Shown here: positions 1 to 64,000 of the stretch, in pieces
Layout of the letters: each line of letters begins with the position of its first letter
Position numbering within the stretch: position 1 is the first letter of the stretch
Origin: Pseudoxanthomonas koreensis
Lineage (GTDB): Bacteria > Pseudomonadota > Gammaproteobacteria > Xanthomonadales > Xanthomonadaceae
Length of the DNA: 64,000 nucleotides
NCBI RefSeq assembly: GCF_010093225.1
Contig: NZ_PDWM01000003.1
Location: 1-64,000, forward strand
Direction: 5' to 3'
Translations under genes and position numbers: made by a program
Notes under the pieces: model-generated
Told to the model about the DNA's origin: nothing
What the model saw: only the letters and a program-made list of their open reading frames with translations
Databases searched by the model: none

Positions 1-164
1 CGCGCTTCGTAGGCGGGCGGGTAGACCGGATCCGCCCTGCTGCCATACACGGTGGTCGGGTTGTAGCTGGGCACGTAGACGACCGGCTGGTCGGCCGGAT
101 GGAGCACGATGACCTGGTCGCCGCCCTCGGCCGCCACCGGCGAGGGCGCGCGGGCAACCTGCGC
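1..164 (-). pseudogene. DUF3300 protein, remnant lacking its 5' end
   Basis: Read leftwards, the minus strand is open from about 164 to the window edge and encodes VVYVPSYNPTTVYG followed by a Tyr/Pro-rich stretch, which is characteristic of DUF3300 envelope proteins. An in-frame TGA at 167-165 closes the frame upstream, and the roughly 100-residue helical N-terminal part of the family is absent; the RAYT gene occupies that place. The 3' end lies outside the window. I infer a gene cut by the RAYT patch. A frameshift or a short restart at the GTG at 137-135 is possible but would still lack most of the conserved N-terminus. The function of DUF3300 is unknown. Confidence 0.5.
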
Positions 165-651
165 TCATGGACATGCACATCCACGACCGTTTCCGGGGGC
201 TCGTGAGCTGCGCCGCGGCAGGGTGTCGCTGCCGGGGCAGGTCTATCACGTGACCGCGGTCACGCGCGACCGGCAGGCGTGGTTTGCGGACTTCCATGTG
301 GCGTGCACCGCGGTGCGCGCTTTCCGTGAGCCGGCCGCGCTTGGAGATGCCCGGCTGCTGGCCTGGGTGCTGATGCCGGACCACGTGCACTGGCTGCTGC
401 AGCTCGGCGAACGCATGCCGCTGGAGATGGTGGTGGCGCGGATGAAGGCCGCCGTCGGCGTGCAGGCCAATCGGGTGCTGTTCCGTGCCGGCCCACTGTG
501 GGCACCGGCGTTCCACGACCGCGCGCTGCGCAGGGAGGACGACCTGCGGGCCACGGCCCGCTACATCGTCGCCAATCCGTTGCGGGCCGGGATGGTCGAC
601 CACCTCGGCGACTACCCCTTCTGGGACAGCGTCTGGCTGAACCCCGTGTAG
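109..651 (+). CDS. REP-associated tyrosine transposase (RAYT, Y1/HUH family)
   Basis: This is a 180-residue Y1-type HUH nuclease of the RAYT group. These proteins bind and nick single-stranded REP hairpins and are thought to spread REP sequences. The HUH motif is seen as MPDHVHWLL (His92, His94) and the probable nucleophile Tyr152 as ARYIVANPLRAG; LRRGRVSLPGQVYHVT is the usual family start. The first 30 or so residues are atypical, so the true start is uncertain and may be a GTG near 223. The gene lies against a truncated DUF3300 gene, and its TAG stop (649-651) is the first triplet of a two-armed repeat. A RAYT gene next to its REP is the classical arrangement, so this is the likely enzyme for the repeats in this window. 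Confidence 0.88.
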   Translation: MTWSPPSAATGEGARATCAHGHAHPRPFPGARELRRGRVSLPGQVYHVTAVTRDRQAWFADFHVACTAVRAFREPAALGDARLLAWVLMPDHVHWLLQLGERMPLEMVVARMKAAVGVQANRVLFRAGPLWAPAFHDRALRREDDLRATARYIVANPLRAGMVDHLGDYPFWDSVWLNPV

Positions 652-784
652 GAGCCCACTTCAGGGGGCGACCCGACGCGGCAGGATCGTAGCTGCGTTC
701 AACGCGAGCGCTCGGTCCCCGGGTGTGCACGTTGACCGCGATACCTTTTGACGGGACGGGGTCGCCCCCTGAAGTGGGCTCCTA
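649..784. repeat. REPIN R1: inverted pair of REP arms after the RAYT gene
   Basis: The left arm at 649 starts GTAGGAGCCCACTTCAGG and the right arm, ending at 784, is its reverse complement. Each arm can fold as a six-pair hairpin (one A/G mismatch) around a TTCA loop. The spacer has a partial inner repeat (GTTCAACGCG on the left, GTTGACCGCG on the right). The left arm's TAG is the stop codon of the RAYT gene. The 3' end of the antitoxin gene lies 24 bases past the right arm. Confidence 0.9.
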
Positions 785-807
785 CAGGGGGATGGCCCCT
801 TTTTGCT

Positions 808-1167
808 TCAGGCGCCGATCAGGCTTTCGACCGGGATGCCCAGGTTCCTGTGCAGGTTGCGGATCATCGGAATCGTCAGTTCGCGGCGGCCGTTGAGGAT
901 TTCGTAGACCCGGTTGCGCTGTCCGATCGAGGGGATCAGGTCCTTGGCGGTGAGGCCGGCCTGCTCCATCCGGAACTTGATCGCTTCGATCGGGTCGGGG
1001 GGCCCGATGGGATGGCGCCTGGCTTCGTAGGACTCGATCAGGGTGACGAGGATGTCGAACTCGTCGCCCTCGGCGGTTCCTGGCTCGGGCTCGTGGTCGA
1101 AGAAGTACGAGGCGGCCTGCAGGGCCTCCTGGTAATCCTTTTCCGTGCGGATGGGCCGGAGGGTCAT
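808..1167 (-). CDS. higA: HigA-type antitoxin, XRE helix-turn-helix
   Basis: This 119-residue protein has a C-terminal XRE helix-turn-helix (about 60-119), with KFRMEQAGLTAKDL as the first helices, RNRVYEILNGRR as the recognition region and IRNLHRNLGIP at the end. That is the layout of antitoxins paired with HigB-like mRNA interferases. The antitoxin neutralises the toxin and normally represses the operon. Its ATG (1167-1165) overlaps the toxin's TGA (1166-1164) in an ATGA junction, so the two are translationally coupled. The order is toxin first, typical of higBA. A longer frame runs further upstream, but the coupled ATG is the better start. The TGA stop is 24 bases beyond REPIN R1. Confidence 0.82.
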   Translation of the reverse strand: MTLRPIRTEKDYQEALQAASYFFDHEPEPGTAEGDEFDILVTLIESYEARRHPIGPPDPIEAIKFRMEQAGLTAKDLIPSIGQRNRVYEILNGRRELTIPMIRNLHRNLGIPVESLIGA

Positions 1168-1469
1168 GGCATGTGCTCCACCGTTGCGGCGTCGATCCTG
1201 TCGTACTCGGCGTGGGTGCCGATGAACTTGATGTACACGGCCTGGAATCCGTAGGCGACGGCCACCACCAGCCGATAGTGGTTGCCCCGGAGGTTGAACA
1301 CGACGCGATTGCCGCCCACGAAGCTGGCGTGGGCATACATGTCCTTGATGTCCTGTGGGGAGCGCCAGTTCGCGGCCTTTGCTTCGTCGTGCCACGACTG
1401 CAGCGTTTGCTCCGAATCGGGGTGGCGTTTCCAGAAGGCTTCGAGGACGGGCTTGGCAATCACTCTCAC
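1164..1469 (-). CDS. higB: HigB-family mRNA interferase toxin
   Basis: This is a 101-residue toxin of the HigB (RelE-like) family, which cleaves mRNA on the ribosome. The pattern is typical: VIAKPVLEAFWKRHPDSE at the N-terminus, LQSWHDEAKAANWRSP, VVFNLRGNHYRLVV in the central sheet and VYIKFIGTHAEYDRID near the C-terminus. The frame stays open to 1610 without domain signal, so I place the start at a GTG (1469-1467), just after the palindromic operator at 1479-1497. It lies upstream of the antitoxin gene and overlaps it by 4 bases. The pair sits between a RAYT/REPIN unit and ybgC in what looks like a small accessory insertion. Confidence 0.8.
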   Translation of the reverse strand: MRVIAKPVLEAFWKRHPDSEQTLQSWHDEAKAANWRSPQDIKDMYAHASFVGGNRVVFNLRGNHYRLVVAVAYGFQAVYIKFIGTHAEYDRIDAATVEHMP

Positions 1470-1478
1470 GGGGCACCA

Positions 1479-1497
1479 TAGTCCCAAATTGGGACTA
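1479..1497. promoter_or_regulatory. Palindromic operator of the higBA operon
   Basis: A perfect 19-base palindrome, TAGTCCCAA-A-TTGGGACTA, lies 10 bases upstream of the proposed higB GTG start. A helix-turn-helix antitoxin normally binds such a dyad as a dimer and represses its own operon. The AT-rich centre stands out from the surrounding GC-rich DNA. Confidence 0.7.
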
Positions 1498-1675
1498 GCG
1501 TCAAGGGTCACGGCACGGGGGTGGGCAGGGGTGAACCCAGCATGCCCTGCGGTCAGGACGTGGGGCATAGGGAGGAGCCGGGCAAAGGTGTCGGAATCGA
1601 CGGAATTCAATCGGATGTTTCCTCCGGCCCCTTTTCTTCGTCATGCTTGGCGGCCTTTGGGTGGGGTGGCCGCCG

Positions 1676-2086
1676 ATGTTCAGCATTCCGATACGCGTGT
1701 ACTGGGAAGATACCGACGCCGGTGGTGTGGTCTACCACGCGCGCTACGTGGCGTTCCTCGAACGCGCGCGCAGTGACGCGCTGCGGGCGATCGGCCAGGG
1801 CCAGCGGTCGTTGCAGCAGGCCGGGCAGGTGTTCGCGGTGCATTCGATGCGGCTGGACTTCCTGCGCCCGGCGCGGCTGGACGACCTGCTCGAGGTGACC
1901 GCGGAGATCACCCACCTGGGCCGGGCCAGCGTGGTCTTCGCCCAGCGCATCCTGCGCGGGGAGGAGCTGCTGCTGGCGGCGGAGGTGAAGGTGGCCTCGC
2001 TGCGCGCGGCCGATTTCCGCCCCTGCCCGATCGAGGGCGGGCTGCACCGGGAACTGGCGGCGCTGCAGGCCGGTCCCACCCCCTGA
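1676..2086 (+). CDS. ybgC: YbgC acyl-CoA thioesterase of the Tol-Pal cluster
   Basis: This 136-residue hot-dog-fold thioesterase acts in the cytoplasm on acyl-CoA or acyl-ACP and is usually the first gene of the tol-pal operon. IRVYWEDTDAGGVVYHARYVAFLERARSD carries the catalytic Asp and His of the 4HBT/YbgC family. I use the ATG at 1676, which matches the family start; an earlier ATG at 1643 would add 11 unlikely residues. tolQ follows after 81 bases. In Pseudomonas the gene upstream is ruvB; here it is a toxin-antitoxin operon. Confidence 0.9.
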   Translation: MFSIPIRVYWEDTDAGGVVYHARYVAFLERARSDALRAIGQGQRSLQQAGQVFAVHSMRLDFLRPARLDDLLEVTAEITHLGRASVVFAQRILRGEELLLAAEVKVASLRAADFRPCPIEGGLHRELAALQAGPTP

Positions 2087-2167
2087 TTCCCGCGGCGCGG
2101 CCAACCCCGTCCGCCCGCCCCGGGCGTTGCACCCAGACATACCAATAAGAGAAGAGGAACTGGAAGG

Positions 2168-2944
2168 ATGACCGGATCGATCATGGCCCTGGTGGCCACC
2201 GTGGTGGAGGCGTTGCCGGAGGATGCGGCCGCGGCCGCCGTCCAGGCCGCGGCCGGCGCCGCGCACGGCGGGATCAACTACCTGGACCTGATGCTGCGGG
2301 CCAGCCTGCCGGTCAAGCTGATCGTGCTGCTGCTGTTGGCCGGGTCGCTGATCAGCTGGGTGATCATCTTCCGCAAGCTGCGCAGCTTCAAGGCAGCCGA
2401 CCAGGAGGCCGACGAGTTCGAGAACCGGTTCTGGTCCGGCGCCGAGCTGGGCAAGCTGTACGCGGCGGCCACCGACCGCAACCGCGTGGTCGGCGGGCTG
2501 GAGGCGATCTTCGAGGCCGGCTTCCGCGAGTTCACCCGCCTGCGCGACAAGCGCCGGCACGACCCGCGCGCGCAGCTGGAGGGCGCGCAGCGGGCGATGC
2601 GGGTGGCCTATACCCGCGAGGTCGGGCTGCTGGAGCGCAACCTCGAGTTGCTGGCCAACATCGGTTCCACCGCGCCGTACGTGGGCCTGGTCGGCACCGT
2701 GTTCGGGATCATGGTGACCATGCACGACATGGTCAGCCAGGGCGCGCAGGTGGGCATCGCCTCGGTGGCGCCGGGTATTTCCGAGGCGCTGTTCGCCACC
2801 GCCATCGGCCTGTTCGTGGCGATCCCGGCGGTGTGGGCGTTCAACCGCTACAGCACCCGCGTGGAGCGGCTGGCGCAGCGCTACGAGAGCTTCGCCGATG
2901 AATTCAGCTCGATCCTGCAGCGCCAGACCGGCGCGGACGAATGA
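2168..2944 (+). CDS. tolQ: TolQ, inner-membrane proton-channel subunit
   Basis: TolQ (258 residues) is a MotA/ExbB-family subunit of the inner-membrane TolQR motor. The motor uses the proton gradient to drive TolA, which constricts the outer membrane at division. Membrane segments are visible at about 47-68 (VKLIVLLLLAGSLISWVIIF), about 155-185 (ANIGSTAPYVGLVGTVFGIM) and about 200-230 (GISEALFATAIGLFVAIPAV). GGAAGG directly abuts the ATG, so the ribosome may use GAGG about 10 bases upstream, or the second Met at 2183. The operon order ybgC-tolQ-tolR-tolA-tolB-pal-cpoB is standard. Confidence 0.95.
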   Translation: MTGSIMALVATVVEALPEDAAAAAVQAAAGAAHGGINYLDLMLRASLPVKLIVLLLLAGSLISWVIIFRKLRSFKAADQEADEFENRFWSGAELGKLYAAATDRNRVVGGLEAIFEAGFREFTRLRDKRRHDPRAQLEGAQRAMRVAYTREVGLLERNLELLANIGSTAPYVGLVGTVFGIMVTMHDMVSQGAQVGIASVAPGISEALFATAIGLFVAIPAVWAFNRYSTRVERLAQRYESFADEFSSILQRQTGADE

Positions 2945-2972
2945 GTCCGCGCGGACCTGACAGGAGCACGCC

Positions 2973-3419
<447 letters not shown>

Positions 3420-3432
3420 GGCCGGGCCGCTG

Positions 3433-4422
3433 ATGCACGCCGACGCTTTCTACCGCAATCCCGGCGAGCGCGAGGGCGGGCTCGGCGGCCCGCTGGCGTT
3501 GGCCGTTGGCCTGCATGTGCTGGTGGCGCTGCTGTTCTGGGCAGCGTGGCTGTGGTCGCCGCAGCGGCATGCGGAGCCGGCGGCCGGGTCGCCGGTGATC
3601 GAGGCCTCGCTGGTGATGTCGCCGGCCGACGTGGCCGCCGCGCAGAAGCGGGCCGAGGACGCGCCCAAGCCCGAGCCGCTGCCGCAGCCGGTGCAGGAGG
3701 TGGCCGAGGAAGAGACCGTGCCGCCGCCGCAGCCGATCCCCGAGCCGCGCCCGCAGGACGCGCCGGTGGCTCCGCAGCAGAAGGCCCAGGATTTCATCCC
3801 GGTCCCGGACACGGTCGAGCAGGACGCCGCCCGCCGCGATGCGATCGCCCGCGAGAAGGCCGAGCGCGAGCAGGAAGAGCGCCGCCGCCAGGAGCAGGTC
3901 GACCTGACCGAGGAGCGCGAGCGGCAGAAGGCCGCCGAGAACCAGCGCCGGCTGGCCGCGCAGGCCGAGGCGGAGAAGCAGCAGAAGCTGGCCGAGATCC
4001 GCAAGCAGCGCGAGCAGGCCGCCCGCCAGGCCGACCTGGCCGAGCAGAAGCTGCGCCAGCTGCAGCAGGTGCAGCAACGCCAGGCCACCGCGGCGGCCAC
4101 GCCGTCGCAGGGCACGCCGGGGCAGGGCGGGAACAGCGAGGACCTGACCGCGAAGTACGCCGCCGCGATCCAGGAGGCGGTGCTGGGCCAGTGGATCCGC
4201 CCGGATACCGTGCCGCTGGGGCAGCGTTGCCGGGTTTCGATCCGGCAGATCCCCGGTGGCGAGGTGATCGACGTGGAGGTGCAGCCGGGCTGCCCGTTCG
4301 ACGAAGCCGGCCGCCGCTCGCTGGAAGCCGCCGTGCTGCGCGCCAAGCCGCTGCCGTACCGCGGCTTCGAGTCGGTGTTCCAGCCCACCCTGACCCTGAA
4401 CTTCGAAGCCCAGGACCGCTGA
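3433..4422 (+). CDS. tolA: TolA, periplasm-spanning energy transducer
   Basis: TolA (329 residues) links the TolQR motor to Pal and TolB at the outer membrane. It has a single membrane helix near residues 18-40 (LALAVGLHVLVALLFWAAWL), a long Pro-rich then Lys/Glu/Ala/Gln-rich helical region (about 70-220, with EREQEERRRQEQVDL and similar runs) and a C-terminal globular domain (about 240-329) with the TonB/TolA fold. I use the ATG at 3433; an earlier ATG at 3391 lies inside tolR and adds residues without family support. REPIN R2 begins 45 bases after the stop. Confidence 0.93.
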   Translation: MHADAFYRNPGEREGGLGGPLALAVGLHVLVALLFWAAWLWSPQRHAEPAAGSPVIEASLVMSPADVAAAQKRAEDAPKPEPLPQPVQEVAEEETVPPPQPIPEPRPQDAPVAPQQKAQDFIPVPDTVEQDAARRDAIAREKAEREQEERRRQEQVDLTEERERQKAAENQRRLAAQAEAEKQQKLAEIRKQREQAARQADLAEQKLRQLQQVQQRQATAAATPSQGTPGQGGNSEDLTAKYAAAIQEAVLGQWIRPDTVPLGQRCRVSIRQIPGGEVIDVEVQPGCPFDEAGRRSLEAAVLRAKPLPYRGFESVFQPTLTLNFEAQDR

Positions 4423-4467
4423 CGCCGGGGTGCCGCGCCGTTCCTCCAGACCCGGCACGCCTTTCTG

Positions 4468-4599
4468 TAGGAGCCCACTTCAGGGGGCGACCCGACGCCG
4501 TCACCGGGCCGCGGTGTTCAACGCGACCCCTCCGGCCGGGTTCGCGTTGAACGCGGTGGTGGCCAGCGTCCTCGGGTCGCCCCCTGAAGTGGGCTCCTA
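4468..4599. repeat. REPIN R2 between tolA and tolB
   Basis: Two inverted arms (GTAGGAGCCCACTTCAGG family) flank a 70-80-base spacer with the inner inverted repeat GTTCAACGCGAC/TCGCGTTGAAC. The element splits the tol operon between tolA and tolB in the 307-base gap 4423-4729, so it could attenuate or process the transcript. The rest of the gap (4600-4729) is relatively AT-rich before tolB (CTCTTTTCGTTCATGATTGC) and may hold a tolB promoter, but no clear -35/-10 pair is visible. Confidence 0.9.
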
Positions 4600-4729
4600 C
4601 AGGAGAGGCGTTGGGGGCGTCGGCGGCCTCCATGAACCTGCGTTCACGCTCTTTTCGTTCATGATTGCGAAAATGTTCACGCCTACGCTGCTATTCCTCT
4701 GTGCCCGGACCGGAGCCGACGCCTAGCCC

Positions 4730-6049
4730 ATGAAGACCCCCCTGCGCTGGTTTGCCCTGCTTGCCTTCCTCCTGCTGCCGTTCGCGGCCTCGGCCCAGCA
4801 GCAGGGCCTGGAGATCGACATCATCGGCGGCAACGCTTCGGCCCTGCCGATCACCGTGGTGCCGATGCCGTACCAGGGCAGCGGCACGCCGTCGGAAACC
4901 GACGTGGCCAAGGTGGTGCGCGACGACCTGGCCCGCTCGGGCGTGTTCCGGACCCTGCCGGAGGCGCAGATCGTCGAGCGCCCGACCCGCGGCGGCGAGA
5001 TCAACTACCCGACCTGGAAGCAGCTGCGCCAGGACTACATCGTGGTCGGCCGCATGCTCGACGGCGGCGACGGCGGTTACCGGATCGAATACGAGCTGTT
5101 CGACGTGGCCCGCGGCGAGCGCCTGCTCGGCCAGGCCATCACCGCCCGCGCCAATGCCACCCGCGATGCCGCCCACCAGATCGCCGACGCCATCTACGAG
5201 AAGATCACCGGCGTGCGCGGCGCGTTCTGGACCCGGGTGGCCTACGTCACCGCCAGCGGCCGCGGCAAGGACATGCGCTTCGCGCTCAACGTCGCCGACG
5301 CCGACGGCTGGAACCCGCAGGTGGTGGTGCGCTCGGCCGAGCCGCTGCTGTCGCCGTCGTGGAGCCCGGACGGGCGCAAGCTGGCCTACGTCAGCTTCGA
5401 ACGCGGCAACTCGGCGATCTACGTGCAGGACATTTCCTCGGGCGCGCGCGAGCTGGTCTCCAGCTTCCGCGGCATCAACGGCGCGCCGTCGTTCTCGCCG
5501 GACGGGCGCAAGCTGGCCATGTCGCTGTCGCGCAGCGGCAACCCTGAGATCTACGTGATGGACCTGGGCAGCAAGCAGCTGACCCAGCTGACCAACCACT
5601 TCGGCATCGACACCGAGCCGACCTGGAGCGCGGACGGTTCGAAGATCTACTTCACCTCCGATCGCGGCGGCCGCCCGCAGATCTACCAGGTGGCCGCCAG
5701 CGGCGGCAGCGCCACCCGGGTCACCTTCCAGGGCAACTACAACGCCACCGCCTCGGTGTCCTACGACGACAAGAAGATCGCGGTGGCCCAGGGCGCCGGC
5801 AACACCTACCGGATCGCGCTGATGGACTCCAGCCTGGGGTCGCCGCGCTGGAGCACGGTGTCCACCGGCAACCTGGACGAATCGCCCAGCTTCGCCCCCA
5901 ACGCCAGCATGCTGCTGTACGCGGCGCGCGAGGGCGGGCGCGGGGTGCTGTATGCCGTTTCGGCCGACGGCCGGGTGCGCCAGCGCCTGGTCCTGGCCGA
6001 CGGCGACGTGCGCGAGCCGGCCTGGTCCCCCTACCGCAGCGCCCGTTAA
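4730..6049 (+). CDS. tolB: TolB, periplasmic beta-propeller protein
   Basis: TolB (439 residues) is a periplasmic protein that binds Pal and is released from it by TolA during outer-membrane constriction. A Sec signal peptide covers about residues 1-22 (ending FAASA/QQ). The N-terminal domain (about 25-160) is followed by a six-bladed propeller with WD40-like repeats such as SWSPDGRKLAYVSFE, SFSPDGRKLAMSLSR and TWSADGSKIYFTSDRGG. The ATG at 4730 directly precedes the signal peptide. The stop is TAA, one of only three TAA stops in the window, and pal follows 67 bases later. Confidence 0.95.
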   Translation: MKTPLRWFALLAFLLLPFAASAQQQGLEIDIIGGNASALPITVVPMPYQGSGTPSETDVAKVVRDDLARSGVFRTLPEAQIVERPTRGGEINYPTWKQLRQDYIVVGRMLDGGDGGYRIEYELFDVARGERLLGQAITARANATRDAAHQIADAIYEKITGVRGAFWTRVAYVTASGRGKDMRFALNVADADGWNPQVVVRSAEPLLSPSWSPDGRKLAYVSFERGNSAIYVQDISSGARELVSSFRGINGAPSFSPDGRKLAMSLSRSGNPEIYVMDLGSKQLTQLTNHFGIDTEPTWSADGSKIYFTSDRGGRPQIYQVAASGGSATRVTFQGNYNATASVSYDDKKIAVAQGAGNTYRIALMDSSLGSPRWSTVSTGNLDESPSFAPNASMLLYAAREGGRGVLYAVSADGRVRQRLVLADGDVREPAWSPYRSAR

Positions 6050-6116
6050 AAATCGAATGTAAGATGGCGAACCTGCGTCAGCCCTACCACCACCCCGTGC
6101 ATCACAAGGAATGATC

Positions 6117-6629
6117 ATGAACACCTCCACCCGCGTCCTGCTGGTCTCGGTCCTGTCTGTCGTCGCCCTGGCCGGCTGTTCGAAGAAGGTCAAGGAAACG
6201 CCGGTCGCCGACACCACCCCGGTCACCCCGACCGCGCCGGTCGACACCGGTTCGGGCGCCTACGGTCCGGAAGACCTGGACACCGATCCCTGCCTGCGCC
6301 AGCGCGTGCTCCACTTCGATTTCGACCAGTACACCGTCAAGCCGGAGTACCAGGCCGTGATCGCCTGCCACGCCAAGTACCTGCGCGACCGTCCGTCCGC
6401 GCGCCAGAACCTGGAAGGCCACACCGACGAGCGTGGTTCGCGCGAGTACAACATGGGCCTGGGCGAGCGCCGCGGCAACGCCGTGTCCTCCGCGCTGCAG
6501 GCCGCCGGCGCCTCGGCCAGCCAGCTGACCGTGGTCAGCTACGGCGAGGAGCGCCCGGTGTGCACCGAGTCGACCGAGGCCTGCTGGGCGCAGAACCGTC
6601 GCGTCGAGATCGTGTACAGCGCGCGCTGA
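6117..6629 (+). CDS. pal: Pal, peptidoglycan-associated outer-membrane lipoprotein
   Basis: Pal (170 residues from the chosen start) anchors the outer membrane to peptidoglycan through an OmpA-like domain. The lipobox LAGC puts the lipidated cysteine at residue 21. The OmpA-like domain (about 60-170) contains VLHFDFDQYTV and GHTDERGSREYNMGLGERR, which bind meso-diaminopimelate. Two ATGs lie 6 bases apart (6111 and 6117). The AAGGA at 6106-6110 abuts the first but has ideal spacing for the second, so I choose 6117. cpoB starts 3 bases after the stop. Confidence 0.95.
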   Translation: MNTSTRVLLVSVLSVVALAGCSKKVKETPVADTTPVTPTAPVDTGSGAYGPEDLDTDPCLRQRVLHFDFDQYTVKPEYQAVIACHAKYLRDRPSARQNLEGHTDERGSREYNMGLGERRGNAVSSALQAAGASASQLTVVSYGEERPVCTESTEACWAQNRRVEIVYSAR

Positions 6630-6632
6630 TCC

Positions 6633-7457
6633 ATGCGCGTGTCGCGTCCCCTGCGGATGCTGGTCGTGGCGGCCCTGGTGGCCGCCACGCCCGCTTACGC
6701 ACAGAAGCTGAGCCTGGCCGACCGGGTCGCCCGGCTGGAAATGCAGGCCAACAACACCCAGGCCAACCAGGACCTGCTCAACCAGCTCGACCAGCTGCGC
6801 ACCGAGGTGCAGTCGCTGCGCGAGTCGGTCGAGCAGTTGCAGCATGAGAACCAGCAGCTGCAGCAGCGCGCCCGCGACCAGTACCTGGACCTCGACGGCC
6901 GCCTCATCCGGCTCGAGGGCGGGGCCGTGCCCGCGCCGCCGGCCGCTGGCGCAGACCCTTCCGCAGCCACGCCTTCCACCGCGCCGGCGTCGCGCACCGT
7001 CACTCCCTCCGCGCCGCCGGAACCGGCCCCGCGCGTGCATGGCGACAGCGGCTCGCTGGCCAAGGCCGGGGACGAGCGCGCCGCCTACGACATCGCCTTC
7101 GACGCCCTGAAGGGCGGCCGTTACGACGAGTCGGCGCAGCTGTTCCAGGCCTTCATCGATACCTATCCGGCCGGCGTCTATGCGCCCAACGCGCTGTACT
7201 GGCTGGGCGAGAGCTATTACGCCACCCGCAATTTCAAGCTGGCCCAGCAGCAGTTCGACGCGCTGACCGCCCGCTACCCGACCCACGACAAGGCGCCCGG
7301 CGCGCTGCTGAAGCTGGGCCTGTCGCAGTTCGGCGACGGCCAGGTGCAGCAGGCCGAGGCGACCCTGCAGCAGGTGATCGCGCGCTACCCGAACACCGAC
7401 GCCGCACGCATCGCCGGCGACCGCCTGCACTCGATCCAGATCGGCCAGCTGCGCTGA
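6633..7457 (+). CDS. cpoB: CpoB/YbgF, periplasmic coordinator of Tol-Pal and cell-wall synthesis
   Basis: CpoB (274 residues) is periplasmic. In E. coli it binds TolA and coordinates outer-membrane constriction with PBP1B. It has a signal peptide (about 1-24, ending PAYA/QK), an N-terminal trimerising coiled coil (about 28-90, RVARLEMQANNTQANQDLLN), a Pro/Ala linker (about 95-140) and C-terminal TPR repeats (about 150-270) such as AYDIAFDALKGGRYDESAQLF and YAPNALYWLGESYYATRNF. It closes the tol-pal group, 3 bases after pal and 13 bases before queE. Confidence 0.93.
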   Translation: MRVSRPLRMLVVAALVAATPAYAQKLSLADRVARLEMQANNTQANQDLLNQLDQLRTEVQSLRESVEQLQHENQQLQQRARDQYLDLDGRLIRLEGGAVPAPPAAGADPSAATPSTAPASRTVTPSAPPEPAPRVHGDSGSLAKAGDERAAYDIAFDALKGGRYDESAQLFQAFIDTYPAGVYAPNALYWLGESYYATRNFKLAQQQFDALTARYPTHDKAPGALLKLGLSQFGDGQVQQAEATLQQVIARYPNTDAARIAGDRLHSIQIGQLR

Positions 7458-7470
7458 GGCGCTTGGCAGT

Positions 7471-8130
7471 ATGGACACCCCCATCCCGCAGAACCGCCTG
7501 CGGTTGACCGAAATCTTCCTGTCGCTGCAGGGCGAGGCCAATGCCGCCGGCTGGCCGACGGTGTTCGTGCGCCTGACCGGCTGCCCGCTGCGCTGCCAGT
7601 ACTGCGACACCGCCTACGCCTTCCACGGCGGGCAGTGGTGGGAGATCGACGACATCCTGGCCGAGGTCGCCCGCCACGGCGTGCGCCACGTCTGCGTGAC
7701 CGGCGGCGAGCCGCTGGCGCAGAAGCGCTGCCTGGACCTGCTGCGGCGGCTGTGCGACGCCGGTTACGACGTGTCGCTGGAGACCTCCGGCGCGCTGGAC
7801 ATCGCCGGCGTGGATCCGCGCGTGTCGCGGGTGGTGGACCTGAAGACGCCCGGTTCGGCCGAGATGGACCGCAACCGGCTGGAGAACATCCCGCTGCTGA
7901 CCGCGCGCGACCAGGTGAAGTTCGTGCTGTGCGGCCGCGGCGACTACGAGTGGGCGCGCGACATGGTCGCCGAGCACGGCCTGGCCGGCCGCTGCGACGT
8001 GCTGTTCTCGCCGAGCAAGAGCGAGCTGGCGCCGCGCGAACTGGCCGACTGGATCGTCGCCGACCGCCTGCCGGTGCGCTTCCAGATGCAGCTGCACAAG
8101 ATCCTCTGGAACGACGAGCCGGGGCGCTGA
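7471..8130 (+). CDS. queE: QueE, 7-carboxy-7-deazaguanine synthase
   Basis: QueE (219 residues) is a radical-SAM enzyme that makes 7-carboxy-7-deazaguanine, an intermediate for queuosine in tRNA. The iron-sulfur cluster motif CX3CX2C is seen in [14 protein letters not shown], followed by [10 protein letters not shown], which binds S-adenosylmethionine. It follows the tol genes and is 1 base from queC, as in Pseudomonas and Xanthomonas, so the two are probably co-transcribed with the end of the tol operon. Confidence 0.95.
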
Positions 8131-8131
8131 C

Positions 8132-8815
8132 ATGAAGAAGGCTGTCGTCCTGGTTTCCGGTGGCATGGATTCGGCCGTGGTCGTGGCCATCGCCCGCGAG
8201 CAGGGCTTCGCCGTGCATGCGCTGAGCGTGCGCTACGGCCAGCGCCACACCTCCGAACTGGAAGCCGCCGACCGCGTGTCGCGCGCGCTGGGCGCGGTGG
8301 CGCACAAGACCGTGGACGTGGACCTGCGCAGCATCGGCGGCTCTGCCCTGACCGACGACATCGAGGTACCGGATGCCGGCGGCGAGGGCATCCCGGTCAC
8401 CTACGTGCCGGCGCGCAACACGATCATGCTCTCGCTGGCGCTGGGCTGGGCCGAGGTGCTGGGCGCGGCGGACATCTTCTGCGGGGTCAACGCGGTGGAC
8501 TACTCCGGCTACCCGGACTGCCGCCCGGAGTTCATCGCGGCCTTCGAGCGCCTGGCCAACCTGGCGACCAAGGCCGGCGTGGAGGGCGCGGGGATCCGCG
8601 TGCACGCGCCGCTGATGCGCATGGGCAAGGACGACATCGTGCGCGAGGGCCTGCGCCTGGGCGTGGACTTCGGCCAGACCGTGTCGTGCTACCGCGCCGA
8701 TGCCGACGGCCAGGCCTGCGGCCACTGCGACGCCTGCCGCCTGCGCGCCGCCGGCTTCGAAGCCGCCGGCGTGGCCGACCCGACGCGCTACACGGACGGT
8801 GGTGCCCCACTGTAG
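8132..8815 (+). CDS. queC: QueC, 7-cyano-7-deazaguanine (preQ0) synthase
   Basis: QueC (227 residues) converts 7-carboxy-7-deazaguanine to preQ0 using ATP and ammonia. The PP-loop SGGMDSAV is at residues 9-16 and the zinc-binding cysteines are in [20 protein letters not shown] near the C-terminus. It begins 1 base after queE. Its stop codon is the TAG of the left arm of REPIN R3, so the repeat begins exactly where the gene ends. Confidence 0.95.
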
Positions 8816-8943
8816 GAGCCCACTTCAGGGGGCGACCCGACGAGGGTGGGAGGCGCGACGATCAACGCGACGCTTCCGGATGGACCGCGTTGAACGAGGC
8901 TGCGCCATTGCGGCCGGGGGTCGCCCCCTGAAGTGGGCTCCTA
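8813..8943. repeat. REPIN R3 at the queC stop codon
   Basis: Two inverted arms enclose a spacer with ATCAACGCGACG, TCCGGA and CGCGTTGAACG, again an inner inverted repeat around a TCCGGA centre. The left arm's TAG is the stop of queC. It lies between queC and the hairpin and promoter region of tRNA-Lys. Confidence 0.9.
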
Positions 8944-8953
8944 CAGGGGGAGC

Positions 8954-8987
8954 GCCGCGGCGGCGGTCACCGGTGCGCCGCCGCGGC
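8954..8987. terminator. Strong GC hairpin between queC/REPIN R3 and tRNA-Lys
   Basis: A perfect 12-base inverted repeat, GCCGCGGCGGCG and CGCCGCCGCGGC, surrounds a loop that is itself palindromic (CACCGGTG). No T-run follows, so it is not a textbook intrinsic terminator. It could stop or stabilise the que transcript or insulate the tRNA promoter. Confidence 0.45.
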
Positions 8988-9010
8988 GGCATCGACGCGG
9001 CCTGATCGGG

Positions 9011-9016
9011 TAAAAT
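9011..9016 (+). promoter_or_regulatory. Putative -10 box of the tRNA-Lys promoter
   Basis: TAAAAT lies 31 bases before the mature tRNA 5' end, in otherwise GC-rich DNA. No good -35 match is visible 17 bases upstream. Confidence 0.4.
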
Positions 9017-9046
9017 GCCCGCCCGGCCGAGCGCCGGCACGCATGT

Positions 9047-9122
9047 GGGCCGTTAGCTCAGTCGGTAGAGCATCGGACTTTTAATCCGCTGGTCGATGGT
9101 TCGAATCCATCACGGCCCACCA
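9047..9122 (+). tRNA. tRNA-Lys (anticodon TTT)
   Basis: This 76-base cloverleaf has the acceptor pair GGGCCGT/ACGGCCC, D-arm GCTCAGTCGGTAGAGC, anticodon loop CTTTTAA (anticodon TTT) and T-arm GGTTCGAATCC. The discriminator A and a genome-encoded CCA end the gene. In Pseudomonas the same tRNA also follows queC. Confidence 0.97.
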
Positions 9123-9322
9123 TTCGGGTTTCCTGTCGCGCCTCACGATCCCGCCTGAACGCATCAGGCCGGCCGGGAGCGGCGCGGTTGAAGCGTCCCG
9201 TGGCCGGGCGCATATTCGTTTTCCCCTTGCGAACTCCGGACACGGATGCGTCTCGGCCGCTGCGACCGTGGCGGCGCAGGCTGCCGTCTTCCCCGCACAC
9301 GGCGCCTCATCTGGCATCGCCC

Positions 9323-13990
<4,668 letters not shown>

Positions 13991-13996
13991 CCCCTG

Positions 13997-14129
13997 TAGG
14001 AGCACACTTCAGGGGGCGACCCGATGCCGCTGGATTACGCGGTATTCAACGCGCGCCTATCCGGAAGGGTCGCGTTCAATGCGGCATGCGTTCCAACGTC
14101 CCGGGGTCGCCCCCTGAAGTGGGCTCCTA
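13997..14129. repeat. REPIN R4 between lhr and recQ
   Basis: Two inverted arms; the left arm has one change (GAGCACAC for GAGCCCAC). The spacer has TTCAACGCGC, TATCCGGA and TCGCGTTCAA, the usual inner inverted repeat. It lies between the convergent 3' ends of lhr (7 bases away) and recQ. The stretch 14130-14222 holds no other clear feature. Confidence 0.9.
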
Positions 14130-14222
14130 CAGGAGGCGCCGCGGGGCGCGTTGGGTGCGCGGCGCGGGTGCGTCGCAGTGGGTCGCGGGAGGCGCTGTTG
14201 CAGCGCGAGTGCGCCCGATGCC

Positions 14223-16106
<1,884 letters not shown>

Positions 16107-16188
16107 GCGCGCAAGGATACCGGCGCGGTCCCGCCGTCGCGCTGAATCCGTACCCCGCCAAGGGGTGGGCGTCCCACCCGTTCCATTG

Positions 16189-16319
16189 TAGGAGCCCACT
16201 TCAGGGGGCGACCCGGAAGCAACCTGACGCAGCCTCGTCCAACACGGCCGATCCGGAGGCTCCGCGTTGACCGCAGCGCGTTCCGGCCGCGTCGGGTCGC
16301 CCCCTGAAGTGGGCTCCTA
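16189..16319. repeat. REPIN R5 between kefC and recQ
   Basis: Two inverted arms of the GTAGGAGCCCACTTCAGG type. The spacer carries a weakened inner repeat (GTCCAACACGG, GATCCGGAG, CCGCGTTGACC). It sits in the 241-base gap between the kefC 3' end and the recQ start, both on the minus strand, so it may influence the recQ promoter region. Confidence 0.9.
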
Positions 16320-16347
16320 CAAGGGGCACACCCGCCGTTTCGATGGC

Positions 16348-18051
16348 TCAGACGGGGGGGATAGTGGCTTCGCGGCCGGCGTAGCGGAACGGGGGCGTGG
16401 CCATCACCATCTCGGCCAGCGAATAGGCCAGCTCGCGCTCGGCCATCACCGCGCCGTCGGCACCGTGGGCGAGCAGGTGGCGCACTTCGGCATCGCTGTG
16501 CGCGCGCGCCAGCACCGGCAGCGCCGGGTTCAGCGCGCGCAGCTTGGCGATCGCCTCGCCGGCTTCCAGCGGCTGCGGGATCGCCAGGATCGCGATCGCC
16601 GCCGATTCCGGATGGGCCTCGGCCAGCACCTTCTCCGACGCGGCGTGGCCGCGGATGGCGGGGATGCCTTCGGCATGCGCCCGGTCCACGTGCAGCGAAT
16701 TGTCATCGATCACCACCACCGCCACCCCGCGGCCGTGCAGCACCTGGCTCAGCTCGCGGCCGACCCGGCCGTAGCCGACCACGATGGCGTGGTTGCCCGG
16801 GTGCAGCGGCGGGCCGTCGGGCTGCTCCGGCGCGGGCGGCGCCACCGCTTCCTCGCGGTGCCGCGCTTCCCAGCGGTCCAGCAGCATGAAGATCATCGGG
16901 TTGAGCATGATCGAGATCAGCGCGCCGGCCAGCACCAGCGCCTGGCCGGTCGCGGGCAGGATCTTCAGGCTCACGCCCAGGCCGGCGATGATGAAAGCGA
17001 ACTCGCCGATCTGCGCCAGCGAAGCGGAGATGGTCAGCGCGGTCATCTTCGGATGGCCGAAGGCGCGCACGATGAAGAACGCGGCCGCCGACTTGCCGAA
17101 CATGATGATCACCGTGGTCGCCAGCACCTGCCACGGATGCTCGACCAGGATCGCCGGGTTGAACAGCATGCCCACCGAGACGAAGAACAGCACCGCGAAC
17201 GCATCGCGCAGCGGCAGCGAATCGTTGGCGGCCTTGTGGCTCAGTTCGGACTCGTTGAGCATCATCCCGGCGAAGAACGCGCCCAGCGCGAACGACACCC
17301 CGAACAGCGAGGCGGCGCCGAACGCCACGCCCAGCGCAATGGCCAGCACCGACAGCGTGAACAGCTCGCGTGAGCCGGTGCCGGCGATCCGTTCCAGCAC
17401 CCAGGGGATCACCCGGCGGCCGACCACCAGCATCACCGCCACGAACAGGCCCAGCTGCACCAGGGTCCAGCCGATCCGGGCCAGCACGCTGCCGGCGCTG
17501 TGGCCCTCCGCTGCCGCTTCCGGGCCGAAGATCCCGGCGATCACCGGCATCATCACCAGCGCCAGCACGCAGGCCAGGTCCTCGACGATCAGCCAGCCCA
17601 CCGCGATCTTGCCGCGCATGGTTTCCAGCAGGCGGCGTTCCTCCATCGCCCGCAGCAGGACCACGGTCGAGGCGGTGGCCAGGGAGAAGCCGAACACCAG
17701 CCCTTCCAGCGTCGGCCAGCCCATCAGCCAGGCCACGCCCCAGCCGAACAGGGTGGCCACCGCGATCTGCGCGGTCGCGCCGGGGATGGCGATCCATTTC
17801 ACTTCCAGCAGGTCGTCCAGCGAGAAGTGCAGGCCGACGCCGAACATCAGCAGCATCACGCCGATCTCCGCCAGCTGGTTGGCGATCTCCTGGTCGGCGA
17901 CGAAGCCGGGGGTGAACGGCCCGACCACCACGCCGGCCAGCAGGTAGCCCACCAGCGGCGACAGCCGCAGCCGGTTGGCGATCGCGCCCAGCACGAAGGC
18001 CAGGCCGAGGCCGACCGCGACGATGTCGATCAGGCTGGTGTCGTGGGGCAT
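16348..18051 (-). CDS. Kef/YbaL-type cation:proton antiporter with TrkA-N domain
   Basis: This 567-residue inner-membrane protein belongs to the CPA2 family (KefB/KefC/YbaL), which exchanges potassium or another cation for protons. About a dozen membrane helices span residues 5-385, including VGYLLAGVVVGPFTPGF, IGVMLLMFGVGLHFSLDDLL and TVVLLRAMEERRLLE. A C-terminal nucleotide-binding TrkA-N domain begins near 410 with VVGYGRVGRELSQVL (GXGXXG). It has no obvious glutathione-sensing partner gene such as kefF or kefG nearby, so YbaL is the closer match than KefB/C. The 126 bases upstream to REPIN R6 show no clear promoter. Confidence 0.88.
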   Translation of the reverse strand: MPHDTSLIDIVAVGLGLAFVLGAIANRLRLSPLVGYLLAGVVVGPFTPGFVADQEIANQLAEIGVMLLMFGVGLHFSLDDLLEVKWIAIPGATAQIAVATLFGWGVAWLMGWPTLEGLVFGFSLATASTVVLLRAMEERRLLETMRGKIAVGWLIVEDLACVLALVMMPVIAGIFGPEAAAEGHSAGSVLARIGWTLVQLGLFVAVMLVVGRRVIPWVLERIAGTGSRELFTLSVLAIALGVAFGAASLFGVSFALGAFFAGMMLNESELSHKAANDSLPLRDAFAVLFFVSVGMLFNPAILVEHPWQVLATTVIIMFGKSAAAFFIVRAFGHPKMTALTISASLAQIGEFAFIIAGLGVSLKILPATGQALVLAGALISIMLNPMIFMLLDRWEARHREEAVAPPAPEQPDGPPLHPGNHAIVVGYGRVGRELSQVLHGRGVAVVVIDDNSLHVDRAHAEGIPAIRGHAASEKVLAEAHPESAAIAILAIPQPLEAGEAIAKLRALNPALPVLARAHSDAEVRHLLAHGADGAVMAERELAYSLAEMVMATPPFRYAGREATIPPV

Positions 18052-18177
18052 CGGGGCGAGGGTGTCGGGGGTTGGCCAGTTTCACCGACTCGGCGCGCCC
18101 GCGGCAAACCCGCCGCGTCGTGTTGCCCTCACCGCGCGCCGCGGCGAACGCGTCGCGTGGCGTGCCTTGCCTTTCTG

Positions 18178-18313
18178 TAGGAGCCCACTTCAGGGGGCGA
18201 CCCGACGACCTCCAGGTTGCGCGGCGTTCAACGCGACCGCTCGGATCCGGAGAGTCCGCGTTCGACGAGGGTGCCTTGCAGGGCGTCGGGTCGCCCCCTG
18301 AAGTGGGCTCCTA
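18178..18313. repeat. REPIN R6 between kefC and the ABC-F gene
   Basis: Two inverted arms with the inner repeat GTTCAACGCGAC, GGATCCGGA, GTCCGCGTTCGAC. It lies in the 369-base gap between the divergent kefC (minus) and ABC-F (plus) genes. Apart from this repeat the gap holds the AT-rich promoter-like region at about 18320-18361 and nothing else that I recognise. Confidence 0.9.
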
Positions 18314-18355
18314 CAAAAAACAGTTTGTTAAGTTTTTGTTATTGGCCGTTGCCGG

Positions 18356-18361
18356 TAGAAT
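18356..18361 (+). promoter_or_regulatory. Putative -10 box upstream of the ABC-F gene
   Basis: TAGAAT follows an unusually AT-rich stretch just after REPIN R6 (GTTTGTTAAGTTTTTGTTAT). The best -35 candidate 17 bases upstream (TTTTTG) is weak. The start codon is 59 bases downstream. Confidence 0.35.
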
Positions 18362-18420
18362 GCGCGACGCAGCGTGCGTCGCCCGCTGCGGGCTCCCGAT
18401 CCTTCCGCAAGACCCCATCC

Positions 18421-20427
<2,007 letters not shown>

Positions 20428-20486
20428 AGGGGGCTCCTGCAGGACGCGCGGGTGCCGCGTTTTTCCCCGGGGGCGGCGGAAGGGCC

Positions 20487-20492
20487 TAAAAT
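20487..20492 (+). promoter_or_regulatory. Putative -10 box of the FmdB-family gene
   Basis: TAAAAT lies 49 bases before the start codon in GC-rich DNA. The same hexamer occurs before tRNA-Lys and yebC. No clear -35 box is present. Confidence 0.35.
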
Positions 20493-20540
20493 TCCCGTAT
20501 CCGGCCCGCCGGGCCCGTTGCCCCCCAAGATCCAGACGCC

Positions 20541-20897
20541 ATGCCGATCTACGCTTTCCAGTGCGCCGAGTGCGGCCACAGTTTCGACCGCCTGCAGAAG
20601 CTTGCCGATCCCGATCCCGACGCCTGCCCGTCGTGCGCTGCGCAGGGCTCCATCCGCCGCCAGCTGACCGCGCCTTCGTTCCGCCTCGCCGGCAGCGGCT
20701 GGTACGAGACCGACTTCAAGAAGGACGGCGACCGCAAGCGCAACCTGGTCGACGGCGGCGAAGGTGCGGCCAGGCCGGACGCCAAGCCGGAAGCGAAGGC
20801 GGAAGCCAAGCCCGCCGCCGAAGCGCCGAAGGCCGACAGCAAGCCCGCCGTCGCCGCCGCCGCGGCCAAGCCGGCCACGCCTGCCGGCGGTAGCTGA
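20541..20897 (+). CDS. FmdB-family zinc-ribbon protein
   Basis: This 118-residue protein starts with the FmdB/CxxC regulatory domain: MPIYAFQCAECGHSFDRLQK with cysteines 8 and 11, then CPSC (29 and 32), which would bind one zinc. From residue 65 it is a low-complexity Ala/Lys/Pro/Glu tail (EAKAEAKPAAEAPKADSKPA), typical of xanthomonad homologues. Members often lie upstream of aspS, as here, about 2 kb away. The molecular role is not established; a putative regulator is the usual label. Confidence 0.85.
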   Translation: MPIYAFQCAECGHSFDRLQKLADPDPDACPSCAAQGSIRRQLTAPSFRLAGSGWYETDFKKDGDRKRNLVDGGEGAARPDAKPEAKAEAKPAAEAPKADSKPAVAAAAAKPATPAGGS

Positions 20898-20971
20898 TTC
20901 CCGCGCGTCGCGCGCGTTCCGGAGTGTGGCGTGGTGATGTCCCGCTGCCGCATCCGCCCTGCATCGCTTTC

Positions 20972-21048
20972 GTAGAGCGGGGCTTGCCCCGCTGCTGTTG
21001 GCTGCTTCGCTGCGCCGGGCGTGGGTAGCCGGGCAAGCCCGGCGTTAC
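20972..21048. repeat. REP sequences of a second family (GTAG plus GGGCTTGCCC stem)
   Basis: Two hairpins, each starting with GTAG, lie in the 204-base gap before the lipoprotein gene: GTAG-AGCGGGGCTTGCCCCGCT (20972) and GTAG-CCGGGCAAGCCCGG (21025). They are in direct orientation with a different stem and loop from the main family, so they probably belong to another RAYT lineage. Sequences of this kind are widespread in xanthomonad intergenic regions. Confidence 0.7.
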
Positions 21049-21101
21049 GTGGGTCAGGCGGCGCGCTTGCTGCACTTGCGCCCTGCGGTTACGGTGCGGC
21101 G

Positions 21102-21764
21102 ATGAAGACCTTCCACGCGCTCCCGTTCGTCCTGCTGCTGGCCGCCTGCTCGCAGCAGTCCCCGCCGCCGGCCGCGACCGCGGTCGATCCGGCGCCAGCG
21201 CCCGATGCCGTCGATGCCATCCCGGCCCCGGCCGACGCCTTCCTCGCCGCGATCGCCGGCCACTGCGGCCAGGCCTATGCAGGCCGCATCGTTGCGAACG
21301 TGCCTGCCAACGGCGCTACGCCCGATCCGTTCGAAGGCAAGGCGCTGGTCATGCACGTGCGCGGCTGCGATGCACCGCAAAGCGGGCTGCGCATTCCCTT
21401 CCACGTCGGCGACGACCATTCGCGTACCTGGGTGCTGGACCGCACCGCCGCCGGCCTGCGCCTGAAGCACGACCATCGCCACGAAGACGGCACCCCGGAC
21501 GCGGTGACGATGTACGGCGGCGACACCGTCGCGGCCGGCACCGCCGTGCGCCAGGAATTCCCGGTCGACGCGGAGTCCGTGGCGATGTTCGAGCGCGAAG
21601 GCCTCACGGCCTCGGTGGCCAACACCTGGGCGATGGAGATCGAGCCGGGCACGCGCTTCGTCTACGAGCTGGCGCGGCCGGACGGGCGCCTGTTCCGGGT
21701 CGAATTCGACCTGTCCACGCCGGTGGCGCTGCCGCCGGCGCCGTGGGGCGACGAGGCGGGCTGA
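21102..21764 (+). CDS. Putative lipoprotein of unknown function
   Basis: This 220-residue protein begins with a short lipoprotein signal (MKTFHALPFVLLLAACSQQS; lipidated Cys16), then a Pro/Ala-rich spacer to about residue 45 and a soluble domain (about 46-215). It has two cysteines in the mature domain (GHCGQAY and VRGCDAPQ), a HDHRHEDGTPD motif and WAMEIEPGTRFVYEL. I do not recognise the family with certainty; it looks like a conserved xanthomonad envelope protein. I use the ATG at 21102, since the earlier in-frame ATG at 21021 is read from the second-family REP region. It converges with the DUF3011 gene, 37 bases away. Confidence 0.75.
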   Translation: MKTFHALPFVLLLAACSQQSPPPAATAVDPAPAPDAVDAIPAPADAFLAAIAGHCGQAYAGRIVANVPANGATPDPFEGKALVMHVRGCDAPQSGLRIPFHVGDDHSRTWVLDRTAAGLRLKHDHRHEDGTPDAVTMYGGDTVAAGTAVRQEFPVDAESVAMFEREGLTASVANTWAMEIEPGTRFVYELARPDGRLFRVEFDLSTPVALPPAPWGDEAG

Positions 21765-21801
21765 GCGCGTCGTCCCGGCCGACGCCGGGACCCGCGCGCC
21801 T

Positions 21802-22755
21802 TCAGCGCGCGCCGAAGCGTGCGCGGCAGCCGCCGCTGACCCGGATTGTGCTGTTGCCGTCCCAGCTCCAGTTGCGGTTCTCCTGGCAGCGCGTGCTGGA
21901 GAGGTTCTCGATCACCACAGGCCGGCCCTGGCGACGGTCCCAGGCGCAGCTGCGCTGGCGGTTGCCGTCGCTGCTGCAGGTCACCGAGTAGTTCGGGTTG
22001 CCGCCGCCGCCCCAGCCGCTGCCGCTGCGCGGGCCGAACTCGCCGCGGCAACCATTGCGCACCCAGACCGAATTGCCGCGCTGGCCCCAGGTCTGGCCTT
22101 CGATGCAGCGCGCGCTGGACAGTTGCCGTACCAGTACCGCGTTGCCGCGGAAGCCGGTGGGGCAGGACTGCTCGCGATGGTTGCGGCTCTCGCAGCGCAT
22201 GGTCTGGCCGCTGCCGTCGTTCCAACCGCCACGCCCCTGGGTGAAGCGGCCGCGGCAACCCTGGTCGACCCACATCACCCCGCCACCGCCGCCAAAGTTG
22301 ACCCCTTCCACGCAGCGGGTGCCTGAGATGTTCTCCACCAGCGCCGGGCGGCCCTGGAACGGGGTGCGGCATTCGCGCCGGCGGCGGTCGTTGCTGGAGC
22401 AGGTCAGGGTCTGGCCGGTCCAGCTGGAGCCGTTCCAGCCGCCCCAGCCGGCGCCGGGGCGGTTGCCGCCGCCGCCGCGCAGCGAGGTGGCGATGTCCTG
22501 CTTGATCCGACTGAAGCCCCAGCCGGAGTTGACCTGGTCCAGGTAGAACTCGAGCTGGTCGTCGGGAATCTGGCGGCCACGGGACTGGTCGGCGTACTCG
22601 CGTTCGATCACCCGCACCCGGTCGGGCACCGACAGCTGCCGCAGGTTTTCCGGCGCGTAGGCACGGGTGGCCTGGGCGGCGGCGGGGAGGGGCAGGGCGG
22701 TGGCCGAGGTGGCCAGGCCCAGGACGAGCAATGCGGCAGGCAGGGAACGGAACAT
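21802..22755 (-). CDS. Secreted DUF3011 repeat protein
   Basis: This 317-residue exported protein has a signal peptide ([20 protein letters not shown], ending near AAAQA). A helical stretch (about 35-85) precedes four DUF3011 repeats (about 95-317). Each repeat follows C-S-S/E followed by a basic segment, RRRECRTP, then G-RC-V-E-G, then W and GCRGRF, with six or so conserved cysteines that probably form disulfides. The chosen ATG (22755) has AAGGAG 6 bases upstream; the ATG two codons earlier abuts it. The function of DUF3011 is unknown; a periplasmic or surface binding role is a guess. It diverges from aspS. Confidence 0.85.
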
Positions 22756-22998
22756 GACCATCTCCTTCGGCTTGCGCCCTCGCGCCGTGGGTGGGGTTCC
22801 CGGCGACCTGCCGGGCTCGACTGCAGGGGACGTGCAATCGCAGGTGTAAGGGCGCATGGCTTAATGCCGGCTCACCGCTGCGTGGCCGCCGGCCGCGGCA
22901 ATGGCCCCAGCCGCCGGGTCCGGTTTGCCCGGACCGCCCGCGGGCCGCAAAATATCGCGTTCACCGGTGCCCCGGCGCCGGCCTCCCCCGGAGTTCCC

Positions 22999-24753
22999 AT
23001 GCGTACCCACTTCTGCGGCCTGGTCGACGAGACCCTGATCGGCCAGACCCTCACCCTCGCCGGCTGGACCGACGTGGCCCGCAACCTCGGCGGCGTGTGC
23101 TTCATCGACCTGCGCGACCACGAGGGCATCGTCCAGGTGACGGTGGAGCCGTCGAACGTGGAGGTGTTCGCGGTCGCCGCGGCGCTGGGCTACGAGGACG
23201 TGATCCAGGTCGAGGGCGTGGTCCGCGCGCGCGAGGCGGTGAACACGAAGATCCCGACCGGCAAGGTCGAGGTGATCGCCACGAAGATCACCGTGCTCAA
23301 CAAGGCCGCGCCGCTGCCGTTCCACGCCCACGAGAACCCGGGCGAGGAAACCCGCCTGAAGTACCGGTACCTCGACTTGCGCCGCCCGGAGATGCAGCGC
23401 ATGCAGCGCACCCGCATCAAGCTGGTGCAGGCGCTGCGCCGGCACCTGGACGCGGACGGTTTCCAGGACATCGAGACGCCGATTCTGACCAAGGCCACGC
23501 CCGAGGGCGCGCGCGACTTCCTGGTCCCGGCGCGCATGCACGCCGGCGAGTTCTACGCGCTGCCGCAGAGCCCGCAGCTGTTCAAGCAGATCCTGATGGT
23601 GGCCGGCTTCGACCGCTACTACCAGATCGCCCGCTGCTTCCGCGACGAGGCGCTGCGCGCCGACCGCCAGCTCGAGTTCACCCAGCTGGACATGGAGTTC
23701 GCCTTCGTCCGCGAGCGCGATGTGCAGGACTACGTGGAAGGCATGATCCGCGCGATCTTCAGGGAAGTGATCGATGTGGAGCTGGACGCGCAGTTCCCGC
23801 GCATGACCTGGGCCGAGGCGATGCGCCGCTACGGTTCGGACAAGCCGGACCTGCGCATCGCGCTGGAGCTGGCCGACGTGGCCGCGCTGGTGAAGGACAG
23901 CCAGTTCGCGGTGTTCAGCGCCGCCGCCAACGATCCGGACGGGCGCGTGGCCGCGCTCCGCATCCCCGGCGGCGCGGCGCTGTCGCGCAAGCAGATCGAC
24001 GAGTACGCCGCCCACGCCGCCAAGTACGGCGCCAAGGGCCTGGCCTACATCAAGATCGACGAGGCCGGCGCGGTGTCCTCGCCGATCGCCAAGTTCTTCG
24101 ACGAGGCCGCGTTCGCCGCGCTGGTTGCCCACGTCGGCGCCGGCAACGGCGACATCGTGTTCTTCGGCGCCGGCGGCTACAACAAGGTCTCCGACTTCAT
24201 GGGCGCGCTGCGGCTGAAGGCCGGCAAGGACTTCAACCTGGTCGCCGACCGCTGGGCCCCGCTGTGGGTCACCGACTTCCCGATGTTCGAGTGGGACGAG
24301 GAGGCGCAGCGCTACGTGGCCCTGCACCATCCGTTCACCGCGCCGGCGGTGGACGACATCGCCGAACTGCGTGCGCACGCGAAGACCGCGGTGTCGCGCG
24401 GCTACGACATGGTCCTCAACGGCAACGAGATCGGCGGCGGTTCGATCCGCATCCACCGCCCGGAGATGCAGAGCGCGGTGTTCGAGCTGCTGGGCATCGG
24501 CGCCGAGGAGGCGCAGGCCAAGTTCGGCTTCCTGCTCGATGCGCTCAACTATGGCGCCCCGCCGCACGGCGGCATCGCCTTCGGCATCGACCGCATTGCC
24601 GCGCTGATGGCCGGCACCGAGTCGATCCGCGACGTGATCCCGTTCCCGAAGACCACCGGTGCGCAGTGCCTGATGACCGGCGCGCCGTCGCCCATCGCCG
24701 ATGCGCAGCTGGCCGAGGTGCACGTGAAGGTGCGGGCGGACGGGAAGGACTGA
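22999..24753 (+). CDS. aspS: Aspartyl-tRNA synthetase
   Basis: AspS (584 residues) is a class II synthetase that charges tRNA-Asp. The N-terminal OB-fold anticodon-binding domain (about 1-105) has [20 protein letters not shown]. The catalytic core has motif 2 in [18 protein letters not shown] and motif 3 in [13 protein letters not shown], interrupted by the bacterial GAD insertion (about 280-420). The ATG at 22999 matches the family start MRTHFCG; an open frame to 22864 adds residues without homology. In Pseudomonas aspS is followed by yebC-ruvCAB; here a GNAT gene and a hydrolase intervene. Confidence 0.95.
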
Positions 24754-24775
24754 GGAAGATCCGGGAATCGACGGG

Positions 24776-25306
24776 ATGTCCCTGTCCATCCGGCGCGCCA
24801 CCCCCGACGACGCGGCGACACTGTCGTCGCTGGCCGCGCGCACCTTCGTCGAGACCTTCGGCCATCTGTATCCGCCGGAAGACCTGGCGTTCTTCCTGGC
24901 CGATGCCTACCCGGTGGAGAAGCAGGCGGTCATCCTCGCCCATCCGGACTACGCGGTGTGGCTGCTGGAAGAGGACGGCGTGGCCGTGGGCCATGCCGCC
25001 GCCGGGCCGTGCGGCTTGCCGCATCCGCAGGTCGCCGCCGGCGACGGCGAGCTCAAGCGCCTGTACGTGCTGGCTTCGCACCAGGGCGGCGGCTGGGGCG
25101 GGCGCATGTTCGATGAAGCCGAGCGCTGGTTGCTGCGCGACGGCCCGCGCACGCTGTGGATCGGGGTGTGGTCGGAAAACTTCGGCGCGCAGCGGTTCTA
25201 TGCGCGGTACGGCTTCGAGCGCGTGGGCAGCTACGAATTCCCGGTGGGCCGCGTACGCGACCTCGAGTTCATCCTGCGCCGCCCGGCCGCCGCTGATGGC
25301 GGCTGA
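24776..25306 (+). CDS. GNAT-family N-acetyltransferase
   Basis: This 176-residue protein has the GNAT fold: SIRRATPDDAATLSSLAAR at the N-terminus, the acetyl-CoA-binding motif A in LKRLYVLASHQGGGWGGRMFDEAERWL (about 92-120) with Q-x-x-G-x-G in variant form, and NFGAQRFYARYGFERVG near the C-terminus. It resembles the RimI-like small-molecule or protein acetyltransferases, but the substrate cannot be read from the sequence. It starts 22 bases after aspS and overlaps the next gene if that uses its first ATG. Confidence 0.87.
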   Translation: MSLSIRRATPDDAATLSSLAARTFVETFGHLYPPEDLAFFLADAYPVEKQAVILAHPDYAVWLLEEDGVAVGHAAAGPCGLPHPQVAAGDGELKRLYVLASHQGGGWGGRMFDEAERWLLRDGPRTLWIGVWSENFGAQRFYARYGFERVGSYEFPVGRVRDLEFILRRPAAADGG

Positions 25307-25973
25307 GCCGTCAGCGGCCGGGTCGATGGCCGGCGGCGGCCGCGTCCTGCTGCTGCACGGCCTGTGGATGCCGGGGCTGTCGATGGGCTGGATGGCGGGC
25401 TGGCTGCGGCGGGAAGGATTCGTCACCGAAGTGTTCGCCTATCCGGGCGCGCTGGCCGGGCCCGGCACGGTGGTGCCCGCGCTGCTTCCGCGCCTGGCGC
25501 GGGTCGACGCGGTCGTTGCCCACAGCCTGGGCGGACTGATGGCGCTGGAGGCGCTGCGCCAGGGCGATTTCCCCGGCGTCCGCCGCGTGGTCTGCCTGGG
25601 TTCGCCGCTGCGTGGCAGCGACGCGGCACGCGGCCTGCGCACGCACCGGGCCACGGCGTGGACCCTCGGGCGGGCGGGGACGCTGCTGCGCCGCGGTTGC
25701 GCGCCGTGGACCGGGCCGGCCGAGGTCGGCATGGTCGCCGGCACGCGAGCGCTGGGCTTCGGCCGCTGGTTCGCCCGCTTCGACGGCCCCAGCGACGGCA
25801 CCGTGGCGGTGGCCGAGACCCGGCTGGACGGCCTGGCCGACCATTGCTGCGTGGACGCCAGCCACAGCGGGCTGCTGCTTTCACGCCAGGCGGCGCGGCA
25901 GTCAGTCAGTTTCCTGCGCGAGGGCCGGTTCGAGGCGCATGGCGTGGACGACAGCGGCGGCGATCCGCCCTGA
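25296..25973 (+). CDS. Small alpha/beta hydrolase
   Basis: This 225-residue alpha/beta hydrolase has the strand-turn LLLHGLWMPG after the first strand, the nucleophile elbow VVAHSLGGLMALEAL (Ser in S-L-G-G, about 82), an acid likely in DGPSDGTVAV and a catalytic His in DASHSGLLLS. It looks like the xanthomonad family of short cytoplasmic esterase- or lipase-like proteins; the substrate is unknown. Two ATGs are possible: 25296, which overlaps the GNAT gene by 11 bases, and 25326, which starts closer to the core fold. Neither has a strong ribosome-binding site. Confidence 0.8.
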   Translation: MAAEPSAAGSMAGGGRVLLLHGLWMPGLSMGWMAGWLRREGFVTEVFAYPGALAGPGTVVPALLPRLARVDAVVAHSLGGLMALEALRQGDFPGVRRVVCLGSPLRGSDAARGLRTHRATAWTLGRAGTLLRRGCAPWTGPAEVGMVAGTRALGFGRWFARFDGPSDGTVAVAETRLDGLADHCCVDASHSGLLLSRQAARQSVSFLREGRFEAHGVDDSGGDPP

Positions 25974-26002
25974 GCCGCTGCATCGTCGAGCGGGGCCGGG
26001 TG

Positions 26003-26008
26003 TAAAAT
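26003..26008 (+). promoter_or_regulatory. Putative -10 box upstream of yebC
   Basis: TAAAAT (in GTGTAAAATCACC) lies 34 bases before the yebC start. No convincing -35 box is present 17 bases upstream, as with the other TAAAAT sites here. Confidence 0.4.
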
Positions 26009-26041
26009 CACCGCTTCGCAACGCAGCACCAGGAAAGCGCC

Positions 26042-26764
26042 ATGGGTAGAGGCCCGTCGATCGAAGCCCGCAAGAACGCCACCGACGCCCAGCGCGGCAA
26101 GGTGTTCACCAAGCTGATCCGCGAGATCGGGGTGGCCGCCCGCGCCGGCGGCGGCGACCCGGCCAACAACCCGCGCCTGCGCACGGCGATGGACAAGGCG
26201 CTGGCCGCCAACATGTCCAAGGACGTGATGGAGCGGGCGGTGAAGAAGGCCACCGGTGAGCTCGAGGGCGTCGAGTACGAGGAAGTGCGCTACGAAGGCT
26301 ACGCGCCGGGCGGGGTGGCGGTGATCGTCGACTGCCTCACCGACAACCGCGTGCGCACCGTGGCCGACGTGCGCCACGCCTTCAGCAAGAACGGCGGCAA
26401 CATGGGCACCGAGGGCTCGGTGGCCTTCATGTTCAAGCGCCTGGGCGTGCTCAGCTACGAGGGCGGCGACGAAGAGAGGATCACCGAGGCGGCGATCGAG
26501 GCCGGCGCCGACGACATCGTGGCCTACCCGGAAGACGGCGCGATCGACGTGCTCACCACGCCGGAGAGTTTCGAGGCGGTGAAGCAGGCGATGTCCGCCG
26601 CCGGCCTGGCGCCGGGCTACGCGGAGGTGGGGTTCCGCGCCGACAATGACGTCGCCGTGTCCGGCGACACCGCGTTGCAGGTGAAGAAGATGCTGGCCAT
26701 GCTCGAGGACCTGGACGACGTGCAGAACGTCTGGTCCAACGCCGACCTGGGCGACGCCGGCTGA
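26042..26764 (+). CDS. yebC: YebC/PmpR-family protein
   Basis: This 240-residue cytoplasmic protein has the full YebC pattern: [25 protein letters not shown] at the start, then [60 protein letters not shown] and a C-terminal domain with [12 protein letters not shown]. The family is described as a transcription regulator (PmpR) and, more recently, as a factor that helps ribosomes through polyproline tracts. The second residues (GRGPSIEAR for the usual AGHSKWAN) mark the divergent YebC subgroup. It precedes ruvC by 67 bases. Confidence 0.93.
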
Positions 26765-26831
26765 CCATGCACCCGTGCCGGGGCGAAGCGGTCGCGGTGG
26801 CGTTGCTGGCATTCCTTCCGGGGGTCGCCGC

Positions 26832-27383
26832 GTGAACGCGCCGCGTCCGGCAGCGCTGGCCGGCGTGCGCATCCTGGGCATCGATCCGGGCTCGCAGCGC
26901 ACCGGCATCGGCATCATCGACGTGGACGGCGCCGGCCGTGTGCGCCACGTCCACCACCAGCCGCTGCTGCTGCTGGGCGAGGGCGGCTTCGCCGACCGCC
27001 TGAAGCGGCTGCTGCACGGGCTGGCCGCGCTGATCGAGGAGTTCCGGCCGCAGGAAGTGGCGATCGAGCAGGTCTTCGTCGGCCGCAGCGCCGATTCGGC
27101 GCTCAAGCTCGGCCAGGCTCGCGGCGCGGCGATCAGCGCGGTGGTCCTGCGCGACCTGCCGGTGAGCGAGTACGCCGCGCGCGAGGTCAAGCTGGCGGTG
27201 GTCGGCACCGGCGCCGCCGACAAGGCGCAGATCCAGCACATGGTCGCGGCCATGCTCGGCCTGACCGGCAAGGTCCAGGCCGACGCGGCCGACGCGCTGG
27301 CCATCGCCCTGACCCATGCCCACGTGCGAGCCACCGCGCAGCGGCTCGGCGTCGACGCGCGCCTGGCCTGGAGCCGCAAGTGA
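26832..27383 (+). CDS. ruvC: RuvC, Holliday-junction resolvase
   Basis: RuvC (183 residues) is an endonuclease that cuts Holliday junctions at the end of recombination. The RNase H-like fold has the catalytic acids in [15 protein letters not shown] (Asp after the first strand), [22 protein letters not shown] (Glu) and the late [14 protein letters not shown] (two Asp). I prefer the GTG start at 26832; an ATG frame from 26775 adds an unsupported stretch. ruvA follows 31 bases later. Confidence 0.93.
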
Positions 27384-27414
27384 ATCCCACCGTCATCCCT
27401 CCAGGAGCGGCAGC

Positions 27415-28005
27415 ATGATCGGACGCCTGCGTGGCATCCTCGCCCTCAAGCAACCGCCGTGGCTGGTGGTCGACGTCAACGGCGTCGGCTACGAGCTGGA
27501 GGCGCCGATGAGCACTTTCTACGACCTGCCCGAACTCGGCCGCGAGGTGTCGCTGTTCACCCACTACGCGCAGAAGGAGGACAGCGTCTCGCTGTACGGG
27601 TTCCTGCGCGAACCGGAGCGGCGCCTGTTCCGCGACGTGCAGAAGGTCAGCGGCATCGGCGCGAAGATCGCGCTGGCGGTGCTGTCGGGGGTGAGCGTGG
27701 ACGAGTTCGCGCGGCTGGTGCAGGCCGGCGACGTCACCGCGCTGACCCGGATCCCCGGCATCGGCAAGAAGACCGCCGAGCGCATGGTGGTGGAACTGCG
27801 CGACCGTGCCGCGGGCCTGACCGGCACCGGCGTGCCCGGCGGCATGCCGGCGGCGGCCGGCGACCCGGTCGCCGACGCGGCCACCGCCCTGCAGCAGCTG
27901 GGCTACAAACCGGTCGAAGCGGCGCGCATGGCACGCGACGCGGCCGCCGCCGGCGACGAGGCCGCGGCGATCATCCGCAAGGCGTTGCAGTCGGCACTGC
28001 GCTGA
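27415..28005 (+). CDS. ruvA: RuvA, Holliday-junction branch-migration subunit
   Basis: RuvA (196 residues) binds Holliday junctions as a tetramer and loads RuvB. The OB-fold N-terminal domain ([21 protein letters not shown]) is followed by two helix-hairpin-helix motifs ([17 protein letters not shown] and [19 protein letters not shown]), and a C-terminal domain (about 145-196) contacts RuvB. AGGAG lies 9 bases before the ATG at 27415. The kup gene separates it from ruvB, though the three ruv genes usually stay together. Confidence 0.95.
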
Positions 28006-28062
28006 GCCGCCGCCAGGCTTCCGCACATTCCCATTGCGCGACCGCGCTAACCTAGGCACGCC

Positions 28063-29988
28063 ATGTCCGCAGCGCACACCCCCACGCCTGCCCCCGGCCA
28101 CCACGGCGCGCCCGTGCACGGGCCCCGCGCCGCGTACCTGGCGCTGGTGGTCGGCGCGATCGGCGTGGTCTTCGGCGACATCGGCACCAGCCCGCTGTAC
28201 ACGCTCAAGGAGGCGTTCTCGCCGCACTACGGCCTGGACAGCGACCACGACACGGTGCTGGGCGTGCTGTCGCTGGGATTCTGGTCGCTGATGCTGGTGG
28301 TCACGCTGAAGTACGTGACCATCATCATGCGCGCCGACAACGAGGGCGAGGGCGGGATCATGGCGCTGATGGCGCTGGCTCAGCGCACCCTGAAGGACGG
28401 CTCGCGCTCGGCCTACGTGGTGGGCATCCTCGGCATCTTCGGCGCCTCGCTGTTCTTCGGCGACGGGGTGATCACCCCGGCGATCTCGGTGCTCGGCGCG
28501 GTCGAGGGCCTGGAGATCGCCGCACCCGGGCTGCACCACTTCATCGTGCCGATCACCGTGGCGGTGCTGCTGCTGGTGTTCATGGCCCAGCGCTTCGGCA
28601 CCGAGAAGGTGGGCAAGGTGTTCGGGCCGGTGATGGTGCTGTGGTTCCTGGCGCTGGCGGCGATCGGTGCCTGGAACATCGTCGAGGCGCCGGAGGTGCT
28701 GAAGGCGTTCAATCCGTGGTGGGCCGTGCTGTTCTTCATGGAGCACGGCTGGCAGGGCGTGTTCATCCTCGGCGCGGTGGTGCTGGCGGTGACCGGCGGC
28801 GAGGCGCTGTACGCGGACATGGGCCACTTCGGCGCCCCGCCGATCCGCCACGGCTGGGACTTCTTCGTGTTGCCGTGCCTGCTGCTGAACTACCTGGGGC
28901 AGGGCGCGCTGGTGCTGGAACACCCGGAGCTGGTCAGGAACCCGTTCTACGAAGCGGTGCCGGACTGGGCGCTGTACCCGATGATCGTGCTGGCCACCCT
29001 GGCCGCGGTGATCGCCTCGCAGGCGGTGATCACCGGCGCCTTCTCGGTGTCGCGCCAGGCCATGCAGCTGGGCTACATCCCGCGCATGCGGATCAAGCAC
29101 ACCTCGCACGACACCATCGGCCAGATCTACGTCCCCGGGATCAACTGGCTGCTGATGACGATGGTGCTGGGGCTGGTGCTGGCGTTCCGCAGCTCCAGCA
29201 ACCTGGCCGTGGCCTACGGCATCTCGGTCTCGGCCACCATGCTGATCGACACCCTGCTGCTGGCGCTGGTGGCGCGGGTGCTGTGGCCGCGCTGGCGCGG
29301 CTGGGTGCTGGCGCTGTGCGTGCCGTTCTTCCTGATCGACCTGGCCTTCGTCGTGGCCAACGGCGCCAAGCTGCTGCAGGGCGCGTGGTTTCCGGTGGTG
29401 CTGGGCATCGTCCTGTTCACCCTGATGCGGACCTGGCGCCGCGGCCGCGAACTGATGCGCGAGGAACTGCGCAAGGACGGCATCCGGGTCGACACCTTCA
29501 TCCCGGGGCTGATGCTGGCGCCGCCGGCGCGAGTGCCGGGCACCGCGGTGTTCCTGACCACCGACGGCACCGTGGTGCCGCACGCGCTGCTGCACAACCT
29601 CAAGCACAACAAGGTCCTGCATGAGCGCAACGTGTTCCTCACCGTGGAGACGCTGCCGGTGCCGCACGCGCCGGTCGAGCGGCGGCTGAAGCTGGAGCAG
29701 ATCGGCGACGATTTCTACCGGCTGGTGGTGCGCTTCGGCTTCATGGAGACCCCGGACGTGCCGCTGGCGCTGATGCGCGCCTGCGACGTGGGCGGGATGT
29801 CGTTCGACCCGATGGATACGACCTACTTCGCCAGCCGCGAGACCATCGTCGCCAGCGCCCGCCGCGGCATGCCGATCTGGCGCGACCGGGTGTTCGCGGT
29901 GATGCACCGCAACGCCGCGCCGGCCACCGGCTTCTTCCGCATCCCGGGCAACCGGCTGGTCGAACTCGGTTCCCAGGTCGAGATCTGA
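28063..29988 (+). CDS. kup: Kup-type low-affinity potassium uptake protein
   Basis: Kup (641 residues) is an inner-membrane potassium:proton symporter. The signature [17 protein letters not shown] lies in the first membrane helix, followed by about eleven more helices to residue 440 ([23 protein letters not shown] and others) and a cytoplasmic C-terminal domain (about 445-641). Its position between ruvA (57 bases upstream) and ruvB (39 bases downstream), all on the plus strand, is uncommon. No separate promoter is evident for it, so it may be transcribed with ruvA. Confidence 0.93.
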
Positions 29989-29990
29989 GC

Positions 29991-30020
29991 CGGCCAGAAC
30001 CGGCCATAACGGGCCATAAT
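29991..30020 (+). repeat. Three tandem 10-base units before ruvB
   Basis: CGGCCAGAAC, CGGCCATAAC and GGGCCATAAT lie in a row between kup and ruvB. The last ends in CATAAT (30015-30020), a fair -10 box 7 bases before the ruvB ATG. If it is used, the ruvB transcript would start at or very near the start codon. Confidence 0.55.
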
Positions 30021-30027
30021 TGGGCGC

Positions 30028-31053
30028 ATGACCGACGACCGCATCATCGCCTCCGGCGCAACCCGCGAGGACGAGGCCATCGAGGCCTCGATCCGCCCGA
30101 AGCGCCTGGACGAATACCTGGGCCAGCAGCCGGTGCGCGAGCAACTGGCGATCTACATCGAGGCCGCCCGCCGCCGCGGCGAGGCCATGGATCACGTGCT
30201 GATCTTCGGTCCGCCGGGACTGGGCAAGACCACGCTCAGCCATGTGATCGCCAACGAACTGGGGGTGAACCTGCGGGTCACTTCCGGCCCGGTGATCGAG
30301 AAGGCCGGCGACCTGGCCGCACTGCTGACCAACCTGCAGCCGCACGACGTGCTGTTCATCGACGAGATCCACCGCATGTCGCCGGTGGTCGAGGAAGTCC
30401 TCTATCCGGCGATGGAGGATTTCCAGATCGACATCATGATCGGCGAGGGTCCGGCCGCGCGCTCGATCAAGCTCGACCTGCCGCCCTTCACCCTGATCGG
30501 TGCCACCACCCGCGCCGGCCTGCTCACCGCGCCGCTGCGCGACCGCTTCGGCATCGTCCAGCGCCTGGAGTTCTACAGCCCGGAGGAACTGACCCGGATC
30601 GTGCGCCGCTCGGCGGCGATCCTGGGCATCGACTGCGAGGCCACCGGCGCCGGCGAGATCGCGCGGCGCGCGCGCGGCACCCCGCGCATCGCCAACCGCC
30701 TGCTGCGCCGCGTGCGCGACTACGCCCAGGTCCGCGCCGGCGGCCACATCGACGCGGCCACCGCCGAGGCGGCGATGGCCATGCTCAAGGTCGATCCGGA
30801 AGGCTTCGACGAACTCGACCGGCGCCTGCTGCGCATCATCGTCGAGCACTTCGACGGCGGCCCGGTCGGGGTGGAATCGCTGGCCGCCTCCCTTTCCGAG
30901 GAGCGCGGCACGCTCGAGGACGTGATCGAGCCCTACCTGATCCAGCAGGGCTTCCTGGTGCGCACCGCGCGCGGCCGCATGGCCACGTCCAAGGCGTACC
31001 GCCACCTGGGCCTCAAGCCCCCCGCCCCCCGCGAAACCGGCGAGCTGCTGTAG
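30028..31053 (+). CDS. ruvB: RuvB, Holliday-junction branch-migration ATPase
   Basis: RuvB (341 residues) is a hexameric AAA+ motor that drives branch migration. Visible motifs are [19 protein letters not shown] at the start, Walker [12 protein letters not shown] (about 58), Walker [10 protein letters not shown], sensor 1 [10 protein letters not shown] with the arginine finger in [14 protein letters not shown], and the C-terminal winged helix (about 260-335). The ATG has no recognisable ribosome-binding site within 8 bases. The stop is the TAG of REPIN R8, which also ends the convergent pdxA. Confidence 0.95.
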
Positions 31054-31179
31054 GAGCTCCCTTCAGGGGCGACCCGGTCACGCCGGGAGACGCTGCGTTC
31101 AACGCATGGCCTCCGGATCGGTCGCCTTGAACGCCGCTGTGATCCGACCATCCCGGGTCGCCCCTGAAGGGAGCTCCTA
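31051..31179. repeat. REPIN R8 between convergent ruvB and pdxA
   Basis: This variant has arms GTAGGAGCTCCCTTCAGGGG and its complement, so the stem differs from the main type but keeps the GTAGGAG start and TTCA loop. The spacer keeps the inner repeat (GTTCAACGC, CTCCGGA, CCTTGAAC). The left arm's TAG stops ruvB (31051-31053) and the right arm's TAG, read on the minus strand (31179-31177), stops pdxA. The element thus fills the whole intergenic space. Confidence 0.9.
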
Positions 31180-32154
31180 CAAGGAGCGCAGCACTGCGAT
31201 GCGGGCGCAGGTGGTTACCGCCGCCTCCAGGCTCGACGGATCGGCCAGCCCGCGGCCGGCCAGGTCCGGCGCGGTGCCGTGGTCGACGGCCACGCGCGGG
31301 TAGGGCAGCCCGAGGGTCAGGTTCACCGCACGCTCGAAGCCGCTGTACTTGAGCACCGGCAATCCCTGGTCGTGGTACATCGCCAGCACCGCGTCGAACC
31401 CGCGCAGCTTGCCGGGCAGGAACGCCGTATCGGCCGGCAGTGGCCCGACCAGCGCCATGCCCTCGCCGCGGAGTTCCTCCAGCACGGGGATGATCGTGTC
31501 GATCTCCTCGCTGCCCAGGTGCCCGCTCTCGCCTGCGTGCGGGTTCAGGCCCAGCACCGCGATCACCGGCGCGGCGATGCCGAAGTCCGCGCACAGCGCC
31601 GCATGCGTGGTCCGCAGCACCCGGCGCAGCAGCGGCGCGTCGATCGCGTCGGCGACCTGGCGCAGCGGCAGGTGGGTGGTGGCCAGCGCGACCCGGACGA
31701 TATCGTTGGCCAGCATCATCACCACCTCGCGGCCGGCGTGGCCGGCGAGCAGCTCGGTGGTGCCGGTGTAGGCGATCCCGCCCTCGTTGATCGTGGCCTT
31801 CTGCACCGGCCCGGTGACCATGCCGGCGAAGTCGCCGCGCATGCAGCCGTCGGCGGCGGCGAGCAGGGCGCCGACCACCGCGCCGGCGTTGCGCGGATCG
31901 GGCCGGCCGAAGACCGCCGCGTTGGCGTTGGGGAACATGCGCAGCGGCAGGTCGCCGGGCGCCTGCGCCGGCTGGTCCTCGTGCAGCAGGTTGAGCGGCA
32001 GCGACAGCGCCGCGGCGGCCGCCTGCAGCGCGGCAGGATCGGCGAAGGCGACCAGGGTGCAGTCGGTGCGCGGCCGCTGGGCCAGGCGCACGCACAGTTC
32101 AGGCCCGACCCCGGCCGGTTCGCCCGGTACCAGCGCGAGCCGGGGCAGGGACAT
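31177..32154 (-). CDS. pdxA: PdxA, 4-hydroxythreonine-4-phosphate dehydrogenase
   Basis: PdxA (325 residues) oxidises 4-phosphohydroxy-L-threonine in pyridoxal phosphate synthesis. The family pattern is clear: LALVPGEPAGVGPELCVRLA at the N-terminus, GPVQKATINEGGIAYTGTTELLA with substrate and metal contacts, VALATTHLPLR, LGLNPHAGESGHLGSEE, and ALYHDQG-type metal ligands in AMYHDQGLPVLKY. It lies 10 bases downstream of surA, a common arrangement (surA-pdxA-ksgA), though ksgA is not here. The stop TAG comes from the right arm of REPIN R8. Confidence 0.95.
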   Translation of the reverse strand: MSLPRLALVPGEPAGVGPELCVRLAQRPRTDCTLVAFADPAALQAAAAALSLPLNLLHEDQPAQAPGDLPLRMFPNANAAVFGRPDPRNAGAVVGALLAAADGCMRGDFAGMVTGPVQKATINEGGIAYTGTTELLAGHAGREVVMMLANDIVRVALATTHLPLRQVADAIDAPLLRRVLRTTHAALCADFGIAAPVIAVLGLNPHAGESGHLGSEEIDTIIPVLEELRGEGMALVGPLPADTAFLPGKLRGFDAVLAMYHDQGLPVLKYSGFERAVNLTLGLPYPRVAVDHGTAPDLAGRGLADPSSLEAAVTTCARIAVLRSL

Positions 32155-32164
32155 GGTGCCGCCG

Positions 32165-33535
32165 TCAGCCGCCGGCGGGCGGCGCGTCGGTGGCCGCCGC
32201 CGGAGCGGTGGTTTCGTCGGTGCGGTCGCCGCTGCGGAACACGACGTAGGCCTCGCCCCGCATTTCCTGCAGGTGGCGGTTGTATTCCTCTTCCAGCTTG
32301 CGGCGGCCGATGGTCTCGCGGACCTGCGCGCGGCGGTTGTTGTCGGTGACGTCGGTCTGCCGTTCGGCCACGCGCTGGATCACGTGCCAGCCGGCGTCGG
32401 TGCGGAACGGCTGCGACACGCCGCCGTCGGCCAGTGCGGTCACCTGGTTGCCGAAGTCGGGACCGTAGGCATCGGCCGGGAACCAGCCCAGGTCGCCGCC
32501 CTGGCCGCGGGTGTTGTTGTCCTCGGACGACTCGCGCGCCACGTCCTCGAAACCGGCGCCGCCGGCGATGCGCGCGCGCAGGGTGTCGATGCGCGCGCGC
32601 GCGGCTGCCTCGTCCTGGCGATCGTTGACCCGCACCAGGATATGGCGCACGTGGTACTCGGTGACCGTCTGCTTCGCGCCGCCGCCGGCGTCGTCGCGTA
32701 CTTCGACCAGTTGCAGCAGCTGGAAGCCGCTGGGCCCGCGGAGCGGGCCGAGGATCTGGCCGGGGGATAGCCCGGTGATGGCCTGGGCGAACGCGGACGG
32801 GATCTCGTCGGCGCTGCGCCAGCCCAGGTCGCCGCCTTCCAGCGCGTTGGGGCTGTCGGAGTAGCGCACGGCGGCGGCGTGGAAGCTCAGTTCGCCGCGG
32901 TCGATGACGTTCCTGATGCCTTCGATCTTGCGCTCGCCGGTGGCGATCTGCTCGGCGGTGGCACCTTCGGGCACGCCGACCAGGATGTGCGCCAGGTGGT
33001 ACTGGCGGCCACCGGCCTGCTGCGCGAGCGCGGCGTCGATCTCGCCTTCGCTGACGTTGATCCGGCTCTGGGCGAAGCTCTGGCGCAGGCGCTGGATCAG
33101 GATCTCGTCGGCCAGCGAGCGGCGGAACTCGTCGAAACCGAGGCCGTCGGCGGCCAGGCGCTGGCGCAACCCGTCCACGCTCAGCCCGTTCTGCTGGGCG
33201 ATGGCGTTGACGGCCTGGTTGACTTCCTGGTCGCTGATGCGGATGCCCTGGCTGCGCGCGCGATCGACCTGCAGCCGGGTCAGGACCAGGCGCTCGAGCA
33301 CCTGGCGCTCGAGCACCGCGCGCGGCGGCAACTGGTCCTCGCGGCCGGCGTACTGGGCCAGCACGTTGCGCACGGCCAGCTCCAGCTCGCTCTGCAGGAC
33401 CACGTCCTCGTTGACGACGGCGGCGATGCGCTCGACCGGCTGCGACTGCTGCGCGGTGGCGATCGCGGGAAGGGCGCACGCGGCGATGGCCGCCAGGAGG
33501 ATTCCCGTCAGACGGGCGGAAAGGCGTCGGCTCAT
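32165..33535 (-). CDS. surA: SurA, periplasmic chaperone and prolyl isomerase
   Basis: SurA (456 residues) escorts outer-membrane proteins, LptD among them, across the periplasm. It has a signal peptide (ending IATA/QQ), an N-terminal chaperone domain (about 30-175, VERIAAVVNEDVVLQSELE), two parvulin domains (about 180-290 with YHLAHILVGVPEG and 300-410 with YHVRHILVRVND) and a Pro/Ala-rich tail (about 440-456). The ATG at 33535 directly precedes the signal peptide. The 50-base gap to lptD is a short-unit repeat that leaves no clear ribosome-binding site. It lies downstream of its client lptD, as in many proteobacteria. Confidence 0.95.
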   Translation of the reverse strand: MSRRLSARLTGILLAAIAACALPAIATAQQSQPVERIAAVVNEDVVLQSELELAVRNVLAQYAGREDQLPPRAVLERQVLERLVLTRLQVDRARSQGIRISDQEVNQAVNAIAQQNGLSVDGLRQRLAADGLGFDEFRRSLADEILIQRLRQSFAQSRINVSEGEIDAALAQQAGGRQYHLAHILVGVPEGATAEQIATGERKIEGIRNVIDRGELSFHAAAVRYSDSPNALEGGDLGWRSADEIPSAFAQAITGLSPGQILGPLRGPSGFQLLQLVEVRDDAGGGAKQTVTEYHVRHILVRVNDRQDEAAARARIDTLRARIAGGAGFEDVARESSEDNNTRGQGGDLGWFPADAYGPDFGNQVTALADGGVSQPFRTDAGWHVIQRVAERQTDVTDNNRRAQVRETIGRRKLEEEYNRHLQEMRGEAYVVFRSGDRTDETTAPAAATDAPPAGG

Positions 33536-33538
33536 GGA

Positions 33539-33585
33539 CTCGGGAATCTGGGGCTCGGGAATCTGGGAATCTGGGATCCGGGAGA
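33539..33585. repeat. GGGAATCTGGG short-unit repeat in the lptD-surA gap
   Basis: The unit CTCGGGAATCTGGG recurs, then AATCTGGG and ATCCGGGA, filling the space between the lptD stop and the surA start. Arrays built on GGGAATC are common in xanthomonad intergenic DNA; their role is unknown. Confidence 0.65.
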
Positions 33586-35889
33586 TCACGGAATCAGGTT
33601 CGGATCGTAATCGTCCGGATGGGGCGTGGTATTGCTTGGCGGGACCAGATAGAGGTCGTCGCGGTGGTAGCCGAGAATAGCACGGCGCAAAGTGCGCTCC
33701 GTGTCCTGGCCGGCGGACCCCAGGCCCTTGAGCACGAACTCCACCTGAATGGTGTTGTCCAGCTCGCCTTCGCGGTTGCGCACGTAGCGCCGGGCCAGCA
33801 GGCGCACGGCCAGGCAGCAGCTGTCCCACTGCACGCCGCCGATGGCCTCCAGCAGCTTGTCGTCCTCGAACGAGTAGTAGTAGCGGCCGACCACGCTCCA
33901 GACCGGGTTGATCGGGTACAGGAAGGCGAAGTCGGCCTGTTCGAGCAGGTCGCGGCGGTAGCGGTAGCCGATGTTGGCCACGCCGTCGCCCGGCCACAGG
34001 TAGCGGGCGCGCACGCTGGCCAGGTCCTCGCGGCGGAACTTGGGGTCCCACTGGTAGGACGCGCCCAGGGTCCAGCGGTCGTTGAGCACGTAGTTGGCAT
34101 CGGCCACCCAGGCCGACTTGCCTTCCTCCACCGGCAGCTCGCCCGGCGCCACCACCCGCGAGTCCTCGAAGTAGCGGATCTGGCCCAGGCTGGCCGACAG
34201 CTTCTCGCGGCCGTCGGCCTGGCGGATCAGGCGCGTGCTCAGGGCCACGGTGAGCTGGTTGGCGTCGGTCTGGCGGTCGGCGCCGGAATAGCGGTTGTCG
34301 CGGAACAGCTGGCCCCAGCTGAAGGTGAACGGCCGGGTGTCGAACAGCGGCAGCCCGTCCTGGTCGCGGTACGGGGTGTTGAGGTAGAACAGCCGCGGCT
34401 CGAGCGTGTGCAGGTAGTCGGCGCCGCCGATGCTGGTGTCGCGGTCGAAGTACATGCCCGCTTCCAGGGTGGTGATCGGCAGGCTGCGGCTCGGCGAGGC
34501 GTCGCCGCCCAGCTGCTGGGCCAGGTCGTCCTCGAGCTGGTAGGCGGTGTAGCGCCAGGCCAGGGTCGGGGTGACGTACCAGGCCGGTCCGCCCAGGCGC
34601 GCGGAAATGTAGGGCTTCACGTCCAGGCGGCTGCCGCCGGCGAATTCGGTGTGGTGGAAGTGCACCGCCTCGGCCCACACGCCCGCGTCCAGCCACTGGC
34701 CCAGCGGCTGCTCCCAGTTGACGTAGGTGCGCGGCAGCCGGCTGTAGGGCAGGTTGGCGTCGGTGAGGGTGTAGTCGGTGAGCTGGAAATGCTCGGCCAT
34801 GGCGCCGGCATTCCAGTACTCGCCGACGCCGAACACCCCGGCGGTGCTCTGCAGGTAGGAGCTGGAGACGCCGGCCAGGCGGTTGGCGAAATCCTCGACG
34901 TAGCGGTCGTCGCTGACCCAGCCGACGTTGGCGCGCGCCTGCCAGGTGCGGTCCAGGTTGTGGTAGCCGCTGAACAGGAAGCGGCCGCGGTCGCGGTCGC
35001 GCAGGTCGTCGTCCGGCATGTAGCTGGCGTTGGCCGTACCGCGGCCGCCGTTGTAGAGGTAGCGGAACTCGGTGTCCAGCAGCAGGCCGCGCTCGGTCAT
35101 CAGGCGCGGCGTCAGGGTCATGTCGTAGTTCGGCGCCAGGTTGAGGTAGATCGGCTGGCGGTAGTCGAAGCCGTTGCGCCCGGACATGCTGACCGACGGG
35201 TAGAGCAGGCCCGTCTGGCGGCGATCGTCGACCGGGAACTTGAACCAGGGCACGTACAGGAACGGGATGTTGCCCAGCCGCAGCACCGCGTTGCGGGCCA
35301 CGCCGAAGCCCGCGTCGCTGTCCACGTCGATCTGCTGCGCGCGCAGCTGCCACATCTGCTGCGAAGGGTCGCAGGTGCTGTAGGTGGAGTGGTTCATGCG
35401 GCCCAGCGGGCCGGTCAGCTGGATCGAGTCGGCGCCGCCGTTGCCGCGCCGGTCCACCAGCTGGTAACGGATGTTGGTGATGACGTGGGTGTCGGTGTTA
35501 TGGTTGCCCTCGGCGCGGTCGGCGACGATGCGCAGGCCCGAGTCCTGGTAGCGGATGCTGCCCTCGGCGACATAGGTGCCGGCCTCGGTGTCCATCTTGA
35601 TGCTGTCGGTGCCGAGGAACTGGTCGCCGCGGACCAGGGCCACGTTGCCCTGGATCAGCGGGGTGGCGCGGGTGCCGCTCTGTTCGTCGCCCTCGATCAC
35701 GGTGGGCTGCTGCTCGCGCCCCGGGTCGCCGGGCTGCGCGGCCGGCGGCGCCCCCTCGAACGGCGGGATGATGTCGCCGGCCGGGCACAGGGCCCAGTTC
35801 AGCGGCTTGTCGTCGGCGGCCAGGGCCGTGCCCGGCAGGCATACGGCAATGCTCAACGAGAGCGGGAGCAGGCGCAGGGGCGGTCGCAC
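33586..35889 (-). CDS. lptD: LptD, outer-membrane LPS assembly protein
   Basis: LptD (767 residues from the chosen start) is the outer-membrane barrel that, with LptE, inserts lipopolysaccharide. A signal peptide (about 1-24, ending GTALA/AD) leads to a periplasmic beta-jellyroll (about 60-210) and a 26-strand barrel (about 225-767). Conserved cysteines are visible in NWALCPAGD, YSTCDPSQQMW and DSCCLAVRL, which form the interdomain disulfides needed for function. The frame stays open upstream of 35889, with an ATG at 35967 (MRRLSLPAC). I prefer the GTG at 35889 because it starts exactly at the signal peptide. surA and pdxA follow in the same direction. Confidence 0.92.
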   Translation of the reverse strand: MRPPLRLLPLSLSIAVCLPGTALAADDKPLNWALCPAGDIIPPFEGAPPAAQPGDPGREQQPTVIEGDEQSGTRATPLIQGNVALVRGDQFLGTDSIKMDTEAGTYVAEGSIRYQDSGLRIVADRAEGNHNTDTHVITNIRYQLVDRRGNGGADSIQLTGPLGRMNHSTYSTCDPSQQMWQLRAQQIDVDSDAGFGVARNAVLRLGNIPFLYVPWFKFPVDDRRQTGLLYPSVSMSGRNGFDYRQPIYLNLAPNYDMTLTPRLMTERGLLLDTEFRYLYNGGRGTANASYMPDDDLRDRDRGRFLFSGYHNLDRTWQARANVGWVSDDRYVEDFANRLAGVSSSYLQSTAGVFGVGEYWNAGAMAEHFQLTDYTLTDANLPYSRLPRTYVNWEQPLGQWLDAGVWAEAVHFHHTEFAGGSRLDVKPYISARLGGPAWYVTPTLAWRYTAYQLEDDLAQQLGGDASPSRSLPITTLEAGMYFDRDTSIGGADYLHTLEPRLFYLNTPYRDQDGLPLFDTRPFTFSWGQLFRDNRYSGADRQTDANQLTVALSTRLIRQADGREKLSASLGQIRYFEDSRVVAPGELPVEEGKSAWVADANYVLNDRWTLGASYQWDPKFRREDLASVRARYLWPGDGVANIGYRYRRDLLEQADFAFLYPINPVWSVVGRYYYSFEDDKLLEAIGGVQWDSCCLAVRLLARRYVRNREGELDNTIQVEFVLKGLGSAGQDTERTLRRAILGYHRDDLYLVPPSNTTPHPDDYDPNLIP

Positions 35890-36011
35890 AGGCAGGGGGC
35901 ATCCGGGCCGAAAATCGCCGGTAGCTTGCCGGATGCGGGTGCATGCGGGCAATGAAAGCCGGCGCATGGCGCAGGCGGGGTTCAGTCGGGGCGCGTCCGC
36001 TGGCCCCGGGC

Positions 36012-36923
36012 TCAGTCGCGCAGGGCGCCGACGTGGGCCCCCGCCGATTCGGCCAGCGCCTCCAGGTTGTAGCCGCCCTCGAGCATCGACACCATCCGTC
36101 CGTCGCCGTGGTGGGCGGCGATGGCGCGCAGTTCGGTGGTGATCCAGGCGAAGTCCTCGGCGTCCAGCATCACGTCGGCCAGCGGGTCGGCCAGGTGCGC
36201 GTCGAAGCCGGCCGAGACCAGCAGCAGCTGCGGCCGGAACGTGTCCAGCGCCGGCAGCAGCGTGTCCAGCCAGGTGTTGCGGAAGCGGAAGCCGCCGCCC
36301 CCCGGCGGCAGCAGCGCGTTGAACAGGTTGCCGGCGCCGCGATCGTGGATGCCGCCGGTGTGCGGGTACAGCCCCGACTGGTGGCTGCTGAAGTAGGCCA
36401 CCGCCGGGTCGCGCTGGAAGATGGCCTGGGTGCCGTTGCCGTGGTGCACGTCGAAGTCGACGATCGCGACCCGTTCCAGCCCGTGGTGGTCGCGCGCGTG
36501 GGCCGCGGCTACGGCGATGTTGTTGAACAGGCAGAAGCCCATCGCCGCATCGGCGGTGGCGTGGTGGCCCGGCGGGCGTACCGCGCAGAACGCGGTGGTG
36601 GTCTCGCCGGCGATGACCGCATCGACCGCGGCCAGGCCGGCGCCGGCCGCGTGCAGGGCGGCACGGCCGGAGCCGGGCGACACCACCGTGTCCGGGTCGA
36701 GCCGGAGCAGCGGGCCGTCCACCGGGGCCAGCACCTCGTCCACCAGTTCGGCCGCATGCACGCGCAGCAGGTCGCCGCGCCGGGCCAGGGGCGCCTCGCG
36801 CCAGTCCAGATCCGGCCAGGCCCGGTGCAGGGCATCCAGCACTACGCGCAGCCGGGCCGGCTGCTCGGGGTGTTCCGGGCCGGTGTCGTGCTCCAGGCAA
36901 GCGGGATGGGTATAGGCCAGCAT
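36012..36923 (-). CDS. Histone-deacetylase-family zinc hydrolase
   Basis: This 303-residue protein belongs to the bacterial class II HDAC/acetylpolyamine amidohydrolase family. The active-site pattern is complete: RPPGHHAT with the paired His, DFDVHHGNGTQ with the zinc ligands Asp and His, LVSAGFDAHLADPL with the third ligand, and LEGGYN with the transition-state region. It should deacetylate a small molecule such as an acetylpolyamine or a lysine side chain. It is expressed away from lptD and lies 73 bases from the adenosyltransferase gene, all minus strand. Its substrate is not evident. Confidence 0.88.
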   Translation of the reverse strand: MLAYTHPACLEHDTGPEHPEQPARLRVVLDALHRAWPDLDWREAPLARRGDLLRVHAAELVDEVLAPVDGPLLRLDPDTVVSPGSGRAALHAAGAGLAAVDAVIAGETTTAFCAVRPPGHHATADAAMGFCLFNNIAVAAAHARDHHGLERVAIVDFDVHHGNGTQAIFQRDPAVAYFSSHQSGLYPHTGGIHDRGAGNLFNALLPPGGGGFRFRNTWLDTLLPALDTFRPQLLLVSAGFDAHLADPLADVMLDAEDFAWITTELRAIAAHHGDGRMVSMLEGGYNLEALAESAGAHVGALRD

Positions 36924-36996
36924 GCGGCCAACCTAGCGCGGCCGCGCGCCCGGCGCCATCCGGCTTTGGTGGGGCGGGCTCCGCGCAGGGCCGGGC

Positions 36997-37557
36997 TTAC
37001 CGGGCCTTGCGCCGCTCGTGGCGCCAGATCACCTCACCCTGGCCATCGGCGCGGGCCAGGACCCGGGCCAGCACGAACAGCAGGTCGGACAGGCGGTTGA
37101 GGTAGCGCACAGCCTCCCCACGCACCGCCTCGACCCGCGACAGCGCCACCGTCCCGCGTTCGGCGCGGCGCACGATGGTGCGGGCCAGGTGGCAGCGCGC
37201 GGCGGCCTCGCCGCCGGCGGGGAGGATGAACTCCTTCAGCGCCGGCAGGTCGGCGTTGAACCGGTCCAGGTGGCGCTCCAGCGCGTCGATGTCCTCGGCC
37301 TGGACCGCGGCATGGCCGGGGATGCACAGCTCGCCGCCCAGGTCGAACAACTGGTGCTGGACCGAGGTCAGCAGGTCGCGGATGTCGTCGGGCACGCCCG
37401 GGGCGGCCAGGACCACGCCGATGGCCGAGTTGGCCTCGTCCACGGTGCCGTAGGCCTCGACCCGCAGCGAATCCTTGCCGGTGCGGCTGCCGTCGCCCAG
37501 CCCGGTGCTGCCGTCGTCGCCGGTGCGGGTGTAGATCTTCGAGAGGCGGTTGCCCAT
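36997..37557 (-). CDS. PduO-type cob(I)alamin adenosyltransferase
   Basis: This 186-residue enzyme transfers adenosine from ATP to cob(I)alamin, making coenzyme B12. The family signatures are KIYTRTGDDGSTGLGDG at the N-terminus (ATP loop), VEAYGTVDEANSAIGVVLA (residues contacting cobalamin), and RTIVRRAERGTVALS with YLNRLSDLLFVLAR near the C-terminus. It is the PduO type, as opposed to CobA/BtuR. It is 19 bases downstream of the likely cobalamin transporter gene, so the two would salvage and activate B12. The stop is TAA. Confidence 0.93.
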   Translation of the reverse strand: MGNRLSKIYTRTGDDGSTGLGDGSRTGKDSLRVEAYGTVDEANSAIGVVLAAPGVPDDIRDLLTSVQHQLFDLGGELCIPGHAAVQAEDIDALERHLDRFNADLPALKEFILPAGGEAAARCHLARTIVRRAERGTVALSRVEAVRGEAVRYLNRLSDLLFVLARVLARADGQGEVIWRHERRKAR

Positions 37558-37576
37558 GGCGGCGGCAGGCGCCGCG

Positions 37577-38164
37577 TCAGCGCGCGGCGCGGCGCTCGCG
37601 CAGCATCGGCGCGATGCGCTCGGCGGCGACCTGGAGCACGGTGGCGATGCCGACGTAGGCCGCGGCGGTGGCGGCGTAGCCCGGCAGCCAGTCGTTGAAG
37701 TTCTTCCACCAGCCGGCCACGGTCGGGTCGGCGACCACGCCGCTGTACCAGTAGAACGTGCCCTGGGCGACGAACTGGCAGGCCAGCACCGCCACCCCGA
37801 ACGCGGCCAGCAGGCGGCCCAGCGAGGTCCAGCCGGCGCCGCTGTAGTTGCGGCGCAGCCAGCTGCCGCCGGCCCACATCAGGCCGTACGCCGGGATCAG
37901 CCCCCAGTACGCGGCCGAGACGCAGTAGTGCTCCCAGAACGCCATGTCGTGGCTGGAGATCACCACCCAGTCCACGGCCATGGCCAGCGCCATCAGCAGC
38001 GGGAACGCCCAGCGGCCCCAGCCGCGCAGGTGGAAGCCGGCGATGAAGAACACCGCCCAGCTAGCGTCCGGCGGCGAGAAGTGGTCGAACACATGGGCGC
38101 GTGAAGCGGCCATGAGCAGGGCCAGCACGGACAGGATGAAGATTCGGGAGGTGGTGGCGGTCAT
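37577..38164 (-). CDS. btuM: Probable BtuM-like cobalamin transporter (solitary ECF S-component)
   Basis: This 195-residue membrane protein has six predicted helices (about 5-21, 34-48, 52-71, 79-100, 113-135 and 155-180), the size and topology of an ECF S-component. In BtuM of Thiobacillus denitrificans a cysteine near residue 80 binds the cobalt of cobalamin. Here Cys81 lies in WEHYCVSAAYWG, with His28 (DHFS), Asp65 (AVDWVV) and Tyr86 nearby, at positions like those I recall for BtuM. Its place upstream of a cobalamin adenosyltransferase supports a B12 role. I call it from topology, the Cys and context, not from a search. I see no B12-box riboswitch in the 124 bases upstream. A TAGAAT-like -10 lies just before the start. 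Confidence 0.55.
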   Translation of the reverse strand: MTATTSRIFILSVLALLMAASRAHVFDHFSPPDASWAVFFIAGFHLRGWGRWAFPLLMALAMAVDWVVISSHDMAFWEHYCVSAAYWGLIPAYGLMWAGGSWLRRNYSGAGWTSLGRLLAAFGVAVLACQFVAQGTFYWYSGVVADPTVAGWWKNFNDWLPGYAATAAAYVGIATVLQVAAERIAPMLRERRAAR

Positions 38165-38288
38165 GGTCGGGCGTGGGTGAAGGCCAGACCCGCATTCTAG
38201 CCGACCCCGCCAGGCTCCGCTTTTTCCCCACTCGGACACCTTGAGCACAGCGATGCGATGCGCCCCGGCACCCCCGTATCATGTGGGC

Positions 38289-39488
38289 ATGATCCGAACC
38301 CACGATGTCGTCATCGTCGGCGGCGGCCTGGTCGGCGCCAGCCTGGCGATCGCCCTGGACGGGCTGCCGCTGGACGTGGCCCTGGTCGAAGCGACCCCGC
38401 CGGCCGAGCTGCCGGCGGTGTTCGACCAGCGCAACCTGAGCCTGGCCGCCGCTTCGGTGAACGCGTTGTCGGCGCTGGGCGTGATGGGCGAACTGCGCGC
38501 GCCGACCGGGCCGATCCGGCGCATCCAGGTCAGCCGCGCCGGCGATTTCGGCAGCGTGCGCCTGGAGGCGGCTGATTACGGCCGCGAGGCCTTCGGCCAG
38601 GTCGTCGTCGCCCGCGATTTCGGCGAGGCGCTGGAGGCGCGGCTGTCGCGGCTGCCGCGGCTGACCCGCTACCGGCCGGCGCGTTTCGTCGCGCTCGACG
38701 GCGATGATGGCGAGGCGCGCGGCCTGCGCCTGGCCACCGCCGATGGCGAACTGCGGCTGCGCGCGCGCCTGCTCGCCGCCGCCGACGGCACCCGCAGTGC
38801 GTTGCGCGAAGCGCTGGGTATTCCCGTGCGCCACCACGACTACGGCCAGACCCTGTTCGTGGCGCGCGTGCACGGCGAACGCGCGCCCGATGGCACCGCG
38901 TGGGAGCGCTTCACCGACAGCGGCCCGACCGCGCTGCTGCCGCGCGGCGACCGCAGCTACGGCGTGGTCCACGGCGTGCCCACCGCGCAGGCCGCCGCGG
39001 TCGCCGCGCTGGACGAGGCCGGCTGGCTGGCGCGGGTCCAGGACGCCTTCGGCTGGCGAGCCGGGCGTTTCCTCCGCGCCGGCGAACGCAGTGCCTATCC
39101 GATCGCCTCGGCGATTGCCGAGGCGCTGGTCGCACCGCGTGCGGTGCTGCTGGGCAACGCCGCCCAGACCATCCATCCGGTCGGGGCGCAGGGTTTCAAC
39201 CTCGGCCTGCGCGATGCGCTGACCCTGGCCGAGGCGCTGCGCGCCCGCGCTGGCGATCCCGGTGCTGCGGAGCTGCTCGCGCACCATGCGCAGCGCCGCC
39301 GCGAGGACCGCGAGCGCACCATCGCCTTCTCAGATGGCCTGGCGCGGACCACCGCCAATCCTTCGCCGCTGCTGCGCCCGCTGCGCAGCCTGGGCCTGCT
39401 GGCCGCGGACCGCGCCGGCTGGCTGCAGTCGTGGCTGGTGGGCGGGGCAATGGGCTTCCGCGGCGACGTGCCGGAGCTGTGCCGGTGA
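38289..39488 (+). CDS. ubiH: UbiH-type FAD monooxygenase of ubiquinone synthesis
   Basis: This 399-residue flavoprotein hydroxylates the ubiquinone ring precursor. The FAD-binding Rossmann motif is VVIVGGGLVGASLAIALDG (about 8-25), with the second FAD region GNAAQTIHPVGAQGFNLGLRDA (about 295-316), the UbiH/UbiF hallmark. An ATG at 38289 (MIRTHDVVIVGGG) is the best start; the frame is open to 38241 without support. Its stop TGA overlaps the next gene's GTG start (GTGA), so the two hydroxylases are coupled. UbiH is best fitted by the order, but C1 versus other ring positions cannot be assigned from sequence alone. Confidence 0.87.
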   Translation: MIRTHDVVIVGGGLVGASLAIALDGLPLDVALVEATPPAELPAVFDQRNLSLAAASVNALSALGVMGELRAPTGPIRRIQVSRAGDFGSVRLEAADYGREAFGQVVVARDFGEALEARLSRLPRLTRYRPARFVALDGDDGEARGLRLATADGELRLRARLLAAADGTRSALREALGIPVRHHDYGQTLFVARVHGERAPDGTAWERFTDSGPTALLPRGDRSYGVVHGVPTAQAAAVAALDEAGWLARVQDAFGWRAGRFLRAGERSAYPIASAIAEALVAPRAVLLGNAAQTIHPVGAQGFNLGLRDALTLAEALRARAGDPGAAELLAHHAQRRREDRERTIAFSDGLARTTANPSPLLRPLRSLGLLAADRAGWLQSWLVGGAMGFRGDVPELCR

Positions 39489-40681
39489 CGGGTCATGTGA
39501 AAGCGAAAGGTCGCGCGCGCCTGGACGTGGCGGTTGCCGGCGGCGGCGTGGTCGGCGCGGCCTGCGCGCTGGCGCTGGCCCGCACCGGGCTCGATGTGGC
39601 CCTGGTCGAACCGCGCCCGGCACCGCGCTGGCTGGCCGAACGGCCGGACCTGCGCGTGTACGCGCTGGCGCCGGACAACGCCGCCCTGCTCGAACGCCTG
39701 GGCGTGTGGCCGCAGGTACTCGCCGCGCGCGCCCAGCCCTACCGGGCGATGCGCGTATGGGACGCGGCCGGCGGCGGTGAACTGGCCTTCGACGCGGCGG
39801 CGATGGCCCGCGCCGAACTGGGCTGGATCGTGGAGAACGACCTGCTGGTCGACCGGCTGTGGGCGGCGCTGGCCGCCGCCGGCGTGCAGCTGCATTGCCC
39901 GGCGCGGGTGGAGGCGCTGGAGCAGGACGCGGCGGGCGCACGCCTGCGCCTGGACGACGGCAGCCGCGTGGAGGCACGGATCGCGGTGGCCGCCGACGGC
40001 GCCGGTTCGGACCTGCGCCGGCTGGCCGGGCTGGAAGTGGATGCGCACGACTACGGCCAGCGCGGCGTGGTCGCCTACATCGAGACCGCGCGTTCGCACC
40101 AGGACACCGCGTGGCAGCACTTCCTGCCGACCGGACCGCTGGCGCTGCTGCCGTTCGCCGGCGGGCGCAGTTCGATCGTATGGACCCTGCCTGACGCCGA
40201 GGCCGCGCGCGTGCTGGCGCTGGACGACGACGCGTTCGCGCTCGAACTCACCGATGCGGCGGCGGCGCGGCTTGGGCGCGCGGTGCCGGTTTCGCAGCGC
40301 GCCGCTTTCCCGCTGCGCCGGCAGCTGGTCCGCAGCCAGGTGGCCGGGCGGGTGCTGGTGCTGGGCGATGCGGCGCACGTGGTCCATCCGCTGGCGGGGC
40401 AGGGCGTGAACCTGGGCCTGCGCGACGTGGCCGCGCTGCTCGCCGAAGTCGAGGCCGCGCAGGCGCGGCGCAGCGACCGGACCGCCGCGCACCGGCTGCA
40501 GCGCCGGGCGCGCAGGCGGCGCAGCGACAACGCGGTGTCGGCCTACGCCTTCGAAGGCATCAACCGCCTGTTCTCCAACGCCGACCCGGCCACGACCCTG
40601 GTCCGCGGCCCGCTGCTGGGCCTGGCGGGGAAACTGCCGCCGCTGCAGCGCGCGCTGTGGCGCCACGCCGCCGGCCTCTGA
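39485..40681 (+). CDS. UbiI/UbiF/VisC-family FAD hydroxylase
   Basis: This 398-residue flavoprotein is a paralogue of the preceding gene. It has DVAVAGGGVVGAACALALAR as the FAD motif, a conserved DGAGSDLRRLAGL in the middle, and GDAAHVVHPLAGQGVNLGLRDV as the second FAD motif. It would add another ring hydroxylation in ubiquinone synthesis (C5 or C6 type). The start is a GTG at 39485 overlapping the ubiH stop, giving VTGHVKAKGRARLDVAVAGGG; a nearby GTG at 39497 is possible. A T-run (CGCTTTTTTTGC) follows the stop by about 10 bases, next to REPIN R9. Confidence 0.85.
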   Translation: MTGHVKAKGRARLDVAVAGGGVVGAACALALARTGLDVALVEPRPAPRWLAERPDLRVYALAPDNAALLERLGVWPQVLAARAQPYRAMRVWDAAGGGELAFDAAAMARAELGWIVENDLLVDRLWAALAAAGVQLHCPARVEALEQDAAGARLRLDDGSRVEARIAVAADGAGSDLRRLAGLEVDAHDYGQRGVVAYIETARSHQDTAWQHFLPTGPLALLPFAGGRSSIVWTLPDAEAARVLALDDDAFALELTDAAAARLGRAVPVSQRAAFPLRRQLVRSQVAGRVLVLGDAAHVVHPLAGQGVNLGLRDVAALLAEVEAAQARRSDRTAAHRLQRRARRRRSDNAVSAYAFEGINRLFSNADPATTLVRGPLLGLAGKLPPLQRALWRHAAGL

Positions 40682-40702
40682 GCCGCTTCTGCGCTTTTTT
40701 TG

Positions 40703-40832
40703 CAGGAGCCCACTTCAGGGGGCGACCCGCAGGCACCGGAAGGCGCGTTGTTGAACGTGGGGTCTCCGGAAGCGTGGCTGTTGAACGAGGCGTTTCCTTA
40801 CGCTTTCGGGTCGCCCATGAATGGGGCTCCTA
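40703..40832. repeat. REPIN R9 between ubiI-like gene and EF-hand gene
   Basis: The left arm (CAGGAGCCCACTTCAGGGGG) has lost the T of GTAG; the right arm is degenerate (CCCATGAATGGGGCTCCTA). The spacer carries GTTGAACG twice in the same direction instead of an inverted inner repeat, and TCTCCGGA in the middle. The right arm's TAG, read on the minus strand, is the stop of the EF-hand gene. It looks older than most copies. Confidence 0.8.
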
Positions 40833-41219
40833 CAGGATCCAGCCGGCCAGTTCTTCCCGGTCCAGGCGGCCGTCGCGGTTCGTGTCGGTGCGGTCGAACC
40901 CGCGCAGCAGGTAGCGATCGGCCGCGCCGGCCTCCTTGCGGTCCACGCTGCCGTCGCCGTCCGCGTCGAACACGTCGAAGTCGAAGCGGTCGCCACCGAC
41001 CAGGCTGCGCGGTTCCAGCGAGCGGATGATGGTGCGCTCGCCGTTCGGACCTTCAAGCACCACCATGCCGGTCTGGCGTTGCAGCGGCTGTTCCGCCGGC
41101 GTGGCCGGCGGCGGTGGCAGCGGCGAGGTGCTGGCCGGCGTGCCGCGCTGGGCCAGCGCGTCGCCGCCGGCGGCGAGCAGGAACACCAGCGACGCGAACG
41201 TGATTGCGGGACGGATCAT
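40830..41219 (-). CDS. Exported EF-hand protein
   Basis: This 129-residue protein has a signal peptide (about 1-24, MIRPAITFASLVFLLAAGGDALA/Q), a Pro-rich spacer (TSPLPPPPATPAEQP) and two calcium-binding EF-hand loops: DADGDGSVDRKE (about 86-97) and DTNRDGRLDREE (about 112-123), both with Asp at positions 1, 3, 5 and Glu at 12. It should bind calcium in the periplasm or outside. The function is unknown. It lies 13 bases downstream of the oxidoreductase gene on the minus strand. A possible ribosome-binding site, AGGAG at 41233-41229, comes from a repeat remnant. The stop TAG comes from REPIN R9. Confidence 0.82.
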   Translation of the reverse strand: MIRPAITFASLVFLLAAGGDALAQRGTPASTSPLPPPPATPAEQPLQRQTGMVVLEGPNGERTIIRSLEPRSLVGGDRFDFDVFDADGDGSVDRKEAGAADRYLLRGFDRTDTNRDGRLDREELAGWIL

Positions 41220-41225
41220 GGCGGG

Positions 41226-41238
41226 CAGGCTCCTACAG
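41226..41238. repeat. Arm-start remnant at the oxidoreductase stop
   Basis: Read on the minus strand the sequence is ATCCTGTAGGAGCC, the first bases of a REPIN arm. Its TAG is the stop of the oxidoreductase gene (41235-41233), and the following AGGAG sits 10 bases before the EF-hand ATG, a usable Shine-Dalgarno sequence. No hairpin or second arm remains. Confidence 0.5.
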
Positions 41239-42375
41239 GATGATGCGGCGGCTGCCGGCGCGGGCGGAGGCGAAGATCGCGTCGAGCACGCGCAGGTCGC
41301 GCACGCCTTCCTCGCCGGGCACCAGCGGCGCGGTGCTGTTGATGATCGCCAGCGCGTCGTCGTCCATCTGCCTGGCCTGCTGGTGCGGCACCGCGTCGGC
41401 GAAGACCTGGCCGTCGCTGGTGCGCCCCTTCAGCCCGTCGTAGCTCTGGAACGGCGACAGCTCGTACCAGCCGCGCTCGCAGTCGGCGCGCAGCAGGTTC
41501 ATGTTGCGACCGAAGCTGGTCGCGCATTCGGCCACGGCGCCGTCGGCGAATTCCAGGGTGAAATGCATGGTCTCGTCCACGCCATCGAACAGTCCGGGGC
41601 GCCAGATCTCCTGGCGCGCGCTCACCGCCACCGGTTCCTGGCCACTGGTGTAGCGCGCGGCGTTCAGCGCATACACGCCCATGTCGTACATCGCCCCGCC
41701 GCCGTGCTGCGGCAGCAGGCGCCACGGCTTGTTCGCCGGGTCGACGTCGTCGTAGGCATGGAATCCGGCCTCGGCGCGGATCCGCAGGATCCTGCCGTAG
41801 GGAAGCTCGCGCGCCATCGCCATCAGCCGCCGCGTGTTCGGTTCGTGCTGCAGGCGGTAGCCGATGGCCAGCTGGACCCTGTTGGCGCGGCAGGCGTCGA
41901 CCATCGCCTGGCCCTCTGCCGCATCCATCGCCATCGGCTTCTCGCACCACACGTGCTTGCCGGCGTTGGCCGCGCGCAGGGCCAGCGGCTTGTGCAGGTC
42001 GTTCGGGGTCGCGATGTAGACCGCCTGGATGGCGGGGTTGTCGGCGATGCGGTCGAAGTCGTCGTAGCCGTACACGTTGGCGTCGGGGATGCCGTACTCC
42101 TGCTGCCACGCCGGGATCTTCTCTGGCGAACCGGTGACGATGCCGGCGAGGTGGCAGTGCGCGGCCAGTCGCAGGCCCGGCGCCAACTGGTGGGTCGCGT
42201 AGCCGCCCAGGCCGACCAGGGCCACGCCGATGGAGTCCTTGCGCCGCGGCCCAGGCGCGGGTGTCGAGACCGGTGCCGCGGTGGTTCCTTTTGCGCCGGC
42301 GGGCAGGGCTGCGCCGATGCCCGCGGCGGCCAGCGTGGACAGCAGGTGGCGGCGGCTCAGTCGCAACGGGTGCAT
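41233..42375 (-). CDS. Tat-exported Gfo/Idh/MocA-family oxidoreductase
   Basis: This 380-residue protein starts with a twin-arginine signal (SRRHLLSTLAAAGIGAA, RR at about 7-8) and carries a Rossmann domain (VALVGLGGYATHQLAPGLRL, about 45-65) and the conserved EKP of the family (WCEKPMAMD, about 140). The C-terminal domain follows the glucose-fructose oxidoreductase pattern (GGGAMYDMGVYALNAARY). Such enzymes fold with NADP in the cytoplasm and are then exported. The substrate is probably a sugar. The ATG at 42375 has CGGAGAAAA just upstream. The stop TAG lies in a repeat remnant and runs on into the EF-hand gene. Confidence 0.86.
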   Translation of the reverse strand: MHPLRLSRRHLLSTLAAAGIGAALPAGAKGTTAAPVSTPAPGPRRKDSIGVALVGLGGYATHQLAPGLRLAAHCHLAGIVTGSPEKIPAWQQEYGIPDANVYGYDDFDRIADNPAIQAVYIATPNDLHKPLALRAANAGKHVWCEKPMAMDAAEGQAMVDACRANRVQLAIGYRLQHEPNTRRLMAMARELPYGRILRIRAEAGFHAYDDVDPANKPWRLLPQHGGGAMYDMGVYALNAARYTSGQEPVAVSARQEIWRPGLFDGVDETMHFTLEFADGAVAECATSFGRNMNLLRADCERGWYELSPFQSYDGLKGRTSDGQVFADAVPHQQARQMDDDALAIINSTAPLVPGEEGVRDLRVLDAIFASARAGSRRIIL

Positions 42376-42612
42376 GTTTTCTCCGGGGTGCGAATGGCGG
42401 CGTGACGTCCCGAACGATAAGGCGATGTCACGAAGCAACGCCAGCCGTTCGTGCGTGCGGCCCGCGCAGCACGCGCCCTGGCACGCAGGCCCGCGCGAAG
42501 GGAAGCCCGCCGGGCGGGCCCGGCGCCACAGGCGCGGCGTAAGATGCCTGCGGCAGTCCCGGCTGCTGCGACGGGCACCGCCGATACTGGCGCATTGGAG
42601 GAGAGCAAGCCG

Positions 42613-43332
42613 ATGCAACCGCTGGAACTGAACGACCCGGCCGCGTTCGCCGCCGAATTCCTGCGCCAGACCCAGCTGCAGGGTTTCGGCGCGCTGAGCC
42701 GGCGCGACATGGAGTTGCTGGTGTTCGTGCTGCTCGAACGCGACGGCGCGATCGACCGCAACGCCAGCAACCACGCCGCCGCCCAGCAGCTGCGCGTCAC
42801 TCCGGCGAAACTGCGCGCGCTGCGCCGCGACGGCTACGCGCGCTGGCGCCAGCTGGTGGCCGAGCCCGCCGACGCCGCGCTGCGCCGGATCCTCGGCAAC
42901 GTGCTGGCGTCCGCCAACCTGCGCGCCGGCAGCCGCCATGTCAGCGAGCGCAGCCGCAAGGACGGTTTCCTCGCCGTGCGCGTGGAGCATCCCGACGACC
43001 GCCAGCTGTTCGAACAGGCGATCCTCGATGCTGGTGCGCTGCCGGTGTACGAGCGCAATCGCGAAGTGCTGGCGGTGCGCTTCGATACCCTGGTGGCGCT
43101 GGCCGAGCGCAGCGGTTTCCTGCAGCCGGACACCGAAGCGGTGGTGAAGGAACTGCGCAGGCTGGCGCCCGGTTCGGAGGAACTGGCCGACCTGCTGAAG
43201 AAGGACGTGGCCAAGCTGCGCTGGGAAGACGCGCGCAACGCGCTCAACAGCCTCGGCGCCAAGGCCGTGTCGACCAGCGCCGAGGGCGCGGTGAAGGCGC
43301 TGCTGAAGCTGGTGTTCCCGTTCCTGCCCTGA
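42613..43332 (+). CDS. Conserved protein of unknown function
   Basis: I do not recognise this 239-residue protein. It has no signal peptide or membrane helix. The first half (about 1-95) is helical and may form a helix-turn-helix-like unit (MELLVFVLLERDGAIDRNASNHAAAQQLRVTPAKLRALRRDGYARW). The middle has RSRKDGFLAVRVEHPDDRQLFEQAILDAGA. The end is helical and hydrophobic (AVKALLKLVFPFLP). A strong GGAGGAGAG lies 10 bases before the ATG at 42613, which decides the start; an open frame upstream from 42451 has no support. REPIN R10 begins 57 bases after the stop. The 237 bases upstream hold no clear feature. Confidence 0.72.
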   Translation: MQPLELNDPAAFAAEFLRQTQLQGFGALSRRDMELLVFVLLERDGAIDRNASNHAAAQQLRVTPAKLRALRRDGYARWRQLVAEPADAALRRILGNVLASANLRAGSRHVSERSRKDGFLAVRVEHPDDRQLFEQAILDAGALPVYERNREVLAVRFDTLVALAERSGFLQPDTEAVVKELRRLAPGSEELADLLKKDVAKLRWEDARNALNSLGAKAVSTSAEGAVKALLKLVFPFLP

Positions 43333-43389
43333 GCTGGCGCCGTCGCGGTCGTTTGCGCCTGGCCCCGTGCGGCATCCGGCTGCTGTCTG

Positions 43390-43485
43390 TAGGAGCTGAC
43401 TTCAGTCGGCGACACGGCGCCGCCGGCACAGGCGACGCCGCTGTGATTCCGCGTCGACCGTTTCGCCGACTGAAGTCAGCTCCTA
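43390..43485. repeat. REPIN R10, short variant between the unknown gene and rlmM
   Basis: The arms are GTAGGAGCTGACTTCAGTCGGCGAC and its complement, cited here by its parts: GCTGAC-TTCA-GTCGGC is a perfect six-pair hairpin with one G-T pair. This is a third stem type in the family. The element is about 96 bases, shorter than the others, and its spacer lacks the inner GTTCAACGCG repeat. The right arm's TAG, read on the minus strand, is the stop of rlmM. Confidence 0.88.
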
Positions 43486-44535
43486 CAAGGGCGTGGCGAA
43501 GACGGTGATCTCTTCGCGGTCGTGGTAGAGCTGTTTCGCGCGCACCTGCAGCGGGCGCCCGGCCTGCGCGGCGAACAGGTCCAGGCACAGCCGGGTCTCC
43601 TGCCAGCGCTTCTTCATCGGCAGCTTGAGGTTGAACACCGCGTGCCGGCACCAGCCTTCGCGGAACCACTGCGCCATGCGCGCGGCGACCTTGGCCGGCT
43701 GCTCCACCATGTCGCAGACCATCCAGTCCAGCGGCCGTGCCGGCTGCCAGTGGAAGCCGTCGGCGCGCAGGTGCTCGACCAGGCCGGTGTCGAGCACGTG
43801 CTGGCGCAGCGGGCCGTTGTCGACCGAGGTGACGCGCAGGTGCTGGCGGGTGAGCACCCAGGTCCAGCCGCCGGGCGCGGCGCCGAGGTCGGCGGCGGTC
43901 ATGCCCGGGCGCAGCAGGCGTTCGCGCTCGCCGGCGTCGAGCAGGACGAGGAAGGCTTCCTCCAGCTTCAGCGCCGAGCGCGAAGGTGCGTCGGGCAGCA
44001 GCTTCAGCCGCGGGATGCCCAGCGGCCACGGCGCGCTGTCGCGCGGATCGGCCAGCGCCAGCAGCGCGTGGTCGCCGGCGAGGAAGCACACGTGCAGGCG
44101 CGGCAGCCGCGGATCCTCCTTCGGCGAAAGGACGCCGGCCTTGCGCAGGGCCGGGCGCAGCGCGTTGCCGAAGCTGCGCGCCAGCGCCGACAGCGGCTTG
44201 CCCGCGTCCGAATCCGGATGCTCGACCCACAGGTCGCCGATGCGCAGGTCGCCGGGCAGTGCGGCGAGCAGCGGGGTGAGGCGGTCCTTCGGATCCAGTC
44301 CGCGCAGTTCGGCGAACAGGCGCAGCTTCTGCCGTGGGAACACCAGGTCGCGGAAGGGCAGGGCGCGGTCCAGTGCCCGTGCGTCGGCCTCGTCGCCAGT
44401 GACGAACAGTACGTAACCATCGTCGCGGCTGGCGCGTGCATAGCCGGCGATCCCGGCCATTGCCGCGCGCTCGCCCAGTTCGGCGGCCAGCTCCGGTTCG
44501 AAGCCCTGGCGGCAGTAGCCGAGCAGGCCGTTCAT
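43483..44535 (-). CDS. rlmM: RlmM, 23S rRNA C2498 ribose 2'-O-methyltransferase
   Basis: RlmM (350 residues) methylates the ribose of C2498 in 23S rRNA. It has an N-terminal THUMP-like domain (about 1-160, MNGLLGYCRQGFEPELA) and a Rossmann methyltransferase domain with AADLGAAPGGWTWVLTRQHL (SAM motif, about 205-222), DWMVCDMVEQPAKVAARMAQW (catalytic Asp region) and NLKLPMKKRW (catalytic Lys). The ATG at 44535 is the family start. The stop TAG comes from the right arm of REPIN R10. It follows the deaminase gene after 40 bases. Confidence 0.94.
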   Translation of the reverse strand: MNGLLGYCRQGFEPELAAELGERAAMAGIAGYARASRDDGYVLFVTGDEADARALDRALPFRDLVFPRQKLRLFAELRGLDPKDRLTPLLAALPGDLRIGDLWVEHPDSDAGKPLSALARSFGNALRPALRKAGVLSPKEDPRLPRLHVCFLAGDHALLALADPRDSAPWPLGIPRLKLLPDAPSRSALKLEEAFLVLLDAGERERLLRPGMTAADLGAAPGGWTWVLTRQHLRVTSVDNGPLRQHVLDTGLVEHLRADGFHWQPARPLDWMVCDMVEQPAKVAARMAQWFREGWCRHAVFNLKLPMKKRWQETRLCLDLFAAQAGRPLQVRAKQLYHDREEITVFATPL

Positions 44536-44575
44536 GCGTGTTCCCGGCGTCGCGCGCGGCACGCGTTGCCACGCA

Positions 44576-45136
44576 TCAGTAGTTCTCGCCGCCGCTTTCG
44601 CCGTAGGCGCGCAGCACCGCGCGCGCATCGGTGCGCAGGATGTCGCGGGCCACGGCGATACCGCGCTTCTCCAGTTCGCCGATCCAGTCCGCCGGCAGCG
44701 GGCCTTCGTCGAACTCGGTCAGTTCCATCACATCCTCGGCGCGGGCGCCGATCAGCAGGCGGTCGATGCCGGCCCAGATGGTGGCGCCGTAGCACTGGCA
44801 GCACGGTTGCGAGGAGGTGGCCAGGGTCACCGGCGCCAGCACGTCGTTCAGGCGCGGCGCCTGCAGCCGCTGCTGGGCGAGCATGTAGGCCATGTTCTCC
44901 GCATGCGCCAGCGAGGTGGTGTGCGGCACCACCCGGTTCACCCCGGCGGCGATCACCCGATGATCCGGGCCGAACACCACAGCGCCGAACGGCCCGCCGC
45001 TGCGCGCCTCGACATTGCGCCGCGACAGTTCGATCGCCAGCGCGACCTTGTCCTCGTCTGAGACGAAGGTCGCCGCCTGGTCGAACGCCTCGTGGATCCA
45101 GGCGGGCAGGGTGAGGTGGACCTGGGCGTAGAGCAT
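44576..45136 (-). CDS. Nucleoside or guanine deaminase, CDA superfamily
   Basis: This 186-residue protein has the cytidine/deoxycytidylate deaminase fold. Zinc ligands and the catalytic acid are in LAHAENMAYMLAQ (HAE) and SSQPCCQCYGAT (PCxxC, with a double Cys), while GGPFGAVVFGPDHRVIAAGVN is the substrate-side loop. The best match is the guanine-deaminase-like group of nucleoside deaminases. The ATG at 45136 is the only good start. It is 11 bases downstream of glnS; rlmM follows it on the same strand. Confidence 0.87.
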   Translation of the reverse strand: MLYAQVHLTLPAWIHEAFDQAATFVSDEDKVALAIELSRRNVEARSGGPFGAVVFGPDHRVIAAGVNRVVPHTTSLAHAENMAYMLAQQRLQAPRLNDVLAPVTLATSSQPCCQCYGATIWAGIDRLLIGARAEDVMELTEFDEGPLPADWIGELEKRGIAVARDILRTDARAVLRAYGESGGENY

Positions 45137-45147
45137 GGCCGCCGCGC

Positions 45148-46896
<1,749 letters not shown>

Positions 46897-46990
46897 GGAG
46901 CGGGGGAGTCGAAGGCCAAACCGGCAGTTTAGCCGAGCGGCCCCGGCGGCGGGCCGTCGGGCGTATGCTTCGGGCAGCCTGGAGAACGCC

Positions 46991-47251
46991 ATGCAGGTCG
47001 TCTACCGCGCCCACAACCTGATCGACGCCCATCTCGCCCGCCACGCGCTGGAGGATGCCGGCATCCCTGCCTTCGTCTTCGGCGAGAACCTGCTTGGCGG
47101 TGCCGGCGAACTGCCGCTGTTCGGCGTGCTGCGGGTCTGCGTGCCCGACCCCTGCGTACCCGACGCGGACGCGGCGTTGCAGGCGGCGGGCTTGGGTGGC
47201 GACGAACCCGACCCCATTCCTGATGGCGAACCCGGCCTGTTGCCGGCCTGA
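46991..47251 (+). CDS. DUF2007 family small protein
   Basis: This 86-residue protein matches the DUF2007 (putative signal-transducing) pattern: [35 protein letters not shown], followed by [23 protein letters not shown]. These proteins have a compact alpha/beta fold similar to the PII/ACT-like small domains; no function is established. The ATG is preceded by GGAGAA at 7 bases. It precedes msrA by 11 bases and may be co-transcribed with it. Confidence 0.8.
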
Positions 47252-47262
47252 CGGAGCCCGCG

Positions 47263-47925
47263 ATGACCCCCGGATCCCTGCCCGGTCCGCCCGGAGTCGG
47301 CGCCTGGAAGCAGCGGCTGCCGCGCGACCAGGACCTGCTCCCGGGCCGCGAGCAGCCCTTGCCGCTGCACAACGCCCACCACGTGCACGGCCGCCCGCTG
47401 CGCGGCGATTTCCCCGGCATGGAAACGGTCGACCTCGGCCTGGGCTGCTTCTGGGGCGCCGAGCGCAGGTTCTGGCAGCTGCCGGGCGTGTTCACCACCG
47501 CCGTCGGCTACGCCGGCGGCGGCACGCCGAACCCGACCTACGAGGAAGTGTGCTCGGGCCGGACCGGCCACGCCGAGGTGGTGCGGGTGGTCTACGACCC
47601 CGCGCAGGTGGATTTCGCCACCGTGCTGAAGACCTTCTGGGAGAGCCACGACCCGACCCAGGGCATGCGCCAGGGCAACGACATCGGCAGCCAGTACCGC
47701 TCGGCCCTCTACTGCCACACCCCCGCCCAGCACGCGACCGCGCTGGCCAGCCGCGACGCCTACCAGGCATCGCTGCAGGCCTCCGGCTACCCGCCGGTCA
47801 CCACCGGAATCGCCTGGCCGCCGCCGCCGTTCTTCCACGCCGAGGACTACCACCAGCAGTACCTGTCGAAGAACCCGGCCGGCTACTGCGCCCTCCGCGG
47901 CACCGGCATCTCCTGCCCCTTGTAG
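47263..47925 (+). CDS. msrA: MsrA, peptide methionine-S-sulfoxide reductase
   Basis: MsrA (220 residues) reduces methionine-S-sulfoxide in proteins and uses a catalytic Cys in [13 protein letters not shown] (about residue 62). Resolving cysteines lie near the C-terminus ([14 protein letters not shown]). [18 protein letters not shown] and [21 protein letters not shown] are the other family signatures. The first 50 residues are a longer N-terminal extension than the E. coli enzyme has, as in many homologues. Its stop is the TAG of a solo REP arm, R11. Confidence 0.94.
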
Positions 47926-47951
47926 GAGCCCACTTCAGGGGGCGACCCGAC
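47923..47951 (+). repeat. Solo REP arm R11 after msrA
   Basis: A single arm of the main family (GTAGGAGCCCACTTCAGG..., followed by CGACCCGAC) begins at the stop codon of msrA. No right arm or inner repeat follows; the next 70 bases before tal are plain. It is the only single-arm copy in the window and probably lost its partner. Confidence 0.75.
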
Positions 47952-48020
47952 ACCGTCCGGTGACGCTGCGCCCTACGCGGCCCCCACCGGAGCCGGCGCT
48001 CTTGCGGCCCCCTTCCCGCG

Positions 48021-48998
48021 TCAGGCCAGCCGCTGCGCGATGTCCGCGCGCAGCGCGTCCAGGTCCCTGGCGAAGGCGGCGATGCCCTCCGCCAGCTTCT
48101 CGCTGGCCATCGCATCGGCAGCCAGGTCGGCGGCGAAGCGGGCCTCGTTCACCGGGACGATCACCCGCTCCTCGCGCGGCAGCGGCGCCAGCCGGCGCTC
48201 GACGTGGCCATCGGAAGCCTCCAACTGCTCCAGCAGCTCCGGCGAGATGGTCAAGCGGTCGCAGCCGGCCAGCGCCAGCACCTGCTCGACCGAGCGGAAC
48301 GAAGCCCCCATCACCACCGTGGCCGTGCCGCGTCGCTTGAACTCCGCGTAGACCCCGCGCACGAACACCACCCCCGGATCCTCGTCGATCGTGGCCGGCA
48401 CCTGGCCGCGGGACTTGTACCAGTCGAGGATGCGGCCGACGAAGGGCGAAATCAGGAACGCACCCGCCTCGGCGCAGGCGATCGCCTGGGTCGGGTTGAA
48501 GATCAGGGTCAGGTTGCAGTCGATGCCCTCGGCCTGCAGCTGGCGCGCGGCCTCCACGCCTTCCCAGGTGGCGGCAACCTTGATCAGGATCTTGTCGCGC
48601 GGGACGCCGCGCTCGGCATACATGGCCATGAACTTGCGCGCCTTGGCCACGGTGGCGGCGGTGTCGTGGGCCAGGTCGGCGTCGACCTCGGTGGAGACCC
48701 GGCCGGGGACCAGGCCGGCGAGCATCGCGCCTACGCCGACGGTGAGGCGGTCGGCGACTTCGTCCACGACGGACTTGTCCGCCACCGCCTGCGTGCGCGC
48801 CCAGGCCAGCTCGCGCTCGATCAACTCTGCGTACACCGGCAGGCCCAGCGCCTTCTTCACCAGGGTCGGGTTGGTGGTGCAGTCGACCGGGCGCAGGCGG
48901 ACGATCGCGTCGTAGTCACCGGTGTCGGCGACGACCACGGACAGTTCGCGCAGTTGCTGCAGGCGGGAAGGGAGGGCGTCGGAGGCGGTGGTGCTCAT
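48021..48998 (-). CDS. tal: Transaldolase
   Basis: Transaldolase (325 residues) moves a dihydroxyacetone unit between sugar phosphates in the non-oxidative pentose-phosphate pathway. The Schiff-base Lys is in [16 protein letters not shown] (about 135), and [36 protein letters not shown] and [20 protein letters not shown] are clear TalB-type landmarks. The ATG at 48998 ([19 protein letters not shown]) is the start. It diverges from pyk across a 222-base gap in which I see no strong promoter. Confidence 0.95.
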
Positions 48999-49220
48999 GG
49001 GGTGCGCAGGTCTCGCGGGGCAGAGGGCTTTCCATCGTAGCCTGCACGGCCACCCGAAGCCCGCCTGGATGGGTGCAAGACCGTTGTCGTTGCAACCTTT
49101 CGCCGTCCGCCGGCGTACGTCCGCCGTGCCTTCCGGGTGCCGATGACAGCGCTGCCACCGGTGTCGGGATGTGATAGCTTCCGGTGTCTTTCCCGCCTCC
49201 TTCACACAGCCCATCCGCAC

Positions 49221-50687
49221 ATGAGCGAACGCCAGCGCCGCACCAAGATCCTCGCCACCCTCGGACCGGCGACCGATGCGCCCGGCGTGCTGGAGGCGCT
49301 GTTCCGCGCTGGGGTCAATGTCGTCCGCCTGAATTTCTCGCACGGCGACCCGTCCGGCCAGGCCAAGCGTGCCGCCGACGTGCGCGCCGCCGCGCAGCGG
49401 GTCGGCGTGGAGATCGGCATCCTCGCCGACCTGCCGGGGCCGAAGATCCGCATCGAGCGCTTCGCCGGCGGCAAGGTCACGCTCAAGGCCGGAGAGCGCT
49501 TCGACCTGGTTGCCTCGCCCGACGCACCTCCGGGCGACGCCACCCAGGTCGGGGTCAGCTACCTGGGCCTGCCTGGCGACGTGAAGCCCGGCGACGTGCT
49601 CCTGCTCGACGACGGCCTGATGCAGCTGCAGGTGGTCGAGGTGCAGGGCGAGCGCATCGTCAACACCGTGCTCAACGACGGTGTGCTGTCCGACCGCAAG
49701 GGCCTGAACAAGCAGGGCGGCGGCCTGTCGCTGGGCGCGCTGACCGAGCGCGACAAGGAGCTGATCGGGATCGTGGCCAAGATCGGCGTGGACTTCATCG
49801 CCGTATCGTTCTGCCGCAACGCGCAGGACATGCACGACGCCCGCGCCGTCGCCCGCGAGCATGGCTGCGACGCGGCACTGGTGTCGAAGATCGAGCGCAC
49901 CGAGGCGATCGAGAACCTGGCCGAGATCGTCGAGGCTTCCGACGTGGTGATGGTCGCCCGCGGCGACCTGGGCGTGGAGATCGGCGATGCCGAGCTGCCG
50001 GGCCTGCAGAAGAAGATCATCCGCGAGTCGCTGCGGCAGAACAAAGTGGTGATCACCGCCACCCAGATGCTGCAGTCCATGGTCGAAAGCCCGATCCCGA
50101 CCCGCGCCGAGGTGCTGGACGTGGCCAACTCGGTGATCGACGGCACCGACGCGGTGATGCTCTCGGCCGAGACCGCCGCTGGCGCGTATCCGGTCAAGGC
50201 GGTGGAGGCGATGGCCCGCATCTGCCTGGGCGCCGAGCGCCAGTTCCAGACCGAGACCGACTTCGGCAAGGCCCAGCGTGGGCTGGAGCGCGCCGACCAG
50301 GCCATCGCCATGGCCACCATGTTCCTGTCCGAACACGTGGGCGTGCGCGCGATCGTGGCCATGACCGAATCCGGCGGCACCGCGCGCTACCTGTCGCGTT
50401 TCCGTTCCAGCGCGCCGATCTACGCGATCACCCGCCACGACGGCGCGCGCCGGCGCATGGCGCTGATGCGCGACGTGTTCCCGATCAACTTCGACAGCCG
50501 CGGCCTGACTCCGCGCGAGGCCGCGCGCGGCAGCATCCGCCTGCTGGTCGATGCGAACCTGCTGCAGGCCGGCGACCGCGTCGTCTTCACCAGCGGCGAA
50601 CACATGGAACCCCACGGCGCGACCAACACCTTGCGCCTGCTCGAAGTCGGCCAGGACGGCCGCGCCAGCGGCCTGGGCGACCTCTGA
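49221..50687 (+). CDS. pyk: Pyruvate kinase
   Basis: Pyruvate kinase (488 residues) makes pyruvate and ATP from phosphoenolpyruvate. The N-terminal barrel starts [22 protein letters not shown]; substrate and metal sites are [28 protein letters not shown] and TATQMLQSM. The C-terminal domain (about 350-488) is complete. The ATG at 49221 matches the family start; an open frame from 49137 is unsupported. The fba gene follows on the same strand after about 100 bases, the xanthomonad order of glycolytic genes. Confidence 0.95.
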
Positions 50688-50748
50688 CGCTCCGCGCCGG
50701 GGATCCCTGCGCGGCCCCGGGCCAAGGGAGCGAGTTCACCCGGCGGCT

Positions 50749-50754
50749 TATAAT
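50749..50754 (+). promoter_or_regulatory. Putative -10 box of the fba promoter
   Basis: A perfect TATAAT (in GGCTTATAATCTGCGG) lies 34 bases before the fba start. No good -35 hexamer is visible at 17 bases, so the promoter may depend on an activator or an extended -10 region. Confidence 0.5.
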
Positions 50755-50788
50755 CTGCGGCCCCCACCGCTGCGCCGCAGGTCCCCCC

Positions 50789-51799
50789 ATGAGCATCGAA
50801 CAGCTTGCCGAGACCGCCCTGGCGATGGTCGCCCCCGGCAAGGGCGTGATCGCCATCGACGAGTCCACCGCCACGATCGGCAAGCGCTTTGCCGCCGTGG
50901 GCATCGAGAACAGCGAAGAGAACCGCCGCGCCTACCGCGAGTTGCTGCTGACCGCGCCGAAGCTGTCCGCGCACATCTCCGGCGCGATCCTGTACGACGA
51001 GACCCTGCGCCAGTCGACGAAGGACGGGGTGCCGTTCGCGAAGTACCTGGCCGACAACGGCATCCTCCCGGGCATCAAGGTCGACCGTGGCACCGTGCCG
51101 CTGGCCGGTTTCCCCGGCGAGCTGGTCACCGAGGGCCTGGACGGCCTGCGCGGCCGCCTGGAGGAGTACTACCGGCTGGGCGCGCGCTTCGCCAAGTGGC
51201 GCGCGGTGATCAACATCGGCGAGGACATCCCCACCGGCACCTGCATCGAGGCCAACAGCCACGCGCTGGCGCGCTATGCCGCGCTGTGCCAGGAGCAGGG
51301 GCTGGTACCGATGGTCGAGCCGGAGGTGCTGATGGACGGCGAGCACGACATCGAGACCTGCTACGAGGTCACCGAAGCGGTGCTGCGCTCGCTGTTCGGC
51401 GCGCTGTACGAGCAGAACGTGCTGCTGGAGGGCACGATTCTGAAGGCCTCGATGGTGGTCTCCGGCAAGGGCTGCGAGGAGCAGGCCGACGTGCAGGAGG
51501 TGGCCGAGTCCACCCTGATGTGCCTGAAGAGCACGGTCCCGGCGATCCTGCCCGGCATCGTCTTCCTCTCCGGCGGCCAGGACGACGAGCACGCCACCGC
51601 GCACCTGGACGCGATGAATCGCCTGGGCCCGAACCCGTGGCCGCTGAGCTTCTCCTACGGCCGGGCGATGCAGCAGGCCGCGCTGGCGCTGTGGGCGAAG
51701 GACACGACCGCCAACTTCGCCAAGGCCCAGCAGACCGTCCTCGCCCGCGCCCGCGACAACGGCCAGGCCGCGCTGGGGCAGTGGAAGGGGCCGGGCTGA
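50789..51799 (+). CDS. fbaB: Class I fructose-bisphosphate aldolase
   Basis: This 336-residue enzyme splits fructose 1,6-bisphosphate via a Schiff base. The Lys nucleophile is in GTILKASMVVSG (about 225-236). Other signatures are GKGVIAIDESTATIGKRFAAVGIENS at the N-terminus and FLSGGQDDEHATAHLDAMN, typical of the class I type found in animals and a minority of bacteria, xanthomonads included. It needs no metal, unlike the more usual class II enzyme. It lies downstream of pyk, 101 bases away, with its own TATAAT. REPIN R12 starts 20 bases after the stop. Confidence 0.94.
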   Translation: MSIEQLAETALAMVAPGKGVIAIDESTATIGKRFAAVGIENSEENRRAYRELLLTAPKLSAHISGAILYDETLRQSTKDGVPFAKYLADNGILPGIKVDRGTVPLAGFPGELVTEGLDGLRGRLEEYYRLGARFAKWRAVINIGEDIPTGTCIEANSHALARYAALCQEQGLVPMVEPEVLMDGEHDIETCYEVTEAVLRSLFGALYEQNVLLEGTILKASMVVSGKGCEEQADVQEVAESTLMCLKSTVPAILPGIVFLSGGQDDEHATAHLDAMNRLGPNPWPLSFSYGRAMQQAALALWAKDTTANFAKAQQTVLARARDNGQAALGQWKGPG

Positions 51800-51819
51800 A
51801 CCGGCAGCCCTTCACCGTG

Positions 51820-51948
51820 TAGGAGCCCACTTCAGGGGGCGACCCGACGAGGCTGGAAGGCGTTGCGGTCAACCGCAGCCTCGGGGAGGTCGCGTTCAAG
51901 CGCCGCTGTGTCCAGCCTCGTCGGGTCGCCCCCTGAAGTGGGCTCCTA
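51820..51948. repeat. REPIN R12, extended perfect palindrome after fba
   Basis: The outer 38 bases of both ends (51820-51857 and 51911-51948) are perfect complements: the arm plus GACGAGGCTGGA on the left, matched by TCCAGCCTCGTC on the right. In other copies these flanks do not pair as fully. The centre has GGTCAACCGC and GTCGCGTTCAAGC, a partial inner repeat. It lies between fba and the convergent tonB. Confidence 0.92.
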
Positions 51949-51960
51949 CAGGGAGCGGCG

Positions 51961-52847
51961 TCACTCCGTCCGCATCGTCCCCGCGGGCACGAACACCCAG
52001 GTGCGGGTCACGTGCAGGATGTCGACGTTGTCCTTCGTCTCCGGCAACGGCGGGAACGGTTCGGCCAGGCCGACCATCCGCAGCACGCCCTCGTCGAGCA
52101 GCGGCGTGCCGCTCGAACGCAGGATCCGCGTGCTTTCGACCGTCCCGTCGCGGCGCACGCCCACGCTGACCACCACCTGCCCGCCGAGCCGCCGCCGCCG
52201 CGCTTCGTCCGGGTAGTTGAGGTTGCCGATCCGCTCGGCGCGGTCCACCCACGCCCGCAGGTAGTTCGCGTACGCGTACTCGCGCGTGCTCGCCGACACG
52301 AACTTGCGCGTCGGCCGCTTCGCGTACAGCTCCGAGCGCAGGTACACCTCCGCCGCCAGCCGCGCCATCTCCGCGTCGCGCGCCGCCCGTGCCGCGCTCA
52401 CCGGCGGCAGCGGCGACTCCAGCGGCTCGCGCGGCTGCGCCGCCACCACCGCCTCCTCGCCGCGCCGGCTGGCCACCACCCGCGCCTGCGGTGGTGGCGC
52501 CTGCACGGCGGGGTTCTGCTTCTGCGGCAGCGGCGCCTGGCCGGGTTCGGCCAGCGGGATCGCCCCGGCCTGCAGGTCGCGCGGTCGCTGCGCCTTGTCG
52601 TGCTCGCCACCGCCGCGGTTGTTGGCCTGGGCGAGGAAATCGGCCTGCTCCGGGCTCAACTCGGTCTGCGTGCGGCTGAAGATCACGTCCAGGGTCGGCA
52701 CCAGCGGGGCCTCGCCCTTGAAGGCGAAGCCCAGCCCCAGGATCAGGATCCCGTGCACCAGCAGCGACAGCACCACGGTGGCGTTGAGCCGCTGGCGCGG
52801 GCCGATGGGCGCGGGGCGGGGCGGTGCAGCGGCGGCCGCGGTGGCGC

Positions 52848-52851
<4 letters not shown>
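51961..52851 (-). CDS. TonB-family energy transducer
   Basis: This 296-residue protein has one N-terminal membrane helix (about 24-45, LNATVVLSLLVHGILILGLGF), a Pro/Ala/Gln-rich periplasmic spacer (about 60-150, with QAPLPQKQNPAVQAPPPQ) and a TonB-type C-terminal domain (about 200-296) with NLNYPDEARRRRLGGQVVVSVGVRRDGTV. It would couple the proton gradient to outer-membrane transport together with ExbB and ExbD, which are not in the window. Its ATG overlaps the gshB TGA (ATGA), so it is translationally coupled to gshB. This pairing recurs in xanthomonads. Confidence 0.87.
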
Positions 52852-53819
<968 letters not shown>

Positions 53820-53959
53820 ATGCGTAAACGGCAAGGGGGACCGGGGATGTTAGCCGATCGTGCCGGCGCCGCCCCGGCCGCCGGGAATGCGACCGGGACC
53901 ACAAAATGGGACGCTGTTCGCATCTCCCCGTTCAGGCTGGCCCGCCGGCGCGTTCGGGC

Positions 53960-53988
53960 TTGACAGCCCTTGGCCGTGCTGGGATATA
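53960..53988 (+). promoter_or_regulatory. Promoter of the pilGHIJ-chpA operon
   Basis: A consensus -35 TTGACA (53960-53965) is followed after 17 bases by GATATA (53983-53988), a fair -10 box, 55 bases before the pilG start. It is the best-formed sigma-70 promoter I see in the window. Confidence 0.6.
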
Positions 53989-54001
53989 GACATCTCTCGC
54001 A

Positions 54002-54022
54002 GTGGCGCCGCAGAAGCGCCAC
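54002..54022 (+). other. Hairpin in the pilG leader
   Basis: GTGGCGC (54002) and GCGCCAC (54016-54022) form a perfect seven-base stem with a 7-base loop in the 5' leader between promoter and pilG start. It could protect the transcript or affect initiation. There is no sign of a metabolite-binding riboswitch. Confidence 0.4.
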
Positions 54023-54042
54023 GCGCATGGGGAATTAGGGTA

Positions 54043-54444
54043 ATGACTGACAACACGGCCCCGACCGGGGCATTGGGCGGCTTGCGGGTCATGGTTATCG
54101 ATGACTCCAAGACGATCCGGCGTACGGCCGAGACGCTCCTGAAGCGCGAAGGCTGCGAAGTGGTCACCGCCAGCGACGGCTTCGAGGCCCTGGCCAAGAT
54201 CGCCGACCAGCAGCCGCAGATCATCTTCGTCGACATCATGATGCCGCGCCTGGACGGCTACCAGACCTGCGCGCTCATCAAGGGCAACCAGAAATTCAAG
54301 TCCACGCCGGTGATCATGCTGTCCTCGAAGGACGGCCTGTTCGACAAGGCGCGCGGCCGCATCGTCGGCTCCGAGCAGTACCTCACCAAACCATTCACCC
54401 GCGAAGAACTGCTGGGCGCCATCCGCACGTACGTCAACGCCTGA
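54043..54444 (+). CDS. pilG: PilG, response regulator of type IV pilus chemosensing
   Basis: PilG (133 residues) is a single CheY-like receiver that controls pilus extension. The phosphoacceptor is Asp63 in FVDIMMPRLDGYQT, with the acidic pocket in MVIDDSKTIRR and the Lys switch in YLTKPFTREEL. It has no output domain. The chosen ATG at 54043 gives MTDNTAPTGALGGLRVMVIDD, and an open frame upstream is not supported. The operon continues pilH (19 bases), pilI, pilJ and chpA, the usual Pil-Chp order. Confidence 0.94.
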   Translation: MTDNTAPTGALGGLRVMVIDDSKTIRRTAETLLKREGCEVVTASDGFEALAKIADQQPQIIFVDIMMPRLDGYQTCALIKGNQKFKSTPVIMLSSKDGLFDKARGRIVGSEQYLTKPFTREELLGAIRTYVNA

Positions 54445-54463
54445 CCGGGGGGCAGGCAACAAC

Positions 54464-54826
54464 ATGGCTCGAATCCTGCTGATCGAAGACTCGCCGACCG
54501 ACCGCGCGGTCTTCACCCAGTGGCTGGAACGGGGTGGCCACCAGGTCATCCTCGCCACCAATGCCGAGGACGGCATCGACATCGCCCGCAAGCAACTGCC
54601 GGACCTGGTCCTGATGGACGTGGTCCTGCCCGGCATGAGCGGCTTCCAGGCCACGCGCGCGCTGAGCCGCGACGCGGCCACGAGCAAGATCCCGGTGCTG
54701 ATCGTCAGCACCAAGAGCATGGAGACCGACCGCGCCTGGGGCATGCGCCAGGGGGCGGTCGACTACGTGGTCAAGCCGCCGCGCGAGGAGGACCTCCTCG
54801 AGCGCATCAACCAGCTGGTCGCCTGA
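54464..54826 (+). CDS. pilH: PilH, second response regulator of the Pil-Chp system
   Basis: PilH (120 residues) is a stand-alone receiver, with the acid pocket in RILLIEDSPTDRAVF, the phosphoacceptor Asp in LVLMDVVLPGMSGFQ (about 52) and the Lys in DYVVKPPREEDLLE. It opposes PilG in pilus retraction control. Its stop is 1 base before the pilI start, indicating tight coupling. Confidence 0.93.
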   Translation: MARILLIEDSPTDRAVFTQWLERGGHQVILATNAEDGIDIARKQLPDLVLMDVVLPGMSGFQATRALSRDAATSKIPVLIVSTKSMETDRAWGMRQGAVDYVVKPPREEDLLERINQLVA

Positions 54827-54827
54827 C

Positions 54828-55358
54828 ATGCGCACTCCCTTCGACATCCTTTCCGACTACGAGCAGCGCAGCCTGGCCCACGCGGTCCAGCTGCCGGCCC
54901 GCGAACTGGGTCCGGAGACCTGGCGCGGCGTCGGCTACCGCATCGGCGAGCGCCGCCTGGTCTCGCAGTTCGGCGAGGTGGTCGAAATCCTGTCGATGCC
55001 GCCGGTCACGCCCGTGCCCGGCGCGCAGCCCTGGCTGCTGGGCATCGGCAACCTGCGCGGCAACCTGTTCCCGGTGATCGACCTGAAGCTGTTCCTCGAG
55101 GGCGAACGCACCGTGCTGCACGAAGGCCAGCGCGTGCTGGTGATGCGCCAGCAGGGCGGCGACGTCGCCCTGACCATCGACGAACTCTACGGCCAGCGCA
55201 GCTTCGGCGAGGAGCTGGCGGTCGACCCGGCGCCGCTGGCGCAGGGGCGCTACGCCCACTTCGTCGACCGCGCGTACCACAGCGACGGTGCCGACTGGGG
55301 CGTGTTCTCCCTGTCGCGCCTGGCCCGCACTCCCGAATTCCGCCAAGCGGCCGCCTGA
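54828..55358 (+). CDS. pilI: PilI, CheW-like adaptor
   Basis: PilI (176 residues) is a CheW-like scaffold linking the receptor PilJ to the kinase ChpA. The CheW fold is visible in GVGYRIGERRLVSQFGEVVEIL, GIGNLRGNLFPVIDLKLFLEG and RYAHFVDRAYHSDG. It follows pilH by 1 base and precedes pilJ by 35 bases. Confidence 0.92.
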   Translation: MRTPFDILSDYEQRSLAHAVQLPARELGPETWRGVGYRIGERRLVSQFGEVVEILSMPPVTPVPGAQPWLLGIGNLRGNLFPVIDLKLFLEGERTVLHEGQRVLVMRQQGGDVALTIDELYGQRSFGEELAVDPAPLAQGRYAHFVDRAYHSDGADWGVFSLSRLARTPEFRQAAA

Positions 55359-55393
55359 ACGGCCGCCCGCATTCGCACTGAGGTTCACAACGC

Positions 55394-57430
55394 ATGAGCA
55401 CCGCACCGGACTCCCCCAAGACCAGCCGCCTGGGCAGCGTCAGCACCGGCTTCTGGCTGGTCCTGCTCGCGCTGTCGGTCGTCGTCTTCGGCCTCAACAC
55501 CGGCGTGGCGACCTGGCAGGGCAGCCGCCTGGCCGGCGCCAGCACCGGCGCCGCCGACCTGCAGGTGCTCTCGCAGCAGCTTGCCAACCAGGGTCGCGAC
55601 GCGGTCGCCGGCAACGCCGAGGCGTTCAGCGCGTTCCGCGAGACCAAGGCGCAGATCGACACCACCGTGGCCGGTCTGCAGGGCCGCTTCGGCGAGGAGC
55701 CGGGCGTGTCCGGCCAGCTGCAGGGACTGGCGGCGGTGTGGAAGCCGCTGGGCGAGAACGCCGGGCAGATCCTGGCCTCCGAGCCGGCGGTGCTGGCCCT
55801 GGCCGGCAACGCCGACCGCTTCACCGGCCGCGTGCCGCAGCTGCAGGCGCAGCTCAACGAAGTGGTGCGCGCGATGGCCGCCAGCGGCGCGCCCAGCTCG
55901 CAGGTGTTCAGCGCCCTGCAGCAGGTCGTGGTCGCGGGCACCATGGCCCGGCGCGTGACCGAAATCCGCGCCGGTGGCCCCGGCGCGGCCGCCGCCGGCG
56001 ACGCGCTGGCGCGCGACGCGGTGGTGTTCAGCCAGGTGCTCGAGGGCCTGACCAAGGGCAACGAGGAACTGGGCGTGGCGCCGGTCCGCAACGCCGCCGC
56101 GCTGGCCGCGCTGGAGCAGTCGCAGGCGCAGTGGACCGAGATGCGCAAGGACCTGGAAGCGATCCTGGCCAGCTCGCGCAACCTGTTCGCCGCGCAGTCG
56201 GCGGCCGCCAGCCTGACCAGTGGTTCGGCCGGCATGCTCGATTCGAGCAAGAAGCTGTTCGACGCGTTCTCCGCGTTCGGCTCGGTGCGCGACCCCCGCC
56301 TGTTCCCGAACTTCTGGCTGGGCATTGTCTCCGGCGTGCTCGCGCTGCTGTCGCTGATCGGCTTCGTCTGGGCCTCGGTGCGCAGCCGTGCCCGCGAGCA
56401 GGAAATCCGCTACCAGGCGCAGGTGGAGTTCAACAGCCGCAACCAGCAGGCGATCATGCGGCTGCTGGACGAAATCAGTTCGCTGGGTGAAGGCGACCTG
56501 ACGGTGAAGGCCTCGGTGACCGAGGACATGACCGGCGCGATCGCCGACGCGATCAACTACGCGGTGGACGAGCTGCGCCACCTGGTGACCACGATCAACG
56601 ACACCTCGGTGCAGGTCGCCGCCTCCTCGCAGGAAACCCAGGCCACCGCGCTGCAGCTGGCCGAGGCCTCCAACCACCAGGCCGAGCAGATCACCGCCGC
56701 CTCCGGCCGCATCAACGACATCGCGGCGAGCATCGAACAGGTGTCGCGCAACTCCACCGAATCGGCGGAAGTGGCGCAGCGCTCGGTGGTCATCGCCGCC
56801 GAGGGTGCGGGCGTGGTGCGCGAGACGATCCAGGGCATGGACCAGATCCGCGACCAGATCCAGGAGACCTCCAAGCGCATCAAGCGCCTGGGCGAGTCCT
56901 CGCAGGAGATCGGCTCGATCGTGGAACTGATCAACGACATTTCCGAGCAGACCAACATCCTGGCGCTCAACGCGGCGGTGCAGGCCGCGGCGGCCGGCGA
57001 GACCGGCCGCGGCTTCGCGGTGGTGGCCGACGAAGTGCAGCGACTGGCCGAACGCACCTCCGGCGCGACCCGGCGAATCGAAGGCCTGGTCCAGGCCATC
57101 CAGGCCGACACCAACGAGGCGGTCAGCTCGATGGAGCAGACCACCGCCGAAGTGGTGTCCGGCGCGCGCCTGGCCGAGGACGCCGGCACCGCGCTGACCG
57201 AGATCGAGCGCGTGTCCAACGCGCTCAACGACCTCATCAAGAACATCTCGGTCGCCGCGCAGCAGCAGGCCGGCGCGGCCGCCGACATCACCAAGACGAT
57301 GGGCGTGGTCCAGCAGATCTCCGGACAGACCTCGCGTGGCGCGGGACAGACCGCCGACTCGATCGGACACCTGGCGCAGATGGCGGCTGACCTGCGCCGC
57401 TCGGTGGCCGACTTCAAGCTGCCGGCCTGA
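55394..57430 (+). CDS. pilJ: PilJ, methyl-accepting chemoreceptor of the pilus system
   Basis: PilJ (678 residues) is the membrane receptor of the Pil-Chp chemosensory array. A first membrane helix lies at about 15-38 ([20 protein letters not shown]), a periplasmic helical domain at about 40-300, and a second helix at about 305-330 ([21 protein letters not shown]). HAMP and the cytoplasmic signalling region follow. The signalling tip has [37 protein letters not shown], quoted here by its core [11 protein letters not shown], typical of PilJ. chpA begins 100 bases later. Confidence 0.94.
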
Positions 57431-57530
57431 GTGGCGCGCGACGGGGAATGATTTCGATGACGATGGATCGCTACAAGCACGCGCCGTGCCACGGCGCCGC
57501 CGCACGGCGCAGCCTCGCCGGGGGTCGCCG

Positions 57531-60500
57531 ATGAGCGCCCTGCGCGAAGCGATGAGCCATGCGGTGCTGGGGTGGGTCAAGCCGGAGCTGGACGAGACGC
57601 TGCGCCAGGCGCGCAACGAGATCGAGGCTTTCGTCGAGGACCCGGCCGACACCAGCCGCATGCGTTTCTGCGCCGGCTACCTGCACCAGGTGCAGGGCAC
57701 GCTGCGCATGGTCGAGCTGTACGCCCCGGCGATGGTCGCCGAGGAGATGGAGCTGCTGGCCCAGGCGGTGCAGCAGGGCGCGGCCAACGACCGCGACGAG
57801 GCCTGCGCCACGCTGATGCGCGGCACCGTGCTGCTGCCCGACTACCTCGAGCGCCTGCAGAACGGCCACCGCGATATTCCTATCGTGCTGCTGCCGCTGC
57901 TCAACGACATCCGTGCCGCGCGCGGCGCGGCCGGGCTCAACGAGAGCGTGCTGTTCGCGCCGGACCTGAGCCGTCCGCTGCCCGGGCAGGTGCCGGAAGC
58001 CTCGCCGCTGCCGTGGAACCAGCGCCAGGACGCCGTTGCCGGCGCCCAGGCGCGGTTCGAGCAGGCGCTGGCCGACTGGCCGGAACAGGGCGTTCCGGCC
58101 GATGCGGCCGCGCTCGCCGCCGCCGCCACCACGCTGCTGGAGAACGCTCGCCACGACACCACCCGGCGCATGCTGTGGGTGCTGTCCTCGGCCGCCGACG
58201 CGCTGCGCGACGGCGCCCTGGCCGCCAGCGACGCGCTGCGCGGCGCCTTCGCCGGCATCGCCCGCGCGGTGCGCCAGGCGCACGATGACGAATCCTTCCC
58301 GGTCGCCGCGCAGGGCGTGGCCAGCCAGGAACCGACCCGTCAGTTGCTGTACCTGGTCGCCCAGGGCGGCCAGGCATCGCACCCGGCGCTGGACGCGCTG
58401 CGCGAAGCCTTCGAGCTGGACGTGCACGCCCCCAGCGAAGCCGAACTCGACCACGCCCGCGGCAGCCTGGCCGGGCGCAACCGCGACCTGCTCAACACCG
58501 TCGGCGGGGTGGTCAAGGAAGAACTGCTGCGGGTGAAGGATGCGCTGGACCTGCACCTGCGCACCGGCGGCGACGCCACCGCGCTGCAGCCGCAGGCCGC
58601 CGAACTGGGCAACGTCGCCGATACCCTGGGCATGCTCGGCCTGGGCGTGGCCCGCGACGTGGTCCTGCAGCAGCGCGAGGCGCTGGATGCGATCGCCTGT
58701 GGCGAGAAGCCGGCCAGCGAGAGCGCCCTGCTCGACATCGCCGGCGCGCTGCTTTACGTCGACGCTTCGCTGGACGACCAGGTCGCGCGCCTGGGCGCAG
58801 GCGAGGAGGGCGGCGACGATTCCGCCGCGGTCGAAGCGCGGCGCACCGTGGAGGTGCTCGCGCACGAGGCGATCGCCAATTTCGCCGCCGCGCGCGAGCA
58901 TTTCGTCGCCTTCATCGAGACCAACTGGAACCACGCCCGGCTGGAGGACGTGCCGCGGCTGCTGGCGGAGGTTTCCGGGGCCCTGCGCATCCTCGACCTG
59001 CCGCAGCCGGCCGACTACCTGGAAGGCGTGCGCCGCTACATCGATGCCGAACTGATCAGGCGCCGGCGCGTGCCCAGCGGTCGCCAGCTGGACACCCTGG
59101 CCGATGCCATGGCCAGCCTCGAGTACTACCTGGAAGCGCTGCGCGATCGCCGGCCCAACCGCGACGAGATCCTGGAGATCGCGCGCAGCAGCCTGGAAAG
59201 CCGGAGTTACTGGCCGCTGCCGGCCGAACAGGACGAGCAGGACGAACAGCAGGAAGAGGTGGCCGCCGCCGCGCCGGTGGCCATCGCCGCCGCCGCTGCC
59301 GCCGCGCCGCTCGCCGCGCATGCCTCTCCCTGGGACCCTGTCGCGGCCGAACAGGACGCCGTGGCGCCGGCCGCAGCGGAAGCCGAAGCCTTCGTCGCCG
59401 CGCCCGAAGCCGAGGCGCTTGCACTGCCGTCGCTGGACATCGAGTTGCCGGCGATCGCGCCAGTGCCTTTCGAGGCGCCGGCCGCCGCCGAGGTGGCCTC
59501 GCACTGGGTCAGCTTCGACCCGGTGGCCGCCGAGGACCCGGTCGTGCCCGATGCACCCCTCGAAACCGCGGAGATCGCGGAAGCCACTGAAGACGCCGAT
59601 GCCGCCGAAACCGGCGCCGCCCCGGCGCTTCGCGGCATGCCGGTGGGCGAGCCTGGCCAGTGGATCGACCTGAGCATGAAGGTGCAGCCGGACCTGCGCC
59701 CGGCGCAGGTCTACGAGAGCACGGTCAGCCGCATCGAGCTGGACGCCGAGTCGCATTCGCTGGTCGCCGAGATCAGTGCGGCCGCTGCCGGCCTGGACGT
59801 GCCGGGCGACAGCGCGGCGGCGCAGCCCGACGAGGCTGTGTCGTCTTCGCCGCCCGTGGTCGGCGGTTTCGACGAGAGTGCCGACATTGACGCCGACATC
59901 CGCGAGGTCTTCCTCGAGGAGTTCGACGAGGAGCGCGACAACCTGGCGCGGCTGGTGCCGCACTGGCAGCAGGCGCCGGAGGACATGGAGCGGGTACGCC
60001 CGATCCGCCGCGTGTTCCACACGCTCAAGGGCAGCGGCCGCCTGGTCGGCGCGCGCGCGCTGGGCGAGTTCAGCTGGAAGATCGAGGGCATGCTCAACCG
60101 CGTGCTCGACGGAACGCGTCCGCCGAGCCCGGCGGTACTGGCGATGGTCGAGCAGGCCTGCGAAGTGCTGCCGCAGTTCGACGCCGCGTTGCGTGGCCAG
60201 GACAGCATCGTCGCCGACCTGCACGCGATGGAAGCGGTCGCCGACCGCATCGCCGCGGGCGAGGACGCGCGCTACGTGCCGCGGGCCGCCGTCGCACCGG
60301 CCGCCACGGAGGTGGTGGACACGACGGACACGACGGAGGCCGAGGCTACCGACGTGGTGGAGCTGTTCGAGGACGGCACGCCCGCCTCGGTGGACAGCGT
60401 GCTGCGCGAGATCCTCGAGGCCGAGGTCGCCCAGCACCTGGAAACCGTGGACGCGTGGATCGCTGCCGCGCGCCAGGCGCCGGAGCCGGCCAGCGACGTG

Positions 60501-63500
60501 CTGCTGCGCGCGGTCCACACCATGAACGGCGCGTTCGCGATGACCGACGTGCCGGAGATCACCGCGGTCACCGACCCGGCCGAAACCTTCATCAAGCGTT
60601 CGCTTGCGGCCGCGCAGGTACCCGAAGCCGATGGCGTCGATGCATTGGCCGCCGCCGCCGCTGCGATCCGGACCTGCGTGCGCGCGCTGCAGGCCGAGTC
60701 GCCGCGGATCCCGCGCTTCACCGAACTGGCCGAGCGCCTGCGCGCGCTCGCCGACAGCCTGCCCGAGGCGCGCTGGCCGCAGCCGGCGGAGTACGTGCCC
60801 GAGGCGCTGGAGCCGGTCGACGCCGGCGCCGAACTGACCGGGATCGGCGATATGAGCGTCTACCTGGGCGAGGGCGGCAGCATCGACGAGGTCGCGTCCG
60901 CCGGATCCGGCGACGCGCCGGCCGATGCGGCACCGGTTGCCAGTGACGACGTCGAAGCGGTGGATGCGAGCGGGCTTGCCGACGCCAGCGAATCTGCCGA
61001 AGGCATCGAGGTTGCTGAAGCCACCGAAGCCGTCGAGGCTGCTGAAGCCGCTGAAGCCGCTGAAGCCGCTGAAGCTGTTGAAGCTGCCGGGGCCGCTGAA
61101 CTAGAAGTGGCCGATGCTGCCGAGGCCGTGGAAGCCGCCGACGAGGTTCCGGCCGCAGAGGCTGTCGACGCCGAGGCCATTCCGGCCGAAACGATCGAGG
61201 CCGCGTTGTCCGACGAAGCTGCCGAAACGGTCGAAGCCGGAACCACCGAAACCGGCAGCATCGAAACCGGCGACGTCGAAGCCGAAGCCGAAGCATCCGC
61301 CGACGCTGCCGAGGTCGACGCCGCCGAGGTCGAAGCAGCAGCAACCGCCGACGCAGAAGGCGAGGCCGAAGCCGCGATCGACAGCGACGCCCTGGCGGTC
61401 GCCGCCGCGGTGTCCGCGATCGGCACGGTCGCCGTGTCCGAAGCGGAAGAAGCCGCCGCCGGAACGGCCGACGACGAAGCGGAAGCCACGTCCGCCGAGA
61501 CCGACACGGCCGCCGCCGTCGAGCCCGCCGCAACCGGCGACACCGCCGGGGAAAGCATCGAAACCGCCGAGGCCGCCGAAGCGGCCGCCGCGCAGGAGGC
61601 CGTCGAACTGCCGGCCCTGGGCGAGCCCCTGCCTGAGTTCAGTACCGAGGAGGTGGCCGTGGCAGACGGTCCCATGCTCGATTTCACCGAACTGGATCGC
61701 GACCTGGTCGATATCTTCGTCGAAGAGGGTGGCGACCTGCTCGACCACATCGACGGACTGATCCAGGAACTGCGCGCCGACCCCAACACGCGCGAGGCGA
61801 TCATCGGCCTGCAGCGCGACCTGCACACGCTCAAGGGCGGTGCGCGCATGGCCGGCATCGCCACCATCGGCGACCTGGGCCACGTGATCGAGTCGCTGCT
61901 CGAAGCGGTGGCCGAGCACCGCACCGAACTGCAGCGCGGTGACATCCAGCTGCTGGAGCGCGGGTTCGACACCCTGCACCGCCTGCTGCAGCAGACCCGT
62001 GCGCATCGCGCCACCTCGATGCCGCAGGCGCTGATCGACGAGTTCGAGGCCCGGATCCGCGGCGAGAAGCCGGCGCCGGCCAGCGCGGACGAAGCCGCCG
62101 ACGTGGCTGAGGAGGCTGTGGAGGCCACGGACGGGGGCGAGGCAATCGTCGCCGGCCAGACGCCGGAGCCCGTCGCGGAAGCGCCGGAACCTGCCGCGGT
62201 TGCGCCCCGCGTGGTGCCGTTCCCGGCGCCCGTTCCCGGCCCGGTCCGCGAGCTGGAAGCGCTGTCGGCGCCGGTGGAAGACGAGCCGGCGGCCGTGGCC
62301 GCGGCCGACGAGGCCATCACCCGCGCGCCGCAGGAACAGGTCCGCGTCCGCGCCGACCTGCTCGACAACCTGGTCAACCACGCCGGCGAAGTGGCGATCT
62401 ACCGCTCGCGCCTGGAGCAGCAGCTGGGCGCGTTCCGCAGCGCCATGGCCGAGCTGGACCGCACCAACGCCCGACTGCGCGACCAGCTGCGCCGCCTGGA
62501 CCTGGAAACCGAGGCGCAGATCGTCGCCCGCTACCAGCGCGAGCAGGACAGCGCCGACCCGACCTTCGATCCGCTCGAGCTCGACCGCTTCTCGACCCTG
62601 CAGCAGCTCAGCCGCGCGCTGAACGAGTCCTCCGCCGACCTTGTCGGCCTGCAGGGCGTGCTCGACGACCTGGCCCGCCAGTACGACGTGCTGCTGCAGC
62701 AGCAGTCGCGCGTGAGCTCGGAGCTGCAGGATGGGCTGATGAGCGCGCGCATGGTGCCGTTCGACAGCATCGTGCCGCGCCTGCGCCGCGTGGTCCGCCA
62801 GGCCGCGCACGACACCCGCAAGCAGGTCCAGCTCAAGCTCGACGGCACCCACGGCGAACTCGACCGCAACGTGCTCGACCGCATGGTCGCGCCGCTCGAA
62901 CACATGCTGCGCAACTCGGTCGCGCATGGCCTGGAAGCACCGAAGGACCGCCGCGCCGCCGGCAAGGACGAGGAAGGCACGATCACCATCGCGCTGCGTC
63001 GCGAAGGCTCGGAAATCGTGCTGCAGGTGGCCGACGACGGCCGCGGCCTGGACCGCGCCGCGATCCGCCGCCGCGCCGAGCAGCGCGGCCTGGTCAAGGC
63101 CGACGCCGTGCTCACCGACGCCGAACTGGACTCGGTGATCTTCGAACCCGGCTTCAGCACCTCGGAGAAGGTCAGCCAGCTGGCCGGCCGCGGCGTGGGC
63201 ATGGACGTGGTCCGCAACGAAGTGCGCCAGCTCGGCGGCACGGTGGAAAGCACCTCGGCCGTGGGCGAGGGCGCGACCTTCACCCTGCGCCTGCCGCAGA
63301 CCCTGGCGGTCACCCAGGCGGTGTTCGTGCAGATCGGCGACACCACCTACGCGGTGCCGGTCGCCTCGGTCAGCGGCATCGGCCGGATCTCGCGCGAGCG
63401 CTTCGATGCCGGTGGCGATGTGTACCGTTACGCCGGCGAGGAGTACGCGCTGCACGACATGGGCCTGCTCGTGGGCCAGGGCCCGGCGAAGGCCGAAGGC

Positions 63501-64000
63501 CAGGCCCAGGTGCCGCTGCTGCTGGTCCGCGCCGGCGACCTGCGTGCCGCGGTGGCGATCGACCAGGTGGTCGGCAACCGCGAAATCGTGGTCAAGCCGG
63601 TCGGTCTGCAGATCGCGTCGGTGCCGGGCATCTACGGTGCCACGATCACCGGCGACGGCCGCGTGGTGGTGATCCTGGACGTGGCCCCGCTGGTCCGCCG
63701 CCACCTGGCGCAGCCGGAGCGCCCGGCCTCGGCCGAGCCGGAGCAGACGCGCCACGTGCCGCTGGTGATGGTGGTCGACGATTCGCTGACCATGCGCAAG
63801 GTCACCGGCCGCGTGCTGGAGCGCCACAACTTCGAGGTGGTGGTCGCCCGCGACGGCATCGAGGCGCTGGAGCGCCTGGAAGAACGCGTGCCCGACCTGA
63901 TGCTGCTGGACATCGAGATGCCGCGCATGGACGGTTACGAACTCGCCACGGCGATGCGCGCCGACGAGCGTTTCCGTGGCGTGCCGATCGTGATGATCAC
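57531..64000 (+). CDS. chpA: ChpA, hybrid histidine kinase of the pilus chemosensory system (partial)
   Basis: The CDS starts with the ATG at 57531 (MSALREAMSHAVLGW) and runs off the right edge, over 2150 residues so far. It is the CheA-like kinase of the pilus system, with several phosphotransfer (Hpt) modules. An N-terminal Hpt-like region is degenerate (HQVQGTLRM, His52). Further Hpt motifs are HTLKGSGRL (His830), HTMNGAF (His996) and HTLKGGARM (His1432). The kinase ATPase region has EHMLRNSVAHGLE (about 1790) and RGVGMDVVRNEVRQLGG. A CheW-like region follows, and then a receiver (phosphoacceptor Asp2127 in LLDIEMPRMDGYE), truncated at the edge. A long Ala/Glu-rich linker covers about 1120-1375, with a five-copy 9-base repeat (61041-61085). 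The true length cannot be known from this window. Confidence 0.93.
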   Translation, partial: MSALREAMSHAVLGWVKPELDETLRQARNEIEAFVEDPADTSRMRFCAGYLHQVQGTLRMVELYAPAMVAEEMELLAQAVQQGAANDRDEACATLMRGTVLLPDYLERLQNGHRDIPIVLLPLLNDIRAARGAAGLNESVLFAPDLSRPLPGQVPEASPLPWNQRQDAVAGAQARFEQALADWPEQGVPADAAALAAAATTLLENARHDTTRRMLWVLSSAADALRDGALAASDALRGAFAGIARAVRQAHDDESFPVAAQGVASQEPTRQLLYLVAQGGQASHPALDALREAFELDVHAPSEAELDHARGSLAGRNRDLLNTVGGVVKEELLRVKDALDLHLRTGGDATALQPQAAELGNVADTLGMLGLGVARDVVLQQREALDAIACGEKPASESALLDIAGALLYVDASLDDQVARLGAGEEGGDDSAAVEARRTVEVLAHEAIANFAAAREHFVAFIETNWNHARLEDVPRLLAEVSGALRILDLPQPADYLEGVRRYIDAELIRRRRVPSGRQLDTLADAMASLEYYLEALRDRRPNRDEILEIARSSLESRSYWPLPAEQDEQDEQQEEVAAAAPVAIAAAAAAAPLAAHASPWDPVAAEQDAVAPAAAEAEAFVAAPEAEALALPSLDIELPAIAPVPFEAPAAAEVASHWVSFDPVAAEDPVVPDAPLETAEIAEATEDADAAETGAAPALRGMPVGEPGQWIDLSMKVQPDLRPAQVYESTVSRIELDAESHSLVAEISAAAAGLDVPGDSAAAQPDEAVSSSPPVVGGFDESADIDADIREVFLEEFDEERDNLARLVPHWQQAPEDMERVRPIRRVFHTLKGSGRLVGARALGEFSWKIEGMLNRVLDGTRPPSPAVLAMVEQACEVLPQFDAALRGQDSIVADLHAMEAVADRIAAGEDARYVPRAAVAPAATEVVDTTDTTEAEATDVVELFEDGTPASVDSVLREILEAEVAQHLETVDAWIAAARQAPEPASDVLLRAVHTMNGAFAMTDVPEITAVTDPAETFIKRSLAAAQVPEADGVDALAAAAAAIRTCVRALQAESPRIPRFTELAERLRALADSLPEARWPQPAEYVPEALEPVDAGAELTGIGDMSVYLGEGGSIDEVASAGSGDAPADAAPVASDDVEAVDASGLADASESAEGIEVAEATEAVEAAEAAEAAEAAEAVEAAGAAELEVADAAEAVEAADEVPAAEAVDAEAIPAETIEAALSDEAAETVEAGTTETGSIETGDVEAEAEASADAAEVDAAEVEAAATADAEGEAEAAIDSDALAVAAAVSAIGTVAVSEAEEAAAGTADDEAEATSAETDTAAAVEPAATGDTAGESIETAEAAEAAAAQEAVELPALGEPLPEFSTEEVAVADGPMLDFTELDRDLVDIFVEEGGDLLDHIDGLIQELRADPNTREAIIGLQRDLHTLKGGARMAGIATIGDLGHVIESLLEAVAEHRTELQRGDIQLLERGFDTLHRLLQQTRAHRATSMPQALIDEFEARIRGEKPAPASADEAADVAEEAVEATDGGEAIVAGQTPEPVAEAPEPAAVAPRVVPFPAPVPGPVRELEALSAPVEDEPAAVAAADEAITRAPQEQVRVRADLLDNLVNHAGEVAIYRSRLEQQLGAFRSAMAELDRTNARLRDQLRRLDLETEAQIVARYQREQDSADPTFDPLELDRFSTLQQLSRALNESSADLVGLQGVLDDLARQYDVLLQQQSRVSSELQDGLMSARMVPFDSIVPRLRRVVRQAAHDTRKQVQLKLDGTHGELDRNVLDRMVAPLEHMLRNSVAHGLEAPKDRRAAGKDEEGTITIALRREGSEIVLQVADDGRGLDRAAIRRRAEQRGLVKADAVLTDAELDSVIFEPGFSTSEKVSQLAGRGVGMDVVRNEVRQLGGTVESTSAVGEGATFTLRLPQTLAVTQAVFVQIGDTTYAVPVASVSGIGRISRERFDAGGDVYRYAGEEYALHDMGLLVGQGPAKAEGQAQVPLLLVRAGDLRAAVAIDQVVGNREIVVKPVGLQIASVPGIYGATITGDGRVVVILDVAPLVRRHLAQPERPASAEPEQTRHVPLVMVVDDSLTMRKVTGRVLERHNFEVVVARDGIEALERLEERVPDLMLLDIEMPRMDGYELATAMRADERFRGVPIVMI

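What the first reader, a model, noticed from the sequence alone, without database searches (positions are those of the whole stretch)
649..47925. Every TAG stop codon in the window is supplied by a repeat's GTAG
Of 52 complete genes, 41 end in TGA, 3 in TAA (tolB, lhr and the adenosyltransferase gene) and 8 in TAG. All eight TAGs are the TAG of a GTAGGAG arm or arm remnant: the RAYT gene (649), queC (8813), ruvB (31051), pdxA (31179), the EF-hand gene (40832), the oxidoreductase gene (41235), rlmM (43485) and msrA (47923). This suggests that elements insert at or over gene ends, and that insertion can replace a stop and a few terminal codons.
Basis: seen in the sequence. Interest (0 to 1): 0.8.

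Follow-up and report, generated by a model that had tools for sequence, protein, structure and literature searches.

The report
Mobile repeat supplies genes' stop codons
A short mobile DNA repeat in this bacterium carries the letters TAG at both of its edges, and where it sits against the end of a gene those letters serve as the gene's stop signal; the basic fact was already in print, but the comparison with relatives shows how closely the original stop is kept in place.

Summary
The counts are right: 52 complete genes, 41 TGA, 3 TAA, 8 TAG. Seven of the 8 TAGs lie in real repeat arms; the eighth (41235-41233) has no hairpin and looks like the next gene's ribosome-binding site. "Every TAG" fails beyond the window: in 784 kb more of this genome, 22 of 98 TAG stops are in this repeat. 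The link itself is strong. The repeat is a REPIN (two inverted GTAG REPs, about 133 bp) with a RAYT gene at 109-651. Of 131 arms, 29 overlap a same-strand gene end, all in the TAG frame. In six relatives the stop lies within 3 codons for 22 of 28 genes; ruvB TTC-TGA became CTG-TAG. Five of 29 elements between convergent genes supply both stops with no native spacer left. One relative has other REPs at 14 of 28 of these gene ends. Best reading: RAYT-driven insertion, survival only in the TAG frame, loss of native spacer and stop. Di Nocera 2013 already states that GTAG REPs often supply TAG.

The parts
109..651 (+). REP-associated tyrosine transposase (RAYT) gene; its own stop is the TAG of the adjoining repeat arm
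   Evidence: NCBIfam NF047646 REP_Tyr_transpos E 6.7e-40; Pfam Y1_Tnp; ends GTG TAG GAG in arm 648
648..785 (.). REPIN (two inverted REP arms); left arm supplies the RAYT stop 649-651, right arm lies 22 nt beyond the opposing gene's TGA
   Evidence: folds to -99.0 kcal/mol as RNA
4467..4600 (.). REPIN not used as a stop (left arm 44 nt after a TGA)
8812..8944 (.). REPIN; left arm supplies queC stop 8813-8815
13996..14130 (.). REPIN; left arm 5 nt after the helicase gene's TAA
16188..16320 (.). REPIN; right arm 27 nt after a TGA
18177..18314 (.). REPIN between divergent genes; no gene ends into it
31050..31180 (.). REPIN (arm variant GTAGGAGCTCCCTTCAGGGGCGACC) that supplies both convergent stops: ruvB 31051-31053 (+) and pdxA 31179-31177 (-)
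   Evidence: ruvB orthologues mostly end TTC TGA
40702..40833 (.). REPIN with a variant right arm that supplies the EF-hand gene stop 40832-40830 (-); the left arm reads GCAG instead of GTAG
41230..41236 (-). GTAGGAG at the oxidoreductase stop: not a repeat arm; no hairpin found, next gene's ATG after 10 nt; read as a Shine-Dalgarno sequence
43389..43486 (.). shorter REPIN (98 bp, arms GTAGGAGCTGACTTCAGTCGGCGA); right arm supplies rlmM stop 43485-43483 (-)
   Evidence: the same arm type is common in relative G011
47922..47946 (+). single REP arm that supplies the msrA stop 47923-47925; no partner arm in the arm list
51819..51949 (.). REPIN between convergent genes, 19 and 11 nt after their TGAs (not used as a stop)

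Best explanation
The repeat is a REPIN: two inverted REP arms GTAGGAGCCCACTTCAGGGGGCGAC around a variable spacer, about 133 bp, probably mobilised by the RAYT at 109-651. Both outer edges read YT-GTAGGAG, so in one of three frames the first codons of the element are NTG-TAG, on either strand. The element lies mostly after gene ends, often between convergent genes. If it meets the last codons of a gene in the TAG frame, the protein keeps its length to within a few residues (usually ending in Leu) and the copy survives; in the other two frames translation would run about 38 codons on, and such copies were not found, presumably purged. Native sequence between gene and element, including the old stop, is lost or replaced, so that the element's TAG becomes the stop, independently on each side. 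SHOWN: the anatomy, the frame exclusivity, conservation of stop position, absence of native spacer in two-sided cases, recurrence in relatives. INFERRED: mobility in this genome, purging by selection, and whether the spacer goes in the insertion event, by later deletion, or by exchange of an older REP for a newer one.
For: 131 arms in 848 kb; 29 overlap a same-strand gene end, all in the TAG frame, 0 in other frames ((1/3)^29 if frames were equal). No arm lies 0-4 nt after a stop, 33 lie 5-29 nt after. The other two frames run a median of 38 codons. T at -1 in 131 of 131 arms; CT 86, TT 41, GT 4 at -2/-1, close to the CT cleavage site of characterised TnpA-REP enzymes, for which GTAG is a shown (one enzyme) or proposed guide (passages of PMC8266576). 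Median length difference from repeat-free orthologues 0 in 11 of 28 genes, within 3 codons in 22 of 28. Last residue Leu in 28 of 29 against 5.9% of 675 other genes. 24 of 29 repeat-stopped genes are convergent against 220 of 704 genes. 29 convergent elements: 5 both stops, 13 one, 11 none, close to independence of the sides. Relative G011: 11 of 167 arms in the TAG frame, 0 overlapping a gene otherwise.
Against: No empty site was aligned across both flanks, so the act of insertion was not seen. The number at the stop (29 against about 5 expected for four in-frame positions at the density 5-29 nt downstream) is more than plain insertion plus purging predicts, so a preference for stops or a benefit is not excluded. 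Repeat-free orthologues of these genes use TAG in 56 of 137 cases against 15 of 77 for other convergent genes, so some TAGs may predate the present element. Their lengths vary more than those of control genes (0 in 11 of 28 against 41 of 53). A genome of another genus of the family (G022) with GTAGGAG REPs has none of 35 arms at a stop, so the habit is not general.
Confidence: 0.68

Rival explanations
1. Target-site model: the element inserts next to a pre-existing YTG-TAG (or TAG) stop, so the stop is older than the repeat and the gene is unchanged by the insertion.
For: Repeat-free orthologues of repeat-stopped genes use TAG in 56 of 137 cases against 15 of 77 for other convergent genes, and the codon before TAG is YTG in 16 of 56 against 10 of 71 ordinary TAG stops of this genome. 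At the C55 66173/66295 pair the four relatives in which both genes were found together all have TAG at both ends. 23 of the 29 genes have at least one repeat-free TAG orthologue.
Against: Five repeat-stopped genes have repeat-free orthologues and no TAG in any of them among the six relatives, e.g. ruvB TGA in 6 of 6 and C22_30078 TGA in 6 of 6 (in the wider set, 2 of 14 same-genus ruvB genes end TTC-TAG, not YTG-TAG). GTAG is present at both ends of the symmetric element, so it cannot come from one target. Decay of older REPs would leave the same footprint.
Confidence: 0.14
2. Functional model: a large hairpin directly at the stop is selected, as a 3' end that protects mRNA, ends transcription from both sides, or slows terminating ribosomes.
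For: The element RNA folds to -91 to -106 kcal/mol with the outer stem starting at GTAG (4 elements folded). In E. coli, REPs fewer than 16 nt from a stop are reported to down-regulate translation (passages of PMC12306157, its reference 17). Different species carry different REPs at the same gene ends: 24 of 161 orthologues of repeat-stopped genes begin GTAGGAG or GTAGGAA at the stop against 5 of 259 of others. The number at the stop exceeds the in-frame insertion expectation.
Against: No expression data. The shared property of the sites is mainly that they are convergent gene ends, which may simply be safe harbours. Distances after other stops show no in-frame preference (d mod 3 = 0, 1, 2: 12, 20, 15 of 47).
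Confidence: 0.14
3. Chance or sequence motif: GTAGGAG is simply TAG followed by a Shine-Dalgarno core, so TAG stops fall on it by accident.
For: Probably true for one of the eight, the oxidoreductase stop.
Against: The other seven continue into the REP arm; 23 GTAGGAG in the window against 1.8 expected; 355 arms in the genome against 3 for the reversed pattern.
Confidence: 0.02

Closest known systems
GTAG-tagged REP super-family (Di Nocera et al. 2013, PMC3733652)
   Same: REPs with GTAG at one end; [quoted passage not shown]
   Different: The passages seen give no count of such stops, no reading-frame test and no comparison of C-termini with repeat-free orthologues; here these are measured
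REPIN / RAYT system (Bertels and Rainey 2011, PMC3116915; Nunvar et al. 2010, PMC2817692)
   Same: Inverted REP doublet forming one hairpin, conserved arms and less conserved spacer, RAYT gene flanked by the REPs; Nunvar reports REPs immediately downstream of rayt stops (passages seen)
   Different: 29 of 131 arms here are used as a stop codon. The words 'stop codon' do not occur in the main text of PMC3116915
E. coli REPs fewer than 16 nt from a stop (reported in PMC12306157; I recall the original as Liang, Rudd and Deutscher 2015)
   Same: Hairpin at or just after a stop codon
   Different: There the REP follows the stop; here the stop is inside the REP head. Any effect on translation is untested here

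Membership tests
REPIN (REP doublet forming a hairpin) | two REPs in inverted orientation at a fairly fixed spacing | tested here: met
   62 GTAG...CTAC pairs from 131 arms, 56 of them 130-139 bp long
REPIN (REP doublet forming a hairpin) | conserved arms, variable spacer, whole unit folds | tested here: met
   57 elements of 125-140 bp: 99 of 114 arms identical, mean arm identity 0.97, spacer 0.71 against 0.62 shuffled; 4 of 4 folded elements form one terminal stem
REPIN (REP doublet forming a hairpin) | associated RAYT gene | tested here: met
   window 109-651, NF047646 E 6.7e-40, ends in the repeat at 648
REPIN (REP doublet forming a hairpin) | mobilised by the RAYT | not testable with these tools
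   no empty/full site pair from close strains, no assay
GTAG REP super-family | GTAG at the foot of the palindrome | tested here: met
GTAG REP super-family | CT cleavage site for the transposase next to the REP | tested here: inconclusive
   CT in 86, TT in 41, GT in 4 of 131 arms at -2/-1; no cleavage assay
Translation-dampening REPs of E. coli | lower output of the upstream gene | not testable with these tools
   needs expression data

The most novel reading that the evidence does not exclude
REPINs in this genus live by replacing the ends of convergent genes: the element swaps out the native spacer together with one or both stop codons and writes a new terminal Leu and TAG, at gene ends that are taken again by different REP families in different species. 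GTAG would then be not only the transposase guide but also a built-in stop that makes the element harmless at gene ends.
Probability: 0.25. Interest if true: 0.6.

Novelty: new member of a known kind. Interest (0 to 1): 0.37.

Why it matters
It turns a one-line remark in the literature into a measured rule: a mobile element whose edge doubles as a stop codon is found over gene ends in that frame only. It explains part of the TAG usage of a GC-rich genome, warns that C-termini and stop usage can be set by repeats, and offers a set of natural junctions for asking how REPINs spread and whether a hairpin at the stop affects expression.

Tried and rejected
Rejected: all eight window TAGs as repeat TAGs (one looks like a ribosome-binding site). 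Rejected: 'every TAG' as a genome rule. Rejected: long truncation by insertion, since most repeat-free orthologues end within a few codons. Rejected: the repeat TAG as a selected in-frame backup stop behind native stops (d mod 3 flat, 47 arms). A loose pattern search gave three same-strand overlaps in other frames in this genome; on inspection they are ordinary coding GCAGGA, not REPs. The same loose search gave two such overlaps in G011, also GCAGGA. Two weak arms of this genome overlap opposite-strand genes.

Tested and weak: that elements supplying both stops went into shorter native spacers. Smallest gap in relatives: 6, 16, 19, 31, 529 for the five two-sided sites; -40 to 706 for 13 one-sided sites; 4, 27, 54, 70, 97 for 5 of the 11 sites with neither (the others were not searched for or not found). 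Too few to decide.

Limits of the counts. In the orthologue table I dropped hits under 60% identity, hits whose alignment stopped more than 20 residues short of the C-terminus, open ends, and loci ending within 60 bases of the stop; 420 pairs remained, 161 of them for the 29 repeat-stopped genes. In one search I also dropped length differences of 40 or more (one of the 161). The one search test for a REP at an orthologue's stop looks only at the head GTAGGAG or GTAGGAA; with a hairpin check it is 23 of 161 and, in G011, 13 of 28. G003 and G012 are close sisters, so the six relatives are about five independent lines. The six arm types used for G011 were chosen, partly from arms at stops; the looser pattern gave 9 arms at the stop of 201. 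Searches were scripts of mine that missed many or all loci and were replaced. Control genes are neighbours of the fetched genes, not a random set.

Papers: only the passages that the find option showed were seen; five searches were made, the last of which returned nothing.

Full report
Check of the counts. Identities were checked with NCBIfam and Pfam for the eight TAG genes and with NCBIfam for the three TAA genes. All eight TAGs read GTAGGAG. Seven continue into a REP arm. The eighth, the oxidoreductase stop at 41235-41233, reads GTAGGAGCCTGCCCGCC followed by the ATG of the EF-hand gene; no stem was found there, while the neighbouring EF-hand stop does have one. It is best read as a Shine-Dalgarno sequence that overlaps a stop.

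What the repeat is. Arms read GTAGGAGCCCACTTCAGGGGGCGAC and come in inverted pairs: 62 pairs from 131 arms in 848 kb, 56 of them 130-139 bp long. In 57 elements of 125-140 bp, 99 of 114 arms are identical (mean identity 0.97) while the spacer is little above shuffled (0.71 against 0.62), and four of four folded elements form a single terminal stem of -91 to -106 kcal/mol. The window holds a RAYT gene at 109-651, itself stopped by the repeat. This is the anatomy of a REPIN (PMC3116915, passages). A search of the own genome with up to three mismatches finds 176 forward and 179 reverse arms against 1 and 2 for the reversed pattern.

Genome-wide test. The sample is the window plus 40 stretches, 847,988 bases, 704 complete genes: 544 TGA, 106 TAG, 54 TAA. 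Outside the window 22 of 98 TAG stops lie in this repeat, in the window 7 of 8. So TAG without the repeat is common (76 of 630 other genes outside the window). Twelve further TAG stops begin other GTAG-headed sequences (GTAGAGC-like and GTAGGAGCGGGC types); seven of the twelve have a perfect stem of five or more bases, four of them eight. Repeat-derived TAGs are thus 29 of 106 for the family studied and 36 to 41 at most.

The strong result. For each arm the distance to the nearest same-strand gene end was measured (91 of 131 arms have one within -140 to 400). Twenty-nine arms supply the TAG; no arm overlaps a same-strand called gene in another frame; no arm lies 0-4 nt after a stop; 33 lie 5-29 nt after. 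Two weak arms overlap opposite-strand genes. In the other two frames the reading would run a median of 38 codons before a stop. Relative G011 repeats the pattern with its own REP types: 11 of 167 arms in the TAG frame, the other 156 overlapping no called gene. G022, of another genus of the family, has GTAGGAG REPs but 0 of 35 arms at a stop; 33 overlap no called gene, one lies inside a same-strand gene far from its end and one weak match on the opposite strand of a gene.

What happened to the proteins. C-termini were compared with six same-genus genomes. For RuvB more were seen: 12 of 14 same-genus orthologues end GELF (10 TGA, 2 TAG), one GELFS-TGA, one GDLF-TGA; here GELL-TAG with the REP. 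Over the 28 genes with repeat-free orthologues the median length difference is 0 in 11, -1 to -4 in 9, -9 in one, and +1 to +8 in 7; 22 of 28 lie within 3 codons. Control genes are tighter: 41 of 53 at zero. The last residue is Leu in 28 of 29 and Val in one, and the last two are Pro-Leu in 13 of 29 against 1 of 675 other genes. So the stop stays nearly in place while the last residue or two are rewritten.

Replacement, not only insertion. Twenty-four of 29 repeat-stopped genes are convergent, against 220 of 704 genes. Of 29 elements with a gene end facing each arm, 5 supply both stops, 13 one and 11 none, close to what independent sides would give. In the two-sided cases no native spacer is left. 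For four of the five, at least one relative has no repeat at either end and 6 to 779 bases between its two stops; at the fifth (C3 56287/56411) every relative found has a GTAGGAG head at one end at least. A single point insertion cannot give this; loss of spacer, at once or later, is required. The seven longer proteins need the same.

Recurrence. In G011, 14 of 28 orthologues of the repeat-stopped genes also end in a GTAGGA(G/A) head, against 2 of 40 other genes (p = 2e-5); over six relatives 24 of 161 against 5 of 259. With a hairpin check the figures are 13 of 28 and 23 of 161. Four of the six relatives taken alone show no significant excess, and G013 is borderline (p = 0.06). Arm sequences differ between species and the stop positions often differ by a codon or more, so many are probably independent events at the same kind of site, but inheritance with exchange of the REP is not excluded. 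Repeat-free orthologues are richer in TAG (56 of 137; gene bootstrap 30-52%) than those of other convergent genes (15 of 77; 8-31%), which fits decayed REPs or older TAGs. The seven-taxon tree from joined C-terminal pieces has short inner branches and does not settle it.

Mechanism. The Stenotrophomonas TnpA-REP cleaves at CT; GTAG is proposed as the guide that selects the site, shown for a Marinomonas enzyme (PMC8266576, passages). All 131 arms here have T at -1 and 127 have CT or TT. The edge YT-GTAG therefore probably follows from transposase chemistry, and the stop codon is a by-product that makes one frame in three safe (inference). Whether the excess at the stop also reflects a benefit is open.

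Novelty. Di Nocera et al. 2013 state that GTAG REP termini often provide TAG stop codons to flanking ORFs (they call it opal). Nunvar et al. 2010 note REPs immediately after rayt stops. The counts, the frame test and the orthologue comparison were not in the passages that I saw; the searches were only.

Noticed in passing
L122 (G013), end of the orthologue of C17 7146-8171: A single 31-base palindrome (CTGTAGGAGCCGGCAAGGCCGGCTCCTACAG) supplies the TAG of both convergent genes in this relative.
   Followed up: partly
own genome contig C1, about 27888-27918: One REP arm appears to sit inside the head of another arm (GTAGGAGCCCCCTGTAGGAGCCCACTTCAG), i.e. REP in REP.
   Followed up: no
own genome C1 24101/24120 and C22 90299/90319: A second palindrome family (GTAGAGCGGGGCTTGCCCCGC and the like) supplies TAG to both genes of convergent pairs.
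   Followed up: partly
window as a whole: 22 of the 131 arms found in 848 kb lie in this 64 kb window, which also holds the RAYT gene.
   Followed up: no
window 34855 and 51658: Two further GTAGGAG matches do not continue into the repeat arm; probably chance matches inside genes.
   Followed up: no
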